Origin: Petrosia ficiformis
Taxonomy: Eukaryota; Porifera; Demospongiae; Haplosclerida; Petrosiidae
Reading direction: 5' to 3'
NCBI GenBank assembly: GCA_947044365.1
Contig: OX345646.1
Span: forward strand, 1,057,001-1,121,000
DNA: 64,000 nt
Shown here: positions 1 through 64,000 of the stretch, in pieces
Layout of the letters: the number at the start of each line of letters is the position of its first letter
Numbering within the stretch: position 1 is the stretch's first letter
The notes under the pieces: generated by a model
Told to the model about the DNA's origin: nothing
Seen by the model: the letters and a program-made list of their open reading frames with translations, nothing else
Databases searched by the model: none
Translations under genes and position numbers: made by a program

Positions 1-345
1 TAACTAAACTATACTAAATCACAAGTCTATTGTAACTAAACTATAACTAAAACCTCTTTTAGTAAGGTATTGTGACTTTTAGTTAACTAAACTATACTAA
101 ATCACAAGTCTATTGTAACTAAACTATAACTAAAACCTCTTTTAGTAAGGTATTGTGACTTTTAGTTAACTAAACTATAACTAAATCACAAGTCTATTGT
201 AACTAAACTATAACTAGTCTACTGTAATAACTATAACTAACAAAAATGAAAATTGGCCAATAATGAGCACTCTAAACTAAAACTAAAACCATTTTAGTAA
301 GCCTAATATATTTAGTTAATATTATAACTATAACTAAAATTAGAT
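1..345. repeat. 82-bp minisatellite family 'TAACTAAA', copy 1
   Basis: Array of an 82-bp unit built from TTTAGTTAACTAAACTATAA, ACCTCTTTTAGTAAGG and ACAAGTCTATTGTAA blocks, running off the left window edge. The right border (near 340-400) carries AGACACAT and AAAAGTGGTCATTAT, also seen at the ends of other copies. The same array recurs at 17.6, 29.6, 33.2, 36.3, 47.3, 52.1, 55.5, 57.7 and 61.0 kb in both orientations. This suggests a mobile foldback element with an internal tandem array. Confidence 0.85.
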
Positions 346-468
346 AAACCAGACACATATAAATAAAAGTGGTCATTATCGTCATACACTACTAGCTACA
401 CTGATATAATTGATGCACTGGCAAGAATGGTAACATACTTCATCACACCCGTGTCTCATGCATTAACA

Positions 469-663
469 TATAGCCCTAACTTTTCATGGGAAAAATTTTT
501 GCGTTTTGATTCAACGATTTTACGATATAATTTTCATGTTCAACAAAACTACTCACATGTGGTAGGTGTAACCATTATTTTCGCGAATTTAATTTTTGCG
601 GTCCGTCAGTTTTCACGAAAAATGCTAAATATACATGTATAGTCACAAAAATTTAGGGCTATA
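469..663. mobile_element. Small MITE-like element, TATAGCCCTAA termini
   Basis: Terminal inverted repeats TATAGCCCTAA (469-479) and TTAGGGCTATA (653-663) bound 195 bp that reads as open on one strand but resembles no protein. I see no clear target duplication. Confidence 0.55.
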
Positions 664-670
664 CAGTATA

Positions 671-880
671 TGGTCTATATGGGTTGAAGGTGTGGCATAC
701 TATGAATATTAATGAGGCACTGTTATTGGCAGTTAATTGTTGGTCTATATGGGTTGAAGGCATGGCATACTATGAATATTAATGAGGTGCTGTTATTGGC
801 AGTTAATTGTTACTTTATATGGGTTGAAGGCGTGGCATACTATAAATATTAATGAGGTGCTGTTATTGAAAGTTAATTGT
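671..880. repeat. 70-bp tandem repeat, 3 copies
   Basis: Three units of 70 bp starting at 671, 741 and 811 (TGGTCTATATGGGTTGAAGG first), each with GGCATACTATGAATATTAAT. The ATTAATGAGGTGC part resembles the right end of the small element at 18.7-18.8 kb. Confidence 0.85.
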
Positions 881-984
881 TCAGATATTCCAAATGAAGA
901 CTTTTGATAACTGCCTGTAATCGATCCAATATTACATTATTACTGGTAGCAATAACAAATACATAATCAATCTGTTAATCTTGC

Positions 985-1531
985 GAGCCAAACTCCTCCC
1001 CTTTTTGACATCAGACGGCAGGGAGAATCTAGTCAATCGAGTTGACTTTTCTGTCCCAGCTAAGGAATTTGGTCGCAGGTGTTGGTATGAAATTAGACCA
1101 CATGTAAACTGTGAATATCGTTACTACTTGTTAGAAGATGGTGAGTGAAAAGTTTTTAAAAACTGTTATTGTTACTCTTTTGGCTTTTAAAACTACATAT
1201 GATGTTCCTGGAAGATTTAAAAAACGATCATAAATTGCGAGGAATGGAGAGACTTCCCAAACCTGGTCTGTAGGCAAGAGAGTGCATCACTTCCTGTGAA
1301 AAGTCAGCTACTGCTTCTTTCTACATCATCTTCAAAGTAAACACAAATTCTTAGCAAACTCATGTATCATTTGTTCATTAGCTATCTTAGTTTTTAACAT
1401 AGATGTAGAATAAATGATAATAACGATATTCACAGTTTACATGTGGTCTCTTAGCTGGGACAGAAAAGTCAACTCGATTGACCAGACTCCCTCCCCGCTG
1501 TTCATTCTCAAAAAGGGGAGGAGTCTGGCTC
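985..1531. mobile_element. Foldback element with arms over 110 bp
   Basis: Left arm 985-1123 (GAGCCAAACTCCTCCCC ... GTGAATATCGTTA) is the reverse complement of right arm 1421-1531 (TAACGATATTCAC ... GGGGAGGAGTCTGGCTC), with a few indels. The loop is about 300 bp and has no coding potential. This is typical of a non-autonomous foldback/MITE element; no target duplication is evident. Confidence 0.75.
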
Positions 1532-2112
1532 ACGAAACTATCTGTTTGTTTACATACAAGCATTAGATTAAGAGTAGAAAAAAGAATCCTTGATAAGTAA
1601 ATGATTGTTCATGACCTTGCGGTGTCTAAAACCTAACAACATAATTATTATAGTTATAATATATACATAATATATAATTAGTGCATTATATTATATATAT
1701 ATCTATATTATACTTGTTTTTCCACTCTTATACATTTTAAATATATCTATCAGCCCATTTATTTATTTAAAAATATTATCTATCTATCAACATTCCATTC
1801 ATTAATAGTTTAACTTACTGGGGACTGCATGACAGAAGAATCTCTTCAATGCTTGAAACTTTATAATGTTGTCCATTTTAATTTTTTCTCCTTCTAAAAT
1901 TACTTTGTATATTCGTTTAATTAGAACAATTCACTATATCCACATGCTTCAGCAGACAAACCCACTACCTACACAAAGATGATTTTACTGATATGTTAGC
2001 CTTTTTTTTGTTAGGTCTTTCAGTATTGATGAAGTGAGACTCAAAATTCACAATACATAATTTTAACTGTAACACAAGCGAATGATTTATAATAGTAATA
2101 GGTATATTGTAC
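1532..2112. other. AT-rich intergenic stretch
   Basis: No gene, RNA or ordered repeat recognised. It holds AT-rich low-complexity sequence (TATATAATT runs near 1650-1720) up to the left end of the Ginger element. Confidence 0.6.
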
Positions 2113-5100
2113 TGTCACAGAAATTATTGTCCCACTGGACAAAATTTTGCAGCTAAATTTCGTCCGATCGGACAAAATTTAGCCGCAAAACTTTGTCCTA
2201 GGACATTTATGACATGCCAAAAATTGTCCCACCCAGCCAAAAACTATCCTAGGCTAGGATATTTTTGGTTACCAATTTTTGTCCTAGGATAATGTTTTTC
2301 AGCTAAATTTTATCCCAGGAACACACTTTGCAGTTATAATGCTATTTTATCATTCCTGCTCTTGTTCATAAAGAAGGTAAGTTAGTAAAATATAAATCTT
2401 AAAATATGAAATTGTTAAATAAAAATTAATAAAAATAATGAAATTAGCTAACATTTATAACACAGCCATTTAACTCCTTTCTTCAGCATTTCTCCATTAA
2501 CTGTTACACAGATATTCAAGTGATACCATTCTCCACAGCCACTACACTTGATCATGGAAGATGTTGGTGTATGGTTGGGCATCCTACACGAACAATAGAT
2601 TCCTAAGTTGTAATCCTTGAAAAATTTAGCCTTATTTCTCCTCTGTCTTGAGGGAAAGGCAAGGATTTCACCAACTTCAAGACAGTGAATGAGATGTCCC
2701 CTCATGCTTGATTGATTGAAGGTGAATTCTCCAGGCTGTTTTCCATATGCAAGTGCATATGCGAATGCCAATGCAAAGAGACCACAATCATTAGTCCCAA
2801 TCTGTCTCTGTGTAGAAGCACATCTAAAAAATAAGTTATTCATTATGGTTGCACAAGAGATGAATACGGTGCTGCTTACCTGATCATGAGAGATTTTTTG
2901 TCTGTGTGAACCAGGGATGCTATTTGTCCCTCGAGGTATGTTGTGGGCTTAACTGAAAGACTGTCAAAGAGTCGAACTTCCCCAGCAACACAGCCAATAT
3001 TTGAGATAGTAACCCAATGACCACTTCCATTATGTAGGATCTGGATGAATTCTGTTGTCTGGACTGCAAACTGAAGCTTTTGTCCCAGACATGTACATTG
3101 CAGCCCAGCAACATGAGGAAACTTTTGCTTTAATAGCTTTTGTCCCACATCAATTATTCTATCAGAGAGCCATTCTCCATTAGTGACACTGTCTTTTTCA
3201 ACTAGGGTCAGTCCAAGCACCCATTGGTGATGTTTAGGAATACCTGATGGAAGCTTTTTGCAGTAAAGTTTGGAATGATTTGACTTTGTCATTGAGTGAA
3301 TGACAGATACCGGAGTTTGCCCCTCAAAAAAGGAAGGTATAAAGCCTCCATGGGTGATAGGAGTGCTGTAGTGAAGACCATTGCTCAAGTGGACTGTCTC
3401 TGTGTACCAACTCTCCTAGAGTTGAAATAATCATAATAATAAGATTTACACAATAACATTCATAGATGATGGGTTTACCTTAAATGGAGAGGATGAAGAG
3501 GGCTGTTTGTGTTCCTCATGGGGTACATAGACAATGTATGTATTGTTGAGTGTGAGTGAGCTTTCCTGCATGAGAAAACAGCACAATCACAATACAAAGT
3601 CAATGTGAATAAATTATATTTATGCTTACATCATGTGGAGGATTATATGTCTTTGGAAGAAGTGGTGGTGGTAGTGGAGAGATAGAATCTAACTTGGTAC
3701 ATTCCTGTGCAAGATGATCATGGTGCATAGTGATGTATATGTAATGTATAAAATACTTACATATTGTGATAGATCCACAACAGATTCTGATGATAAGGGA
3801 TCATGGTAGAGCTTAAGATGTGCACCATTGACTCTTTTTATGACAATCTCGGCACTCTCTAGGTCACTAAGAGCATAGAATCCTTTACCAAGATCAGCAG
3901 TTATTTCATAAGGACCGAGCCATTGAGGATCAATTTTGCCACCTTTTCGTTTCTTTCTGCGAAAATCTTTCTTTAGTACAGATACTCCCACCTTTAAGGT
4001 TAATATAAAAATGCTCATTATGTCAATATATAAACAAGAACAACTAACATGGAAACATGTAGGGTTTGCATGTTTGATATCATATGTTCTTTTTTGCTTG
4101 TCTTGAGCAGCCAAAATGTTTTCCTTTACTTGCTCAAGCAGATGCAAACGATGATTTGAGAGACTGTCCAATGTGGTCATCTATATTGAAGGTGTTTACA
4201 ATATATATGCCTTCTTGGATGAAGTTATCATGCATGCTTACTTTTGGTTCTTGGATGTAAGCATCTATAAGTTGCCTTCCCTCGTCTTTGTTTGTATCAA
4301 GCTCTACAGGCAATACTGCTTGTCGTCCAAACATGACCTCAAATGGTGAATGCAAAGTAGACTCTTGTCGGGATGTGTTGTATGCAAACACACAGGCATC
4401 AATGTGCTCATCCCAGGCATCCTTTCTTGTGCCAATGAACTTCACCAGCATGTTTTTCATTGTTTGATTCCACCGCTCATCAAGACCATTGGCCTGTGTA
4501 GATTAAAGAATCGGCTATTATAGGAATATGATTCATTACAAACTAAGCTGAAGCAAAACCATTAATTATGTGATACATTGGATTTAATTAACAAGAAGTG
4601 TAAAAGGTAGGCAAAAAGAAAAAAACATAATTAATGTACCTGAGGATGATAAGGAGTAACAAGGTGGCGTTTGATTCCAAGCAGTGACATCATTTCCTTA
4701 TCCAGATCACTTCGAAACTCTCCTCCTTGATCACTGGTCAGTAGTTTTGGCAGACCCATCCGCATGAATATCTGCATGTAATTATACAATAATATATTAG
4801 CATTTGGCTGGGATACAAACTTGTCACCTTTAGCAAAACTGTAGCCACACCATGAGCTTCCTTGGTTGGAAGTGCTACAGCTTCCACCCATTTGGTGAAA
4901 TAATCACTCAGTGTGAGAACAAATCGGTTTCCCAAAGAAGATGGTGGAGAAATAGGTCCCACAAAATCAATACCAACATGATACCAGGGACTGTGAACTG
5001 GAACAGGATGAAGCTCTGCCCTTTCGATGACAAGTTTTCTGTTTACACGCTGACATGCATCACATTTTAATACCTATATACGTGTAAAAAGATTGTAAAT

Positions 5101-5733
5101 GATAATAATTATTATACATCAATTGCAATTAACCCACAATCTGTTTGACATCTCTGATGATTCCTTTCCAGGCAAATCTCTCCTTGATTCTAGCCACGGT
5201 CTTCTTCACTCCCATGTGGCCTGAGGTTGGATCAATGTGGCATGCCAAAGCTATCCTTAGCTGTTCCTTTCTTTCCTGTATATACCTCAACATCTAAAAA
5301 TAGTATGCAGCATGCTATGATTATAATGTCCACTGTTAGATCTGAGTTGCTATACCTGATTATCTTTCGCCTTGTAATAAAGTTCTCCTCCAACAATCGT
5401 GAATTTCTCTGCCTTCTTCCTTATCTGCCTCTTTCTGCTTGCCGTACATTCCTCCGGGTACTTCTTCTTCGTCAAATATAGATAGGCCTGTTCGATAAGA
5501 TCCTCGTCCTTATGCATACTTGATAATAAAATGCTTACTGAATATACCGAGCAGCAGGCTATTATGTCGTACGAAGTGTGAAACTCCATGGTGGGACAGA
5601 AGCAAGCTTTGAAGAGACCGAAACTGCATTGTAGGACAGAAATTCGCATGCGCAGACAATTTTTGGCGGGTGAATTGACGCGAAAATTTGTCCTAGGACA
5701 AATTTTTTCAAGCGGACAAAAATTTTCGTGACA
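2113..5733 (-). mobile_element. Ginger1-type DNA transposon, apparently complete
   Basis: A 3.6-kb element starting TGTCAC (2113) and ending GTGACA (5733). The subterminal parts are related on both sides (TTGTCC, GGACAAA and TGTCCTAGGACA blocks at 2130-2290 and 5600-5725). TGT...ACA ends are typical of Ginger and Gypsy-class elements. Inside is one 11-exon transposase gene on the minus strand. There is no reverse transcriptase, protease-gag or LTR, so it is not a Gypsy retrotransposon. No convincing 4-5 bp target duplication is seen at these exact borders, so the ends may be off by a few bases. Confidence 0.8.
2448..5589 (-). CDS. Ginger1 transposase: H2C2 + DDE integrase + GPY/F + Ulp1 protease + PHD finger
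   Basis: Exons (minus): 5589-5356, 5293-5138, 5073-4828, 4771-4640, 4493-4242, 4180-4049, 3991-3761, 3704-3630, 3565-3479, 3415-2880, 2823-2448. All introns are GT-AG and all joins keep frame, giving 818 residues without a stop. Seen: H-x6-GH and CDAC of the H2C2 finger (exons 2-3); D in GIDFVGPI, D in TSDQGGEF and E in NGLDERWN, forming the DDE triad; WLGPYEI, the GPY/F motif (exon 7); a GHWVTI His with a following Asp (FDSL) and GTNDCGLFA with the catalytic Cys, of a Ulp1/SUMO-type cysteine protease; then a C-x-C...C-x2-C...H-x2-C...C-x2-C PHD finger ending at the stop. Ginger1 transposases are known to carry Gypsy-like integrase plus OTU or Ulp1 domains. All key residues are present, so it may be recently active. 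The start ATG (5589) is the most upstream plausible one inside the element and is not certain. Confidence 0.82.
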
Positions 5734-5744
5734 ATTATACTATT

Positions 5745-6335
5745 TAGAATGTGTAATATAGCTACTATACTATCCTTATATTAAGTAATGACCGAGAAAA
5801 CATTACATAATTATTAATGTTTCTAAATATAGTAACATACAGAGAAAACATACATAATTATTAATGTTTCTAAATATAAAGTAACATACAAAGTAACATT
5901 AAAATGTGTTCCAAATATAGTGTAACATTACATAATTAATATTGATATATAATTATGTTGTAATTATAGTAAAAGGAAAAACATGACATAATCATTAATG
6001 TGTTCTAAATATAGTAACATGGAGAAACATTACATATCACCAATGTGTTCTGAATATAGTAACATGGAAAAACATTACATATCACCTGAATATAGTAACA
6101 TGGAAAAACATTACATAATCATTAATGTGTTCTGAATATAGTAACATGGAGAAACATTACATATCACTAATGTGTTCTGAATATAGTAACATGGAGAAAC
6201 ATTACATAATCATTAATGTGTTCTGAATATAGTAACATGGAAAAACATTACATATCACTAATGTGTTCTGAATATAGTAACATGGAAAAACATTACATAT
6301 CACTAATGTGTTCTGAATATAGTAACACAAGTTAC
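5745..6335. repeat. Minisatellite, unit about 45 bp
   Basis: Imperfect tandem units TAATGTGTTCTGAATATAGT / AACATGGAAAAACATTACAT. A related array (AACATATAGAGTAACATTAC version) lies at 9.95-10.17 kb in an intron. Short reading frames through it are artefacts. Confidence 0.85.
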
Positions 6336-6492
6336 ATGACGTATTTCACAAGACTCTTACATCATTCATTGATATACATGGCCGTACATTTTATCTTCAT
6401 GGACTCAAGAGTACTAGAAGATTTTTAAAAACACGAATAAAAGATTATGGAGTAATTTCTTCAAAAAGAATATTTCCATTTAATTTCGTTGG

Positions 6493-7618
6493 CTATTCGA
6501 TGTTTTCCAATAAAATGAAGTATAGCAACAGCAGTTGCCCATAAGGATAGATTCTTGGTACGAACACTCCTCCATATTTTAATATGTTCATCAACAACTC
6601 ATAACACAGCCCTCTGTTATTCTTCTTAATAATTTCAAGCCTCCATATTGTGACTAGTAAATCTCTTTGAGATGTAACAGCTACATGTTCTAACTTGGTT
6701 ACAAGCTGATCCATAGTTGGAGCATTGGTATATGGAGGTAGAGGAAGCGACTGTAACCACTTTGATTCAACATCATTCATTTCGTACCAAATGACTGGAT
6801 CAGAGGAACATATCAGTTCATTGTCCTCTATGGCTGGAGTGGCAACATGTCGATGAGTGGAACGGTTTTCAATACATTCATAGGCTCGAAAGAAGAACGC
6901 CCTCTTCAGAATTGCAGATTGGAGAGTGAGGTTGTAATTTGAGAAGAAGTTAAGAGCTGAAATGATATGATCTTGAGTAAAATCGAGAGTTGCAATACAT
7001 CTCTGCAAGGGAAGCACTTGTGTCGTAGCATTTCTCATTGCAACTACCTTTGTTGCTGACTGGGAAAGTTTTATTGTTATTCCATGTTTCTTCAGCTTTT
7101 GCAGTACTTGATGATCCGTTAAATCTTTCAGAACAGCCGGTAAGAAAAAGGGTAGAACTACACACGTAAGAATAATACATTTCTTACGTATGTCTGTAAC
7201 GATAAGGTGAGATGGCCAACTACTAAGAAACTCCTTATCAAGAAACTCTTTCCAATCATAAATGCTTTTTCCTTCCCATTCACTTTCAAGAATAATTTTA
7301 AGCTCAGGTAGGCCAATGGGAGAATCTGGAGCAAGCGAATTGCATTTTTTGAACACTTCAATAAGAGTATTAAAACTAGATGGTGAAAGGAATTCTTCAT
7401 GCTTTTTTTCATACTCCTGAATAACAGAGTTTAATGACTGTACTGTATTTTCATCATTCTCAACAGCCTGTGGAAATACTTTGATTAACTCATAGTTTAA
7501 GTAACCAAGATACTTCCTGGTCATAAGGAACATAAGAACACCATCTGGAGTTGTTAGTCTCTGTAGTGCATCTATAAATAAATGTTCTTGAACAGCTTCA
7601 GTGATATATCCTCGACAC
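6493..7618 (-). CDS. Unrecognised protein, 3' terminal exon only
   Basis: An open frame of about 375 codons enters through an acceptor (TTTATTCAG|GTGTCG, exon from 7618) and runs to a stop at 6493. It starts CRGYITEAVQEHLFIDAL and contains KYLGYLNYELIKVF, IGLPELKIILESEWEGKS and a hydrophobic CIILTCVVLPFFLPAVL stretch. There is no signal peptide, and I recognise no catalytic motif. The first in-frame ATG is internal (about 7533), so upstream exons are expected but none could be identified in 7622-7912. It may be a partial or decayed gene; its long uninterrupted frame argues for a real protein. The flavour is that of a lineage-specific family. Confidence 0.6.
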
Positions 7619-7912
7619 CTGAATAAACTACAGTTTCAATCTTTGCAAGTAGTTAATATTGTTCTCCATTTTCCCTTTGCAAAATTACTTGACACCTTTT
7701 GACATTAGTTTAATTAGAACAATTCTCGTTGCTATAATTGTTATTATAAGCAAAAACATAAGTTTGATTCATAATTGATTATAATAAATATTAATAATCA
7801 AAAGTAATTGACTTGGAGTATTTCATTAAGACGTAAGCATGTATCTTTGATAAAAGCATAATATATGTGTGTCTATATTTTATATATACACACTGTTAGT
7901 CATTGTGCAGAT

Positions 7913-10900
7913 CTATTGTACTGTACATTGACTGGCCATTTGATCTGCATATTGTTCAGTTAACACTGTCCTTAGCCTTTCCACTTCACTATGGAGTTTC
8001 TGTACATGTTCTAACTGTTTCTCGGGTCTGATTCCAGTGTCATCACATGAGAATGAGGGTTCAACAGAAAAACCACTCCCTATAGCATAAAGATTATTAC
8101 AAAGTCTGTTCACATTTAACAATGTCCTCAAAATTAGTATGTGATGAATTTATATATAATATAGTGTATAGTTTAATATCATAAGGTCAGGTCTGATTCC
8201 AGTGTCATCACATGAAAATGAGACTTCAACAGACAACTCAGCATAAAGATCTGTTCCCATTCTCACAATGACTTCAAAATTAGGATGTGAGGACTTCATA
8301 TGTAATATAGTGTATAGTTTAATGTCATAAAGGTAATACGTGATTATACTGTAACTCAATAATGAAGCAATGGATTGAAATTTGATATACACAAAAAAAA
8401 GAATGGGAAGAATAATTATATGAAAATGGTACAGGAAATAAAATTGTTGGCAGTGTCTTTGATGAGCTCATATGGCACACCATTGGCCCAAAGACCTTCT
8501 TATTTGGCACTGCACAGTTCTCTCTTTGGGCCAATGGCGCAGTTAATTATGATTATATTGTCACTAACAGCATTAACTCTTAGTTAATTGGCTCAAGATG
8601 TATTCCCAATGGTGCACACACTTGGCCCAAGCTTCAAAACATATCAAAAACTCTGATTGTTGGTCATTCCAAACTAAAGTTACTAATATTTTCTGAGGTC
8701 ATAGTGAATGTAAACTATTACACACCTTTCACTCCTAGTAACAGTGATGTATTAGGATCTTTTCCTTCTAATATTGATGAAGCAAGACTTACAAGAGATT
8801 CAAAATCCTCTACACATGATGTTAACTACAAGAGAATAGAGGAAGTTTGGTTGTATATATACTAGTGTTGTTTTAGTATGATAATAATGACCACTTTTAG
8901 TTATAATTATAGTATGTCTTGTTTCTCAAAGTAAGGAATTAATAAATAGAAGAGTTACTGGTACATGTACATGTACATAAAAGGAGTGCATGAATGTACA
9001 CCATGCAAGAAAAAATGAATTGTAAGAAAAGTTAGAAAACAGAGGAAGTTAAATAGTAGAGCTAAAGGACAACAGGTATATACATGTATATAGGACAGTA
9101 TTCTAGCTAGAGAAAAAGGGGTGCTCACGAATGTATTAATAAGGTTTTTATGGATTTGTGGTTCACTGTTATCAATTGAAATAATTTTGGCGAACAGGTA
9201 ATGCTAAAAGATTTTAGCTTTTGTTTTGCAGAAAAATGTAGTTTTATGTACATGTACATGTAGTAGCCACAATGGCTTAGAAAATTAGCAGCCACAATGG
9301 CTTAGAAAATAAGCAGCCATAATGGCTTAGAAAATAAGCAACCACAATGGCTTAGAAAATGAGCAGCGACAATGGCTTAGAAAATAAGCAGCCATAATGG
9401 CTTAGAAAATAAGCAGCCATGCCACATTGGCTTAGAAAATGAGTAGCCACAATGGCTTAGAAAAGTAACAATCAGCCACAATGGCTTAGAAAATGAGCAG
9501 CCACAATGGCTTAGAAAATAAGTAGCCATACTGGCTGTTCTAGAAAGAATCTGTGTGCAAATCTAGTTTGAGAGCTCTTCACACACGAAGAAATCTTAGC
9601 ATGTACATATTTAGAGAGACCACTGGTATGCAAGTACATGAGAGAATGAAGAGGTGCAGTACATGTAAATGTAGGGAATGCTGATCTACATATACAAGTA
9701 ATCACTCATTACATTTTTGTAATAATATAAATACCTCTTGTGATAGTTTCTGAGTTAATTCAATATTTTGTCCAGGTACAGGGCTAACAGCTCTCGCTAA
9801 CTGCTGATAAAAAATATGTTTATAAATATACCCAAACATGTGATATTTATTATCTGAGCTACATGTACTTACCTCTGACTGTGTTTCTTGTAAACTGAGA
9901 TTTTGATGTACAAGTGACTGATTTTGTGTTACAAGCTGAAAAGTATTATACAATTATTAATGTGTTCTAAATATAGTAACATATAGAGTAACAATACATA
10001 ATTATTAATGTGTTCTAAATATAGTAACATATAGAGTAACATTACATAATTATTAATGTGTTCTAAATATAGTAACATATAGAGTAACATTACATAATTA
10101 AATATAGTAACATATAGAGTAACATTACATAATTATTAATGTGTTCTAAATATAGTAACACAATGTAGATACTTACATCATTCATTGATGATTTGAGTTC
10201 TCCAATAGTACCTTGTTTGATTTGTAATTCATTACTTAATGCAGTGATAGCATCCTATATTGATAGGATGAATGAATGGATGGATGGATGGATGGATGAC
10301 TGGATGGATGGATGGATGGATGGATAGATGGATGGATGGATGGATGGATGGATGACTGGATGGATGGATGGATGGATGGATAGATGGATGGATGGATGGA
10401 TGGATGGATGGATGGATGGATGGATGGATGGATGGATGGATGGACGGATGGATGACTAGATGGATGAATGGATGGATGGATGACTAGATGGATTAATGGA
10501 TGGATGGATGGATGGATGGATGGACGGATGGATGACTAGATGGATTAATGGATGGATGGATGGATGGATGGATGACTAGATGGATGACTGGTCAGACAAA
10601 TAGATGGAGGAAAGAATATATGAATAAATAGATATAGTGAATGGAAAAATAGATGGATGGATTGATGGATGACTGGATGGATGACAGGTCAGACAAATAG
10701 ATGGACTAATGCATGGATACATAGACGTACAAATAAATATAGTGAATAGAGAGATAGGTTAATGGATAGATACCACTGAGACTCACCGAGTTTTTAATTA
10801 ATTGTAGTTCAAGTATTTTATTTCTTTTAACTACATTCTTATGTTGTTCTTTTAATTTAGCAGTTGCATCTAAGAATCTTTGTCGATGTCTTTCTCTCAT

Positions 10901-13900
10901 GGAGTGAAGCTCGTGTTGTAGTTTGCTGTCTGAACCTGACAATAACTAATAGGAAAAGGAGACATTATGAGGTGTCGAGGACAGATGAATAGATATGCTA
11001 GTAACTAACCTCTTGTAATTTCTGTAATTCAACTTTTAATTGTGAACTATCAGAATGAAGTTCGAGTATCCTTCTATCTTGTGAATGTACTCTCACTCTG
11101 TGTCGAGGGAGAGAAGAGGAAAATGTCAGCTTACAATGTGGATAGATGAATGGAATGAATGAATGATAGATGGATGAATTGAAGAATAAGTTGGATTCAG
11201 AGTTATTGATAAGCTCATATGGTGTACCATTGACCCAAAGAGCTTCTTATTTGGCACTGCACAGTTCTCTCTGGGCCAGATGGTGCAGTTAGTTACGATT
11301 ATATTATCACTAACAGCATTAACTGTTAATTGACTCAAGGTGTATTCCCAATGGCGCACACACACTAACCATTGTTGAGCCAATTTAGCCCATGCTTCAA
11401 AACACATCAAACATTTTGATGGGATGTATGAATGGATGGATTGATGACTAAGGAATGGTTATATTTATAGAACGATAAATGATTGATGAATGGATAGATC
11501 TACATGTATTAATAAATAACTAACTGTAAGTCATTATTTTCTTGTCTAATTTTAACAAGTTCAGATAATCTGTCACAAAGTGATTCTTCCTGAAATAGAT
11601 ATAAATATGTGAAATAGATATACATGTACATGTGTGCATGCAGATAGTTTATAAACCCTTGTGGCGGTTTGTGTGTGTGTGTTTGTCTACGCTTATTGCT
11701 AGCATGCTAGGCACATGAATTTTCATGTATATATGTAGTTCACAGATGTATATACATGTACATGTGTACACATATACGCGTACATGTAGATATGGATACA
11801 AGATGGTAACTTGGTGGGTTACAGATACATATACTTTATAGAAGATGTATACATGTATATGTGTACATGTTGATATATACATGTTTACATGTTTGGTGGG
11901 TTACAGATACACATACATGTATACATGTGTACATGTACATATATAATTATACATTTATAATCGTAGATCGCCAAAGACTAACCTTTTCTTTTAATCTATC
12001 TCTAAGTTTCTCAAAATCATCATCTTTTTCTTTGAGCTGTTCGCTCAAAACGGTACACTGGGTATGAAGATCAGTGACTTGTTCCTTCAATCCATAGTGT
12101 TCCTCCATTGTAGGCATGTTGCCAAGGTAACCTTGAAGTTTCTCTGCTTGTTGTCTACGAAGTACAAAAATAGATCACAAACATTAAGACTGCTGTTTCT
12201 TCAAAACCTTGAAATGATATTACACTTAATAGACTCACTCCAATGCTTTGGCCTTGGTCTGAGTCTCTTCTACTTGTTTTTCTAACTCCATACAATATCT
12301 CTCTTTGTCTTGTAACTGAGAAATAGAGTATCTTTATAAATAAGATGTGCGTCAAATGTTTGTACAATTACATTGAAGCAATTTGATTGGTCAATGTTTG
12401 TACAATTACATTGAAGCAATTTGATTGGTCAATGTTTGTACAATTACATTGAAGCAATTTGATTGGTCGATGTTTGTACAATTACACTGAAACAATTTGA
12501 TTGGTCGATGTTTGTACAATTACACTGAAGCAATTTGATTGGTCGATGTTTGTACAATTACACAGAAGCAATTTGATTGGTCAATGTTTGTACAATTACA
12601 TTGAAGCAATTTGATTGGTCGTTTGTACAATTACACAGAAGCAATTTGATTGGTCAATGTTTGTACAATTACACAGAAGCAATTTGATTGGTCGATGTTT
12701 GTACAATTACACTGAAGCAATTTGATTGGTCAATGTTTGTACAATTACACTGAAGCAATTTGATTGGTCGATGTTTGTACAATTACACAGAAGCAATTTG
12801 ATTGGTCAATGTTTGTACAATCACACAGAAGCAATTTGATTGGTCGATGTTTGTACAATTACACTGAAGCAATTTGATTGGTCAATGTTTGTACAATTAC
12901 ACAGAAGCAATTTGATTGGTCAATGATTAATAACAGATTTGAATGTGTGTGCGTGTATCAATGAAGATTAATTTTAAAAAGTCATGATTGATTTGAACAA
13001 TGTTACCAAACAACACCACTCATTATACAATGTAGTTATAGTATATTATAAATTCATTACATCTTTTGAGGTCATTGTGAATGTGAACAGATTTTACCTT
13101 GTTCTGAGTAGTATCCAAATCTGTTTTGGTATTGTCGAGTTCATAGTACATTGAACTATAGATAAATAGAGAGGATGAATGGATAGATAGATATAGTGAT
13201 ACATGAGATAGACAAATGAGAAGTTACACATGGATCTGATATCATGTGACTGACATCATGTGACTGACTCTGTATTATTGTCTCTTGTAATGTGTGTACA
13301 TGTACATGTACATGTACATGTACAATGGAATGAATGTAATCAATAAAACTTCCTGAAAGTACAAGTACATGTACATGTACAATGGTAATCAATAATTAAA
13401 ATTTCCTGAAAGTACATGTACATGTACATACATGTACAATGGATTGAATGTAATCAATAATTAAAACTTCCTGAAAGTACATAGTTATGTGCACATGTAA
13501 ATATTTACACACACATACACATACATGTAAAGTGTACTACAACATTGTACAATACATTTATAAATATTGATTATACATGTACAATACATTTATAAATAAT
13601 GATTGTACATGTACAATACATTTATAAATATTGATTATACATGTACAATACATGTACAAATATTGATTGTACATGTATAATACATTTATAAATATTGATT
13701 ATACATGTACAATACATGTACAAATATTGATTGTACATTGTACAATACATTTATAAATATTGATTGTACATGTACAATACATGTACAAATATTGATTGTA
13801 CATGTACAATACATGTACAAATATTGATTGTACATTGTACAATACATTTATAAATATTGATTGTACATGTACAATACATGTACATTTGAGTATAGTGTCA

Positions 13901-16900
13901 CTACACAATACATGTATACTGTACCAAATAATAAACACTACTAATAATACAATGCCACAAGGACTAACACGATGATATAAAATGGTACATGTAACTAACT
14001 ACATTACAATTGTATGTGTAATGACAGTGATCTTAAACAACTGCTTTGATGGATTCTTACTCTAATTTTCTTGATAGGATATCCACTTGTACAGGAGCTG
14101 AGATAGCCGAAGAGGAGGAGGAGGAAGAAGAGGGTACATCTGTTATAAACTAGAATGTTAAAACAAAGCATATTATTATGAGGTGATTCTATAGTACATG
14201 TACATGTACATATACATGCGCATGTGCATGTACTGTACATGTATATGTACTATAATATATTATATTATAATAATTATGACTAAAAGATGTTATAACAAGT
14301 ATTCACTGACTTCATTGAAAATAAACAATAAACAATAAACAATAAACCAGGTGATGTACACTAAGCAATATAAGGTACAGCTTACTAATGTATACCCATT
14401 ATAATTATACATGTACATACATGTATATGTACCCAACGTAATACAATACATCACTTACTAATGTATACCCATTATAATTATACATGTACATACATGTATA
14501 TGTACCCAACGTAATACAATACATCACTTACTATTGTATACCCATTATAATTATACATGTACATACATGTATATGTACCCAACGTAATACAATACATCAC
14601 TTACTAATGTATACCCATTATAATTATACATGTACATAATGCAATACATACACTTACTAATGTATACCCATTATAATTATACATGTACATACATGTATAT
14701 GTACCCAACGTAATACAATACATCACTTACTATTGTATACCCATTATAATTATACATGTACATACATGTATATGTACCCAACGTAATACAATACATCACT
14801 TACTAATGTATACCCATTATAATTATACATGTACATAATGCAATACATACACTTACTAATGTATACCCATTATAATTATACATGTACATATATGTACCCA
14901 ACGTAATACAATACATCACTTACTAATGTATACCCATTATAATTATACATGTACATATATGTACCCAACGTAATACATCACTTAGTAATGTATACCCATT
15001 ATAATTATACATGTACATATACAGTGTATGTACAAAATGTAATACATTGTAATGTATACCCATGTACATGTCTGTCACGTCATATATACGATGATGACCT
15101 AAGTAATGTATACCCATTATAATTATACATGTACATATATGTACACAATGTAATACATAGTAATGTATACCCATGTATATGTCTGTCACGTCATATATAC
15201 ATTGATGACCTAAGTAATGTATACCCATTATAGAATATCAAGCAGTAAATTATACAACACTAATTCATTAATTGAGTTAGAAATGTGACTTGAGATGGAA
15301 AGAAAGATAGACACCTGAGGCAAATGAAAAAATGAAAAATGAGTTGCCTCAGGTGGGGTTTGAACCTACGACACTCTGACAGATGTAAGTGTTACAACTA
15401 ACTTCTGATCTGTTGAATTTTTTCAATTGCGATTCCTTTTCACGACACTCTAGTTGTAACTTTGATATGGTCTGCTTTTGTCTGTAATAATTAATAGAGT
15501 TTATATTATAATTAATAGTTAATGATATGAAATTAATTAGCTACTGAATGATTATACTGAATGCTTCAGGTTGCTTGAAGTTACAACCAAAGGAATCGAC
15601 CTATCAAATTTCACTATCACATGAATTAGTAGATTTGATTGGTAATTCTAGTCTGGGAATAGGGACAAGACTAAAACCTCAAGCACCGCAGGCACACATC
15701 ACTAGTAATAACACAAAATGCACCCAGATGTGACAATAGTCACAGAGACTAGACCTGTGAAAACCATAGGATCCCAGAACACTGAATATAATTAAATTGT
15801 GTAATTATTAAACCCATAAAAGTGTCACTAACAGTTGCTATAAGGGATTTGTCGTTCCTCATGAGTATGGTCTCCTGATTATGGTCCTAGTCATAAAAAT
15901 TTTTTGAGAGCCTACTAAAATTATAAATAGGCCATGTAATGTAACACATCAAAGTCACACAGTATCCACAGAGAGGCCATAGACCTATGAAAACTACATA
16001 TTCTCAGCACACAGGAATTGTATTCATGAATATCATTAAACTGTGTAATTACTAAACCCACAATAGTGTCACCAACAGCTGAGAATAAAAGGATTTGTTG
16101 TGCCTCACACAATTTAGCTTCATTCAAGGGGAGTTTTTCCATCCTTATTGATAAAATTTTTGAGAGCCTACTAAAATAGGCTTGTTATAAATAAGTGTTA
16201 TGTAAATTATGTAATACACCTAGTATAGTGGTGGCACTGAATACAATACCAAGTAATTTGGGAATCAGTATCGATGGCATCCAGTTCAATACTGATACTT
16301 GATAATGCATGTGCTTACATTTTTATACAAATTAAGTTAAAAATTTGGATGTGCTATGTGAATGTAAATGTTTCTGTTGAATGGGTGTGTCAGATTAAAA
16401 TAGAGGTGTGGTGATTGGATCGGTATTGGTACTTGGACATTACTCAGTACCAGAAACTTTAGACGTGATATCGAAGTAACGAGTACTTTTGGTGTCGAAT
16501 CACCCATCACTATCATAGGGGCTATTAGCATACTGAAGGAATTGTATTTATGAATGTCATTAAATCGTGTAACCAACAATAGTGTCACCAACAGCTGAGT
16601 ATAAAAGGGATTTGTTGTTCCTCATGGAATTCAGTTTTACTCAAGAGTTTAAAAAAGCCTGTAATGCAACATACAATAGGCTTATCAAGCCACATGTTCC
16701 CAGCACACTACATTTATGAATATCATTAAACTGTGTAATTACTAAACCCACAATAGTGTCACTAACAGCTGAGAATAAAAGGAAGTTGTTGTTGCTCTTG
16801 AAATTTATATCATGTAGTAATCTGGTAATCCTAGTAGTTTGACAACAAATTTTTGAAAGCCTACTAAATAGGAAATAGGCTTGTTATATGTAATACATAA

Positions 16901-19321
16901 AAGTCACACAACATTCATTAAAGCCATATGAAAACTATATCACATTGAAGGAATTGTATTTATGAATATCATTAAACTATGTAATTACTAAACCCACAAT
17001 AGTGTCACCAACAGCTGAGAATAAAAGGAAGTTGTTGTTGCTCTTGAAATTTATCATTTTCTAGTAACTAAATTTTTGAGAGCCTACAAAAATGGGCTTG
17101 TTATATCATAATATAATTGTCCTTGTAATATACGGTCAAAAGTAAAGCTACACGAAATACAACTTCCTTAACCAACACATACTCATCCAGGTGACAAAAA
17201 CACATGCATATATATATATAATTATATATATACATGTATATATAGTTTGGACCTAGTCGTAGCCGCCCTCTTAGCGAAGTGGGCGGCTATGCCAGACTAG
17301 TTTGGACCCAATTATATAGTGATAGCCTTATGGGCAATTCTTTCATATTCTGTGGTTAAGTATTATGGTGATATTATTAACATTCATAAAAGTGTAAATT
17401 AGATTATAACTGGTGTTTCAAAATAAATCCTTCAATGGGTTATTGCATTTCAATATATCAGGTATTAGTGACCATATTGTGTTAGTTAAATTAACAATCA
17501 TACCACTTTTATAAAATGCTATATTCTACTAACAATTGACAAATATCAATACTTCTATGGCTGTAGTACAAATGGCTTCATGAGATTCCTTTAAGGTTAG
17601 TAAATAACAACCAACTTAACCCAAAGTAAGTGTTGTTTTAGTTAACTACATGAATAACTATAACTAAAACCTCTTTTAGTAAGGTATTTTGACTTTTAGT
17701 TAACTAAACTATAACTAAATTACAAGTGTACTGAAATAACTATAACTAAAACCTCTTTTAGTAAGGTAATGTGACATTTAGTTAACTAAACTATAACTAA
17801 ATTACAAGTCTATTGTAATAACTACAACTAACTAAAATGAAAACTGACCAATAATGGGCACTTTTAGTTAGTTAACTAAAACTAAAGCCCTTTTAGTAAG
17901 CCTAATATTATTTAGTTAATTAAACTATAACTAAACTAAAAATTTGAGAAACCAGACATACTATAACTATAACTAAAAGTAGTCATTATTGCACTACAAA
18001 ACAAATGCAATTGGTATTCATAAATACAATTCCACTGAAGTACAGTATGTACAGAATATATACAATCTGATAATAACCATAACAATGTCTACACCTATAG
18101 TATCCTATACACCTACATGTACTATAATTTATGTACCATAACATACTACAACATCATGTTTGTGATTCCTAGAATCAACCAGAATACTATCTTCAGCCAA
18201 AGTAGGTCTATTAAGTACAGTACAACTGTACAAACCCAATATAAATGGCTACATGAGGTTAGTTAATGAGACAACCAACCTCAGCTAAAGTAGCTCTATT
18301 ATGCAGAGTACATACAAAACAAATACAATTAGTTGCATGATATTAGTTAATAACTTCAGCCAAAGTAGCTGTATTGAGTACAATACAAACCCAATACAAA
18401 TCACTATGATATTAGTTACAATACCTATACAACTGACCTAATATAATTCATATACCATACCATAGTACATAAATACAAAATTATTTCAACATTTCTTATA
18501 AAGTACAGTATAGTATGACTACTATATGACATTCCTTGCCTCTATTTGACAAAGTACAGTACAGTACAAACCATTATAAATGGACATTGTATGGCAAACC
18601 TAATAAAATGAAATTCCTTGTATCATTTTGACAACCAAAACAAAATACTTACACATGACATTTCTTGAATCCAAGTTAGTAAATTTTACAATCAATTTTA
18701 ACCAAAGCTCAACTAGGATATATGCCACCAGAAGTGGGCATGGCAATGGTTTATTTGAAACCATAACAACAAGAGACCCTAGGATTGAGGGGTGTGTCCT
18801 ATGAATTTTAATGAGGTGCCGTATATCCTAGTTGATCTACTCAACAATGATACTTCTTCTGCACCAACACAAGCTACACAACACAATAATATAATGCTAA
18901 CAAACCTGTCAATGATTTGACTCTTTTCACTCAATATGTTCATTAAACTACGCAACTTCTGAGTAGTGATTTCTCCTTTAATAGGTGGACTTCCACCATG
19001 TGAAAGTGACCTCTCGTGAATTCGATCCAAACTGGGAGATGAAAATGCGTGACTTATATAATCATGTCGCTCGGTAGTGTGGCGACTTATAATAGGACTA
19101 CTTGTGGGACTGTAGGCTTTGGGATCATACTGAGGTACTAGTTGTGACTTTTGAGGGGGTGTGTAACCGACTAGAGGAGCAACCATTGCTGTAGGGGGTA
19201 GTTTTGAAGGAACATAAGATGTTATAGTAGGGGATTGGCTTCCTTCATTATTAAATCTTTTATGAGGTTCATTTGAGACAATTGATTCAGTTCCAGCTGA
19301 TGTCTTTGTAACAACATCCAT
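7913..19321 (-). CDS. 14-exon coiled-coil protein, centrosomal type (CEP85-like, tentative)
   Basis: Exons (minus): 19321-18906, 15481-15403, 14149-14061, 13155-13098, 12315-12239, 12154-11983, 11589-11525, 11097-11010, 10945-10787, 10254-10177, 9935-9873, 9803-9735, 8825-8726, 8079-7913. Every junction is GT-AG and in phase, giving 559 residues. Residues 1-about 130 are polar, Ser/Pro-rich and probably disordered. From [17 protein letters not shown] on, the protein is nearly continuous heptad-type coiled coil (for example [13 protein letters not shown] and [12 protein letters not shown]). The tail has [12 protein letters not shown] and ends [14 protein letters not shown]. Organisation and tail recall centrosomal CEP85/CEP85L, but I cannot verify this. 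Introns are filled with minisatellites, and intron 1 (3.4 kb) holds four small-RNA modules. It is divergent from the reductase at 19552 and shares its 230-bp promoter region. Confidence 0.8.
8070..8240 (-). pseudogene. Duplicated fragment of the last coiled-coil exon
   Basis: The piece 8192-8233 repeats 8026-8072 (CTGATTCCAGTGTCATCACA) and encodes a degraded copy of [16 protein letters not shown] (as [14 protein letters not shown]). It lies in intron 13, just upstream of the functional last exon, and has no good acceptor. It probably arose by a local tandem duplication of about 165 bp that includes part of the repeat around 8107-8180. Confidence 0.7.
8451..8655. mobile_element. hAT-like MITE with 8-bp target duplication
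   Basis: 205 bp with ends CAGTGTCTTTGATGAG and TATCAAAAACTCTG, flanked by the perfect 8-bp duplication ATTGTTGG (8443-8450 and 8656-8663). CAGTG/CAGAG ends plus an 8-bp duplication are hAT hallmarks. A related, uninterrupted sequence at 49.89-49.98 kb carries ATTGTTGG once (49946-49953), i.e. an empty site. Inserted in intron 13 of the coiled-coil gene. Confidence 0.9.
9262..9535. repeat. 25-bp tandem repeat, about 11 copies
   Basis: Units AGCAGCCACAATGGCTTAGA / AAATA, with small variants and one 4-bp insertion, in intron 12 of the coiled-coil gene. Confidence 0.9.
9950..10168. repeat. Minisatellite related to 5.7-6.3 kb array
   Basis: About four units of ATTAATGTGTTCTAAATATA / GTAACATATAGAGTAACATT in intron 10. 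Confidence 0.85.
10258..10720. repeat. (ATGG)n microsatellite
   Basis: Long GATG/GGAT tetranucleotide tract with ACTGGATG, ACTAGATG and ACGGATG interruptions, in intron 9 directly beside exon 10. Confidence 0.95.
11196..11415. mobile_element. hAT-like MITE, diverged copy
   Basis: Starts CAGAGTTATTGATAAG. It shares GTTCTCTCTGGGCC, ATTATCACTAACAGCATTAA and CCCAATGGCGCACACAC blocks with the 8451 element. The right end (CACATCAAACATTTTGAT) has decayed. Confidence 0.75.
11590..11980. other. Intronic TACATGTA-rich low-complexity sequence
   Basis: ATACATGTACATGTG-type repeats and a partial duplication of GGTGGGTTACAGATACA (about 11813 and 11893). No coding or RNA signal. Confidence 0.7.
12345..12926. 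repeat. 38-bp minisatellite, about 15 copies
   Basis: Units TGTTTGTACAATTACACTGA / AGCAATTTGATTGGTCAA with A/G and CACTG/CACAG variants, in intron 4. Each unit contains an ATTGG (inverted CCAAT) box. Confidence 0.92.
13285..13900. repeat. (TGTACA)n and 32-38 bp palindromic repeats
   Basis: 13285-13440 is TACATG repeats with duplicated AATCAATAATTAAAACTTCC blocks. 13540-13890 is units of ATTTATAAATATTGATTGTACATG-type sequence in which every unit is close to self-complementary. Intron 3. Confidence 0.85.
14385..15235. repeat. Minisatellite, unit about 70 bp
   Basis: About 12 units of ACTTACTAATGTATACCCAT / TATAATTATACATGTACATA, several with CATGTATATGTACCCAACG. Each unit contains CTTACTAA and TACATGTACATA palindromes. 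Intron 2. Reading frames through it are artefacts. Confidence 0.92.
15311..15403 (-). repeat. tRNA-related (SINE-like) fragment
   Basis: On the minus strand TTAGTTGTAACAC (A-box-like) is followed about 35 nt later by GTAGGTTCAAACCCCAC (B box/T arm) and CCTGAGGC. The acceptor-like CACCTGAGGCAA also occurs inverted (15311-15322 against 15344-15355), forming a hairpin. The 5' acceptor strand does not match, so it is not an intact tRNA. It abuts exon 2 of the coiled-coil gene and supplies its 5' splice site (GAA|GTTAGT). Confidence 0.45.
15783..15932 (+). ncRNA. Putative Sm-class small RNA module (diverged)
   Basis: Distal element 15783, PSE-like AAACCCATAAAAGTGTCAC (about 15810), TATA-like CTATAAGGG (15838), Sm-like AATTTTTTGAG with one extra T (about 15898), stem-loop AGCCTA...TAGGC (15909-15932). 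First of a cluster in intron 1 of the coiled-coil gene, antisense to it. Confidence 0.5.
16024..16182 (+). ncRNA. Putative Sm-class small RNA module
   Basis: All parts present: CATGAATATCATTAAAC (16025), AAACCCACAATAGTGTCA (16054-16071), AATAAAAGG in place of TATA (16084), Sm site AATTTTTG (16155-16162), stem-loop AGCCTA-CTAAAA-TAGGCT (16165-16182). TATA-to-Sm distance is about 71 nt. Known biology: Sm sites are RAU4-6GR followed by a 3' hairpin. Inference: the stretch before the Sm site is the 5' part of a small RNA. Confidence 0.6.
16214..16530. other. Dispersed AT-rich repeat (TACTTGATAATGCATGTG family)
   Basis: GGGAATCAGTATCGATGGCA and ACTTGATAATGCATGTG blocks recur at 43.7, 54.17, 57.2 and 59.77 kb. 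The right end CGAATCACCCATCACTA resembles ends of small DNA elements such as that at 47.96 kb. No gene. Confidence 0.5.
16536..16655 (+). pseudogene. Degenerate small RNA module
   Basis: TTATGAATGTCATTAAA and CAATAGTGTCACCAACAGCTGAGTATAAAAGG (in two parts) are kept. The ACCCA half of the PSE and the Sm site are lost; an AAAAAAGCCTGTAATGC remnant remains. Confidence 0.55.
16714..16881 (+). ncRNA. Putative Sm-class small RNA module
   Basis: TTATGAATATCATTAAAC (16714), AAACCCACAATAGTGTCA (16744), AATAAAAGG (16774), Sm AATTTTTGA (16848-16856), stem-loop AGCCTA...TAGGCT (16858-16881). The first half of the body (GAAGTTGTTGTTGCTCTTG) equals that of the module at 16.96 kb; the second half is unrelated and 30 nt longer. 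Confidence 0.6.
16961..17098 (+). ncRNA. Putative Sm-class small RNA module, short form
   Basis: TATGAATATCATTAA (16961), AAACCCACAATAGTGTCA (16990), AATAAAAGG (17030), Sm AATTTTTG (17071-17078), stem-loop AGCCTACAAAAATGGGCT (17081-17098; one G-U pair). TATA-to-Sm is only about 41 nt, the shortest spacing seen. Confidence 0.6.
17255..17302. repeat. GC-rich hairpin
   Basis: TAGCCGCCC (from 17270) pairs with GGGCGGCTA (to about 17291) around a CTTAGCGAAG loop, framed by TAGTTTGGACC on both sides. It stands out in AT-rich sequence. A comparable GC-rich hairpin is at 34.69-34.74 kb. Possibly the end of a dispersed element. Confidence 0.55.
17636..17998. repeat. 82-bp minisatellite family 'TAACTAAA', copy 2
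   Basis: Same unit as at 1-345, here closed on the right by CATACTATAACTATAACT and AAAAGTAGTCATTATTG. Intron 1 of the coiled-coil gene. Confidence 0.88.
18000..18705. other. Intron sequence with weak CCAAAGTAG repeats
   Basis: Diverged repetition of CCAAAGTAGNTNTATTAAGT, TACAGTACAA and AAACCCAATA motifs at spacing of about 70-110 bp. No gene seen. Confidence 0.5.
18710..18836. mobile_element. 125-bp MITE, TCAACTAGGATAT termini
   Basis: TCAACTAGGATATATGCCACC (18710 on) is inverted at GGTGCCGTATATCCTAGTTGA (to about 18835). The core holds TGAATTTTAATGAGGTGC, related to the 671-880 repeat. It sits in intron 1 about 70 bp from exon 1. Confidence 0.7.
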
Positions 19322-19551
19322 ACTCTTGAATATGTGATTCCAGTACTTGCAAACCAATTCAGTGGGTTTGACAGAGTCCTGAGCAGATGTAAGCTTACTG
19401 GAATACTTTTGTATGATTCAAACACTGACTAGACGGAAGGAAGTTAGGAAGATGACCTTCGATCGTGCTTTATTTAAAGCGCGCGATTGCGCATGCGCAG
19501 TAACCAAATTGAGCCACTCCTACTTTTTCTGCAAACTAAAAAAAAAAAAGG
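19322..19551. promoter_or_regulatory. Bidirectional promoter with NRF1-type palindrome
   Basis: 230 bp between divergent starts of the coiled-coil gene (19321, minus) and the reductase (19552, plus). It contains the palindrome TGCGCATGCGCA (19488-19499), identical to the NRF1 consensus core, within a local GC-rich patch (AAAGCGCGCGATTGCGC). The same 12-mer occurs at 38001-38012 between CEP57 and PITRM1. The plus-strand ATG has a good context (AAGGATGGCT). Confidence 0.7.
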
Positions 19552-20962
19552 ATGGCTCAAGCTATGAGGTATAGACAGCTTGGCAGCACTAATATGAAGC
19601 TGTCCATTATCAGTTTAGGAGGATCAGGATATGGGAGGAACTATGGTCCATACGATGAGCAAGAAGCAATCAAAGCCTTAGAGTAAGTTTACTTCACCAA
19701 CATGAGGTCTTTCGATAATCACCATTCCTTACATTTATAATCTATTTTTCATTTTGTAGGTATTCAATAGATCGTGGAATAAATTACATTGATACAGCTT
19801 ATTGGTATGGGCAAGGACATTCGGAGAAATTCCTAGGTCGAGCTCTAAAAAAAATACCACGACACAAATATTTCATTGCAACTAAAGTGGGACGATATAA
19901 ACTCGATATACCCAATATGTTTAATTTCACAGCTGAAAAGGTCACACAAAGTGCCGAAGAAAGTCTGAAACGTCTTCAGCTTGATTCCGTAGATTTGTTA
20001 CAAATACACGATGTAGAATTTGCATCTTCTCTAGATGTAATTCTCAATGAAACACTCCCGGCAGTGGAGAGACTCAAAGAGAGAGGTCTTTGTCGTTATA
20101 TTGGAATTACAGGATACCCTCTGGGCCCTTTAAGAGAACTAGTGGTAAAGAGTAGCGTGAAAATTGATAGTATTCTCTCATATTGCCGTTTATCACTCAA
20201 CGATAATTCCCTAATCAATCACTTTGAATTTTTCAAAACACATCGGATACCCATCATTAATGCTTGTGCCGTGGGAATGGGTCTGCTGACTGAGACTGGA
20301 ATTCAGGATTGGCATCCTGCTCTACCAGAAATAAAAACAGCTTGTCTGAGAGCTGTTGAATATTGTGTAAAGGAGGGAGTAGATATATCAAGGCTTGCAA
20401 TGAGTTACTCAACAGGATTTGAGGAGGTGAGAAATTTAATAAGCAATTTTGTTATGTTGCTTCCTTGATAGTATTATTAATTAAGAATGAATGACTAAAG
20501 AAGGATCACTTTGAATTGAATCAAAGCTCAATATAAATTCATGATATGAATGATATAGGTGGTTACCATGGTAAATGAACCTATAGTGACCTCAAGTTCA
20601 GCTCAGTGTGATTCTACTACATGATGCTAAATTTAATGTATCCACTTAAAATATTTTTTTCTGAAATTATCGCTAAATGTTGACATAGTGTTAACAAAAT
20701 CATCTTTATCGTCTCTCTGATCTAATGTTGTCTAAACTTATTTATATCATGTATTTTCATGCAGGCAGTAACGACACTTGTGAGTATGTGCGATACTGTT
20801 ACAGTGGACAAGAACCTTGATGGAGCTTTACGTCCATTGACCAACAAAGAGGAAGAAGTGAAAGACTATATTGAGAAGACATATTTCACTCCTTTATCTC
20901 AAAGACATTGGGAAGGAGTGGAGCCTGAACTGTATTGGAAAGCAGTTAAAAGTAGTACTTGA
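19552..20962 (+). CDS. Aldo/keto reductase, L-galactose dehydrogenase-like
   Basis: Exons 19552-19682, 19760-20426 and 20765-20962 join in phase into 331 residues, the usual length of the L-galactose 1-dehydrogenase type of aldo/keto reductase (plant enzyme about 319). The family oxidises an aldose to its lactone with NAD(P) in the cytosol. Seen: N-terminal RQLGSTNMKLSIISLGG; catalytic tetrad D55 (YIDTA), Y60 (YWYG), K86 (TKVGRYK), H127 (QIHDVEF); ILSYCRLSLNDNSL and GMGLLTETG typical of the subgroup. The C-terminal part has PLSQRHWEGV. There is no signal or membrane segment. Exact substrate in this animal is unknown. Tail-to-tail with a damaged paralog at 21.7-23.7 kb. Confidence 0.9.
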
Positions 20963-21669
20963 TACTGAAACATTTAATTAATTGTATGTTTAAGTCCTGA
21001 ACTGTTTGAAACAAATGGTTCATGTTTTTGCCGGTATACATGTACAGCCATTAGAAAGGTTTCTTTGTTTGTGATAAATTTTGAAGCATGGATTATTAAT
21101 ACAAATGAATATAATTATATTTAGGAAAGAATATATTTAGAAACGAATATACTTGTACTGTGTAGATCTGAATGATTTGGTATATACATCAATATGAATA
21201 GCTATCAAAACATTTGGTATTTGTAATGAACTTTAAATTGGTGAAGTAAATCGAGGATGAGGAGTATACTGGTGGCTGAAGTCCCAGTAGTACCAGCCTT
21301 TTTTCACTTTCCTCTTTCAGCCTTATTCATAGAATTTAGTGTTTATACTTGTATAAATGTTTTCTTCTAGTAAAACAACTGTTGTTGATCATTTTAAACG
21401 AAATTTCCAAAACGTTTTCTGAGGTCGAGGTAAATATGAATGACCTTTAGTAATATGGCTTTGTTCATCATTGGTTGAAAGTACAGCAACTAATCGAATG
21501 TTGAATTAACCAGTAATTCAGGATTTTGGCACATGCAATAACCCACATTTTGTGATGCTTATCATTATGTAAGTATTAATTGTGATATTGACATTATCAA
21601 GATATAAATATAACTAGTAATACGAACCCATACAGCTTTTGATCAAAAGGGTTTATTAAAAATAAGACA
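20963..21669. other. 3' flanks of two convergent reductase genes
   Basis: AT-rich sequence between converging stop codons (20962 and 21670). No gene or ordered repeat found. Confidence 0.6.
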
Positions 21670-22779
21670 TTATTTTCTAGCAATTTCTAGTTCTTTCCAA
21701 TATCTCTCTACATCGACTCCTTCCCAATGTCTTTGTGATAAAGGTTTGAAAAATCTCTCTTCAATCTCAGCCTTGACTTGTTTCTCAGTCTCTGTGAGTC
21801 GAGTCAATGCAGAATGAATATTCTTCTCCAACATTTTCATATCTTTAGTTGCTATTAGCGTCGTTACTACCTATAAATCAAAATATCATATTCACTGAAA
21901 TGTAAGTATACATACAATAATACTAGCCCAAACTTGATGAAATGGAGTTAATGATTTCTTGAAATAGTTCAGTAGGGTTTTCAAGCTTAGTGTTAGATTA
22001 CAGTTTAAAGTTAGGGTTCTCATGTAGTCATATTATAAAAAACTTTCAAAACTAATAGTAGCTAGTGAGTTAAAAATGCAACACCAAAGGTGTACTATAC
22101 ACACAAAAGTATTTAGGACTAGAATATAATTAACATGCTGGACACCTCATTATAACTGGTAGAATGATTCACTGCTAATCGTGTAATATCAACTCCTTGA
22201 TCTTTGCTGTATTCTACAGCTCTCCTACAAGCATCTTTAATCTCTTGTGAAGCAGGGTTCCAATGTTGACCTCCCGATTCTGTTAGAAGACCGAGACTAA
22301 GAGGGCTTGCGTAGATAATAGGAACTCTATGAGAGTTAAAAACTCAAAATGTTCAGTTAATGAATTATCGTTAAGAGATAAATGACAATACGATAGAATA
22401 CTGTCTATTTTGACACTACTTCGAGTTATGATATTCCTCATGATATCCAGAGGGTATCCAGTTATTCCGATGTATCTACAAAGACCTTTCTCTTTCAATT
22501 TATGTACAGCAGGAAGGGTTTCATTAATTATGAGATCTATTGAAGGGGCATACTCCACGTCATGTACCTGTATGTATGTAATAGTAGAAAAGGTTAGTAG
22601 TAGTACTGTGTACATTGGTTCTCCTGTAATGTGGACATCTTTAATGCTCCAAGGTAGTCCAAGATATTCAGTACAGTCCTTATTGATTACAAGTGTGTAT
22701 TGATTTGTACTCCATGGACCAGATTTCTATTCCAATATTAATTAATAGAGTATAGGAATGTGGCTATAGGGTTTATAAA

Positions 22780-22920
22780 CCCAAGTCTTGTTTCCAGACT
22801 CTATTAATAAATATTAGCTAGTCTCATTCCCAGACTCTTTTAATGAATATTGGTCTTTAAATCTTAGTTTCATTCCCAGACTCTTTTAATGAATATTGGA
22901 ATGGGAATAGATTTATGGTA
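22780..22920. repeat. Short tandem repeat, CATTCCCAGACTCTTTTAAT
   Basis: Three units of about 55 bp (CCAGACTCTATTAATAAATA, then two with CAGACTCTTTTAATGAATAT) in intron 2 of the second reductase. Confidence 0.7.
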
Positions 22921-23262
22921 TCTATATAATGATGCACTCAAATGATGTTATGTAGTGAGTTGTTATTAAATATACCTGAAGAATATCAACATAATCCAGT
23001 TGTAGTCTTTGTAAACTTTCTTCAATACTCTGGGTCACTCTTTCAGCAGAGAAATTAAAACTCTGAGTAACTTCCCATTTATATCGACCAACTTTAGTAC
23101 CAATGTAGAACTTGTCTCGAGGAACTCCTTTCAATGCTTGACCAATGAATGTTTCTGAACGACCTTCTCCGTAAAATGGTGAAGTATCAATATAGTTAAT
23201 CCCTTTATCTATTGCAGCTCTATAAACAATCATAACTGATTTTAGATTATGACTTGAATTAA

Positions 23263-23478
23263 AGGTCATTCACGTACACAATGACCTCAGAAAAATGTTC
23301 ATAATTTTAGTTTCAAATGAGCTTCCCATTTTTTGTGTGTCTAATTTCAATCCATTGCTTCATTACTTCATTACAGTATTATCCTTATGATATTAAACTA
23401 TACACTGTATTACATTAAAAAAAACTTAGTACATCGTAATTTTGAGGTCATCGTGAATGTGAACAGACATTAGTTTCA
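23263..23478. mobile_element. MITE family B (ATGACCTCA...TGAGGTCAT ends)
   Basis: CATTCACGTACACAATGACC at the left is inverted at GAGGTCATCGTGAATGTGAA at the right; the core has CAATCCATTGCTTCATTA and GATATTAAACTATACAC. Copies or parts: 8.11-8.72, 13.07, 25.03-25.24, 25.87-26.03, 27.33-27.49, 28.07 and 49.79-49.99 kb. Confidence 0.7.
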
Positions 23479-23687
23479 CAATACTAGCCTAAGTGTGACT
23501 GCAGCTTCTTCTTCGTCATACTCTCCATAAAGTCCTCCAAGACTTATGATAGATAACCTCATATCAGTATCACCCAACTTTCTATACTGCATTTCCAAAT
23601 TGTCCATTGCAGAATTTGGAGGTGGGGCTGGTAGAAGCCAGTGCTGTATTGTACGCATGCGTACTATGGTTGAAGCTGTACAGGAAA

Positions 23688-23852
23688 TAATGAATATAAT
23701 TGGGGATATTTAACTAAACCCACAATATACTGAAGAGCATGCAGCTTTATAAACCAAAGCTGAGCCGGTTAGGTGGATCAGTTCCTTACTGCTAATGTAA
23801 GTGGAGTCTTTCCATTATAAAACAAATTTTTGAGAGCCTGAATAAAAAGGCT
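23688..23852 (+). ncRNA. Putative Sm-class small RNA module
   Basis: AATGAATATAATT (23690), AAACCCACAATATACTG (23716), TTTATAAACC (TATA, 23746), Sm AATTTTTG (23825-23832), stem-loop AGCCT-GAATAAAA-AGGCT (23835-23852). Lies 30 bp upstream of and divergent from reductase copy 2. Confidence 0.6.
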
Positions 23853-24136
23853 ACTGTACAGCAAGTCAGCAATTGGTGGATTACAAAATTTTAAATTGTT
23901 TTTTGATACTTGGTGCTCTAGTATTTGTATTTGTAGGTAGTAACTACGAATGTTGTGGACAAGAGTAAACTTTAATAAAAATTTGGTATTACATCACAAT
24001 ACTATGATGGAAACCCTACTCCTATGATAGACGTGTACTAGTACCATTATATATTTTAATTATTTTATGAAGGCTTACATGAAGCACGAACTAGTACATT
24101 CAGTGCATACTGAACACATATGTGAATGTAGGAAGT

Positions 24137-24278
24137 CATGAATATAATTAAATGTATGTTAACCAAACCCACAATGTACTCAACAACATGAGGCTTTATA
24201 AACCAAGCTTGACCACTTTGCACATGGATTAGTCTTTGTATTTGTTAAAGCAAATTTTTGAGAGCCTGCTTCAGGGCT
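24137..24278 (+). ncRNA. Putative Sm-class small RNA module
   Basis: CATGAATATAATTA (24139), AAACCCACAATG (24165), TTTATAAACC (24195), Sm AATTTTTG (24253-24260), stem AGCCTG...CAGGGCT (24263-24278). Nearly identical to the module at 26.80 kb, with which it shares several hundred bp of flank. Confidence 0.6.
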
Positions 24279-24360
24279 TGAGTATAGCTTGATAATTAGT
24301 ATTATTACTTAAAAAGGACACGCATGTCAGCTTCTTATAATTGATACAAGCATCAGGAGC

Positions 24361-24403
24361 TTTCCATTATAAAACAAATTTTTGAGAGCCTGAAGAAAAG
24401 GCT
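24361..24403 (+). pseudogene. 3' fragment of a small RNA module
   Basis: TTTCCATTATAAAACAAATT, Sm AATTTTTG (24377-24384) and AGCCT-GAAGAAA-AGGCT are present without any promoter part. It copies the 3' half and downstream flank (ACTGTACAGCAAGTCAGC) of the 23.69-kb module. Confidence 0.6.
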
Positions 24404-25020
24404 ACTGTACAGCAAGTCAGCAATTGGTGATTACAAAATTTTAAATTGTTTTTTGATACTTGGTGCTCTAGTATTTGTATTTGTGAGTATTGATTACTTA
24501 AATGAATATGTTTGACTGTTGCTGAAGAAGCAGATGAATTCACAGCCACTATATAGACTAGTAGACTCACTACACATGGCCAGACTGACATGCATTCATA
24601 CCGGTATATGTGCATATGCAAAGCAATTCAGTTTAGTAATCAATGCCATGAAACTGTATCGATTTTTCTATAGTATCAGGCGATACTAACTGTTATTGAT
24701 ATGATACTGATATCAGGCATAATATTGAATATATCAATATTTTCCGATTTGATACTGTCAAACAACGAAACACATGATTGTATGTAAAGATAAGATTAAT
24801 AGTCAAACAATTGTAATTTCATCAGCTAATGTTCATAGTGCAGTACTACGAGTGTTGTGGACAAGACTAAACTTAATAAAATTAATTTTATTTAATACAA
24901 ATCTGCTAAAAATAGGTAGCACGTGATTCAAATTTTGATACTGATTTATTGTTACTCCAAAATATTGAAAGTATTGATTGAGTTTAATTATTAGAGGGTA
25001 TAGTAATTTCTGACTTCCAA
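24404..25020. other. Intergenic, mostly duplicated sequence
   Basis: CAGCAATTGGTG...TTGGTGCTCTAGTATTTG repeats 23.87-23.93 kb, and 24.85-24.88 kb (GAGTGTTGTGGACAAGA) repeats 23.95 and 26.61 kb. Otherwise AT-rich; no gene seen. Confidence 0.55.
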
Positions 25021-25024
25021 TTCA

Positions 25025-25395
25025 ATACAGAGTAAAGGTCAATCATGTTCATTCTTTAGCTTGGAAGAACTAACTATCCTTTTAAATTCACCATATTCAT
25101 ATAATCATCCTTCCTGCTCATTTTTGTGTATGGCAAATTGCTTCATTATTGAGTTACAGTATAATGTATTAGCCTTATACTATACATAGAAAAGTCAGCA
25201 CATCCTATTTTGAGGTCATCGTGAATAACAGACTTTAGTTTTGGAATACTAGCATAACTGCAGCTTCTTCTTCATCACAGTCTCCATAAAATGCTCCAAG
25301 ACCTATGATAGATAATCTCATATCAAGAATTACCCAGTTTCCTATCCATTGCAGAATTTGGAGGTGGGGCTGGTGGAAGCCAGTACTAGCACCAG
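25025..25395 (-). pseudogene. Reductase exon-1 fragment with MITE B
   Basis: 25255-25385 (minus) encodes a degraded exon 1 (DMRLSIIGLGAFYGDCDEEE) like that of the 23.6-kb copy, without its Met and without a usable donor. A family-B element lies on its 3' side, as at 23.3-23.5 kb, so exon and element were duplicated together. Confidence 0.7.
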
Positions 25396-25399
25396 CTGT

Positions 25400-26035
25400 A
25401 CAATAAGAAATTATTATAATCATAATTTATTATTATTAACATTTTTACCTAATGGTCTTCAATGGTTATACATGTATATAGGGTTTGTAGACAGTGACAG
25501 ATCTGTGTTGCATGTGTGAGTGTGGCTCACATAGAAGGGGCATTGTCTGACTATAGTTATTTCAATTTCACTTTTTTAATTATTGATACATGTAGGCTGA
25601 AAAGGTGACTGCTAGAATGATAAGTGAAGGAAGAATGAATGGAACAACAGATCAATTGAAAGCGATTATCTATTTTAAACATAAGGATGACTTGTCATTA
25701 ATACATGTACATGTACATGATGTGTGATAATACACAATGTACATGTATGTATATAGTACCTGATATTATTAAGCTATAACTGTATTTCCATTGACTACAG
25801 TGTACATTGTGAGTGAAGTACACTGTACTTTGAATGTACTATACAGTATTACACATCAGCATTAAAGTCTGTTCACGTTCATGATGTCCTCAAAATTAGG
25901 ATGTAATGACTTTATATGTACTATAGTGTATAGTTTAATGTCACAAGGTTAATACATGATTATACTGTAACTCAATAATGAAGCAATGGATTGAGATTTG
26001 ATATACACAAAAAAAGAATGGGAAGTTCCCATAGT
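25400..26035. other. Intergenic, TACATGTA tracts and MITE B part
   Basis: Unstructured sequence with (CATGTA)n at 25.70-25.75 kb. 25.87-26.03 kb is the left part of family B (TGATGTCCTCAAAATTAGGA). Confidence 0.55.
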
Positions 26036-26042
26036 ACTTCAA

Positions 26043-26080
26043 CACAACAAATTTTTGAGAGCCTTAATTAATAAAAGGCT
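26043..26080 (+). pseudogene. 3' fragment of a small RNA module
   Basis: Sm AATTTTTG (26050-26057) and stem-loop AGCCTT-AATTAATAA-AAGGCT (26060-26080) joined directly to a family-B element; no promoter part. Confidence 0.6.
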
Positions 26081-26589
26081 TGTATAATTAAATACTACTA
26101 CTGTGTGATACTGATATGTGAAATTCTACTTTGGAACTTTAGTACACAAAATTTAATGATAATCTTATTTGTGGCAGGACCTTAGTGCGAGGCAACTAAT
26201 ACAGTGTAGTGAAATCTCAACTTTAGTTAGAATTATTGCTACGACCACTAGGCACGTTAACACTGCATGTCAGACGAAATGTAACACCAAATAGAATCTG
26301 ATTCTATTTTGCGTCAGCATTTGACCAATCAGTTTTCAGAATTTTATCACAATGTAACGGACTCAAAGCAAGGCTTGCATCATATTGTGAGAGCTAGGCA
26401 GTCCTGCCGAATTCACGTCACAACAACAATATAGAGCAGTTAGTTGACTCACTGCACATGGCCAGACTAGCACGTATTCATATATGTGCATGTGCAAAGT
26501 AATCACTTATATATCTCATTTCGATACTCAATTTAGTAATGCTGATGCTGATTATGCATAGAATACAGCAGCACTGCAGAAAGACAAAG

Positions 26590-27030
26590 ATGTTCATATT
26601 GTAGTAACTACGAATGTTGTGGACAAGAGTAAACTTTAATAAAAATTTGGTATTACATCACAATACTATGATGGAAACCCTATTCCTATGATAGACGTGT
26701 ACTAGTACCATATATATTCTAATTATTTTATGAAGGCTTACATGAAGCACGAACTAGTACATTCAGTGCATACTGAACACATATGTGAATGTAGGAAGTC
26801 ATGAATATAATTAAATGTATGTTAACCAAACCCACAATGTACTCAACAACATGAGGCTTTATAAACCAAGCTTGACTACTTTGCACATGGATTAGTCTTT
26901 GTATTTGTTAAAGCAAATTTTTGAGAGCCTGCTTCAGGGCTTGAGTATAGCTTGTAATTAGTATTATTACTTAAAAAGGACATACACGCATGTCAGCTTC
27001 TTATAATTGATACAAGCATCAGGAGCTTAT
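26590..27030. repeat. Recent segmental duplicate of 23.94-24.36 kb
   Basis: About 430 bp almost identical to 23.94-24.36 kb (CGAATGTTGTGGACAAGAGT ... CTTCTTATAATTGATACAAG), including one whole small-RNA module. Only small indels separate the copies. Confidence 0.85.
26800..26941 (+). ncRNA. Putative Sm-class small RNA module
   Basis: Copy of the 24.14-kb module: distal element 26801, PSE-like ACCCACAATG (26829), TATA-like TTTATAAACC, Sm AATTTTTG (26916-26923), stem-loop 26926-26941. Confidence 0.6.
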
Positions 27031-27204
27031 GTGAGTCGCTTTGGAACTCATAATACTGTGCATGGACCCTAAAAATACTATTTTTTTCATCTACAGAAGG
27101 AACTATAATATACAAAAATTTAATTTCAGCTGATCCAGCTATTATCACTAGAAATATTGATTGGCAAGCTTGATGAAATAGAAATGTGTTTTTAACAGTT
27201 TACT

Positions 27205-27280
27205 AAGCTTACCAGTATGGTGCACCACTGGCTGGTCCAAAGAGTTTCTTTATCAGTGTCCAAAAAACACATTTTTCTAT
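27205..27280. repeat. hAT-like MITE fragment
   Basis: AGCTTACCAGTATGGTGCACCA and CCAAAGAGTTTCTTTATCAG (in parts) match the end of the 8451-type element. A second fragment is at 28805-28880. Confidence 0.5.
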
Positions 27281-27495
27281 ATAATGCAGAAGTATTGACT
27301 GAGTATAATTACTAGAGGGTAATCAATTTAATACGGAGTAAAGGTCATTCATGTTCATCGTCAACTTGGAAGAACTAACTATCCTTTTACATTCATCATT
27401 TTCATCCTTCCTGCTCATTTTTCTGTATGGCAAAATCATTGCTTCATTATTGAGTTACAGTATAATGTATTAACCATATACTATACATAAACAAG

Positions 27496-28075
27496 TGTAT
27501 ATAGAGAAAAAAACATCCCTATATTTGCTTTGTGATGACTATGTATTAAGCATTGCTGATGGCACTAGTGTCTCTACTTTTCTGTATAATCGAAAACTTT
27601 GGCCAGGAGAAGTAAGTGTAAGCCTGATTGCAGTCTAAATATACAGATCTTTGATGAACTGACTGAAGTACTCCTTCAAGGTTCTAAATGATGACTTCCT
27701 CGTGTCTGAAACTCAACAACTTATCATACTTACTTGTTAAAGATTCTTGCATAATATTTATACTGTTTCTCTGCTATATACAACAGTTATTAGCAGTTTT
27801 ACATCCTTTCTGGCTGCTCTGTAGCGTTCTTTTACGCGCCACGCCCATTAATTGACCGACCGGCCGAGCCCCCCCCCCCCCCCCCCCCCGAGGAATGACG
27901 CACTTCCAGTACTACGTATATATACAACGCATAGTCGCGCAAGTGACACAAACATATATAATAATATAATTATAATAATTATAATAATTATATAATTTAT
28001 ATAAAATTATACATTAAACCCTGTGGAAAGCAATTATAGGGATGGCATGGCATGGCCCTACGGGCCATAAAAAGT
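27496..28075. mobile_element. MITE family C, with a 21-nt poly(C) run
   Basis: Inverted ends: CATCCCTATATTTGCTTTG (27523) against GAAAGCAATTATAGGGATGG (28026). The core contains GCGCCACGCCCATTAATTGA and GTATATATACAACGCATAGT. A run of 21 C (27869-27889) replaces CCCCC/CCCCT of other copies at 48.49-48.93, 51.15-51.64, 54.88-55.04 and 58.59-58.99 kb. Confidence 0.8.
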
Positions 28076-28129
28076 CAGCACATCTTAATTTTGAGGTCAT
28101 CGTGAATAACAGATTTAGTTTTGGAATAC

Positions 28130-28255
28130 TAGTATAACTGCAGCTTCTTCTTCATCACAGTATCCATAAAATCTTCCAAGATCTATGATAGATAATCTCA
28201 TATATGAGCATCATTTACCATTGCAGAATTTGGAGGTGGGGCTGGTATTGGTGGA
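28130..28255 (-). pseudogene. Second stray reductase exon-1 fragment
   Basis: Minus-strand remnant with CTATCATAGATCTTGGAAG and GTGATGAAGAAGAAGCTGC, i.e. the LSII..LG..YGDYDEEEAA region, frame broken by a deletion. It is followed by the end of a family-B element and preceded by a small-RNA module, as at 23.3-23.85 kb. Confidence 0.65.
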
Positions 28256-28268
28256 AGCAGTACAGGAA

Positions 28269-28431
28269 ATTATGAATATAATTGGGGAAATGTAACTAAA
28301 CCCACAATATACTCAATAACTTGCGGCTTTATAAGCCTGGTTGAAGATCAGATATAGTAGAAAGTCTACAAACTAGTATCCATTCTATGGATTATAAAAG
28401 AATTTTTGAGAGCCTTAATTAATAAAAGGCT
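28269..28431 (+). ncRNA. Putative Sm-class small RNA module
   Basis: TTATGAATATAATT (28270), AAACCCACAATATACTC (28297), TTTATAAGCC (28328), Sm AATTTTTG (28401-28408), stem AGCCTT...AAGGCT (28411-28431). The upstream 80 bp are about 88% like the 23.69-kb module; the body is unrelated. Confidence 0.6.
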
Positions 28432-28439
28432 TGTATACT

Positions 28440-29003
28440 ATACTATATTGTATAATGAAGTACTGCAATGGTGATATCTGACTTTGGAAGTTCAGTATAT
28501 ACACAAAATTTAATACATGTAATAATTGTTTTGTTGGCAGGACTATATACCTAATATACTTATTGCTGAGCACCTTAGTGCAAGGAGTGTAGTGAAATCT
28601 CAACTTTAGTTTGAATACATATAACCACTAGGCCTAGCCACATTAATATGAAGGTGAATTTGATACACGCACTGTATATCAGGAGCTTATAATCAGTACT
28701 GTCCTACAAATACTAAATTATAATTTTTTCATTTAATTAAAGAAACTATAACATTATACAAATATTTGGCAAGCTTGATGAAATAGAAATGCATTTCAAA
28801 CAATTGACTAAGCTCATCAGTATGGTGCTCCATTGGCCGGTCCAAAGAGCTTCTTTATCAGTGTCCACTAAACTCATTTTCTATATAATGCTGAAGTACT
28901 ATGTAATATATACTGCACCTACTCATATGCACACTTCCAAAATACTGTTTTCAAAATTATTATAAATTAATAAAGGTACATATAATAATTATTATACAAG
29001 ATG
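28440..29003. other. Intergenic, downstream of CEP57
   Basis: AT-rich sequence with a hAT-like MITE fragment at 28805-28880. No gene seen. Confidence 0.55.
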
Positions 29004-32000
29004 TTAATTCCAGCTAAGATCATCTCTCTGAAGAGTATTTTGTAGTTTCTTCATTTTTCGTAAAACCTGTAGACTCTCTTGAGAACTAGTTTTTGAAACT
29101 GCATCATCATTACTACCACTTGAAGTGCTATCAAAACCATGTGAAGTACCCCTACGAGACGTTCCCGCTGTAGGTTTAGATTTCACTGTTGTCACCACTC
29201 TAACTTCTCCATCACGAGGTATAGGCGTGGCAATCCGAGAAGATCCTGATTTTTCTGACTGCTTGGTTTTTTTCTTAGTTCTAAGCAAACGTTTTACAAC
29301 CTGTATCTGTTCCATTTTATTCTCAAGTCTATTTACAATGTGACCAAGTTCAGTTTCCAGTTCTGCTATGTGACTTGAAGTGTTAGGTCCTCCTTGTTGC
29401 TGTTCTTGTATCATTCTAGCTAGCTCTTGGTGTTCACTAAAAGAGAATTTCAAATATTTCTTTAATAAGAATATAACTACTTTCATGTCAATACTTAACT
29501 AAACCTTATTGAAAGAAACTTCCAATGTGCAGTAAATGAACGAAGGTTTGAAACTTCAACTAGTGTTGTTTTAGTTTGACAATAATGACCACTTTTAGTT
29601 ATAGTTATAGTATGACTAGATTCTTACAATTTAGTTATAGTTGTAGTTAATTAACTAAAATAATATTAGGCTAATTAAAAGGGTTTTAGTTTTAGTTAAC
29701 TAACTAAAAGTCCCCATTATTGGCCATTTTTCATTTTAGTTATTACAATAGACTTGTAATTTAGTTATAGTTTAGTTAACTAAAAGTCACAATGCCTTAC
29801 TAAAAAAGGTTTTAGTTATAGTTATTACAATAGACTTGTAATTTAGTTTTAGTTTAGCTAACTAAAAGTCACAATGCCTTACTAAAAAAGGTTTTAGTTA
29901 TAGTTATTACAATAGACTTGTAATTTAGTTTTAGTTTTGTTAACTAAAAGTCACAATACCTTACTAAAAAAGGTTTTAGTTTTAGTTATAGTTACTACAG
30001 TACTTCGAACCTTTTTCCCAGCCCTAACAGATACTATACCCTATTCAGATACTATACCTATTCAGGTCTCTATTCTAGTATAGGTACAACTCTTAATACT
30101 TACAAAGCCAAATGTCCAAATTCTTCTTCTAAAGCTTTTAAAAGTCCTTGAAGTTCTTCCTTAGATGCTCCTGGAGATGGAGTTTTGGTTTTCTTACTTT
30201 CCTTTCCCCCTGTCTTCTTCTTTACTGTTCCTTTTGCAATATTTGAAGCTGCTGCTCCACAGAGTAATGGATTATGATACTTCATTAGTGACAACACTTT
30301 CTGGTAATTAGCTCCAACCGAATGAGATGGACTGGTTGACTGTAGAGAACAGAGAGTCATAAATATATTAAAGTTTAGGCAACCTAAGTTTCTAAAAGGG
30401 ACACGTTCCATATCATCCTTTGGTGGAAACATTGATATACGTAAGATACAAAAGTTCACTGCAAAACCCACAGTAATGTCATCAATAGCTGGATTTATAA
30501 ACAATAAACAAACACACATTGAGTGTTTGTATCTTCAGATTTGAAATATAGATTATATATTTGAAGCAAATGGGATAAAATTAAATTAAAAGCCTTCAAT
30601 AAGAATATATATGGTACTATTCTTCTAAGCCAATACACTAGGCAACAACATTGCGCAAGTATTGTATTATTGTCAAAGGAAGTATTGCATGTAACTGTTG
30701 CTATAGCAACAATGTTGCCTAGTATAGGGTGAGCTTTACAGGACTGTGCAAACACATCCTGTCTTAATACCCCCTCTTTTTTAGAAGCACATGCCACATG
30801 GTCTTTCACAAAGCCTTTCAGTATGGCTCTCAAAACTTTTTTTTTTTTTTATGACGACCAAGGGCAAAACAAACAAGTGTAGCTAAGTTATATTTTCTAC
30901 CTTTTATACCTAGTCCTTTATGTCTTTATTGTGGGTTAAGTTGTTCAATACCTCAAAGTAGAAAGTTTACAATGAAGCTGCATTAATGAACAAGGCTGCA
31001 CATCTAGAAGGCTAAGGCTCAATTTTGAGTGTCACCAGCAGGAAGTTATGAATACCATTAAAAATAGAAACCCACAATAATGTCAGTACTAGCAGGATTT
31101 ATAAACCATGAAACAATTTCATTAAAAACATATACAATCACCTCCATTTTTTTCACAACTTTAATGAAATTTTTGAAAGCCTTCAAAAAAGAGGCTAAAA
31201 TTGGTCATTAGAAAAGCATTGAAGTAGGTTTATGCTTCATGGTCTCCAGATGATGGTAGAAGGCTGGTATCCAGGACGTTTCACTGCTTTTGTTACATCT
31301 ACCAGTTTTGATATGCCGCTTTTGAATGCACAAAGTCATGTGATCAATTAATAAACTGAGCAATCTGATTGGATACTACAAGATTCAGGTAATAAACATC
31401 ACTACACCAGGAATGTTGGTCCAAGATACGAGACTGTTTTGAATGGAGGGCTACTATATATATAACATTGAGTATATAAAGTACTTGACATTGTTACGTT
31501 TACGACTTATGGTACTATATTCGAGCACACAACTTAGCTTATATAATGATACAGGAATGTTGTTATTGTGGGTTTACTTAATTAGCTATCGTCATGACAA
31601 TCATGTTCATAATGATCATGTGATGTTAATATTGTGGGTTCATAATATTTCCTGTTTTCATAACCTATCGGCATGACAACCATGTTCATAATGATTAATA
31701 TTGTGGGTTTACTCAGTCCCAGCTTTACCATAACAACAGGAAGCATGGTGAATATGATTAGTTTGTGTAATCCACAAACCCACAATACAGAGAGGGCCAA
31801 GTGAATATATAAGCTTATGAGAGGTGTGCATACTTTATTCAGATAGACACCTCATATAAGACACTTTACTAAATCAATTTTTGTGAGCCTAAACTATAAA
31901 GGCTGAATTTATCATTCTAATATGATACAGTTGATACCAGAACGCCCTGTAGCAGTTTCTAACCAATTAATGATGGCCTTGTTGTGGTTTGATGTCATAA

Positions 32001-35000
32001 CTGAATCAGGGAGGGGAATATAGAAGGGGTGATGGTAAGTACTCCATAACCTCTTCTCTTATTTCCCACCCTGATTCAATAACCCCTTGATAATTTGATT
32101 TTGGTGACCATGTTATTTCTTGAATTTATTAAACACAACAAATACACCTTCTTTTTTGGAACTGTTCATAATCCCCAGCTTTATCAGGGGAAGACAATGA
32201 AAAGAGAAGATTCAATTCTGTTTTAGGGTGTGTCAGAGACACAACCAAACTGAAATAAATATGCAACTTGCTTTTTCTTACCATCTTCGATAACACATGT
32301 TCTGCGTAATGTGGGTGTGGCATTAACGCCACTACACACTGTATGCATTATTTAAGATTTTATAAGCCGGCACAACTCTGCAATTATGGTATGATTATGT
32401 GAACGTCTGCACCATTATTTCCTACTCTGAACTGAATCACTTGATTCACTTCCTGGGTAGATGCCATAATACTAAACCCACAAAGAAGCCTGCAACATTT
32501 GGCAGTAATACATTTTCTATGGAAGATAATTTTTTAGAGGCCCTTATGAGGTTTAAACTCATTTTAATAATGACTTACAGTTCCAACTACAAACGGCACA
32601 TCTTTCATATTAAGATGATAGTGTATACCGGGAACTGGTTTAGAGTGAGTGAATTTAGGTTGAGAGAGAGGTGTCATCTTTTTTCTTCTAACTGCCACCT
32701 TTTTGGGTCTTTCAAAACCGATATTATCCACCTCGACTAATACCTAAATGAGAGAGTTAGGAGAAATTATCAGAGAAGCTGAAGGTAAATGGATGGATAG
32801 AAAGATACATGTATACATATAGTACTGCATTCTTCAATGAAAATAGCATTTTCTCAATAATTATGAGTACCATAAAAGCAATTAATGATGTTATAATCAC
32901 AAGAAATGACATTATCAGTACACTTATTACAATATATGTTACATCTTTCAGAGAAAATGCAATGACAGGTAATGATTGATATTGATTTCTGATCAAATCA
33001 TAGGTACATTACTACTGATATGTCCCAGTAGTACATGTACAATGTATGTAGAAATGAACTTGCATAAAACTGACCCTGGGTTGTGGTGTTTTATATGACT
33101 TCTGTGCCTGTCTTTTTTGCCATTGTTGCCGTAGTAATTGACCCTCTAGGTCACGTAATTTAGACTAAGAGAACAGACAGAGACAATATAAATGTATATA
33201 CATGTACGTACATGAACTAGTATTGTTTTAGTTAACTATAACTAAAACCTCTTTTAGTAAGGTATTGTGATTTTTAGTTAACTAAACTATAACTAACTAA
33301 AATGAAAATCAAACAGTAATCGGCACTTTTAGTTAGTTAACTAAAGTTTAGTAAGCCTAATACTATAGCTAGAGAAATGAGGCATACTATAACTAAAAGT
33401 GGTCAGTATTTTTATAACGAAACATTACAACATTGTAACCTAACTTATGGATTGGCCAGTTAGTTAAATTTGAAAAGGTAAGCCTTTTAGTTCAGGCTCT
33501 CAAAAATTGTATATATACTGATGCAGTAAAGATTAGAATATTAATCCTCATCACACACCTGAGTTTATATAATCTACACAGTGTTCCCTGTATTGTGGGT
33601 TTGTGGATTACACAACTAATCATATTCATGACTCTTCCTGTGTATGTACATGGGGTGTTTGTAATACCTGGACTCTGGACTGGACTGGACTCGGATCAAC
33701 TATAATATTTGCCACCTCATTAATAGGTGTGGCAGGTGGCTCACCAGATTCGCGCATCCAACTTCTCTATTGCACTGACAGGGACCCTACCAATACAAAG
33801 CTAACCCTAGGATGTACGACCAAGGAACCCTATTTCCTGGGTTTTACGTTAAACGGGTTAGTACAAACACCAGATCTTCATCGCTTGATAATCATCATCC
33901 ACCATCGTTGTACACTTACATGCCGATTCACGTGGTTTCAGTTAAATTAATTGACAGTTATTATAAACTCTCCAGTCCAGTCCAGAGTCCAGGTTTTACA
34001 AACACCCATGTACATGTATATAATCTACACAGTGCTCCCTGTATTGTGGGTTTATGGACTACACAACTAATCATATTCATGACTCTTCTTGTGTACATGT
34101 ACCTACTGGTTATACACTCGTTTGAAACTTTATAAATCGTCAGCCTTTTTACTCAGGCTCACAAACATTTTCATGTATCATGATGATGTAGTAAAGAAAT
34201 GTATAATTTGTATAGAATTATATCTTACATCTAATTCTCAAACAATGAAGAAGTTCTTAAGTCTACCTCTAAAGTCTCCGTGTGAAAACGTATTGAATCA
34301 CCTCTACCACGTGTTTAGTACATGACGCATGCACATACCTGTAGGTGGAGCTAGGTAGCTTTCTATCTTGCATCAATGGTGGTGTAGTAGCAACCATTAC
34401 CTCGATTGTTTTTGGTTTGAAGTGTTTCTTGGCTAGCGACAGCCATGAAACAGGATCACTTGTGTTTTGTGTGTCCATATTTACTCTCGTTATTGCCCTC
34501 ATTTCATCTTAAAGTTGTGAAACGGTAACTGTGAGCTATAAAAATTGTCATAACTTTAGAACCAAAAGGTTTTAGAAGAATTCCTACGTTATTTTTTTTC
34601 TTGTATAATTTGAAGTCTACCAGTACCCTGTTTGAATTGTCAATGTTTTTATTTTTCCAGAAAAAGTGTTAACACACAGACAGACAGACAGACAAAACGA
34701 TTACCGTACCCTTCCGCCTACGCTACGCGGCGAGGGTAATTATGAGTGTATAACTATCATCACTAACAGGTAGTGATGGTACATGCACATAGGAAAGGTC
34801 ATGAATATGATTAGTTGTGTAATCCACAAACCCACAATACAGGGAGCACTGTATAGGTGTATAAGTACTTATACACAGGAATAGACATGAATGCAATTAG
34901 TGTACTATATTCTAATAAGGCGATGGAGCATCTGATTTCTGAGATCAGACATCTAAGCTTTATATACTTGCACAGTGCTCCCTGTGTTGTGGGTTTATGG

Positions 35001-37968
35001 ACTACACAACTAATCATATTCATGACCTTTCTTATCACTACGTGCTAGTGATGGTGGTTGTTATATATTCTTTGTTTGAAACTAAAAGTCAGCCTTTTTA
35101 TTCAGGCTCACAAAAACTTTCACTTAATCACTTAGACTATACATCAATAATTAACTACTGAATGTTAAGCATCAACTGAACTTATATACCTGAACAGTGC
35201 TGCCTGTATTGTGGGTTTGTGCACTACACAGCTAATCATATTCATGACTTTTCCTGTGTACATATATACCTACACAGTGCTGCCTGTATTGTGGGTTTGT
35301 GCACTACACAGCTAATCATATTCATAACATTTCCTATGTACTTATATATCTACTGTGCTTTTCAGGTTGCTTGAAACCTGGGCAATCACAACCAGAGGAA
35401 TTGACCAATGAAATTTGAGTATCACGTGAATTACTAGATTTCAGTGTACCTACAAAGCGGACCCTGTGTTGTCAGGAAGAGTCATGAATATGATTAGTTA
35501 TGTGATTCACAAACCCACAATACAGAGAGCACTGTATAGGTATATAAGTACACAGGAAGAGTCATGAATATGATTAGATCCACAAACCCACAATACAGAG
35601 AGAATATAGGTATATAAGTACACAGGAAAAGTCGTGAATATGATTAGCTATCTAGCCAACAAAACCTGTACTAATGTACGTGTATCTCCTAGACAGTGCT
35701 AAACTGTGTTTTTGATATGCTCATATTGCGCAGCATTGGCCCAAAGAGCTTCCTATTTGGAACTACACAGTTCTCTCTTTAGGCCAGTAGCGCAGTTAGT
35801 TATGATTACATTGTGACTAACAGCATTAACTCTTTGTTAATTGGCTCAAGATGTATTCCCAATGGCACACACACTAACCATTATTGAGCCCATGCTTCAA
35901 AACTTATCAAAAACTCTGGTGCTCTTATTTGTCATACTAAATAACACTTAATCTTCTATACTTCACTGAATATAATAAAATAATTCTGTAAATGCTTACA
36001 TTAGTAATAGATTGAGATGTTCTCAATTCTGTCTGTTCTCTTTCCAATTCATCTAACTTCTCAGGTGTTAGTGACTCACGATATCGCTCCTGTTCATGTC
36101 TCTTTTGAACAGATAATATTTCTTTGTGTTCATCTTCCAGACGTCTGGTTTTCAATAGTGCCTGTTCTCTGTCTGATTCAGCTTGACGTAATCGGTCTCT
36201 CATGAGATCTAATTCTTTAGCTTGTAATGTAAATCGAGTGTCTAAAGAATCAAAACGGCGATTGAATTCTACAAGAAAATATATATTAACCTTATATATA
36301 TATACATGTACAGTATTGTTGTTTTAGTTAAAACCTCTTTTAGTAAGGTATTGTGACTTTTAGTTAACTAAATTACAAGTCTATTGTAATAACTATAACT
36401 AAAACCTCTTTTAGTAAGGTATTGTGACTTTTAGTTAACTAAACTATACAAGTCTATTGTAATAACTATAACTAAAACCTCTTTTAGTAAGGTATTGTGA
36501 CTTTTAGTTAACTAAACTATAACTAAATTACAAGTCTATTGTAATAACTATAACTAAAACCTCTTTTAGTAAGGCATTGTGACTTTTAGTTAACTAAACT
36601 ATAACTAAATTACAAGTCTATTGTAATAACTATAACTAAAACCTCTTTTAGTAAGGTATTATGACTTTAGTTAACTAAACTATAACTAAATTACAAGTCT
36701 ATTGTAATAACTATAACTAAAACCTCTTTTAGTAAGGCATTGTGACTTTTAGTTAACTAAACTATAACTAAATTACAAGTCTATTGTAATAACTATAACT
36801 AAAACCTCTTTTAGTAAGGCATTGTGACTTTTAGTTAACTAAAACTATAACTAAATTACAAGTCTATTGTAATAACTATAACTAACTAAAATGAAAATTG
36901 GCCAATAATGGGTGCTAATATTATAATTTAACTATAATTTATAAAACTAAAGTTTGAGAAACCTTAACAAATATCGGTATCAATCATTATGTGAAAGATG
37001 TAACCGATATAGTAATACAATGTAAATGTACTACTAATGTCATTTCTTGTGATTATGCCATCATTAATTGCTTTTATGATACTTATAATTAAACAGAAAA
37101 TGCTCATTTTCATTGAAAGAATGAGAAACCAGAAGGTAGATATAATATCTGATTGGTGTCAGTTATTTGTACATATCTAAAGTATTATGAAATATCACAG
37201 TAAAATCTTATCGGCGTATCGCTAGTAATCATTGAATTGGCCTAATTTCCTTAAGAGTTCAAAAAATGCCACTCACCATGATCAGTATATAATGGAGGAT
37301 GTCTCCCAACTAGAGGGGGAGTTCCCACGTCACTATCTCCTTGTTCAACTTGTTTAGTAGTTTCATCAGATATCAGCTTGAATCTATTGGCTGTTGCTGC
37401 TCTCTCTAATTCCAAGTTTCTTATCTTCTCTTGTAATGCTTTCAATGCTTGTATCATAGCTGAAAGGAAAGGAAACTGCATCTACGTGTATCTATAGTCT
37501 TGCATAGCCAGATCTGTCCATCAATCCACATTTCAATCCGTCCATTTATTAATCCATCTATTCATCCATCCATCAAGGAATCCATTCACCAATCCATTCA
37601 TCCATTCACCAATCCATCCATTATGGCATAGTATTAGATGACCCCAAGGAATAATTGTAGTTGTACCAAATCCGGAAGTCCAGAACTTTATGATTCATAT
37701 TGTATTTACAAGATGAATTATCTGACAAGATTGATATAGTTTCTATGGTAACATATCAACCATCTTTATATACAAACTTACCATCACTGTTGCTTTCCTT
37801 CACTCCAGTAACTTTTAGCGGTAATGGTCTATTGTGAATAGAAAATACATCATACAAAGGTTCATATTCTTTTTCTAAACGAGATGGCACATCTAATAAA
37901 GAAAGTGAACTAGTTGTATGGCGTGAAAGGATGGAACCAGTCTCTACACCACTTAGTATATCATCCAT
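29004..37968 (-). CDS. CEP57: Centrosomal protein CEP57 ortholog
   Basis: Exons (minus): 37968-37782, 37459-37277, 36268-36000, 33164-33075, 32743-32579, 30339-30104, 29436-29004; all GT-AG and in phase, 520 residues (human about 500). CEP57 is a pericentriolar coiled-coil/microtubule-binding protein acting in centriole duplication and spindle-pole integrity. Seen: N-terminal coiled coil (ALKALQEKIRNLELERA; LDLMRDRLRQAESDREQALL), a linker with MKDVPFVVGT, then STSPSHSVGANYQKVLSLMK and LKALEEEFGHLAFEHQELAR, hallmark blocks of the CEP57 C-terminal microtubule-binding domain, ending in a basic region and LQNTLQRDDLSW. Both main domains are present, so it looks functional. Introns 2, 3, 5 and 6 carry minisatellite, MITEs and small-RNA modules. 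Head-to-head with PITRM1, 111 bp apart. Confidence 0.93.
29567..30003. repeat. 82-bp minisatellite family, copy 3 (inverted)
   Basis: CTAGTGTTGTTTTAGTTTGA opens the copy; units are GGTTTTAGTTATAGTTATTA / CAATAGACTTGTAATTTAG. Intron 6 of CEP57. Confidence 0.88.
30440..30500 (+). promoter_or_regulatory. Promoter-only part of a small RNA module
   Basis: AAAACCCACAGTAATGTCA (about 30462) and GGATTTATAAAC (30490) without a recognisable Sm site downstream. Intron 5 of CEP57. Confidence 0.4.
30812..30945 (-). ncRNA. Putative small RNA module with altered Sm site
   Basis: Minus: AACCCACAATAAAGACA (30937-30921), TATA GGTATAAAAGG (30910-30900), then AAGTTTTGAG where other copies have AATTTTTGAG (30838-30829) and stem AGCCAT...AAGGCT (30828-30812). 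An A11 tract precedes the Sm-like site. Distal element absent; probably decayed. Intron 5 of CEP57. Confidence 0.4.
31047..31196 (+). ncRNA. Putative Sm-class small RNA module
   Basis: TTATGAATACCATTAAA (31046), AAACCCACAATAATGTCA (31068), GGATTTATAAACC (31095), Sm AATTTTTGA (31168-31176), stem AGCCT-TCAAAAAAG-AGGCT (31178-31196). Antisense in CEP57 intron 5. Confidence 0.6.
31555..31735 (-). repeat. Tandem small-RNA promoter halves
   Basis: Minus-strand PSE-like AACCCACAATA occurs at about 31575, 31640 and 31710 together with distal-like ATCATTATGAACATG (31607, 31680), with no Sm site or hairpin. These look like promoter parts multiplied on their own. Confidence 0.5.
31748..31904 (+). ncRNA. 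Putative Sm-class small RNA module
   Basis: GTGAATATGATTAG (31748), AAACCCACAATACAG (31776), ATATATAAGC (31805), Sm AATTTTTG (31876-31883), stem AGCCT-AAACTATAA-AGGCT (31886-31904). Confidence 0.6.
33221..33410. repeat. 82-bp minisatellite family, short copy
   Basis: One to two units (AACCTCTTTTAGTAAGG) with end blocks GTATTGTTTTAGTTAAC and AAAAGTGGTCAGTATT. Intron 3 of CEP57, beside exon 4. Confidence 0.8.
33481..33635 (-). ncRNA. Putative Sm-class small RNA module
   Basis: Minus: GTCATGAATATGATTAG (33632), AAACCCACAATACAGG (33602), GATTATATAAAC (33574), Sm AATTTTTGAG (33508-33499), stem AGCCT...AGGCT (33498-33481). Same strand as CEP57, intron 3. Confidence 0.6.
33646..34014. mobile_element. 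MITE with about 45-bp inverted ends
   Basis: TGTACATGGGGTGTTTGTAA + ACCTGGACTCTGGACTGGAC at the left is inverted at the right (to 34013). It separates two copies of a small-RNA promoter (33.56-33.64 and 34.01-34.12 kb). The open frame inside resembles no protein. Confidence 0.8.
34012..34170 (-). repeat. Split small RNA module pieces
   Basis: 34012-34090 (minus) is a promoter half (GTCATGAATATGATTAG, AAACCCACAATACAGG, TATATACA). 34143-34165 is a 3' end (AGCCTGAGTAAAAAGGCT with Sm-like AATGTTTGTGAG). Order and spacing show these are fragments, not one gene. Confidence 0.45.
34660..34745. repeat. GACA tract and GC-rich hairpin
   Basis: (GACA)n at 34675-34695 is followed by TACCCTTCCGCC and GGCGAGGGTA, a GC-rich imperfect hairpin like that at 17.27 kb. 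Confidence 0.45.
34793..35031. repeat. Head-to-head pair of small-RNA promoter halves
   Basis: 34793-34866 (GTCATGAATATGATTAG, AAACCCACAATACAGGGAGC, GTATAAGT) is inverted at 34957-35031, making a foldback with arms of about 75 bp. No Sm site or hairpin in either orientation. Confidence 0.55.
35091..35248 (-). ncRNA. Putative small RNA module, variant Sm site
   Basis: Minus: GTCATGAATATGATTAG (35248), AAACCCACAATACAGG (35219), GGTATATAAG (35190), Sm-like AAGTTTTTGTGAG (35119-35107), stem AGCCT...AGGCT (35108-35091). A second promoter half follows at 35265-35335. Confidence 0.45.
35465..35650 (+). repeat. Three tandem small-RNA promoter halves
   Basis: Units of about 75-85 bp: CACAGGAAGAGTCATGAATA / TGATTAG ... 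ACAAACCCACAATACAGAGA ... GGTATATAAGTA, starting near 35470, 35548 and 35622 (third cut short). No Sm site. Confidence 0.6.
35704..35918. mobile_element. hAT-like MITE
   Basis: CTGTGTTTTTGATATG ... TTATCAAAAACTCTG, with flanks GTGCTAAA/GTGCTCTT (5 of 8 identical), a likely diverged target duplication. Intron 3 of CEP57. Confidence 0.75.
36315..36960. repeat. 82-bp minisatellite family, longest copy
   Basis: About seven units of ACCTCTTTTAGTAAGGTATT / GTGACTTTTAGTTAACTAAA / CAAGTCTATTGTAATAACTA, in intron 2 of CEP57. Confidence 0.92.
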
Positions 37969-38079
37969 TATTTACTTTTCAAAAAGGAGGGCCTTTTTAT
38001 TGCGCATGCGCAGCAGTACAGTCGAGGCTTTAACCACGCCCAAATTCACGTGGAAATTTATGATTTCTAGTAGTTGAAG
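37969..38079. promoter_or_regulatory. CEP57/PITRM1 bidirectional promoter with NRF1-type palindrome
   Basis: 111 bp between start codons. Contains TGCGCATGCGCA (38001-38012), the same 12-mer as in the other divergent promoter at 19488. No TATA box. NRF1 sites commonly drive housekeeping and mitochondrial genes, consistent with PITRM1. Confidence 0.7.
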
Positions 38080-40924
38080 ATGATGAGTTTTCTTCGTTTC
38101 AAAAGCAATCCTAGGAATGCATATAAACTCAGTAGAAGGTAAGTTTCTTTATAAAAATAGTGGTGATTTTGGGTGTCACGTGACAGGTTATTTCATAACT
38201 TGTAATAATCATAATTTATTGATTTCTTGTATTTTGCAGATGTATACACAGTAGTAATGTAAGATGGAATGGAAGAGATAATTCACTTACCGAAGCACGT
38301 ATGTATATAATGTGATAATTGATATTCGATTCGCTGCAGGATGGCATTCATTATATCAAATTAATTGTTACCCAAATCGTGGTATACTATGCCCTTTTCA
38401 TTAAATATTAAAAAAACTATTTTTTATTGGAAGCTCCTTGTGGTAACTTGAAAAATTATTATATTTATTGATTTAAAATAACAAAATAGAAAATCGACTA
38501 AATACAAAAAATAAATAGGACATATAATGCTCGAAATTATGTCAAGCAATTGGCTATTTTCTAGACATTTTGCCTCTTTGTCAGATAAAATTGCATTCGT
38601 CTGGATAAAGTGGATAGTGGACATTTTGTTTGATTAGCTATAATAATGAGAATAATAAAATCAGTGTGTTACTTTATATCTCTTTTCGGACAAAATCCAC
38701 AACTTGGTGGATATATATTGTTTTTGTCCATATGATTTTGCTGGACACTCTGAAAAACTATTTTGAGCACTGAGCTTATATAGCTACTGAACAAGAGACA
38801 ATATTCTTGAACATGTCTATCTATAATTAATATTTCAACAATAGACCTGATTGTCTAAGTATATTATAGCATACACTATTGTTCACATTGTTACACATCA
38901 GAGTTTTTGATAGGTTTTAAAGCAAGAGCCAAATTGGCTCAACAATTGTTAGTGTGTGCACCATTGGGAATACATCCTGAACCAATTAACAAAGAGTTAA
39001 TACTGTTAGTGATAATATAATCACAATTAACTGTGCCATATGGCCCAAAGAGAGAACTGTGCAGTGCCAAATAAGAAGCTCTTTAGGCCAATGGTGTGCT
39101 TATCAAAAACACTGCGCCCCTATTGACATGAATTAAGTAATACATCACACATCAGTATAATTTTACGCATTCAATAAATTGAAACTAACATACGCATGTA
39201 CTTATCTATTTATCATGGATTGTGTCTATTTTACCCGTTGTTACATCTATATTTAATGAATGTACTCATGGGGCAGAACCATCTCCATGAGTGTAAAGTG
39301 AGAACAACCATTGACTTACATTGCATTCCCAATTATTATTGAAAGCAAACAAATAATTCCGGACGATATTATCTAATGTATGTATGTATGTGTATATGTA
39401 CATGTATATTTGTGTGTGTCACAACTTAACATGTTATTTAATAATAAATAAATACACTCATTTGCCAAATGATTTGTATTTAGCTATAACTATGTATATA
39501 TATGTATACAACTGTCTATACATTAATTTGATATCTAGGTCTTTTATTTCATTTTTATATTCTGTGATTAATTTTGAGCTTTATGGAAATGACAACTACT
39601 TACATTGTTGTAAGTAGCTGAAGAAGACTCTAGCCTCTCGGGCTGAAACATTCTGTTCACTGAACTATTATTTCGTTTCTATAAAGCTCAAAATTAATCA
39701 CATAGAATAATTATACATTTGTTGTACATGTATCTATCTTCATCGTACATGCATCTATCTTCATCGTACATGCATCTATCTTCATCATACATGCATCTAT
39801 CTTCATCGTACATGCATCTATCTTCATCATACATGCATCTATCTTCATCGTACATGCATCTATCTTCATCGTACATGCATCTATCTTCATCATACATGCA
39901 TCTATCTTCATCGTACATGCATCTATCTTCATCGTACATGCATCTATCTTCATCGTACATGCATCTATCTATCTATCCATGCCTCTTTTACAGGTAATTT
40001 TTCACCTGGAAGCCAAGTAAATGGATATACTGTTAAAGCTGTAACTGAAATTCCTGATTTTAATCTTGTGGCTGTCCAGCTGAGTCATGATAGAACGCTT
40101 GCTCAACATCTTCATATAGCACGAAAAGATCCTAATAATACTTTTGGGTAAGTGTGTAGTTGTATTTCAGAATGGATACATGAGTAGATGGATGGATAGA
40201 TGAATAGATAGATAATTTGATAGATAGATAGATGCATGGATGGATAGATACATATAGATGGGTGTATGGAGCTAATACATAGACACATGAATGAATATAT
40301 ATGTGATTGTATGGATGAATGGTGAGATGAGTTGATAGATGCATGGATAGATAGATAGATAGATGAATGTATGGACGTATATTTTATAAATGGATGGAGT
40401 GATGGATTGTCGGATGGATTGATCATAATAGTTTTTTTTGGGTAAGTGTGCTATATTTCAGACTGAATGGAGAGCTAATTGAATTGATGAATTTATGTAT
40501 GAATAGATAGCTAAATGGATAGATAGATAGATGGATGTATGGATGAATAGATAGATATGTTGATAGATACATACATGTATACATAGATAGATATATTGTA
40601 TTGAAGGATGGATTGATGGATGGATTGATAGATAGATTGATGGAAGGATGGAAGGATAGGTGAAATTGACAGACAAAGGGATTTATAAATTGATGCATGG
40701 CGGCACAGAGTGACAAAGTGATGATATGAATAAACAATTAAATAGCATTTGTCCTCATTTCCATTCCTTTAGTGTGGGTTTCAGGACGACACCTATGGAC
40801 AGCACAGGAGTATCTCATATATTGGAACATACAGTATTATGTGGATCTAAAAACTATCCTGTTCGAGACCCTTTCTTTAAGATGATCAGCAGATCGCTCT
40901 CAACATTCATGAATGCATTCACAG
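38080..40924 (+). CDS. PITRM1: Presequence protease (PITRM1/PreP), first four exons
   Basis: Exons 38080-38138, 38240-38298, 39994-40147, 40773-40924 (GT-AG, in phase; about 141 residues). It starts with an Arg/Ser-rich, acid-poor leader ([20 protein letters not shown]), a mitochondrial targeting sequence. Then [19 protein letters not shown] and [10 protein letters not shown] followed by HILEH (residues 106-110), the inverted zinc site of M16C metalloproteases, and [18 protein letters not shown]. The enzyme degrades cleaved presequences and other peptides in the matrix. The family is about 1000 residues; the rest (next block normally DYT.YPF) was not found in the following 23 kb, so intron 4 is very long or the locus is broken. 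Confidence 0.92.
38899..39114. mobile_element. hAT-like MITE
   Basis: CAGAGTTTTTGATAGG ... TATCAAAAACACTG; core has ATACATCCTGAACCAATTAA and AGAGAACTGTGCAGTGCCAA. No exact 8-bp duplication. Intron 2 of PITRM1. Confidence 0.8.
39115..39715. other. PITRM1 intron 2, AT-rich
   Basis: Contains a 30-bp inverted pair, AATTAATTTTGAGCTTTAT-type: ATTAATTTTGAGCTTTATGG (about 39567) against TATAAAGCTCAAAATTAAT (39679), possibly a small foldback element. No gene. Confidence 0.5.
39719..39978. repeat. 21-bp tandem repeat, about 12 copies
   Basis: Units CATGCATCTATCTTCATCGTA (one-base variants CGTA/CATA), ending 15 bp before exon 3 of PITRM1. Because 21 is a multiple of 3 and the unit lacks stops, it reads as open in several frames; not a protein. 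Confidence 0.95.
40175..40700. repeat. (GATA)/(GATG) microsatellites
   Basis: Two GATAGATAGATG/GGATGGAT tracts in PITRM1 intron 3, each preceded by a copy of GGGTAAGTGTG and ATTTCAGA (40145 and 40439), so exon 3's splice-site region was duplicated with the tract. Confidence 0.85.
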
Positions 40925-41302
40925 GTAAGTGAATTTATAGTACATGTACACATGCATGTATATGTACATGTATATATATGTACAAGTACAACTGTGGACA
41001 GTGTGGAGTGTATCAACAAATTGTTCCTAATTCTACTATACATGTACTCATTACATCTTGTTGCTATGGTAGCATAGATATGATATGCACTAATCAATTG
41101 AGTTACATGATATTAATTTTGTTGCTATGGTAACGTTAGTCCTCTTTTCATAATCGCATATGCATTCAGATATTAATTTTATTGTGGTAAATACTTTTAT
41201 CATGTATTAGCTAGGATTAAATAGAATTTTCATTGTTTATGTGATCTCATCTTTGAAAATAGACGCTTTCCTGTAAATATTTCTAATCCAACACTTACAA
41301 TT

Positions 41303-41449
41303 TAATTGCTTGTCATTCTTCTATATAATGTATTAATTTTGTACAGGAAGTCAATGAGCTTCGGTATCTGAGAAGCTTAACAATATCCCTTCCTGGATAC
41401 TGAATTTGATTGACTTCTCGTACAAAATAGTGAAATGGCAAGCAATTTA
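41303..41449 (+). ncRNA. Long hairpin, pre-miRNA-like
   Basis: ATTTTGTACAGGAAGTCAAT (41336 on) faces ATTGACTTCTCGTACAAAAT (41409-41428); the stem continues inward through GAGCTTCGGTATCTGAGAAG against CTTCCTGGATACTGAATTTG with several G-U pairs, closing on an 18-nt loop. Outer arms AATTGCTTGTCATT / AAATGGCAAGCAATT pair after an asymmetric bulge. Size fits a long animal pre-miRNA; it could also be a small foldback element. Confidence 0.4.
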
Positions 41450-41870
41450 GTATTTGATCAGAATTATTGGTGGGAAGGTGTCCATTTTCTAACTGTGTTG
41501 TACATTGAATTCAAATCTTTGATAATTTAAATTCAATCTTTTATTTCTTAATTCCAAACCTTGATTAATTATAATTATTTACATCTATATGAGTGTTACT
41601 ATGGTGACTGTAGTCCTCTTTTGTACATGTACTGTAAGGTGTGTATGCATGGTTCTATGCTAAATACATGTATAGTTGGTATGGTCTCACTTCGCCTACT
41701 CTCATTTTGCTTACTCTCCTAAAGTCATTTTTGATATTTTGTTGAAGTGAATTTTGGCATTCCTTTGACCACATCAAGGAGAAATGGCATTGCATAGAGT
41801 GGCACAGCACCTCTTTTCCACTCTTTAGCTAGAACCGTGTTATTGCATTCCGTGGTGGGTATACACCCAA
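41450..41870. other. PITRM1 intron 4 start, no feature seen
   Basis: AT-rich, no repeat family or gene recognised. Confidence 0.5.
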
Positions 41871-41887
41871 CACAGGAAATAAAGGAG

Positions 41888-42041
41888 TTATGAATATAAT
41901 TAAATTAAATAAATAGTAAACCCACAATAGTGTCACATGGTGTCAACTATAAAAGGGGCAAATTAAATGTCATTACAAATAGGCCATTTTAACTACTCAT
42001 CATTTTATACCCTTCAATTTTTGGAAGCCTTCGAATAGGCT
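41888..42041 (+). ncRNA. Putative Sm-class small RNA module (subfamily II)
   Basis: TTATGAATATAATTA (41888), AAACCCACAATAGTGTCA (41918-41935), TATAAAAGG (41948), Sm AATTTTTGGA (42016-42025), stem AGCCT-TCGAAT-AGGCT (42026-42041). The PSE-to-TATA gap is 12 bp. First of eight related plus-strand modules between 41.9 and 48.4 kb. Confidence 0.65.
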
Positions 42042-42196
42042 AATGTTGAATACAATTTGAATGAACATTATATACCTATATGCCCCTACAATAGTTTCCT
42101 CATTAGTTAATATGTAGTACAACAATATCTATTTCTATTATCACTGTATTAGTCAATGTTGTATTTTTATATACCTACGACAGGAAATAAATGAGT

Positions 42197-42349
42197 TATG
42201 AATATAATTAAATTAAATAAATAGTAAACCCACAATAGTGTCACATGATGTCAACTATAAAAGGGGCAAATTAAATGTCATTAAAAATAGGCCATTTAAA
42301 GGACTCATCATTTAATACTCTTCAATTTTTGGAAGCCTTCGAATAGGCT
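42197..42349 (+). ncRNA. Putative Sm-class small RNA module (subfamily II)
   Basis: Near-duplicate of the 41.89-kb module: PSE-like 42226, TATA 42256, Sm AATTTTTGG (42324-42332), stem 42334-42349. Body differs at about 10 scattered positions. Confidence 0.65.
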
Positions 42350-42655
42350 AATGTTGAATGTTGAATAGTGAATAGTGAATACAATTTGAATGAACATGGC
42401 TAAAGCAATACCAATAATTACCACCTTAAAATACAAAGCAATGGGAGAATATTACTTGATGATACCTTAAGTGCTGGGTATTCTCTATTTTTTATGTTTT
42501 GACAGGACATCAGCATATCTGGTGTTTCAGTAATGCCCTGGTATGATGAAGTAGTACTTGTAAATTTGTAAAATTAATAATCAATCATCAATATATGTAG
42601 GTCAGGTTGTATATTATTCCAGGAAGTGGTAGCTTGATTATAGGAAATAAAAGAG

Positions 42656-42805
42656 TTATGAATATAATTGAATTAAATAAGCAGTAAACCCACAACACTG
42701 TCACATGGTGTCAACCATAAAAGGGGCAAATTAAATGCCCAAAAATTGGCCACTTCAGGGTACATCATTTAAACCCTTCAATTTTTGGAAGCCTTCGAAT
42801 GGGCT
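42656..42805 (+). ncRNA. Putative Sm-class small RNA module (subfamily II)
   Basis: TTATGAATATAATTG (42656), AAACCCACAACACTGTCA, CATAAAAGG in place of TATA (42716), Sm AATTTTTGG (42780-42788), stem AGCCT-TCGAAT-GGGCT with a G-U pair (42790-42805). Confidence 0.6.
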
Positions 42806-43204
42806 AATATTGAATAAAATTTGAATAAACATGTAGCCATAAACATTTATGGACTAAGGAAAAGGTAATACCAATATTTTCTATTGTCAAATACAATTGG
42901 AGAGTGATATCTTGAGTGCTTGGTTTTCTTATTTTTATTTTTAATGTTTTGACAGAGTTGTTACATCAGCATATCTGGTCTTTCAGTAACGCCCTGGTAC
43001 GATGAAGTAGTACCTGTAACTTTGTCAAAGTAACAATCATTTACGATCACATCACAACTGCATAGTACGGTACCTCCGACTATAAACGTTACTCATTCAG
43101 TATAATATTCAGTATGAACTGTCCGTATTTTCAGAGAACAATTGAAATCAAGTATGGATAGCTGGATGCTACTTCATTGATTTTTGATTCTTTATATATA
43201 ATAT

Positions 43205-43425
43205 ATATATATATATATATGTTGTATTTATATAGTATGGTATGGTATATGAATTATAGTAGGTGTATAGGTATTGTTAGGATCTTCATATAAAGAATCA
43301 TGAAATAATGTTGTATTTATATAGTATGGTATGGTATATGAATTATAGTAGGTGTATAGGTATTGTATGAAGATCCTAACAATACTATTGTTAGGATCTT
43401 CATATAAAGAATCATGAAATAATGT
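43205..43425. repeat. Tandem/inverted repeat GTATGGTATGGTATATGAAT
   Basis: Units of about 90 bp (GTTGTATTTATATAGTATGG ... AGGATCTTCATATAAAGAAT) with an inverted GATCCTAACAATA segment at 43373. Related tract at 45.65-45.89 kb. Confidence 0.8.
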
Positions 43426-43493
43426 TATATGTAGGTGTGTGGGTCAGGTTGTATATTATTGTACCAAAGCGTGAAGACAGGAAATAAAAGAGT

Positions 43494-43635
43494 TATGAAT
43501 ATAATTAAATATTAAACCCACAATACTGTCACATGGTGTCAACTATAAAAGGGGCAAATAAAATTTTGGAAAATTGGCCATTGTAGTATTTGATCATTTA
43601 ATCCTTTCAATTTTTGGAAAGCCTTCGAATGGGCT
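43494..43635 (+). ncRNA. Putative Sm-class small RNA module (subfamily II)
   Basis: TTATGAATATAATTAAA (43494), AAACCCACAATACTGTCA (43514), TATAAAAGG (43544), Sm AATTTTTGG (43609-43617), stem AGCCT-TCGAAT-GGGCT (43619-43635). Confidence 0.63.
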
Positions 43636-43639
43636 GATA

Positions 43640-44110
43640 GTAAATTTCAATAAATTTTGTCTGCTAGTGGAAGGTGATACAATACCAATAGTTGTGCATC
43701 GGTATGAATACGACACTAATACTTGATAATGCATGTGTTACATAAACATCAAAAATGTGGAAGCACTATGAAAATTTATTTATTAAATGGGTGTGTCAGA
43801 ACATTACCTATGATCCACCCTTATTTTGAAAAGGTATATATTAATACTAACAGAATCAAGCAGTTGAAGTCATGTGACATTGTGTGTGTACATTATTATT
43901 ATTTAATATCACTTATTTTTGACTGACATTATCGAAAAAAGGTGTTGTATCAGCTAATATACCCACAAAAAGGGTGTGGTAATATCTATATTGATTTTGT
44001 AGCAGTACACAATATCAAGTATGTTTGGGATCAAGTGTTCCTCATTGTAAAAGACAATGAATTTAATTAATAATTTTGTGGTAGACCTTTGAAACCACAA
44101 TCCCCCAAAA
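43640..44110. other. Intergenic/intronic, dispersed repeat remnants
   Basis: ACTTGATAATGCATGTG-family sequence at 43.68-43.75 kb; rest unassigned. No gene. Confidence 0.45.
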
Positions 44111-44136
44111 GCTAATCATTAACAGGAAGAGACTTG

Positions 44137-44272
44137 TTATGAATATAATTTAACTGTGTAATTTGCAACCCACAATAGTCTCACCAACAGCTGAGAATAA
44201 AGGAAGTTGTTATTGCCAAAGAATAATTCATTCCCAAAAAATTTTTGGGAGCCTACTAAAATTTAATGGGCT
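44137..44272 (+). ncRNA. Putative Sm-class small RNA module
   Basis: TTATGAATATAATTTAAC (44137), AACCCACAATAGTCTCA (44167), AATAAAGG (44196), Sm AATTTTTGGG (44240-44249), stem GCCTA...TGGGC (44250-44272). Short body of about 44 nt. Confidence 0.58.
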
Positions 44273-44290
44273 TATTATAACTATATATAT

Positions 44291-44565
44291 TAGAGCTGGG
44301 AACCGGATTCTGAAATTGATTATTGATTAAAATCAGCAGAAGTAATTAGGCCAATTAGGTCAATAATACAGGAAACTCCTCCCATTTAATGATCAAAAAG
44401 GCTTCTTGTCAATTACGTATTGTAAATTATTTGCTGGTGCATGAAAAGTTTGTCTTTTGGAATAATTAGCATAATCGATGTCACAGACTTATAATCGATA
44501 ATCAGAAGAATTTTCAATATCGATTGATTAATCGATAAATCGATTAATCATCTCAGCCCTAATAT
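44291..44565. mobile_element. MITE, TTAGAGCTGGG ends
   Basis: TTAGAGCTGGG (44291) and CTCAGCCCTAA (to 44565) with a palindromic ATCGATTAATCGATAAATCG core, inserted in a TATATATA context that prevents calling the target duplication. Confidence 0.65.
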
Positions 44566-44724
44566 ATATGTAACTATAACTACCTGAAATGAAACTGGAC
44601 TGGTAATGTGCACTTCAGTAATTAATAATGAAATATGTATAGTAACTTGATGATCATAGTTAACAAATCATAAAATCACTTGATCTGAAGTTAAGTTAGA
44701 GGTATAACTGCTCCAGCTTTCATA

Positions 44725-45035
44725 ATGGCGGCCCCACTCCTTCATTTAATGCAAGAACATCTGAAACAGACTGGTCGCTCAAATACTTGCAAAAAGTACC
44801 CTCAGCCAACTCATTACCCTGCTATATGGTTTACTCCAACTCAAGGACAACTACTCTGCTAGTCTCTTAAGACAAGCTTGTGCCTTAATATCACAAGCAC
44901 TCTCCATCCACCAACTGAACAAATGATATAAAGGAAGTCCTACAAGCTTCAGCTGCTTCTAAGTACTTGCGTTTCTTCTTCAATTCTGTAGTGGTAAGAA
45001 CAGCCTCAGTTGAACAAACAATATGGAATGGGACG
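44725..45035 (+). pseudogene. Degraded coding fragment
   Basis: ATGGCGGCCCC opens a 45-codon frame (MAAPLLHLMQEHLKQTGRSN...) that stops at 44862; protein-like sequence (RQACALISQALSIHQLN; EVLQASAASKYLRFFFN) continues in other frames. This looks like a decayed exonic or processed copy of an unrecognised gene. Confidence 0.35.
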
Positions 45036-45139
45036 TAAGTGTCCACGAATGACACTGATATCCAATAATGCCATCATCTGAGTCTGTCACATCCCATGAA
45101 TTGTAGGCTTGTTATAATAATTATGTAATAATATGTAAT

Positions 45140-45270
45140 AACAGGCCCAGCACACTGAAGGAATTATTAAACTGTGTAATTATCAAACCTACAATAGTGT
45201 CACTAACAGCTGAGGAAGTTGTTTTTGCTTTTGAAATTGAGTAAGTCAGAGGAGCTGAACAAAGACCCTA
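45140..45270 (+). pseudogene. Degenerate small RNA module
   Basis: ATTATTAAACTGTGTAATTA, AAACCTACAATAGTGTCA and CAACAGCTGA-like parts remain; TATA and Sm site are lost. Confidence 0.5.
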
Positions 45271-45362
45271 CTAAATGTATAGTAATAATAATAATGTCAC
45301 CCCACAGTCACAGGGGCAAGACCTGTGAAAACCACATGCTCCCAGGAAACTGAGGAATTGTA

Positions 45363-45501
45363 TTATGAATACGATTAAACTGGAATCACTAACAGTTGAG
45401 AATAAAAGGAAATTGTTGTTGCAACTTACGTTATTATTTACAGTTTAGACCTACAAAATTTTTGAGAGCCTACTACATTACATGTACTTGGATGTAGGCT
45501 G
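45363..45501 (+). ncRNA. Putative small RNA module lacking its PSE
   Basis: TTATGAATACGATTAAAC (45363) is joined directly to GGAATCACTAACAGTTGAGA (PSE deleted), AATAAAAGG (45400), Sm AATTTTTG (45457-45464) and an extended stem AGCCTAC...GTAGGCT (45468-45500). The longer stem pairs perfectly at its base. Confidence 0.45.
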
Positions 45502-45760
45502 TAATGTGATGTAATGTGATGTAATGTCACATTGTCATGACAATAGTCTTGTGAAAATCACAGGATCCTGATGGAAGAGGCAGAACCTACAGAGACCTAC
45601 TTAGTTCCTTTAGATGTTGTATGGTAGTGTATATTACCTTCTCCATATAAGGAATCGTTGTATTTATATAGTATGGTATGGTATATGAATTATATTAGGT
45701 GTATAGGTATTGTTAGGATCTTCATATAAGGAATCATAAAATAATGTTGTATTTATATAG

Positions 45761-45811
45761 TCAGGAGCCCATGAAAAAAACCACAGCTGTGGTTTTTTCA
45801 TGGGCTCCTGA
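45761..45811. mobile_element. 51-bp near-perfect palindrome with TATAG duplication
   Basis: TCAGGAGCCCATGAAAAAAA + CCACAG is followed at once by its reverse complement (one T fewer). Flanked by TATAG on both sides (45756-45760 and 45812-45816). Related sequence at 43.32 and 45.67 kb (ATTTATATAGTATGG) lacks it, i.e. empty sites. Confidence 0.8.
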
Positions 45812-45979
45812 TATAGTATAGTATGGTATAAGAATTATATTAGGTGTATAGGTATTGTTAGGATCTTCATATAAGGAATCATGAAATAATATTGTGAATT
45901 TAGTACACGTAGGTGTATACACTGTATAGGTATTGATTGTGTCATTGTTGGACAAAACCAAAGACAGGAAATAAAAAAG

Positions 45980-46118
45980 TTATGAAATAATTAAATTAAG
46001 TAAACATTAAACCCACAATAATGTCACATGGTGTCAACTATAAAAGGGGCTGATTAAATTCAGCAAAGCTGGTCACTTCAATCGACTACCTCAATTTTTG
46101 AAAGCCTTTGAATGGGCT
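45980..46118 (+). ncRNA. Putative Sm-class small RNA module (subfamily II)
   Basis: TTATGAAATAATTAAA (45980), AAACCCACAATAATGTCA (46009), TATAAAAGG (46039), Sm AATTTTTGA (46093-46101), stem AGCCT-TTGAAT-GGGCT (46103-46118). Confidence 0.6.
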
Positions 46119-46264
46119 GGTTAGAGGTGGCCCAGGTGGGTGATACCAATACCTTCATCATTAAAGTATAAAACACTTGGAGAGTATTACTTGATATCAA
46201 TATCAAGTAATTTTGTCAAATTATAATTATACTGTAATATAATGGATGCCACGACTTCACATGT

Positions 46265-46560
46265 ACACAATGTACTTACTAGTGAGTGTTAATTCATAGT
46301 GTCAAATACTAGTCAATGTCTGTATACAGTGAATATTACATGTACTTAGTGTCAAATACTAGTCATTGTCTGTATACACATATACTCATTTTAGTACTAG
46401 TGAATATTACATGTACTTAGTGTTAAATACTATTCAATGTCTGTATACACATATACTCATTTTAGTACTAGTGAATATTGCATGTACATAGTGTCAAATA
46501 CTAGTCAATGTCTGTATACACATATACTCATTTTAGTACTAGTGAATATTACAGACTATC
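46265..46560. repeat. Tandem repeat, unit about 72 bp
   Basis: Four units of GTCAAATACTAGTCAATGTC / TGTATACACATATACTCATT / TTAGTACTAGTGAATATTAC. Confidence 0.88.
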
Positions 46561-46801
46561 AATTACAAACAATAGCATTGTCCACCTCTACTTTGAAAGG
46601 TATTAATACTAATGAGTGATAAAATCATATCACTCATTAGTAGTAGCAATACTCAATATATCAGGAATTGAAGCACTGGTATTAAAGAATCAGTATTCTG
46701 TCATCAAGTGTCTTGTTAAACAATTGTGAAATTTACAATGTCCTGTGAAACCACAAGCCCTCCCTCTCCCAGGGAAAGGGAGGGGATTAGCAGACATTGA
46801 G

Positions 46802-46955
46802 TTGTGAATATCATTAAATGTATGTAACTATGAAACCCACAATAGTGTCAGTAGCAGCTGGCTATAAAAGGAAGTTGTTGAGTTACAGTTCTATACTAAT
46901 TAATATACGTGCTACCTGTAACAATTTTTGAGAGCCTACTGAAAATTAGTGGGCT
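46802..46955 (+). ncRNA. Putative Sm-class small RNA module
   Basis: TTGTGAATATCATTAAA (46802), AAACCCACAATAGTGTCA (46833), CTATAAAAGG (46862), Sm AATTTTTG (46923-46930), stem AGCCTACT...AGTGGGCT (46933-46955). Confidence 0.62.
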
Positions 46956-47261
46956 TGTTATATTATAATAGTTATGTAATAATAGGTAATGATCATAAAG
47001 GCTTAGTCTTCTTGCTTTTCTTTAACCTATTAACAAAGCCACCATCCTAACCACAGGTCTGTTTAATTATTAAACCTTGTCAATAACAGTTAAGAAGTTT
47101 GTTGTTGCTTTTGAAGTTCAGGAAGTACTAAAATACATATAGGATGTAACGCCACTCCAGATGTGATAATAGTCACAGACTCCCAGTGTACTTGATGGAA
47201 GAGGCAGGACCTACGATTTGAACTGATTCACAATCACAGGCTCTTAGCTTACTGAGAGGGT

Positions 47262-47755
47262 TTTAGTTTTAGTTAACTAACTAAAAGTTCTCATTATTGG
47301 CCAAATTTCATTTAGTTAGTTAACTTAGTTTAGTTATAATTTAGTTATAATTTAGTTAACTAAAAGTCACAATACCTTACTAAAAGAGGTTTTAGTTATA
47401 GTTATTACAATAGACTTGTAATTTAGTTATAATTTAGTTAACTAAAAGTCATAATGCTTACTAAAAGAGGTTTTAGTTATAGTTATTACAATAGACTTGT
47501 AATTTAGTTATAGTTTAGTTAACTAAAAGTCACAATACCTTACTAAAGGAGGTTTTAGTTATAGTTATTACAGTAGACTTGTAATTTAGTTATAATTTAG
47601 TTAACTAAAAGTCACAATACCTTACTAAAAGAGGTTTTAGTTATAGTTATTACAATAGACTTGTAATTTAGTTATAATTTAGTTAACTAAAAGTCACAAT
47701 ACCTTACTAAAACAGGTTTTAGTTATAGTTAGTTATAGTTAACACTAATTTGTTT
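47262..47755. repeat. 82-bp minisatellite family, inverted copy
   Basis: About five units (GGTTTTAGTTATAGTTATTA) between AGAGGGTTTTAGTTTTAG and TAGTTAACACTAATTTG. A degenerate small-RNA module remnant (AATTATTAAACCTTGTCAAT) lies just before it at 47.06-47.14 kb. Confidence 0.88.
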
Positions 47756-47785
47756 TAGATATTACACCAAAGACAGGAAATAAAA

Positions 47786-47934
47786 GTTATGAATATAATT
47801 AAACTAAGTAAACAGTAAATCCACAACACTGTCACATGGTGTCAACTATAAAATGGGCAAATTAAATATGCACAAAAGGTCATTGTAATTATTCGTCATT
47901 TTTTCCTTAATTTTTGGAAGCCTTCAAACGGGCT
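47786..47934 (+). ncRNA. Putative Sm-class small RNA module (subfamily II)
   Basis: TTATGAATATAATTAAA (47787), AAATCCACAACACTGTCA (47817), TATAAAATGGG (47847), Sm AATTTTTGG (47909-47917), stem AGCCT-TCAAAC-GGGCT (47919-47934). Confidence 0.6.
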
Positions 47935-47957
47935 TAATTTTGTTATATACCTAGTAA

Positions 47958-48223
47958 TAGTGATGGGCGATATTTGATTTTTCAAACCGATACGATATTT
48001 ATAGCTGCATATTGCAAAAATCCCAGCTGCAAATCTACTTATGCTCGCTGCGTGTGCATTAATAATAAATAAAATAAAATAAATTAATTTGATTTAACAT
48101 TAATAAATGGGCGTGGTCACTGTATCAATATTGTTTGATCTAATTCTTCCATATGATACTGTAACGATATTGCCCAATATCGAAGATATCGATATAATAT
48201 CGATATATCGCCCATCACTACCT
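47958..48223. mobile_element. MITE, TAGTGATGGGCGATA ends
   Basis: TAGTGATGGGCGATATTTG (47958) is inverted at ATATATCGCCCATCACTA (to 48222). No coding content. Confidence 0.75.
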
Positions 48224-48255
48224 AGCAAGTACACTGAAGACAGGAAGTAAAAGAG

Positions 48256-48402
48256 TTATGAATATAATTAAATTAAGTAAACAGTAAACCCACAATACAG
48301 TCACATGGTGTCAACTATAAAAGGGACTGATTTTATTATTTGCTTGAATGTTCACTTATATACAGTCTAATGATTCAAATTTTTGAGAGCCTTAAATGGG
48401 CT
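48256..48402 (+). ncRNA. Putative Sm-class small RNA module
   Basis: TTATGAATATAATTAAA (48257), AAACCCACAATACAGTCA (48286), TATAAAAGG (48316), Sm AATTTTTGA (48378-48386), stem AGCCT-TAAAT-GGGCT (48388-48402). A (GAAC)n tract follows. Confidence 0.62.
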
Positions 48403-48490
48403 TTTGGAATGATGAATGAATAAATGAATGAACGAACGAACGAACGAACATTTATGTATTACATTGGTGTGGTTGAATAGGGTGTGGTAA

Positions 48491-48932
48491 ACAAGTGTAT
48501 ATAGAGAAAAAAACATCCCTATGATTGCTTTACAAATTTAAGTGAAGATATGACTGCTTTGTGGTGTGCAGAATTCAGTAATCATGGCTGACTTTATCAA
48601 GCATGAAAGACAACAGCTTATTATAGTTATTATTTTGATTATCTACTCTCCTGACCTTTCAAAGGACCTTGTAGAACTTTAGGAATATACTTCAGGAAGA
48701 ATAGCAAGCTATTAGTTCCAGTTTCTATGTAAGCTACACAGCTGCTGGTGTGTAGAGCTTGATCGCGCGTTCTTTTACGTGCCACGCCCATTAATTGATC
48801 GAGCACTTGGGAATGATGTAACTTCCTTAACTACGTATACAACGCATACTCACGTAGTGACACAAACATATATATAAACATACATCGAACCCGAGGGAAA
48901 GTAATCATAGGGATGGCCCTACGGGCCATAAA
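48491..48932. mobile_element. MITE family C
   Basis: AACAAGTGTATATAGAGAAA ... GATGGCCCTACGGGCCATAA; inverted ends as in the 27.5-kb copy. Confidence 0.8.
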
Positions 48933-48999
48933 AATGATACTATTGTGTTATGATGACTTCAAAATGAATGCTGTTATGTACCAAGAAGCCCTTATAATT

Positions 49000-49320
49000 A
49001 ACCCCTTTATGACCAAAGTCAAAATGGGCATAATGAAATGAAAAACCAAGGAAGTGAATCCACAATGACATTAGTACTGGTGGTAAATAAAATGAGCGTT
49101 CCCTCTCAGGAGCAGGACATCAACTCTTCAGATTTTAACCCTATCGACAAGAGAACCTATGGTTCGTTGACCATGCCTCTTAAATAAGTTTAATGTTTAT
49201 TTTGCTAGGCAACAAACGTTGGTATTCAAGAGGTTAAATTGGGGGTTCTCTGTACATAGTGGCATTCCTTCAAAATTAGGATGTGATGTCTCTACATGTA
49301 ATATGTATAGAGATGAAATG
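49000..49320. other. No feature recognised
   Basis: AT-rich with no clear repeat membership. Confidence 0.4.
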
Positions 49321-49329
49321 GAAGTAACC

Positions 49330-49460
49330 TAAGGTTGTATCATTAAATCGTCTAACTTTAAATCCACAATAGTGTCACTAACAGTTGACTATAAGGGAAA
49401 TAGCAGAGTAGTCAAATATTCACAGTTTAATGTAACTCTCGAGAGTTTATTGAAACAGTG
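49330..49460 (+). pseudogene. Degenerate small RNA module
   Basis: AAATCCACAATAGTGTCACT and GACTATAAGGG are kept; no Sm site or hairpin follows. Confidence 0.5.
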
Positions 49461-49490
49461 TAGTGAATAATTTAGAACAGGAAGTAATTT

Positions 49491-49646
49491 GTTATGAATA
49501 TAATTAAATTGTGTAAAATTAATCCCACAATAGTGTTAGTAACATCTGACTATAAAAGGAAGCTGTTGAATGATATAAATTAAGTAGTTCAACAACCTCT
49601 TTGTGTACATTCTAATTTTTGAAAGCCTACTAAAATAAAGTCGGCT
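49491..49646 (+). ncRNA. Putative Sm-class small RNA module
   Basis: TTATGAATATAATTAAA (49492), AATCCCACAATAGTGTTA (49520), TATAAAAGG (49551), Sm AATTTTTGA (49614-49622), stem AGCCTACT...TCGGCT (49624-49646). Confidence 0.6.
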
Positions 49647-49785
49647 TAGAGTTATGCAAAGATAGTGGTTAGTGAAAACACGGAGTGTTTGCTTGTGAAT
49701 CTTGTAAACACAGTACACATAGTAATATTATAATACTGTACTGCAATACTAACCCCTCCCTGTGGTCTATGTGCTTAACAATAGT

Positions 49786-49990
49786 CTGTTCACATTCATG
49801 ATGACCTTGTGTATGTACTATAGTAATGTCGTAAGGATTAATACGTGATTATATTGTAACTCAATAATGAAGCAATGGATTGAAATTTGACATACACAAA
49901 AAAGAATGGGAAGGATAATTATATGAAAATGGTGCAGGTAATAAGATTGTTGGTCATTCCAAACTAAAGTTATGAACATTTTTCTAAGTT
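49786..49990. mobile_element. MITE family B, uninterrupted copy
   Basis: GTTCACATTCATGATGACCT ... ACTAAAGTTATGAACATTTT. It is the undisrupted counterpart of 8.11-8.72 kb and carries the single ATTGTTGG (49946-49953) that was duplicated there by a hAT-like insertion. Confidence 0.75.
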
Positions 49991-50341
49991 CATACTGACC
50001 TTTACATACTATACATGTATCTTGGTTACTATGTATCTATACACACTATAACTAATATGGTGCTATACTACAGTACCATAGTGGAACCCCTCTATTGCGG
50101 ACAGCATTGGGACAAATATGTGTCCTGATTACAGGGGTGTCCTCATTTCAGGGGTGAATTTGTATTACATGTATAAAGCACAGTTTGGGACATTTGTAAG
50201 TGTCCTTAAGTAAAGGGGTGTCCTCATTTCAACACACAGCAACATTTCAAATTAAAATAATTAGGGATATTTCAAAAGAGCGATGTGCTATATTCATTTC
50301 TCTTCTTAACCCGATCAATTTGCTCAATTATGGAGTAACTA

Positions 50342-50493
50342 AGCCCCTTTTAAAGTAGGCTCTCAAAAATTTGGTCAAAAAGATGATGTCAAACACTACT
50401 ACAGTACTACTCTCTGACTTCAGAGAGAATCAACAATTCCTTTTATAGTGCAGCTGTTAGTGACACTATTGTGGGTTTGATTATGTTCATAAC
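50342..50493 (-). ncRNA. Putative Sm-class small RNA module (subfamily III)
   Basis: Minus: GTTATGAACATAATC (50493), AAACCCACAATAGTGTCA (50478-50461), CTATAAAAGG (50448-50439), Sm AATTTTTGA (50371-50363), stem AGCCT...GGGCT (50361-50342). First of four minus-strand modules in 0.7 kb. Confidence 0.62.
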
Positions 50494-50518
50494 AACCCAC
50501 TTCCTGTTTTGATAATTC

Positions 50519-50665
50519 AGCCTCTTTCGGTAGGCTCTCAAAAATTAATAATACTTTATATAGCTGGGTGTCTGTGTAGCTGCTCAACTGTTTCCTTTAT
50601 AGTCCAGCTGTTAGGGACACTATTGTGGGTTTAGTGACTATACAATTTAATTATGTTTATAACAA
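50519..50665 (-). ncRNA. Putative Sm-class small RNA module (subfamily III)
   Basis: Minus: TTATAAACATAATTAAA (50663), AAACCCACAATAGTGTCC (about 50633), CTATAAAGG (50602), Sm AATTTTTGA (50546-50538), stem AGCCT-ACCGAAAG-AGGCT (50536-50519). Tandem duplicate of the next module. Confidence 0.62.
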
Positions 50666-50688
50666 GCCACTTCCTGTTTTGATAATTC

Positions 50689-50832
50689 AGCCTCTTTCGG
50701 TAGGCTCTCAAAAATTAATAATACTTTATATAGCTGGGTGTCTGTAGCTGCTCAACTGTTTCCTTTATAGTCCAGCTGTTAGGGACACTATTGTGGGTTT
50801 AGTGACTATACAATTTAATTATGTTTATAACA
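50689..50832 (-). ncRNA. Putative Sm-class small RNA module (subfamily III)
   Basis: About 170-bp tandem duplicate of the previous module; differs by a 2-bp TG loss in the body. Same Sm site and stem. Confidence 0.62.
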
Positions 50833-50874
50833 AGCCACTTCCTGTTTTCAGTGTTTTGATATCTCAGGATTCTC

Positions 50875-51026
50875 AGCCTCTTTCGATAGGCTCTCAAAAA
50901 TTAAAAAATAAGTTATACTGCTGGGGTAGGGTGTGTGTAGCTGCTCAACAGCTTCCTTTTATACTCAGCTGTTGGTGACACTGTTGTGGGTTTAATAATT
51001 ACACAATTTAATCATATTCATAACAA
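50875..51026 (-). ncRNA. Putative Sm-class small RNA module (subfamily III)
   Basis: Minus: TTATGAATATGATTAAA (51024), AAACCCACAACAGTGTCA (50993), GTATAAAAGG (50963), Sm AATTTTTGA (50902-50894), stem AGCCT-ATCGAAAG-AGGCT (50892-50875). The loop base change leaves the stem intact. Confidence 0.62.
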
Positions 51027-51154
51027 ATGACTTCCTGTTATTCTAATCAACCAAACTAACTTACTGTAAACTTGGTCAATAATGATTTGGTTGTTTTAGT
51101 TAATTATTACTTAATAACTAATATTATAACTGCATCTAAAAGTAGTAATTATAT

Positions 51155-51642
51155 TGACAAAAAAGGTATCCCTATAATTGCTTTATGGTGACTATGTATC
51201 AATCATAGCCAAGTACTAGTGTCTCAATCTTTCTGTGTACTTGAAATCTGGGGCCTGAAAAAGTAAGTGTAACTGTAGTCTAAGTGCACAGTAACTCGGT
51301 TATTGAATATTCTCTCAAGGTTCAAAATGATGACTTCCTCATGTCTAAAACTCAATAACTTGTTATATTTACTTGTTAAAGCTTCCTTCATCATCTTTAT
51401 ACTGTTTACAAACAGTATTAATATTAGTGGCAGTTTATATTCTATCTGCTGGTCTGTAGCTCAATAGCATGTGTTCTGTTATGTGCCACGCCCATTAATT
51501 GACCAAGCCCCTTGGAATAATACAACTTCATTAACTACATATACAACGCTTACTCGCATTAGTGACACAAACATGTATATATAGATATACATGTAGATTG
51601 GAAAGCAATTATAGGGATGGCCCTGTGGGCCATAAAAACACT
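51155..51642. mobile_element. MITE family C
   Basis: GGTATCCCTATAATTGCTTT (51167) inverted at GAAAGCAATTATAGGGATGG (51601). Core TGCCACGCCCATTAATTGAC. Confidence 0.8.
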
Positions 51643-51649
51643 TGTGTAG

Positions 51650-52010
51650 ATGTCAAAAAGTTAATTAATTGTCAAATAAAGAATTGAGTTACTTCCTATA
51701 ATTCATTACATGATTTGTCACATGATGTGTCTGTCACATGATCTTATTGCCAATAAAGAATGGCTATAATTAATTACATAATTTGTCACATGATGTGTCT
51801 GTCACATGATCATATTGCCAATAAAGAATTGAGTTAGGTCCTATAATGTATTACATGATTCGTCACATGATATGTCAGTCACATGATCTTATTGCCAATA
51901 AAGAATTGAGTTACTCCTAAATTTAATTACATGATTTTCACATGATGTGTCTGTCACATGATATGTCTGTCACATGATCTCATCCTAGTACAAAGACTTT
52001 TAAACATCCA
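51650..52010. repeat. Minisatellite with CACATGATGTGTCTGTCACA
   Basis: About four units of 75-85 bp also holding TTATTGCCAATAAAGAATTG. Related tracts at 55.06-55.31 and 57.57-57.72 kb. Confidence 0.88.
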
Positions 52011-52139
52011 CTAAATTTTATTGCCTCAAAATAATTCTTTACAATCACACTTCACACTTGTGACGAGGGTTCTGTACCTCGATTGCATTCATTATATTGG
52101 TACCATTAAACCTAACTGGTACTAGTGTTTTAACTAGTA

Positions 52140-52675
52140 GTTTGACAATAATGACTACTTTTAGTTATAGTTATAACTAAAACATTATTAGGCTTACCAA
52201 AAGGGTTTTAGTTTTAGTTAACTAAAAGTCATAATGCCTTACTAAAAGAGGTTTTAGTTATAGTTATTACAATAGACTTGTAATGAGTTAACTAAAAGTC
52301 ACAATGCTTTACTAAAAGAGGTTTTAGTTATAGTTATTACAATAGACTTGTAATTTAGTTATAGTTTAGTTAACTAAAAGTCACAATACCTTACTAAAAG
52401 AGGTTTTAGTTATAGTTATTACAATAGACTTGTAATTTAGTTATAGTTTAGTTAACTAAAAGTCACAATACCTTACTAAAAGAGGTTTTAGTTATAGTTA
52501 TTACAATAGACTTGTATAGTTTAGTTATAGTTTAGTTAACTAAAGGTCATAATGCCTTACTAAAAGAGGTTTTAGTTATAGTTATTACAATAGACTTGTA
52601 ATTAGTTAAATAAAAGTCACAATGCTTTACTAAAAGAAGTTTTAGTTATAGTTTACTAATACAACACTAGTTGTA
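52140..52675. repeat. 82-bp minisatellite family, inverted copy
   Basis: About six units between GACAATAATGACTACTTTTA and ACTAATACAACACTAG; repeated shorter at 55480-55745 and 57715-57920 within the duplicated blocks. Confidence 0.9.
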
Positions 52676-52791
52676 ACATTAGAATATAATGAAAATGTAT
52701 TCACTTTTAATTAGAAATATAATAGAAACATCCAAGAGTTCCTATATACAGTGAAATAACAATTTACTTTGGATTGACAGGAAGAATCTTG

Positions 52792-52943
52792 TTATGAATA
52801 TGATTAAACTAAACCCACAATAGTTTCACCAACAGCTGACTATAAAGGCTCATGTGTTTACCCATGTATTAGCAGCTGCTTTATGGAGGGCGTTGATTCC
52901 TCACTGTAATAAAAATTTTTGAGTGCCTAATTGTGAATTAGGC
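52792..52943 (+). ncRNA. Putative Sm-class small RNA module (type A, unit 1)
   Basis: TTATGAATATGATTAAAC (52792), AAACCCACAATAGTTTCA (52811), TATAAAGGCTCATG (52841), Sm AATTTTTG (52914-52921), perfect stem GCCTAATT-GTG-AATTAGGC (52925-52943). Body differs from the type A copies at 55.86 and 58.04 kb. Confidence 0.65.
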
Positions 52944-53133
52944 TTATAATTATTTATTATTTATTATTTATTTTGGCATAATTAAGGGATAGTATTATGG
53001 TAATGCTATACTAACCCATGATGTATAATAGTCAAGTGTAATGAGGCCAAATTATATAGACCTCATCATTGGACTCTAAATGTACTCATGTGTTAACTGC
53101 ATTTATCATTTGTACCTCATACCTCTTTGTTAG

Positions 53134-53329
53134 ACAGTGCCTTACCTTTGTTAGTTGTTCTTCTGTTTGCTGTATTCTATGTAAGTTGTGTAATTCTTAG
53201 TTATGTGGTTGAATACAGTTCTAAACTCTCTTTAACTTTGTCAATAATATTCCCTAACATGGTGAGACCGTACCACTACACAAACAATGAAATAAAATGT
53301 ACTGACAATTTGAATAATACTTCACCATC
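53134..53329 (+). CDS. Orphan membrane-segment exon, copy 1
   Basis: A 196-nt open stretch bounded by TTTGTTAG| and |GTAAGT. It encodes SALPLLVVLLFAVFYVSCVI (one membrane helix), then a polar part ending NNTSPS. There is no start or stop of its own and no partner exon recognised. Four copies exist; two are intact (here and 56212). It might be an internal exon of an unknown membrane protein gene. Confidence 0.4.
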
Positions 53330-53946
53330 GTAAGTTTCACTTAAATAGAGTATATAAATAATTATATAATAATTATGTACATGTGATTGTGAATGTGAAA
53401 ATTGGTCATTTGGAAAATAATATTTTGACAAACACTAACATTTAAATGTTCATTATTTAGCCTATTTTATTAACTTAATTACATGTAGGTATCCATGATG
53501 AGCAATAATTACTTAAGCAAGCAGATTATCATGTAGGGGGAGCGTGGATATTTGCCACCCTACCCCCTTGGAATTTGTTTCCCAATGTACACACTACAAT
53601 ATTCCTGTATGTTGCCAAAGTCTTTCAAATTCCCATTTCACCCTCTTCGACGAACTTTCTAAATGAAAACCTGTCTAGATACATTAAATTCCTGCACCAA
53701 ATGGCAGAATAACAGTCACTTAGTGTAAGAGTTATATTTGCTAAATAACTGATTTCAGCGTCCATGATTGCATATAATTGACATCAGTATTTATGATACT
53801 TGACTTGAAGATATCTATTGGTAGTGTATTACACATTATTATATTATAATATCAGACCCTGTTTTATTAAAAATCATCCTCTGACCCATTTTAAAAATAA
53901 CCTCAAACTTAAACCTGTTCAGTGTAAATAACAGGAAGAGACTTGT

Positions 53947-54111
53947 TATGAATATCATTAAACTGTGTAGTTATTAAACCCACAATAGTGTCACTGACAG
54001 CTGACTATAAAAGGACTTTAGCTCCAGTAAGTATGCAACTGTTGTTCAATTTCCTATAATTTTTGCTACAATTTTTGAGTGCCTAATACAGTGAATTCAC
54101 TGAAATTAGGC
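53947..54111 (+). ncRNA. Putative Sm-class small RNA module (type B, unit 1)
   Basis: TTATGAATATCATTAAAC (53946), AAACCCACAATAGTGTCA (53976), TATAAAAGGACTTTAGCTC (54006), Sm AATTTTTG (54070-54077), long stem-loop GCCTAAT...ATTAGGC enclosing CAGTGAATTCACTG (54081-54111). A second AATTTTTG lies 12 nt earlier (54058). (TAA)n tail follows. Confidence 0.66.
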
Positions 54112-54113
54112 TT

Positions 54114-54147
<34 letters not shown>

Positions 54148-54295
54148 ATTAATGATAGTATGTAATTTCCATTTGGGAATCGGTTTCGATGGCATCAAGA
54201 TGATACTGATATTTGATGCTGATATATGATGATGTGTACATAATAATGTTGTTTTTGAAATGACTACTTTTAGTTATAGTTATAGTATGCCTGGT

Positions 54296-54462
54296 TTGGC
54301 TTAACAATGGTTTGTCAGTTTGTGTGTGTGCCATTGGAAATACATCTTGAACCAATTAACAAAGAGTTAATGCTGTTAGTGACAATATAATAAGGCTAAC
54401 TGTGCAGTGCCAAATAAGAAGCCAATTGTGGGTGTGTCATATGAGGCTTATCAAAAGACTCT
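54296..54462. mobile_element. hAT-like MITE, shortened copy
   Basis: GGAAATACATCTTGAACCAA, GTTAGTGACAATATAATAAG and GGCTTATCAAAAGACTCT blocks. Similar copies at 57336-57489 and 60427-60584. Confidence 0.65.
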
Positions 54463-54556
54463 AAGTGTTAACTTACCTTGTAGACCTCATAAATCTACTC
54501 ATATGTGTTAACTGCATTTTATCATTTGTACCTTATACATTGTACCTCTTTGTTAG

Positions 54557-54746
54557 ACAGTGCCTTACTTTTGCTAGTTGTTCTTCTGTTTGCTGTATTC
54601 TATGTAAGTTGTGTAATTCTTAGTTATGTGGTTGAATACAGTTCTAAACTCTCTCTAACTCTGTCAATAATATTCCCTTATGTGGTGAGACCGTACCACT
54701 ACACAAACAATAAAATGTACTGACAATTTGATAATAATTCACCATC
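54557..54746 (+). pseudogene. Membrane-segment exon, copy 2 (frameshifted)
   Basis: As the 53134 exon, but five bases are missing (AACAATAAAATG for AACAATGAAATAAAATG), giving a stop after NNKMY. It is followed by a donor GTAAAA. Confidence 0.5.
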
Positions 54747-54879
54747 GTAAAAGTTTCACTTAAATAGAGTATATAAATAATTATATAATAATTATGTACA
54801 TGTGATTGTGAATGTGAAAATTGGTCATTTGGAAAATAATATTTTGACAAACACTAACATTAAATATTCATTATTCAGC

Positions 54880-55045
54880 CCATTAATTGACCGAACCCCC
54901 TGGAATAGTACAACTTCGTTAACTACGTATACAACGCTTACTCGCATAAGTGACACAAACATGTATACATGTCTGTCTATATATATAAATTCAACCCTGT
55001 GGAAAGCAATTATAGGGATGGCCCTGCAGGCCATAAAAACACTTG
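54880..55045. mobile_element. MITE family C, 3' half
   Basis: GCCCATTAATTGACCGAACC ... GGGATGGCCCTGCAGGCCAT; left half missing. Followed by the CACATGATGTGTCTG minisatellite (55060-55310). Confidence 0.7.
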
Positions 55046-55479
55046 TGTAGTTGTGAAAGAGTTAATTAATTGTCAAGTCTTATTGCCAATAAAAATTAAG
55101 AATTGAGTTACTTCCTATAATTCAATTTGTCACATGATGTGTCTGTCACATGATCTTATTGTCAATAAAGAATCGAGTCACTTCCTATAATTCGATTTGT
55201 CACATGATGTGTCTGTCACATGATCTTATTGTCAATAAAGAATTGAGTTACTTCCTATAATTCATGACATAGTTTGTCACATGATGTGTCTGTCACATGA
55301 TTTCAGCCTGTTACAAAGACCTTTAAACATCCACTAAGTTTTATTACCTCTAAATAATTCTTTACAATCACACTTCACACTCGTGACGAGGGTTCTGCAC
55401 CTCAATTGCATTCATTATATTGGTACCATTAACCTAACTGGTACCAGTGTTTTAACTAGTGTTGTTTCTGTTTGACAAT

Positions 55480-55745
55480 AATGACTTCTTTTAGTTATAG
55501 TTATAGTATGACTAGTTTATCAAACTTTTAGTTATAGTTATAGTTAATTAACTAAAGCATTATTAGGCTTACCAAAAGGGTTTTAGTTTTAGTTAACTAA
55601 CTAAAAATGCCCATTATTGGTCAATTTTCATTTTAGTTAGTTATAGTTATTACAATAGACATAATTTAGTTATAGTTTAGTTAATTAAAAGTCACAATAC
55701 CTTACTAAAAGAGGTTTTAGTTATAGTTAACTAATACAAGACTAG
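55480..55745. repeat. 82-bp minisatellite family, short inverted copy
   Basis: Ends GACAATAATGACTTCTTTTA and TAATACAAGACTAG, about two units inside. Confidence 0.85.
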
Positions 55746-55860
55746 TTTTAACATTAGAATATAATGAAAATGTATTCACTTTTAATTAGAAATATAATAG
55801 AAACAGCCAACAGTGGCTGTATACAGCGAATTAACAAAATTGGATTGGCAGGAAGTCTTG

Positions 55861-56012
55861 TTATGAATATGATTAAATTAAACCCACAATAGTGTCACCA
55901 ACAGCTGACTATAAAGGCTCATGGTGTTCACTTGAAGTCCTTAGCAGCTATATGGAGAGCAGTTTTTCCTCAATCTAATAAAAATTTTTGAGTGCCTAAT
56001 TGTGAATTAGGC
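55861..56012 (+). ncRNA. Putative Sm-class small RNA module (type A, unit 2)
   Basis: TTATGAATATGATTAAA (55861), AAACCCACAATAGTGTCA (55880), TATAAAGGCTCATG (55910), Sm AATTTTTG (55983-55990), stem GCCTAATT-GTG-AATTAGGC (55994-56012). Body diverged from unit 1, same 73-nt TATA-Sm spacing. Confidence 0.65.
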
Positions 56013-56211
56013 TTATAATAATAATTACAATATTTATTATTTATTTTGGCATAATAGGGGATAGTATTATGGTGTTTATAGTCATGCTATATATACTAAC
56101 CCATGATGTATAATAGTCAAGTGTAATGAGGCCAAATTATATAGACCTCATCCATTGTACTCTTAAGTGTTAACTAGATGTTATCATTTGTACCTTATAC
56201 CTCTTTGTTAG

Positions 56212-56407
56212 ACAGTGCCTTACCTTTGTTAGTTGTTCTTTTGTTTGCTGTATTCTATTTAAGTTGTGTAATTCTTAGTTATGTGGTTGAATACAGTTTT
56301 AAACTCTCTTTAACTCTGTCAATAATATTCCCTAACGTGGTGAGACCGCACCATTACACAAACAATGAAATAAAATGTACTGACAATTTGAATAATACTT
56401 CACCATC
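56212..56407 (+). CDS. Orphan membrane-segment exon, copy 3
   Basis: Intact 196-nt copy between GTTAG| and |GTAAGT. Differs from copy 1 by a few codons (for example VFYLSC, EYSFKL), all in frame, so the frame may have been under selection until recently. Confidence 0.4.
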
Positions 56408-57022
56408 GTAAGTTTCACTTAAATAGAGTATATAAAATAATTATATAATAATTATGTACATGTGATTGTGAATGTAAAAATTGGTCATTTGAAAAATAAT
56501 ATTTTGACAAACACTAACATTAAAATGTTCATTATTTAGCCTATTTTATTAACTTAATTACATGTAGGTATTCATGACGAGCAATAATTACTTAAGCAAG
56601 CAGATTATCATGTAGGGGGAGCGTGGATATTTGCCACCCTACCCCCTTGTAATTTGTTTCCCAATGTACACACTACAATAATCCTGTATGTTGCCAAAGT
56701 CTTTCAAATTCCCATTTCACCCTCTTCGACGAACTTTCTAAATGAAAACCTGTCTAGATACATTAAATTCCTGCACCAAATGGCAGAATAACGGTCACTC
56801 AGTGTAAGAGTTATATTTGCTAAATAACTGATTTCAGCGTCCATGATTGCATATAATTGGCATCAAATTTATGATACTTGACTTGAAGATATCTATTGGT
56901 AGTGTATTACACATTATTATATTATAATATCAGACCCTGTTTTATTAAAAATCATCCTCTGACCCATTTTAAAACCAGCCTCCAACTTGTCCTGTTCATT
57001 GTAAATAACAGGAAGAGACTTG

Positions 57023-57180
57023 TTATGAATATCATTAAACTGTGTAGTTATTAAACCCACAATAGTGTCACTAACAGCTGACTATAAAAGGACTTTAGCT
57101 CTACAAAAGTCAACGTCTCTTTTTTAAATATTGTCTACAATTTTTGAGTGCCTAATACAGTGAATTCACTGAAATTAGGC
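57023..57180 (+). ncRNA. Putative Sm-class small RNA module (type B, unit 2)
   Basis: TTATGAATATCATTAAAC (57023), AAACCCACAATAGTGTCA (57053), TATAAAAGGACTTTAGCTC (57083), Sm AATTTTTG (57139-57146), long stem-loop as in unit 1 (57150-57180). Body CTACAAAAGTCAACGTCTCT... is unlike units 1 and 3 and shorter (56 nt TATA-Sm). Confidence 0.66.
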
Positions 57181-57335
57181 TTGTAATAATATTATGATAA
57201 CAGTATATAATTTCCATTTGGGAATCAGTATTGATGGCATCAAGATGATACTGATATTTGGTGCTGATATTTGATGATGTGTACACATAATAATGTTGTT
57301 TTTGAAATGACTACTTTTAGTTAGTTATAGTATGC

Positions 57336-57489
57336 CTTAATAATGGTTTGTCAGTTTGTGTGTGTGCCATTGGAAATACATCTTGAGCAATTAACAAACA
57401 ACTAATGCTGTTAGTGACAATATAATAATTCAGTGCCAAATAAGAAGCCAATGGTGTGTGTCATATGAGGCTTATCAAAAGACTCTAAG
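57336..57489. mobile_element. hAT-like MITE, shortened copy
   Basis: Same blocks as at 54.3 kb (GGAAATACATCTTGAGCAAT, GGCTTATCAAAAGACTCT). Confidence 0.6.
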
Positions 57490-57569
57490 TGTTAACTTAC
57501 CTTGTAGACCTCATAAATGTACTCATGTGTTAACTAGATGTTATCATTTGTACCTTATATATACCTCTT

Positions 57570-57920
57570 TGTATATTCGATTTGTCACATGATGTGTCTG
57601 TCACATGATCTTATTGTCAATAAAGAATTGAGTCACTTCCTATTATTCGATTTGTCACATGATGTGTCTGTCACATGATCTTATTGTCAATAAAGAATTG
57701 AGTTACTTCCTATAGTTATAGTTAATTAACTAAAGCATTAGTAGGCTTACTAAAAGGGTTTTATTTTTAGTTAACTAACTAAAAATGCCCATTATTGGTC
57801 AATTTTCATTTTAGTTAGTTATAATTATTACAATAGACTTGTTATAGTTTAGTTAATTAAAAGTCACAATGCTTTACTAAAAGAAGTTTTAGTTATAGTT
57901 AACTAATACAACACTAGTTG
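57570..57920. repeat. CACATGATGTG minisatellite then 82-bp family copy
   Basis: 57570-57715 is two units of the minisatellite seen at 51.65 kb; 57715-57920 is an inverted TAACTAAA array ending TAATACAACACTAG. Confidence 0.8.
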
Positions 57921-58036
57921 TAACATTAGAATATAATGAAAATGTATTCACTTTTAATTAGAAATATAATAGAAACATCCAAGAGTTCCTATATACAGTG
58001 AAGTAACAATTTACTTTGGATTGACAGGAAGTCTTG

Positions 58037-58190
58037 TTATGAATATGATTAAACTAAACCCACAATAGTGTCACCAACAGCTGACTATAAAGGCTCATGT
58101 GTTTACTCCAGGTCCTTAGCAGCTGCCTTGTGGAGTGAGGTTTGTCCTCAATGAAATAAAAATTTTTGAGTGCCTAATTATGAATTAGGC
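58037..58190 (+). ncRNA. Putative Sm-class small RNA module (type A, unit 3)
   Basis: TTATGAATATGATTAAAC (58038), AAACCCACAATAGTGTCA (58056), TATAAAGGCTCATG (58086), Sm AATTTTTG (58161-58168), stem GCCTAATT-ATG-AATTAGGC (58172-58190). Only the loop differs from units 1-2; the body differs strongly. Confidence 0.65.
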
Positions 58191-58356
58191 TTATAATAAT
58201 AATTACAATATTTATTATTTATTTTGGCATAATAAGGGTAGTGTACTTACCCATGATGTATAATAAAGTCAAGTGTAATGAGGCCAAATTATAGACCTCA
58301 TCATTGGACTCATGTTAACTGCATTTTATCATTTGTACCTTATACCTCTTTGTTAG

Positions 58357-58547
58357 ACAGTGCCTTACTTTTGCTAGTTGTTCTTCTGTTTGCTGTATTC
58401 TATGTAAGTTGTGTAATTCTTAGTTATGTGGTTGAATACAGTTCTAAACTCTCTTTAACTCTGTCAATAATATTCCCTTACGTGGTGAGACCGTACCATT
58501 ACACAAACAATAAAATGTACTGACAATTTGAATAATACTTCACCATC
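58357..58547 (+). pseudogene. Membrane-segment exon, copy 4 (frameshifted)
   Basis: 191 nt with the same 5-bp loss as copy 2, splice sites retained. Confidence 0.5.
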
Positions 58548-58585
58548 GTAAGTTTCACTTAAATAGAGTACATGTATATAAATAA

Positions 58586-58992
58586 TTATATAACAAGTGT
58601 ATATAGAGAAAAAGTATCCCTATGATTGCTTTGTGGTGTCCAGCATTCAGTAATCCGCATGGCTGACTTTATCATGCCTGAAACACAACAGCCTATTATA
58701 GTTATTTTATTTTGATTATCTACTCTCCTTACCTTTTAAAGGACCTTGTAGAACTTTAGGAATATATTTCAGGCAGAATAGCTTGCTATTAGTTTCAGTT
58801 TCTACATAAGCTACTTAGCAAGCTCGAGCGCGCGTTCTTTTAGCGCCACGCCCTTCAATTGACCGAACCCCCAGGAATGACGCAACTTCCTTAACTACGT
58901 ATACAACGCAAGTAGACACAAGAAAAAAAAAATATATATATATACATTAAACCCCATGGAAAGCAATCATTGGGATGGCCCTATGAGCCATA
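58586..58992. mobile_element. MITE family C inside duplication unit 3
   Basis: AACAAGTGTATATAGAGAAA ... GAAAGCAATCATTGGGATGG. It separates the two halves of duplication unit 3, so it inserted after the duplication. Confidence 0.8.
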
Positions 58993-59548
58993 ATAATTAT
59001 GTACATGTGATTGTGAATGTGAAAATCAGTCATTTGGAAAATAATATTTTGTCAAACACTAACATTAAATATTCATTATTCAGCCTATTTTATTAACTTA
59101 ATTAGGTATCCACAAAGAGCAATAATTACTTAAGCGAGCAGGTTTTCATTTAGGGGGGGCATGGATATTTGTTTGCCACTACAATATTCCTGTATGTTGC
59201 CAAAGTCTTTCAAATTCCGATTTCACCTTCTTCAACGAAATTTCTAAATGAAAACCTGTCTAGATACAATGGGCATGCAAATTTTGTTAGATTCCTGCAC
59301 CAAATGGCAGAATAACAGTCACTCAGTGTAAGAGTTATATTTGCTAAATAACTGATTTCAGCGTCCATGATTGCATATAATTGACATCAGTATTTATGAT
59401 ACTAGACCTGAAGATATCTATTGGTAGTGTATTACACATTATTATATTATAATATCAGACCCTGTTTTATTAAAAATCATCCTCTGACCTTTTTTAAAAC
59501 CAGCCTCAAACCTGTCCTGTTCATTGTAAATAACAGGAAGAGACTTGT

Positions 59549-59721
59549 TATGAATATCATTAAACTGTGTAGTTATTAAACCCACAATAGTGTCACTAAC
59601 AGCTCACTATAAAAGGACTTTAGCTCCAGCAAGTGATCAAATCGTTTCAAATGGTTTCAAATGTCTTGGAATTTCCTGTAATTTTTGAGTGCCTAATACA
59701 GTGAATTCACTAAAATTAGGC
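59549..59721 (+). ncRNA. Putative Sm-class small RNA module (type B, unit 3)
   Basis: TTATGAATATCATTAAAC (59548), AAACCCACAATAGTGTCA (59578), TATAAAAGGACTTTAGCTC (59608), Sm AATTTTTG (59680-59687), long stem-loop (59691-59721; CACTAAAATTAGGC arm variant). Body contains repeated GTTTCAAATG and is 72 nt from TATA to Sm. Confidence 0.66.
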
Positions 59722-60016
59722 TTGTAATAATAATAATAATAATGAATTAATGATAGTATGTAATTTCCATTTGGGAATCGGTTTCGATGGCATCAAGATG
59801 ATACTGATATTTGATGCTGATATTTGATGATGTGTACGTAATAGTGTTGTTTTTGAAATGACTACTTTTAGTTATAGCATAGATAATTAATACTACGCAA
59901 CCGGGATAGGAAAATCTAATCAAACGAATGATACAATACGTGTTGAATTACTGAAACGTCACGAATTAATAATCGTGAATATAACCGGCAACGTGACTAC
60001 TCGTGTTTAAGAGAAC

Positions 60017-60211
60017 ATGGATCTTACCGAACGTCTTCAGCAGTTGTTTGAGTTAGACGAACTTGAGAGTGACACTACTACAACAAAGGTCATCCAGGAA
60101 GTCCTGAAAAATTTCTTGTCTCTCGATGGCTCAAAGAAACTAAAACTACGCCAACTGGTAGAAAAAATACGGCGCTTGTATGAACTGATGTTAGTAACTG
60201 ATGTTAGTTAA
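60017..60211 (+). CDS. Small helical protein or first exon, unrecognised
   Basis: 64 codons from ATG (60017) to TAA, MDLTERLQQLFELDELESDT first and rich in charged helix-forming residues. The codon use looks genuine (CGTCTTCAGCAGTTG), and upstream 59.9-60.0 kb has ACGTCACGAATT without repeats. A donor-like CTGAT|GTTAGT near the end suggests it may be exon 1 of a longer gene whose remainder is not visible. Confidence 0.4.
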   Translation: MDLTERLQQLFELDELESDTTTTKVIQEVLKNFLSLDGSKKLKLRQLVEKIRRLYELMLVTDVS

Positions 60212-60426
60212 TTATCTATGGTTATAGTATGCCTGGTTTGTCAGTTTGTACATGTAAATCCCTTTACATATGTATATTAGCAGAACTTATATTTAGAGAG
60301 AAGACAAAATTGTAAATTGGTGAGACTTGCTAACAAGGGTAGCAGTGGAAGCAGCATCATCACTAGCTTCGACTTAGATACGTAAATCTATTTTGAAGTT
60401 CCTAACTGCGCTGTGCCAAATTGGCT

Positions 60427-60584
60427 TAAAGGTTTTTCAGTTAGCGTGTGCGCCATTGGAAATACATCTTGAACCAATTAACAAACTGTTAGTGACAATA
60501 GAAAATTTAATTGGGCTAACTGTGCAGTGCTAAATAAGAAGCCAATGTGGGTGTGTCATATGAGGCTTATCAAAAGCTCTGGTT
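60427..60584. mobile_element. hAT-like MITE, shortened copy
   Basis: GGTTTTTCAGTTAGCGTGTG ... GAGGCTTATCAAAAGCTCTG. Confidence 0.6.
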
Positions 60585-60617
60585 TGTAGTATCAAAGTAC
60601 TGTTATTCATACTAGTC

Positions 60618-60781
60618 CATGAATATAATTATAGAGTGTATTTTTGTAAACCCACAATAGTGTCACTATCAGCTGATTATAAAAGGTTTTGAGGTTAAGT
60701 GATCATTAAAGTGTGTCATCATGAGATATGAATAATGAATTTCAAAATTTTTGGGAGCCTGGGCCGTGGTGTGTGCAGGCT
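60618..60781 (+). ncRNA. Putative Sm-class small RNA module
   Basis: CCATGAATATAATTATA (60618), AAACCCACAATAGTGTCA (60648), TATAAAAGG (60678), Sm AATTTTTGGG (60746-60755), stem AGCCTG...CAGGCT (60756-60781). The sixth pair here is G-C where others have A-U, so the stem is kept by a paired change. Confidence 0.63.
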
Positions 60782-60952
60782 TTTATCAGTTATAAAATAC
60801 AATATCCCAAATTATATATATACTTGATTCTAGTAGTGGGTGAGTGATTATATCTTAAACATTTTATATCTACTAATACTAATACTGGTAGGTGGATGGA
60901 TAATACATATTTAGTGGTGGATGATACCCAACATTTTTTAGTGCTGTGTATT

Positions 60953-61065
60953 AGTTAACTATAACTAAAATCCCTTAGGGACCTTACAAGTCTATTGTAA
61001 TAACTATAACTGTTAGTTAAGACATTGTGACTTAGTTAACTAAAACTATATATAACTAACTGAAA
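60953..61065. repeat. 82-bp minisatellite family, remnant
   Basis: TTAGTTAACTATAACTAAAA and ACAAGTCTATTGTAATAACT, about one diverged unit. Confidence 0.7.
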
Positions 61066-61158
61066 TTACTTATTTTTAACCTATTAGCCTATCATCATGT
61101 GACACTCATGTGATTATCACATGGTCATTCATCATGTGACACTCATGTGATAATTGTA

Positions 61159-61305
61159 AGCCTATTTATATAAGGCTTTCAAAAATTGTCTAAATTAAGG
61201 AGACACAACACTCCATTTTGCTGCATATAGTCTGCAAACATTTTCATACCTTTTATAATCACCACCTAGTGAGACTCTTGTGGGTTCAATTATAATGATA
61301 TTCAT
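61159..61305 (-). ncRNA. Putative Sm-class small RNA module
   Basis: Minus: TATGAATATCATTATAATT (61304), GAACCCACAAGAGTCTCAC (61287), TTATAAAAGG (61258-61249), Sm AATTTTTGA (61187-61179), stem AGCCTTATATAAATAGGCT (61177-61159). Confidence 0.58.
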
Positions 61306-61314
61306 AGCCTAGCT

Positions 61315-64000
61315 TCACCATGTATACAATACTTAATGAATGTAATGTTACATCACATCATACATTGTAGGTAGTCACTCGTGTATGTATAATGAATGTA
61401 ATGTTACATCACATCATACATTGTAGGTAGTCACTCCTCATGTATGTATAATGAATGTAATGTTACATTACATCATACATTGTAGGTAGTCACTCGTGTA
61501 TGTATAATGAATGTAATGTTACATTACATCATACATTGTAGGTAGTCACTCCTCATGTATGTATAATGAATGTAATGTTACATTACATCATACATTGTAG
61601 GTAGTCACTCCTCATGTATGTATAATGAATGTAATGTAATGTTACATCACATCATACATTGAAGGTAGTCACTCCTCATGTATGCATAATGAATGTAATG
61701 TTACATTACATCATACATTGTAGGTAGTCACTCGTGTATGTATAATGAATATAATGTTACATTACATCATACATTGTAGGTAGTCACTCGTGTATGTATA
61801 ATGAATGTAATGTTACATCACATCATACATTGTAGGTAGTCACTCCTCATGTATGCATAATGAATGTAATGTAATGTTACATTACATCATACATTGAAGG
61901 TAGTCACTCCTCATGTATGTATAATGAATGTAATGTTACATCACATCATACATTGTAGGTAGTCACTCCTCGTGTATGTACATGTATAATGAATGTAATG
62001 TTACATTACATCATACATTGTAGGTAGTCACTCCTCATGTATGTATAGTGAATGTAATGTTACATTACATCATACATTGTAGGTAGTCACTCCTCATGTA
62101 TGCATAATGAATGTAATGTAATGTTACATTACATCATACATTGAAGGTAGTCACTCCTCATGTATGTATAGTGAATGTAATGTTACATTACATCATACAT
62201 TGTAGGTAGTCACTCCTCATGTATGCATAATGAATGTAATGTAATATTACATCACATCATACATTGAAGGTAGTCACTCCTCATGTATGTATAGTGAATG
62301 TAATGTTACATTACATCATACATTGTAGGTAGTCACTCCTCATGTATGCATAATGAATGTAATGTAATGTTACATCACATCATACATTGAAGGTAGTCAC
62401 TCCTCGTGTATGCATAGTGAATGTAATGTTACATTACATCATACATTGTAGGTAGTCACTCCTCATGTATGTATAGTGAATGTAATGTTACATTACATCA
62501 TACATTGTAGGTAGTCACTCCTCATGTATGTATAATGAATGTAATGTAATGTTACATTATATCATACATTGTAGGTAGTCACTCCTCATGTATGTATAAT
62601 GAATGTAATGTAATGTTACATTACATCATACATTGAAGGTAGTCACTCCTCATGTATGTATAGTGAATGTAATGTTACATTACATCATACATTGTAGGTA
62701 GTCACTCCTCATGTATGCATAATGAATGTAATGTAATGTTACATTACATCATACATTGTAGGTAGTCACTCCTCATGTATGTATAGTGAATGTAATGTTA
62801 CATTACATCATACATTGTAGGTAGTCACTCCTCATGTATGTATAATGAATGTAATGTAATGTTACATTACATCATACATTGTAGGTAGTCACTCCTCATG
62901 TATGTATAATGAATGTAATGTTACATTACATCACACATTGTAGGTAGTCACTCCTCATGTATGTATAATGAATGTAATGTTACATTACATCATACATTGT
63001 AGGTAGTCACTCCTCGTGTATGCATAATGAATGTATTGTTACATTACATCATACATTGAAGGTAGTCACTCCTCATGTATGTATAGTGAATGTAATGTTA
63101 CATTACATCATACATTGTAGGTAGTCACTCCTCATGTATGCATAATGAATGTAATGTAATGTTACATTACATCATACATTGTAGGTAGTCACTCCTCATG
63201 TATGTATAGTGAATGTAATGTTACATTACATCATACATTGTAGGTAGTCACTCCTCATGTATGTATAATGAATGTAATGTAATGTTACATTACATCATAC
63301 ATTGTAGGTAGTCACTCCTCATGTATGTATAGTGAATGTAATGTTACATTACATCATACATTGTAGGTAGTCACTCCTCATGTATGTATAATGAATGTAA
63401 TGTAATGTTACATTACATCATACATTGTAGGTAGTCACTCCTCATGTATGTATAATGAATGTAATGTAATGTTACATTACATCATACATTGTAGGTAGTC
63501 ACTCCTCATGTATGTATAATGAATGTAATGTAATGTTACATTATATCATACATTGTAGGTAGTCACTCGTGTATGTATAATGAATATAATGTTACATTAC
63601 ATCATACATTGTAGGTAGTCACTCCTCATGTATGCATAATGAATGTAATGTAATGTTACATTACATCATACATTGAAGGTAGTCACTCCTCATGTATGTA
63701 TAATGAATGTAATGTTACATCACATCATACATTGTAGGTAGTCACTCCTTGTGTATGTACATGTATAATGAATATAATGTTACATTACATCATACATTGT
63801 AGGTAGTCACTCCTCACGTATGTATAGTGAATGTAATGTTACATTACATCATACATTGTAGGTAGTCACTCCTCATGTATGCATAATGAATGTATGTAAT
63901 GTTACATTACATCATACATTGAAGGTAGTCACTCCTCATGTATGTATAGTGAATGTAATGTTACATTACATCATACATTGTAGGTAGTCACTCCTCATGT
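61315..64000. repeat. Large minisatellite, unit 58-63 bp, runs off window
   Basis: Roughly 45 units of ATGTATGTATAATGAATGTA / ATGTTACATTACATCATACA / TTGTAGGTAGTCACTCCTC. Variants: a 5-bp TGTAA insertion, TGAAGG/TGTAGG, TATAGTG/TATAATG, and a short form lacking CCTCA. Each unit centres on the palindrome TGTAATGTTACATTACA. Total array length is unknown. Confidence 0.97.

Follow-up and report, generated by a model that had tools for sequence, protein, structure and literature searches.

We describe a large family of short genes in the genome of the sponge Petrosia ficiformis that, judging from their sequences, very probably encode snRNA-type RNAs of the Sm class. Across units, only the promoter, the Sm site and a hairpin are conserved. 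We give a little short of an even chance to the reading that the 5′ parts of these RNAs serve as antisense guides aimed at least partly at ankyrin-repeat transcripts. More tentatively, the units may together form a diversifying natural antisense snRNP system, in which approximately 100 or more interchangeable Sm-class guides co-evolve with ankyrin and perhaps other fast-changing families. The Sm-class RNAs known to us each have one sequence and one job.

A clustered gene family with a fixed order of elements

The window (the whole stretch of 64,000 nucleotides that was analyzed, part of contig C11) contains 35 units between positions 15810 and 61287, of which 27 are on the plus strand and 8 on the minus strand. 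Units were defined by a PSE with at most two mismatches to AAACCCACAATA, an Sm-like AATTTTTG with at most one mismatch, and GCC soon after, and all 35 carry these three features because the search criteria demanded them. On both strands the order is promoter element, TATA box, variable stretch, AATTTTTG, and short hairpin. AAACCCACAATAGTGTCA-like elements are common to the 35 units, with the TATA box starting about 30 bases past the first A, and TATGAATATNATTAA (at most two mismatches) is found no more than 45 bases upstream in 30 of them. The unit coordinates below run from the PSE to the hairpin end.

Predicted units in the window (coordinates, strand, description)
15810..15933, plus, Sm-RNA unit; Sm site AATTTTTT
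16054..16182, plus, Sm-RNA unit; ankyrin-like DGKTPL on the opposite strand of the variable part, p ~0.001
16744..16881, plus, Sm-RNA unit
16990..17098, plus, Sm-RNA unit
23716..23852, plus, Sm-RNA unit; ankyrin-like NGKTPLTLAVRN on the opposite strand of the variable part, p ~0.001
24165..24278, plus, Sm-RNA unit; near-identical to 26828
26828..26941, plus, Sm-RNA unit; near-identical to 24165
28298..28431, plus, Sm-RNA unit
30812..30938, minus, Sm-RNA unit; Sm site AAGTTTTG
31068..31196, plus, Sm-RNA unit
31776..31904, plus, Sm-RNA unit
33481..33602, minus, Sm-RNA unit
35091..35218, minus, Sm-RNA unit; Sm site AGTTTTTG
41918..42041, plus, Sm-RNA unit
42226..42349, plus, Sm-RNA unit
42686..42805, plus, Sm-RNA unit
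43514..43635, plus, Sm-RNA unit
44166..44272, plus, Sm-RNA unit; shortest variable part, ~12 nt
46009..46118, plus, Sm-RNA unit
46833..46955, plus, Sm-RNA unit; predicted transcript covered by a chance-level Rfam SmY match, 46889-46956
47817..47934, plus, Sm-RNA unit
48286..48402, plus, Sm-RNA unit
49521..49649, plus, Sm-RNA unit; ankyrin-like HKEVVELL on the opposite strand of the variable part, p ~0.003
50342..50478, minus, Sm-RNA unit
50519..50632, minus, Sm-RNA unit; duplicate of 50689..50800
50689..50800, minus, Sm-RNA unit; duplicate of 50519..50632
50875..50993, minus, Sm-RNA unit
52811..52944, plus, Sm-RNA unit; ankyrin-like GINALHKAAAN on the opposite strand of the variable part, p 0.063 alone
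53976..54112, plus, Sm-RNA unit; promoter, Sm site and hairpin near-identical to 57053 and 59578, variable part differs
55880..56013, plus, Sm-RNA unit; ankyrin-like GKTALHIAAKD on the opposite strand of the variable part, p ~0.001
57053..57181, plus, Sm-RNA unit
58056..58191, plus, Sm-RNA unit; ankyrin-like GQTSLHKAAAKD on the opposite strand of the variable part, p ~0.01
59578..59722, plus, Sm-RNA unit
60648..60781, plus, Sm-RNA unit
61159..61287, minus, Sm-RNA unit; ankyrin-like GDTTLHFAAYS on the opposite strand of the variable part, p ~0.001

A preliminary description of this DNA had proposed the fixed order of elements, and the comparison of these 35 units with shuffled sequence confirms it: no complete unit was present in 20 dinucleotide shuffles of the window, despite 3 to 23 PSE-like sites per shuffle. 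That description had also spoken of about 30 dispersed copies. The repeated family on both strands is real and absent from the shuffles, but its members number 35 and are clustered rather than dispersed. The stretch between the TATA box and the Sm site, given earlier as 41-76 bases, was re-measured as 44-79 bases in the window units.

The genome searched comprises 191 Mb in 29 contigs. The exact promoter 16-mer occurs 65 times and a 35-place promoter signature with one mismatch allowed gives 159 matches (about 100 places listed), while the reversed controls gave none in either case. Among the listed places, clusters lie at 5.79-5.97 Mb on C7, at 4.17 Mb on C9, at 5.10 and 5.87 Mb on C10, and at 1.07-1.13 Mb and 5.59-5.60 Mb on C11. 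The sponge genome thus appears to carry about 100 or more such small RNA genes. For the analyses below, units were taken from the window and from 28 fetched loci (20 stretches of 10 kb around exact-motif places and 8 short loci). Ninety-nine units were detected, and one lacking a proper Sm site or hairpin (L033:7232) was left out, giving the 98 of later counts. Across the DNA read, an Sm site is present at 99 of 110 promoter-like sites and absent at the other 11. A promoter search of a viral contig collection returned no relatives. Prokaryote genomes yielded four exact 17-mers that have no TATA box at the right place downstream, and these were taken as chance matches.

The promoter is shared with the U2 and U6 genes of the sponge

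Whether the PSE is shared with the U snRNA genes of this species was a check set beforehand, and the comparison covered the U2 and U6 promoters. Rfam models gave 14 U2 matches in the genome, 12 of them over the cut-off, and three U6 matches. The element (A/C)AACCCACAATA / AAACCCACAA is located just upstream of 9 of the 14 U2 matches, the remaining five being broken, fused to other DNA, or weak, and AAACCCACAA is upstream of both full-length U6 genes. The expected sharing was therefore found. A CAGGAAGT-like block located upstream in the family is present upstream of U6 too. Over the 98 units, conservation reaches 1.4-2.6 bits across most of the PSE core and 0.5-1.8 bits across the TATA block.

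The spacing of the TATA box separates the two kinds of U snRNA gene. It lies at 31 in seven of the eight U2 genes measured (the eighth has none) and at 37 in both full-length U6 genes. In the family the box is at 30-31 in 85 of 98 units, and the other 13 have a variant box or none by the pattern used. Because this spacing is of the U2 type and unlike that of U6, the sequences indicate that the family is likely transcribed by Pol II. Pol III would tend to stop at an internal T5 such as the one in the Sm site.

Predicted RNAs carry a conserved Sm site and a terminal hairpin

In six U2 genes measured, the RNA starts 31 bases past the TATA box and about 62 bases past AAACCC. When the family start is placed at the same point, the predicted RNAs measure 40-82 nt up to the end of the hairpin (median 64 over 92 units), and their 5′ variable parts span 12-56 nt (median 34.5). 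Each base of AATTTTTG agrees in 95-98 of the 98 units from the window and the 28 fetched loci, conservation over the site is 1.4-2.5 bits, and an A or G follows at 88 of 99 listed sites. The commonest version of the site is AATTTTTGAG, and the exact SmOPT sequence AAUUUUUGGAG is present in one unit.

Hairpin arms were compared in 106 sequences (the 98 units plus 8 more), with the best-pairing arms chosen, so the paired share is biased. The arms read AGCC/GGCT in 73, GACC/GGTC in 4, GGCC/GGCC in 3, and TGCC/GGCA in 2; the remainder comprises 9 G-U variants, 14 that are one base out of register, and 1 that is mispaired. The paired changes on both sides of the stem are compensatory, and they are the useful evidence for the hairpin. 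Stem length alone is weak evidence, because stems of at least 5 pairs form in 66 of 99 shuffled tails, compared to 95 of 99 observed tails. The terminal hairpin has a predicted energy of -7.8 kcal/mol. The stem AGCC...GGCT named in the preliminary description is thus the majority form, but six units (52811-59578) start the stem with AGTGCC. The plan it had offered, a variable 5′ part followed by an Sm site and a 3′ hairpin, is borne out.

The variable part changes faster than its flanks

Between base 39 and the Sm site, conservation across the 98 units amounts to 0-0.3 bits. The variable part also folds no better than shuffled sequence (z -0.06), and on this basis we rejected a hairpin or miRNA-type variable part. 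Units 53976, 57053, and 59578 illustrate the pattern, with 98-100% identity over the promoter and the Sm-hairpin portion and 65-69% in the variable part.

Rates of change were estimated from recent duplicates with alignable flanks. We used 13 of 19 qualifying pairs, taking those with the closest flanks first and counting no unit twice; the thresholds for pair selection were fixed after inspection of the divergence of near-identical units. In these 13 non-overlapping pairs, we counted 23 substitutions over 423 bases of variable part (0.054) and 96 over 4,792 bases of flank (0.020), giving an odds ratio of 2.7 and a p value of 1.3e-4 by Fisher tests that treat sites as independent, which is generous. 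Leave-one-out analysis on all events kept p at or below 1.7e-3. Indels alone gave no significant difference (p 0.19), and the variable part outpaces the flanks in only 8 of the 13 pairs. Neither the promoter (0.020) nor the Sm-hairpin portion (0.016) clearly differs from the flanks in recent duplicates, and the untranscribed stretch just before the start is slightly raised relative to the flanks when indels are counted (p 0.047).

A subset of variable parts is antisense to ankyrin-repeat codons

The 98 variable parts were scored against an ankyrin consensus, with 1,500 dinucleotide shuffles each. At p<=0.01, 11 variable parts scored in the antisense direction, compared to 2 in the sense direction and 1 when reversed, where 1 is expected. 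At p<=0.05 the corresponding counts are 16, 9, and 4, so that the sense control is also raised at this level. A second run gave 11 antisense and 1 sense at p<=0.01, and the first run, with 100 shuffles, had given 7 versus 2 at p<=0.01 and 17 versus 9 at p<=0.05. Control profiles for LRR, WD40, TPR, C2H2, EGF, ARM, and six shuffled ankyrin consensuses each gave 0-3 antisense matches. In these sequences, the excess of guides antisense to ankyrin-repeat codons is strand-specific.

The ankyrin-like peptides read from the opposite strand include those listed above for 23716, 55880, 58056, 61287, and 16054, as well as YIKAGADKDVH at L029:1577. Some of the 11 ankyrin-like guides are paralogous and, by eye, they represent approximately 10 lineages; the other 87 of the 98 guides have no ankyrin signal at p<=0.01. 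The distance between the Sm site and the start of the GxTxLH-type codons is 13, 13, 13, 11, 11, and 14 bases for units 58056, 55880, 52811, 61287, 23716, and 16054, respectively. These six units span about three promoter types (by eye), and 52811 and 58056 are close relatives of 55880. A codon-position bias in related guides, also judged by eye, was inconsistent between two groups and was not used as evidence.

Ankyrin transcripts as candidate targets

A first look at the genome gave 5,453 candidate ankyrin-like stretches, and the 150 that were scored yielded at least 246 matches. Ankyrin-like open reading frames reach 3,088 codons, and a large array occupies 5.886-6.265 Mb of C7. Giant ankyrin open reading frames at 5.886-5.910, 5.932-5.955, and 5.979 Mb alternate there with three sets of units, which are located at 5.871, 5.918, and 5.963 Mb. 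Clusters other than those on C7 do not adjoin listed ankyrin genes; the C10 clusters and both C11 clusters have no ankyrin neighbor among the listed matches.

Genome-wide searches covered 4, 14, 1, and 1 of the 98 guides, and they turned up no near-exact target for these guides. When 14 ankyrin-like guides were compared with the genome by BLAST (E<=10), all 17 matches were family members, including a “target” on C1 that was rejected as another unit of the family. With up to 3 mismatches allowed, a 25-mer of guide 23716 matched only itself. For guide 55880, a 24-mer also matched at two places on C2 (3 mismatches, with an uninterrupted match of 19 nt), which would read TPALHIAA if in frame; this candidate was not confirmed, as at least two of the four bases tested for the flanking glycine codons of an ankyrin repeat are missing.

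Searches nearer to the units used local BLAST of all 98 guides against the fetched DNA with units masked. The six best matches were unmasked family copies. Next came a 17-base same-strand match of guide 23716 at window positions 24360-24376 that scores 34.2 bits, where one set of shuffled guides reached 32.2 at best. All remaining matches were at or below the shuffled level, and nearby cis targets were rejected. Four ankyrin genes were sampled as 900-base pieces for duplex energies, and in three of the four the energies slightly favor the ankyrin sense strand (mean z of -0.49, -0.41, -0.41, and +0.06 for sense versus -0.10, -0.11, -0.21, and +0.02). Ankyrin transcripts are thus candidate targets of the putative guides rather than proven ones.

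A possible natural antisense snRNP system and its alternatives

The explanation that we favor is that a large, diversifying family of Pol II snRNA-type genes yields short Sm-class RNAs. In each, a single-stranded variable 5′ guide, about 12-56 nt long, would be followed by an optimal-type Sm site and then by a short hairpin at the end. These RNAs would be transcribed and carried by the seven-protein Sm ring. The guide would pair with the pre-mRNA or mRNA of repeat-rich gene families, ankyrin-repeat genes included, and so alter splicing, stability, or translation. After duplication, the guide would be mutated or exchanged while the promoter and the Sm-hairpin module are retained. If this is true, it would suggest that the Sm ring also serves in evolution as a general carrier for programmable antisense RNA, and sponges would possess a further layer of gene regulation, possibly for large repeat-protein families.

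An unlikely but still credible alternative is that the units encode real Sm-class RNAs that do not pair as guides with ankyrin transcripts. They might be SmY-like splicing helpers or Sm/SMN decoys whose 5′ part is drifting. Such RNAs would fit the restriction of conservation to promoter, Sm site, and hairpin, the lack of a target class for most guides, and the single chance-level SmY match (E 2.1) on one predicted transcript. However, drift predicts that guides change at the same rate as the flanks, whereas the observed rate is 2.7 times higher, and it predicts no strand-specific ankyrin signal.

We consider it improbable that the units are mostly silent pseudogenes with snRNA promoters, or mobile repeats, that segmental duplication and gene conversion have dispersed and whose ankyrin likeness is a relic of captured gene fragments. 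Broken copies exist (the 11 of 110 promoter-like sites without an Sm site), as do recent segmental copies and some truncated copies (L003), and the promoter changes no more slowly than the flanks in recent pairs. Yet stems carry compensatory changes and promoter geometry is fixed across diverged units. Moreover, an ordinary repeat keeps its middle conserved, whereas here the middle is the sole unconserved part, and ankyrin codons recur 11-14 nt from the Sm site in about three promoter types.

Guides directed against a fast-changing foreign or selfish target, such as a virus or transposon, with ankyrin as just one target class, are more doubtful again. Change faster than the flanks, strongly different guides in near-identical units, and the lack of a close host gene match for the guides searched would all suit such a role, but no guide was matched to a virus or transposon in a viral search based on the promoter only and a genome search of 14 of the 98 guides.

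Comparison with known small RNAs

The preferred reading, in which the units are antisense snRNP genes, was compared with known RNA classes that have similar features. Both U7 snRNA and the sponge family have a short 5′ part (antisense in U7), an Sm-type site, and a 3′ hairpin. What sets U7 apart from the sponge family is its special Sm site, AAUUUGUCUAG, together with a 5′ end that is fixed and pairs with histone transcripts. The U7 model gave five weak matches in the genome (65 of 44,411 candidates scored), none over the cut-off and none at a listed family place, and the family has AATTTTTG where AAUUUGUCUAG would be expected. U7 identity is unsupported on both counts, and we rejected it. A U5 variant was likewise rejected, since none of the six U5 matches, on C7 and C8, coincides with a listed family place (46 of the 12,757 candidates were scored). 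No Rfam model, U7 and SmY included, matched the window at its gathering score.

Nematode SmY RNAs are short Sm-class RNAs encoded by a multigene family, as proposed for the sponge units. Sequence is shared over the full length of SmY RNAs, which have a link to SL1 trans-splicing, whereas the sponge 5′ part is not conserved. SmY identity was rejected because the match scored 19.8 bits against a cut-off of 39 (E 2.1; window 41000-61400). Spliced-leader RNA genes with many leader variants, the SL-like part of the earlier proposal, share the SL RNA plan of an Sm site and then a hairpin near the 3′ end, but this identity is unsupported, very improbable, and rejected, as there is no conserved position, leader, or GU splice donor between the TATA block and the Sm site (0-0.2 bits), and leaders differing in nearly every copy would not serve trans-splicing.

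The HSURs of Herpesvirus saimiri number only a handful and are viral, whereas the sponge family is large and host-encoded. HSURs are Sm-class RNAs that pair with cellular RNAs, as proposed for the sponge guides, and HSUR2 recruits host miRNAs to mRNAs (PMC6763288). Dictyostelid Class I RNAs are 42-65 nt long; their many genes have a DUSE promoter element in common, some 60 nt upstream, and the interior of the RNAs is highly variable (PMC7919456). A stem joins the two ends of these RNAs, which also have an 11-nt motif. The features shared with the sponge family are a multigene family, an upstream promoter element, and a variable region, but the constant parts differ in that the sponge units have an Sm site and 3′ hairpin with the variable part 5′. 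Class I identity is not supported, since neither the 5′ end nor any motif within the variable part is conserved in the family.

By analogy, the layout nearest to that of the sponge family is the engineered U7 SmOPT RNA. The SmOPT element is AAUUUUUGGAG, as distinct from the U7 Sm site AAUUUGUCUAG (PMC11232981), and engineered antisense snRNAs are laid out as snRNA promoter, antisense, AAUUUUUGGAG, and hairpin (PMC11232981, PMC5333040). Engineered U7 SmOPT or U1-type RNAs and the sponge family both have an snRNA promoter, a free 5′ part, a AAUUUUUGGAG-type Sm site, and a 3′ hairpin, and the family Sm element is of the SmOPT type (PMC11232981). The engineered RNAs are man-made and address one exon target, whereas the sponge family is natural, occupies many loci, and has diversifying putative guides. 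The units would thus be natural counterparts of engineered U7 SmOPT antisense RNAs and, if so, could supply natural design rules for antisense snRNA therapy.

Searches of the open-licence literature listed no paper whose title or abstract opening describes such a family. As a separate observation, the window also contains an aldo/keto-reductase gene, and its best organism-named relatives among 120 listed are from Ephydatia muelleri, Geodia barretti, and Amphimedon queenslandica.

A second PSE-bearing subfamily and incomplete units

Six loci on contigs C1 and C3 (L001, L002 and L005 to L008) form a distinct and almost uniform subfamily that shares the PSE of the Sm-RNA units. They have a conserved body and an Sm-like site, ATTTT(T)GG; L001 and L002 also carry a GGAGGG/CCCTCC hairpin, and the TATA box has been lost in L005 to L008. 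This subfamily is perhaps another Sm-class RNA.

Other arrangements of the promoter elements and units were also found:

Window 16570, 31575, 34996, 35298 and 35511: PSE and TATA box with no Sm site downstream
L003 (C1), around 1518, minus strand: broken unit that ends right after the Sm site
L024, 1271-1600: three tandem blocks of PSE and TATA box (spacing 36-37) upstream of the U6 gene

The five sites in the window are either solo promoters or decayed units. The variable part of the broken unit is identical across 31 bases to that of the unit at L027:906.

U2 loci and ankyrin-repeat arrays

Long ORFs and flanks that are common among L015, L016, L017, L021 and L022 adjoin several U2 matches, a pattern resembling the insertion of an element into U2 genes. 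Non-LTR elements specific to U2 are known. The ORF at L021 encodes C2H2 zinc fingers, and a Pfam search with the L015 ORF returned no match.

Ankyrin-repeat genes, the proposed target class of some guides, occur in giant ORF arrays:

C7, 5.886-6.265 Mb and 0.97-1.73 Mb: ankyrin-repeat ORF arrays

These ORFs reach about 3,000 codons, and one among the ankyrin matches listed has an internal stop.

Other features of the window

17653, 29737, 36436, 47337 and 52215: recurring 82-bp tandem repeat
61334-64000: 59-bp satellite that fills the window end
6493-7635, minus strand: ORF of 380 aa

A Pfam search with the 380-aa ORF gave no match. None of the 15 matches listed for it bears a name, and several apparently share one contig.
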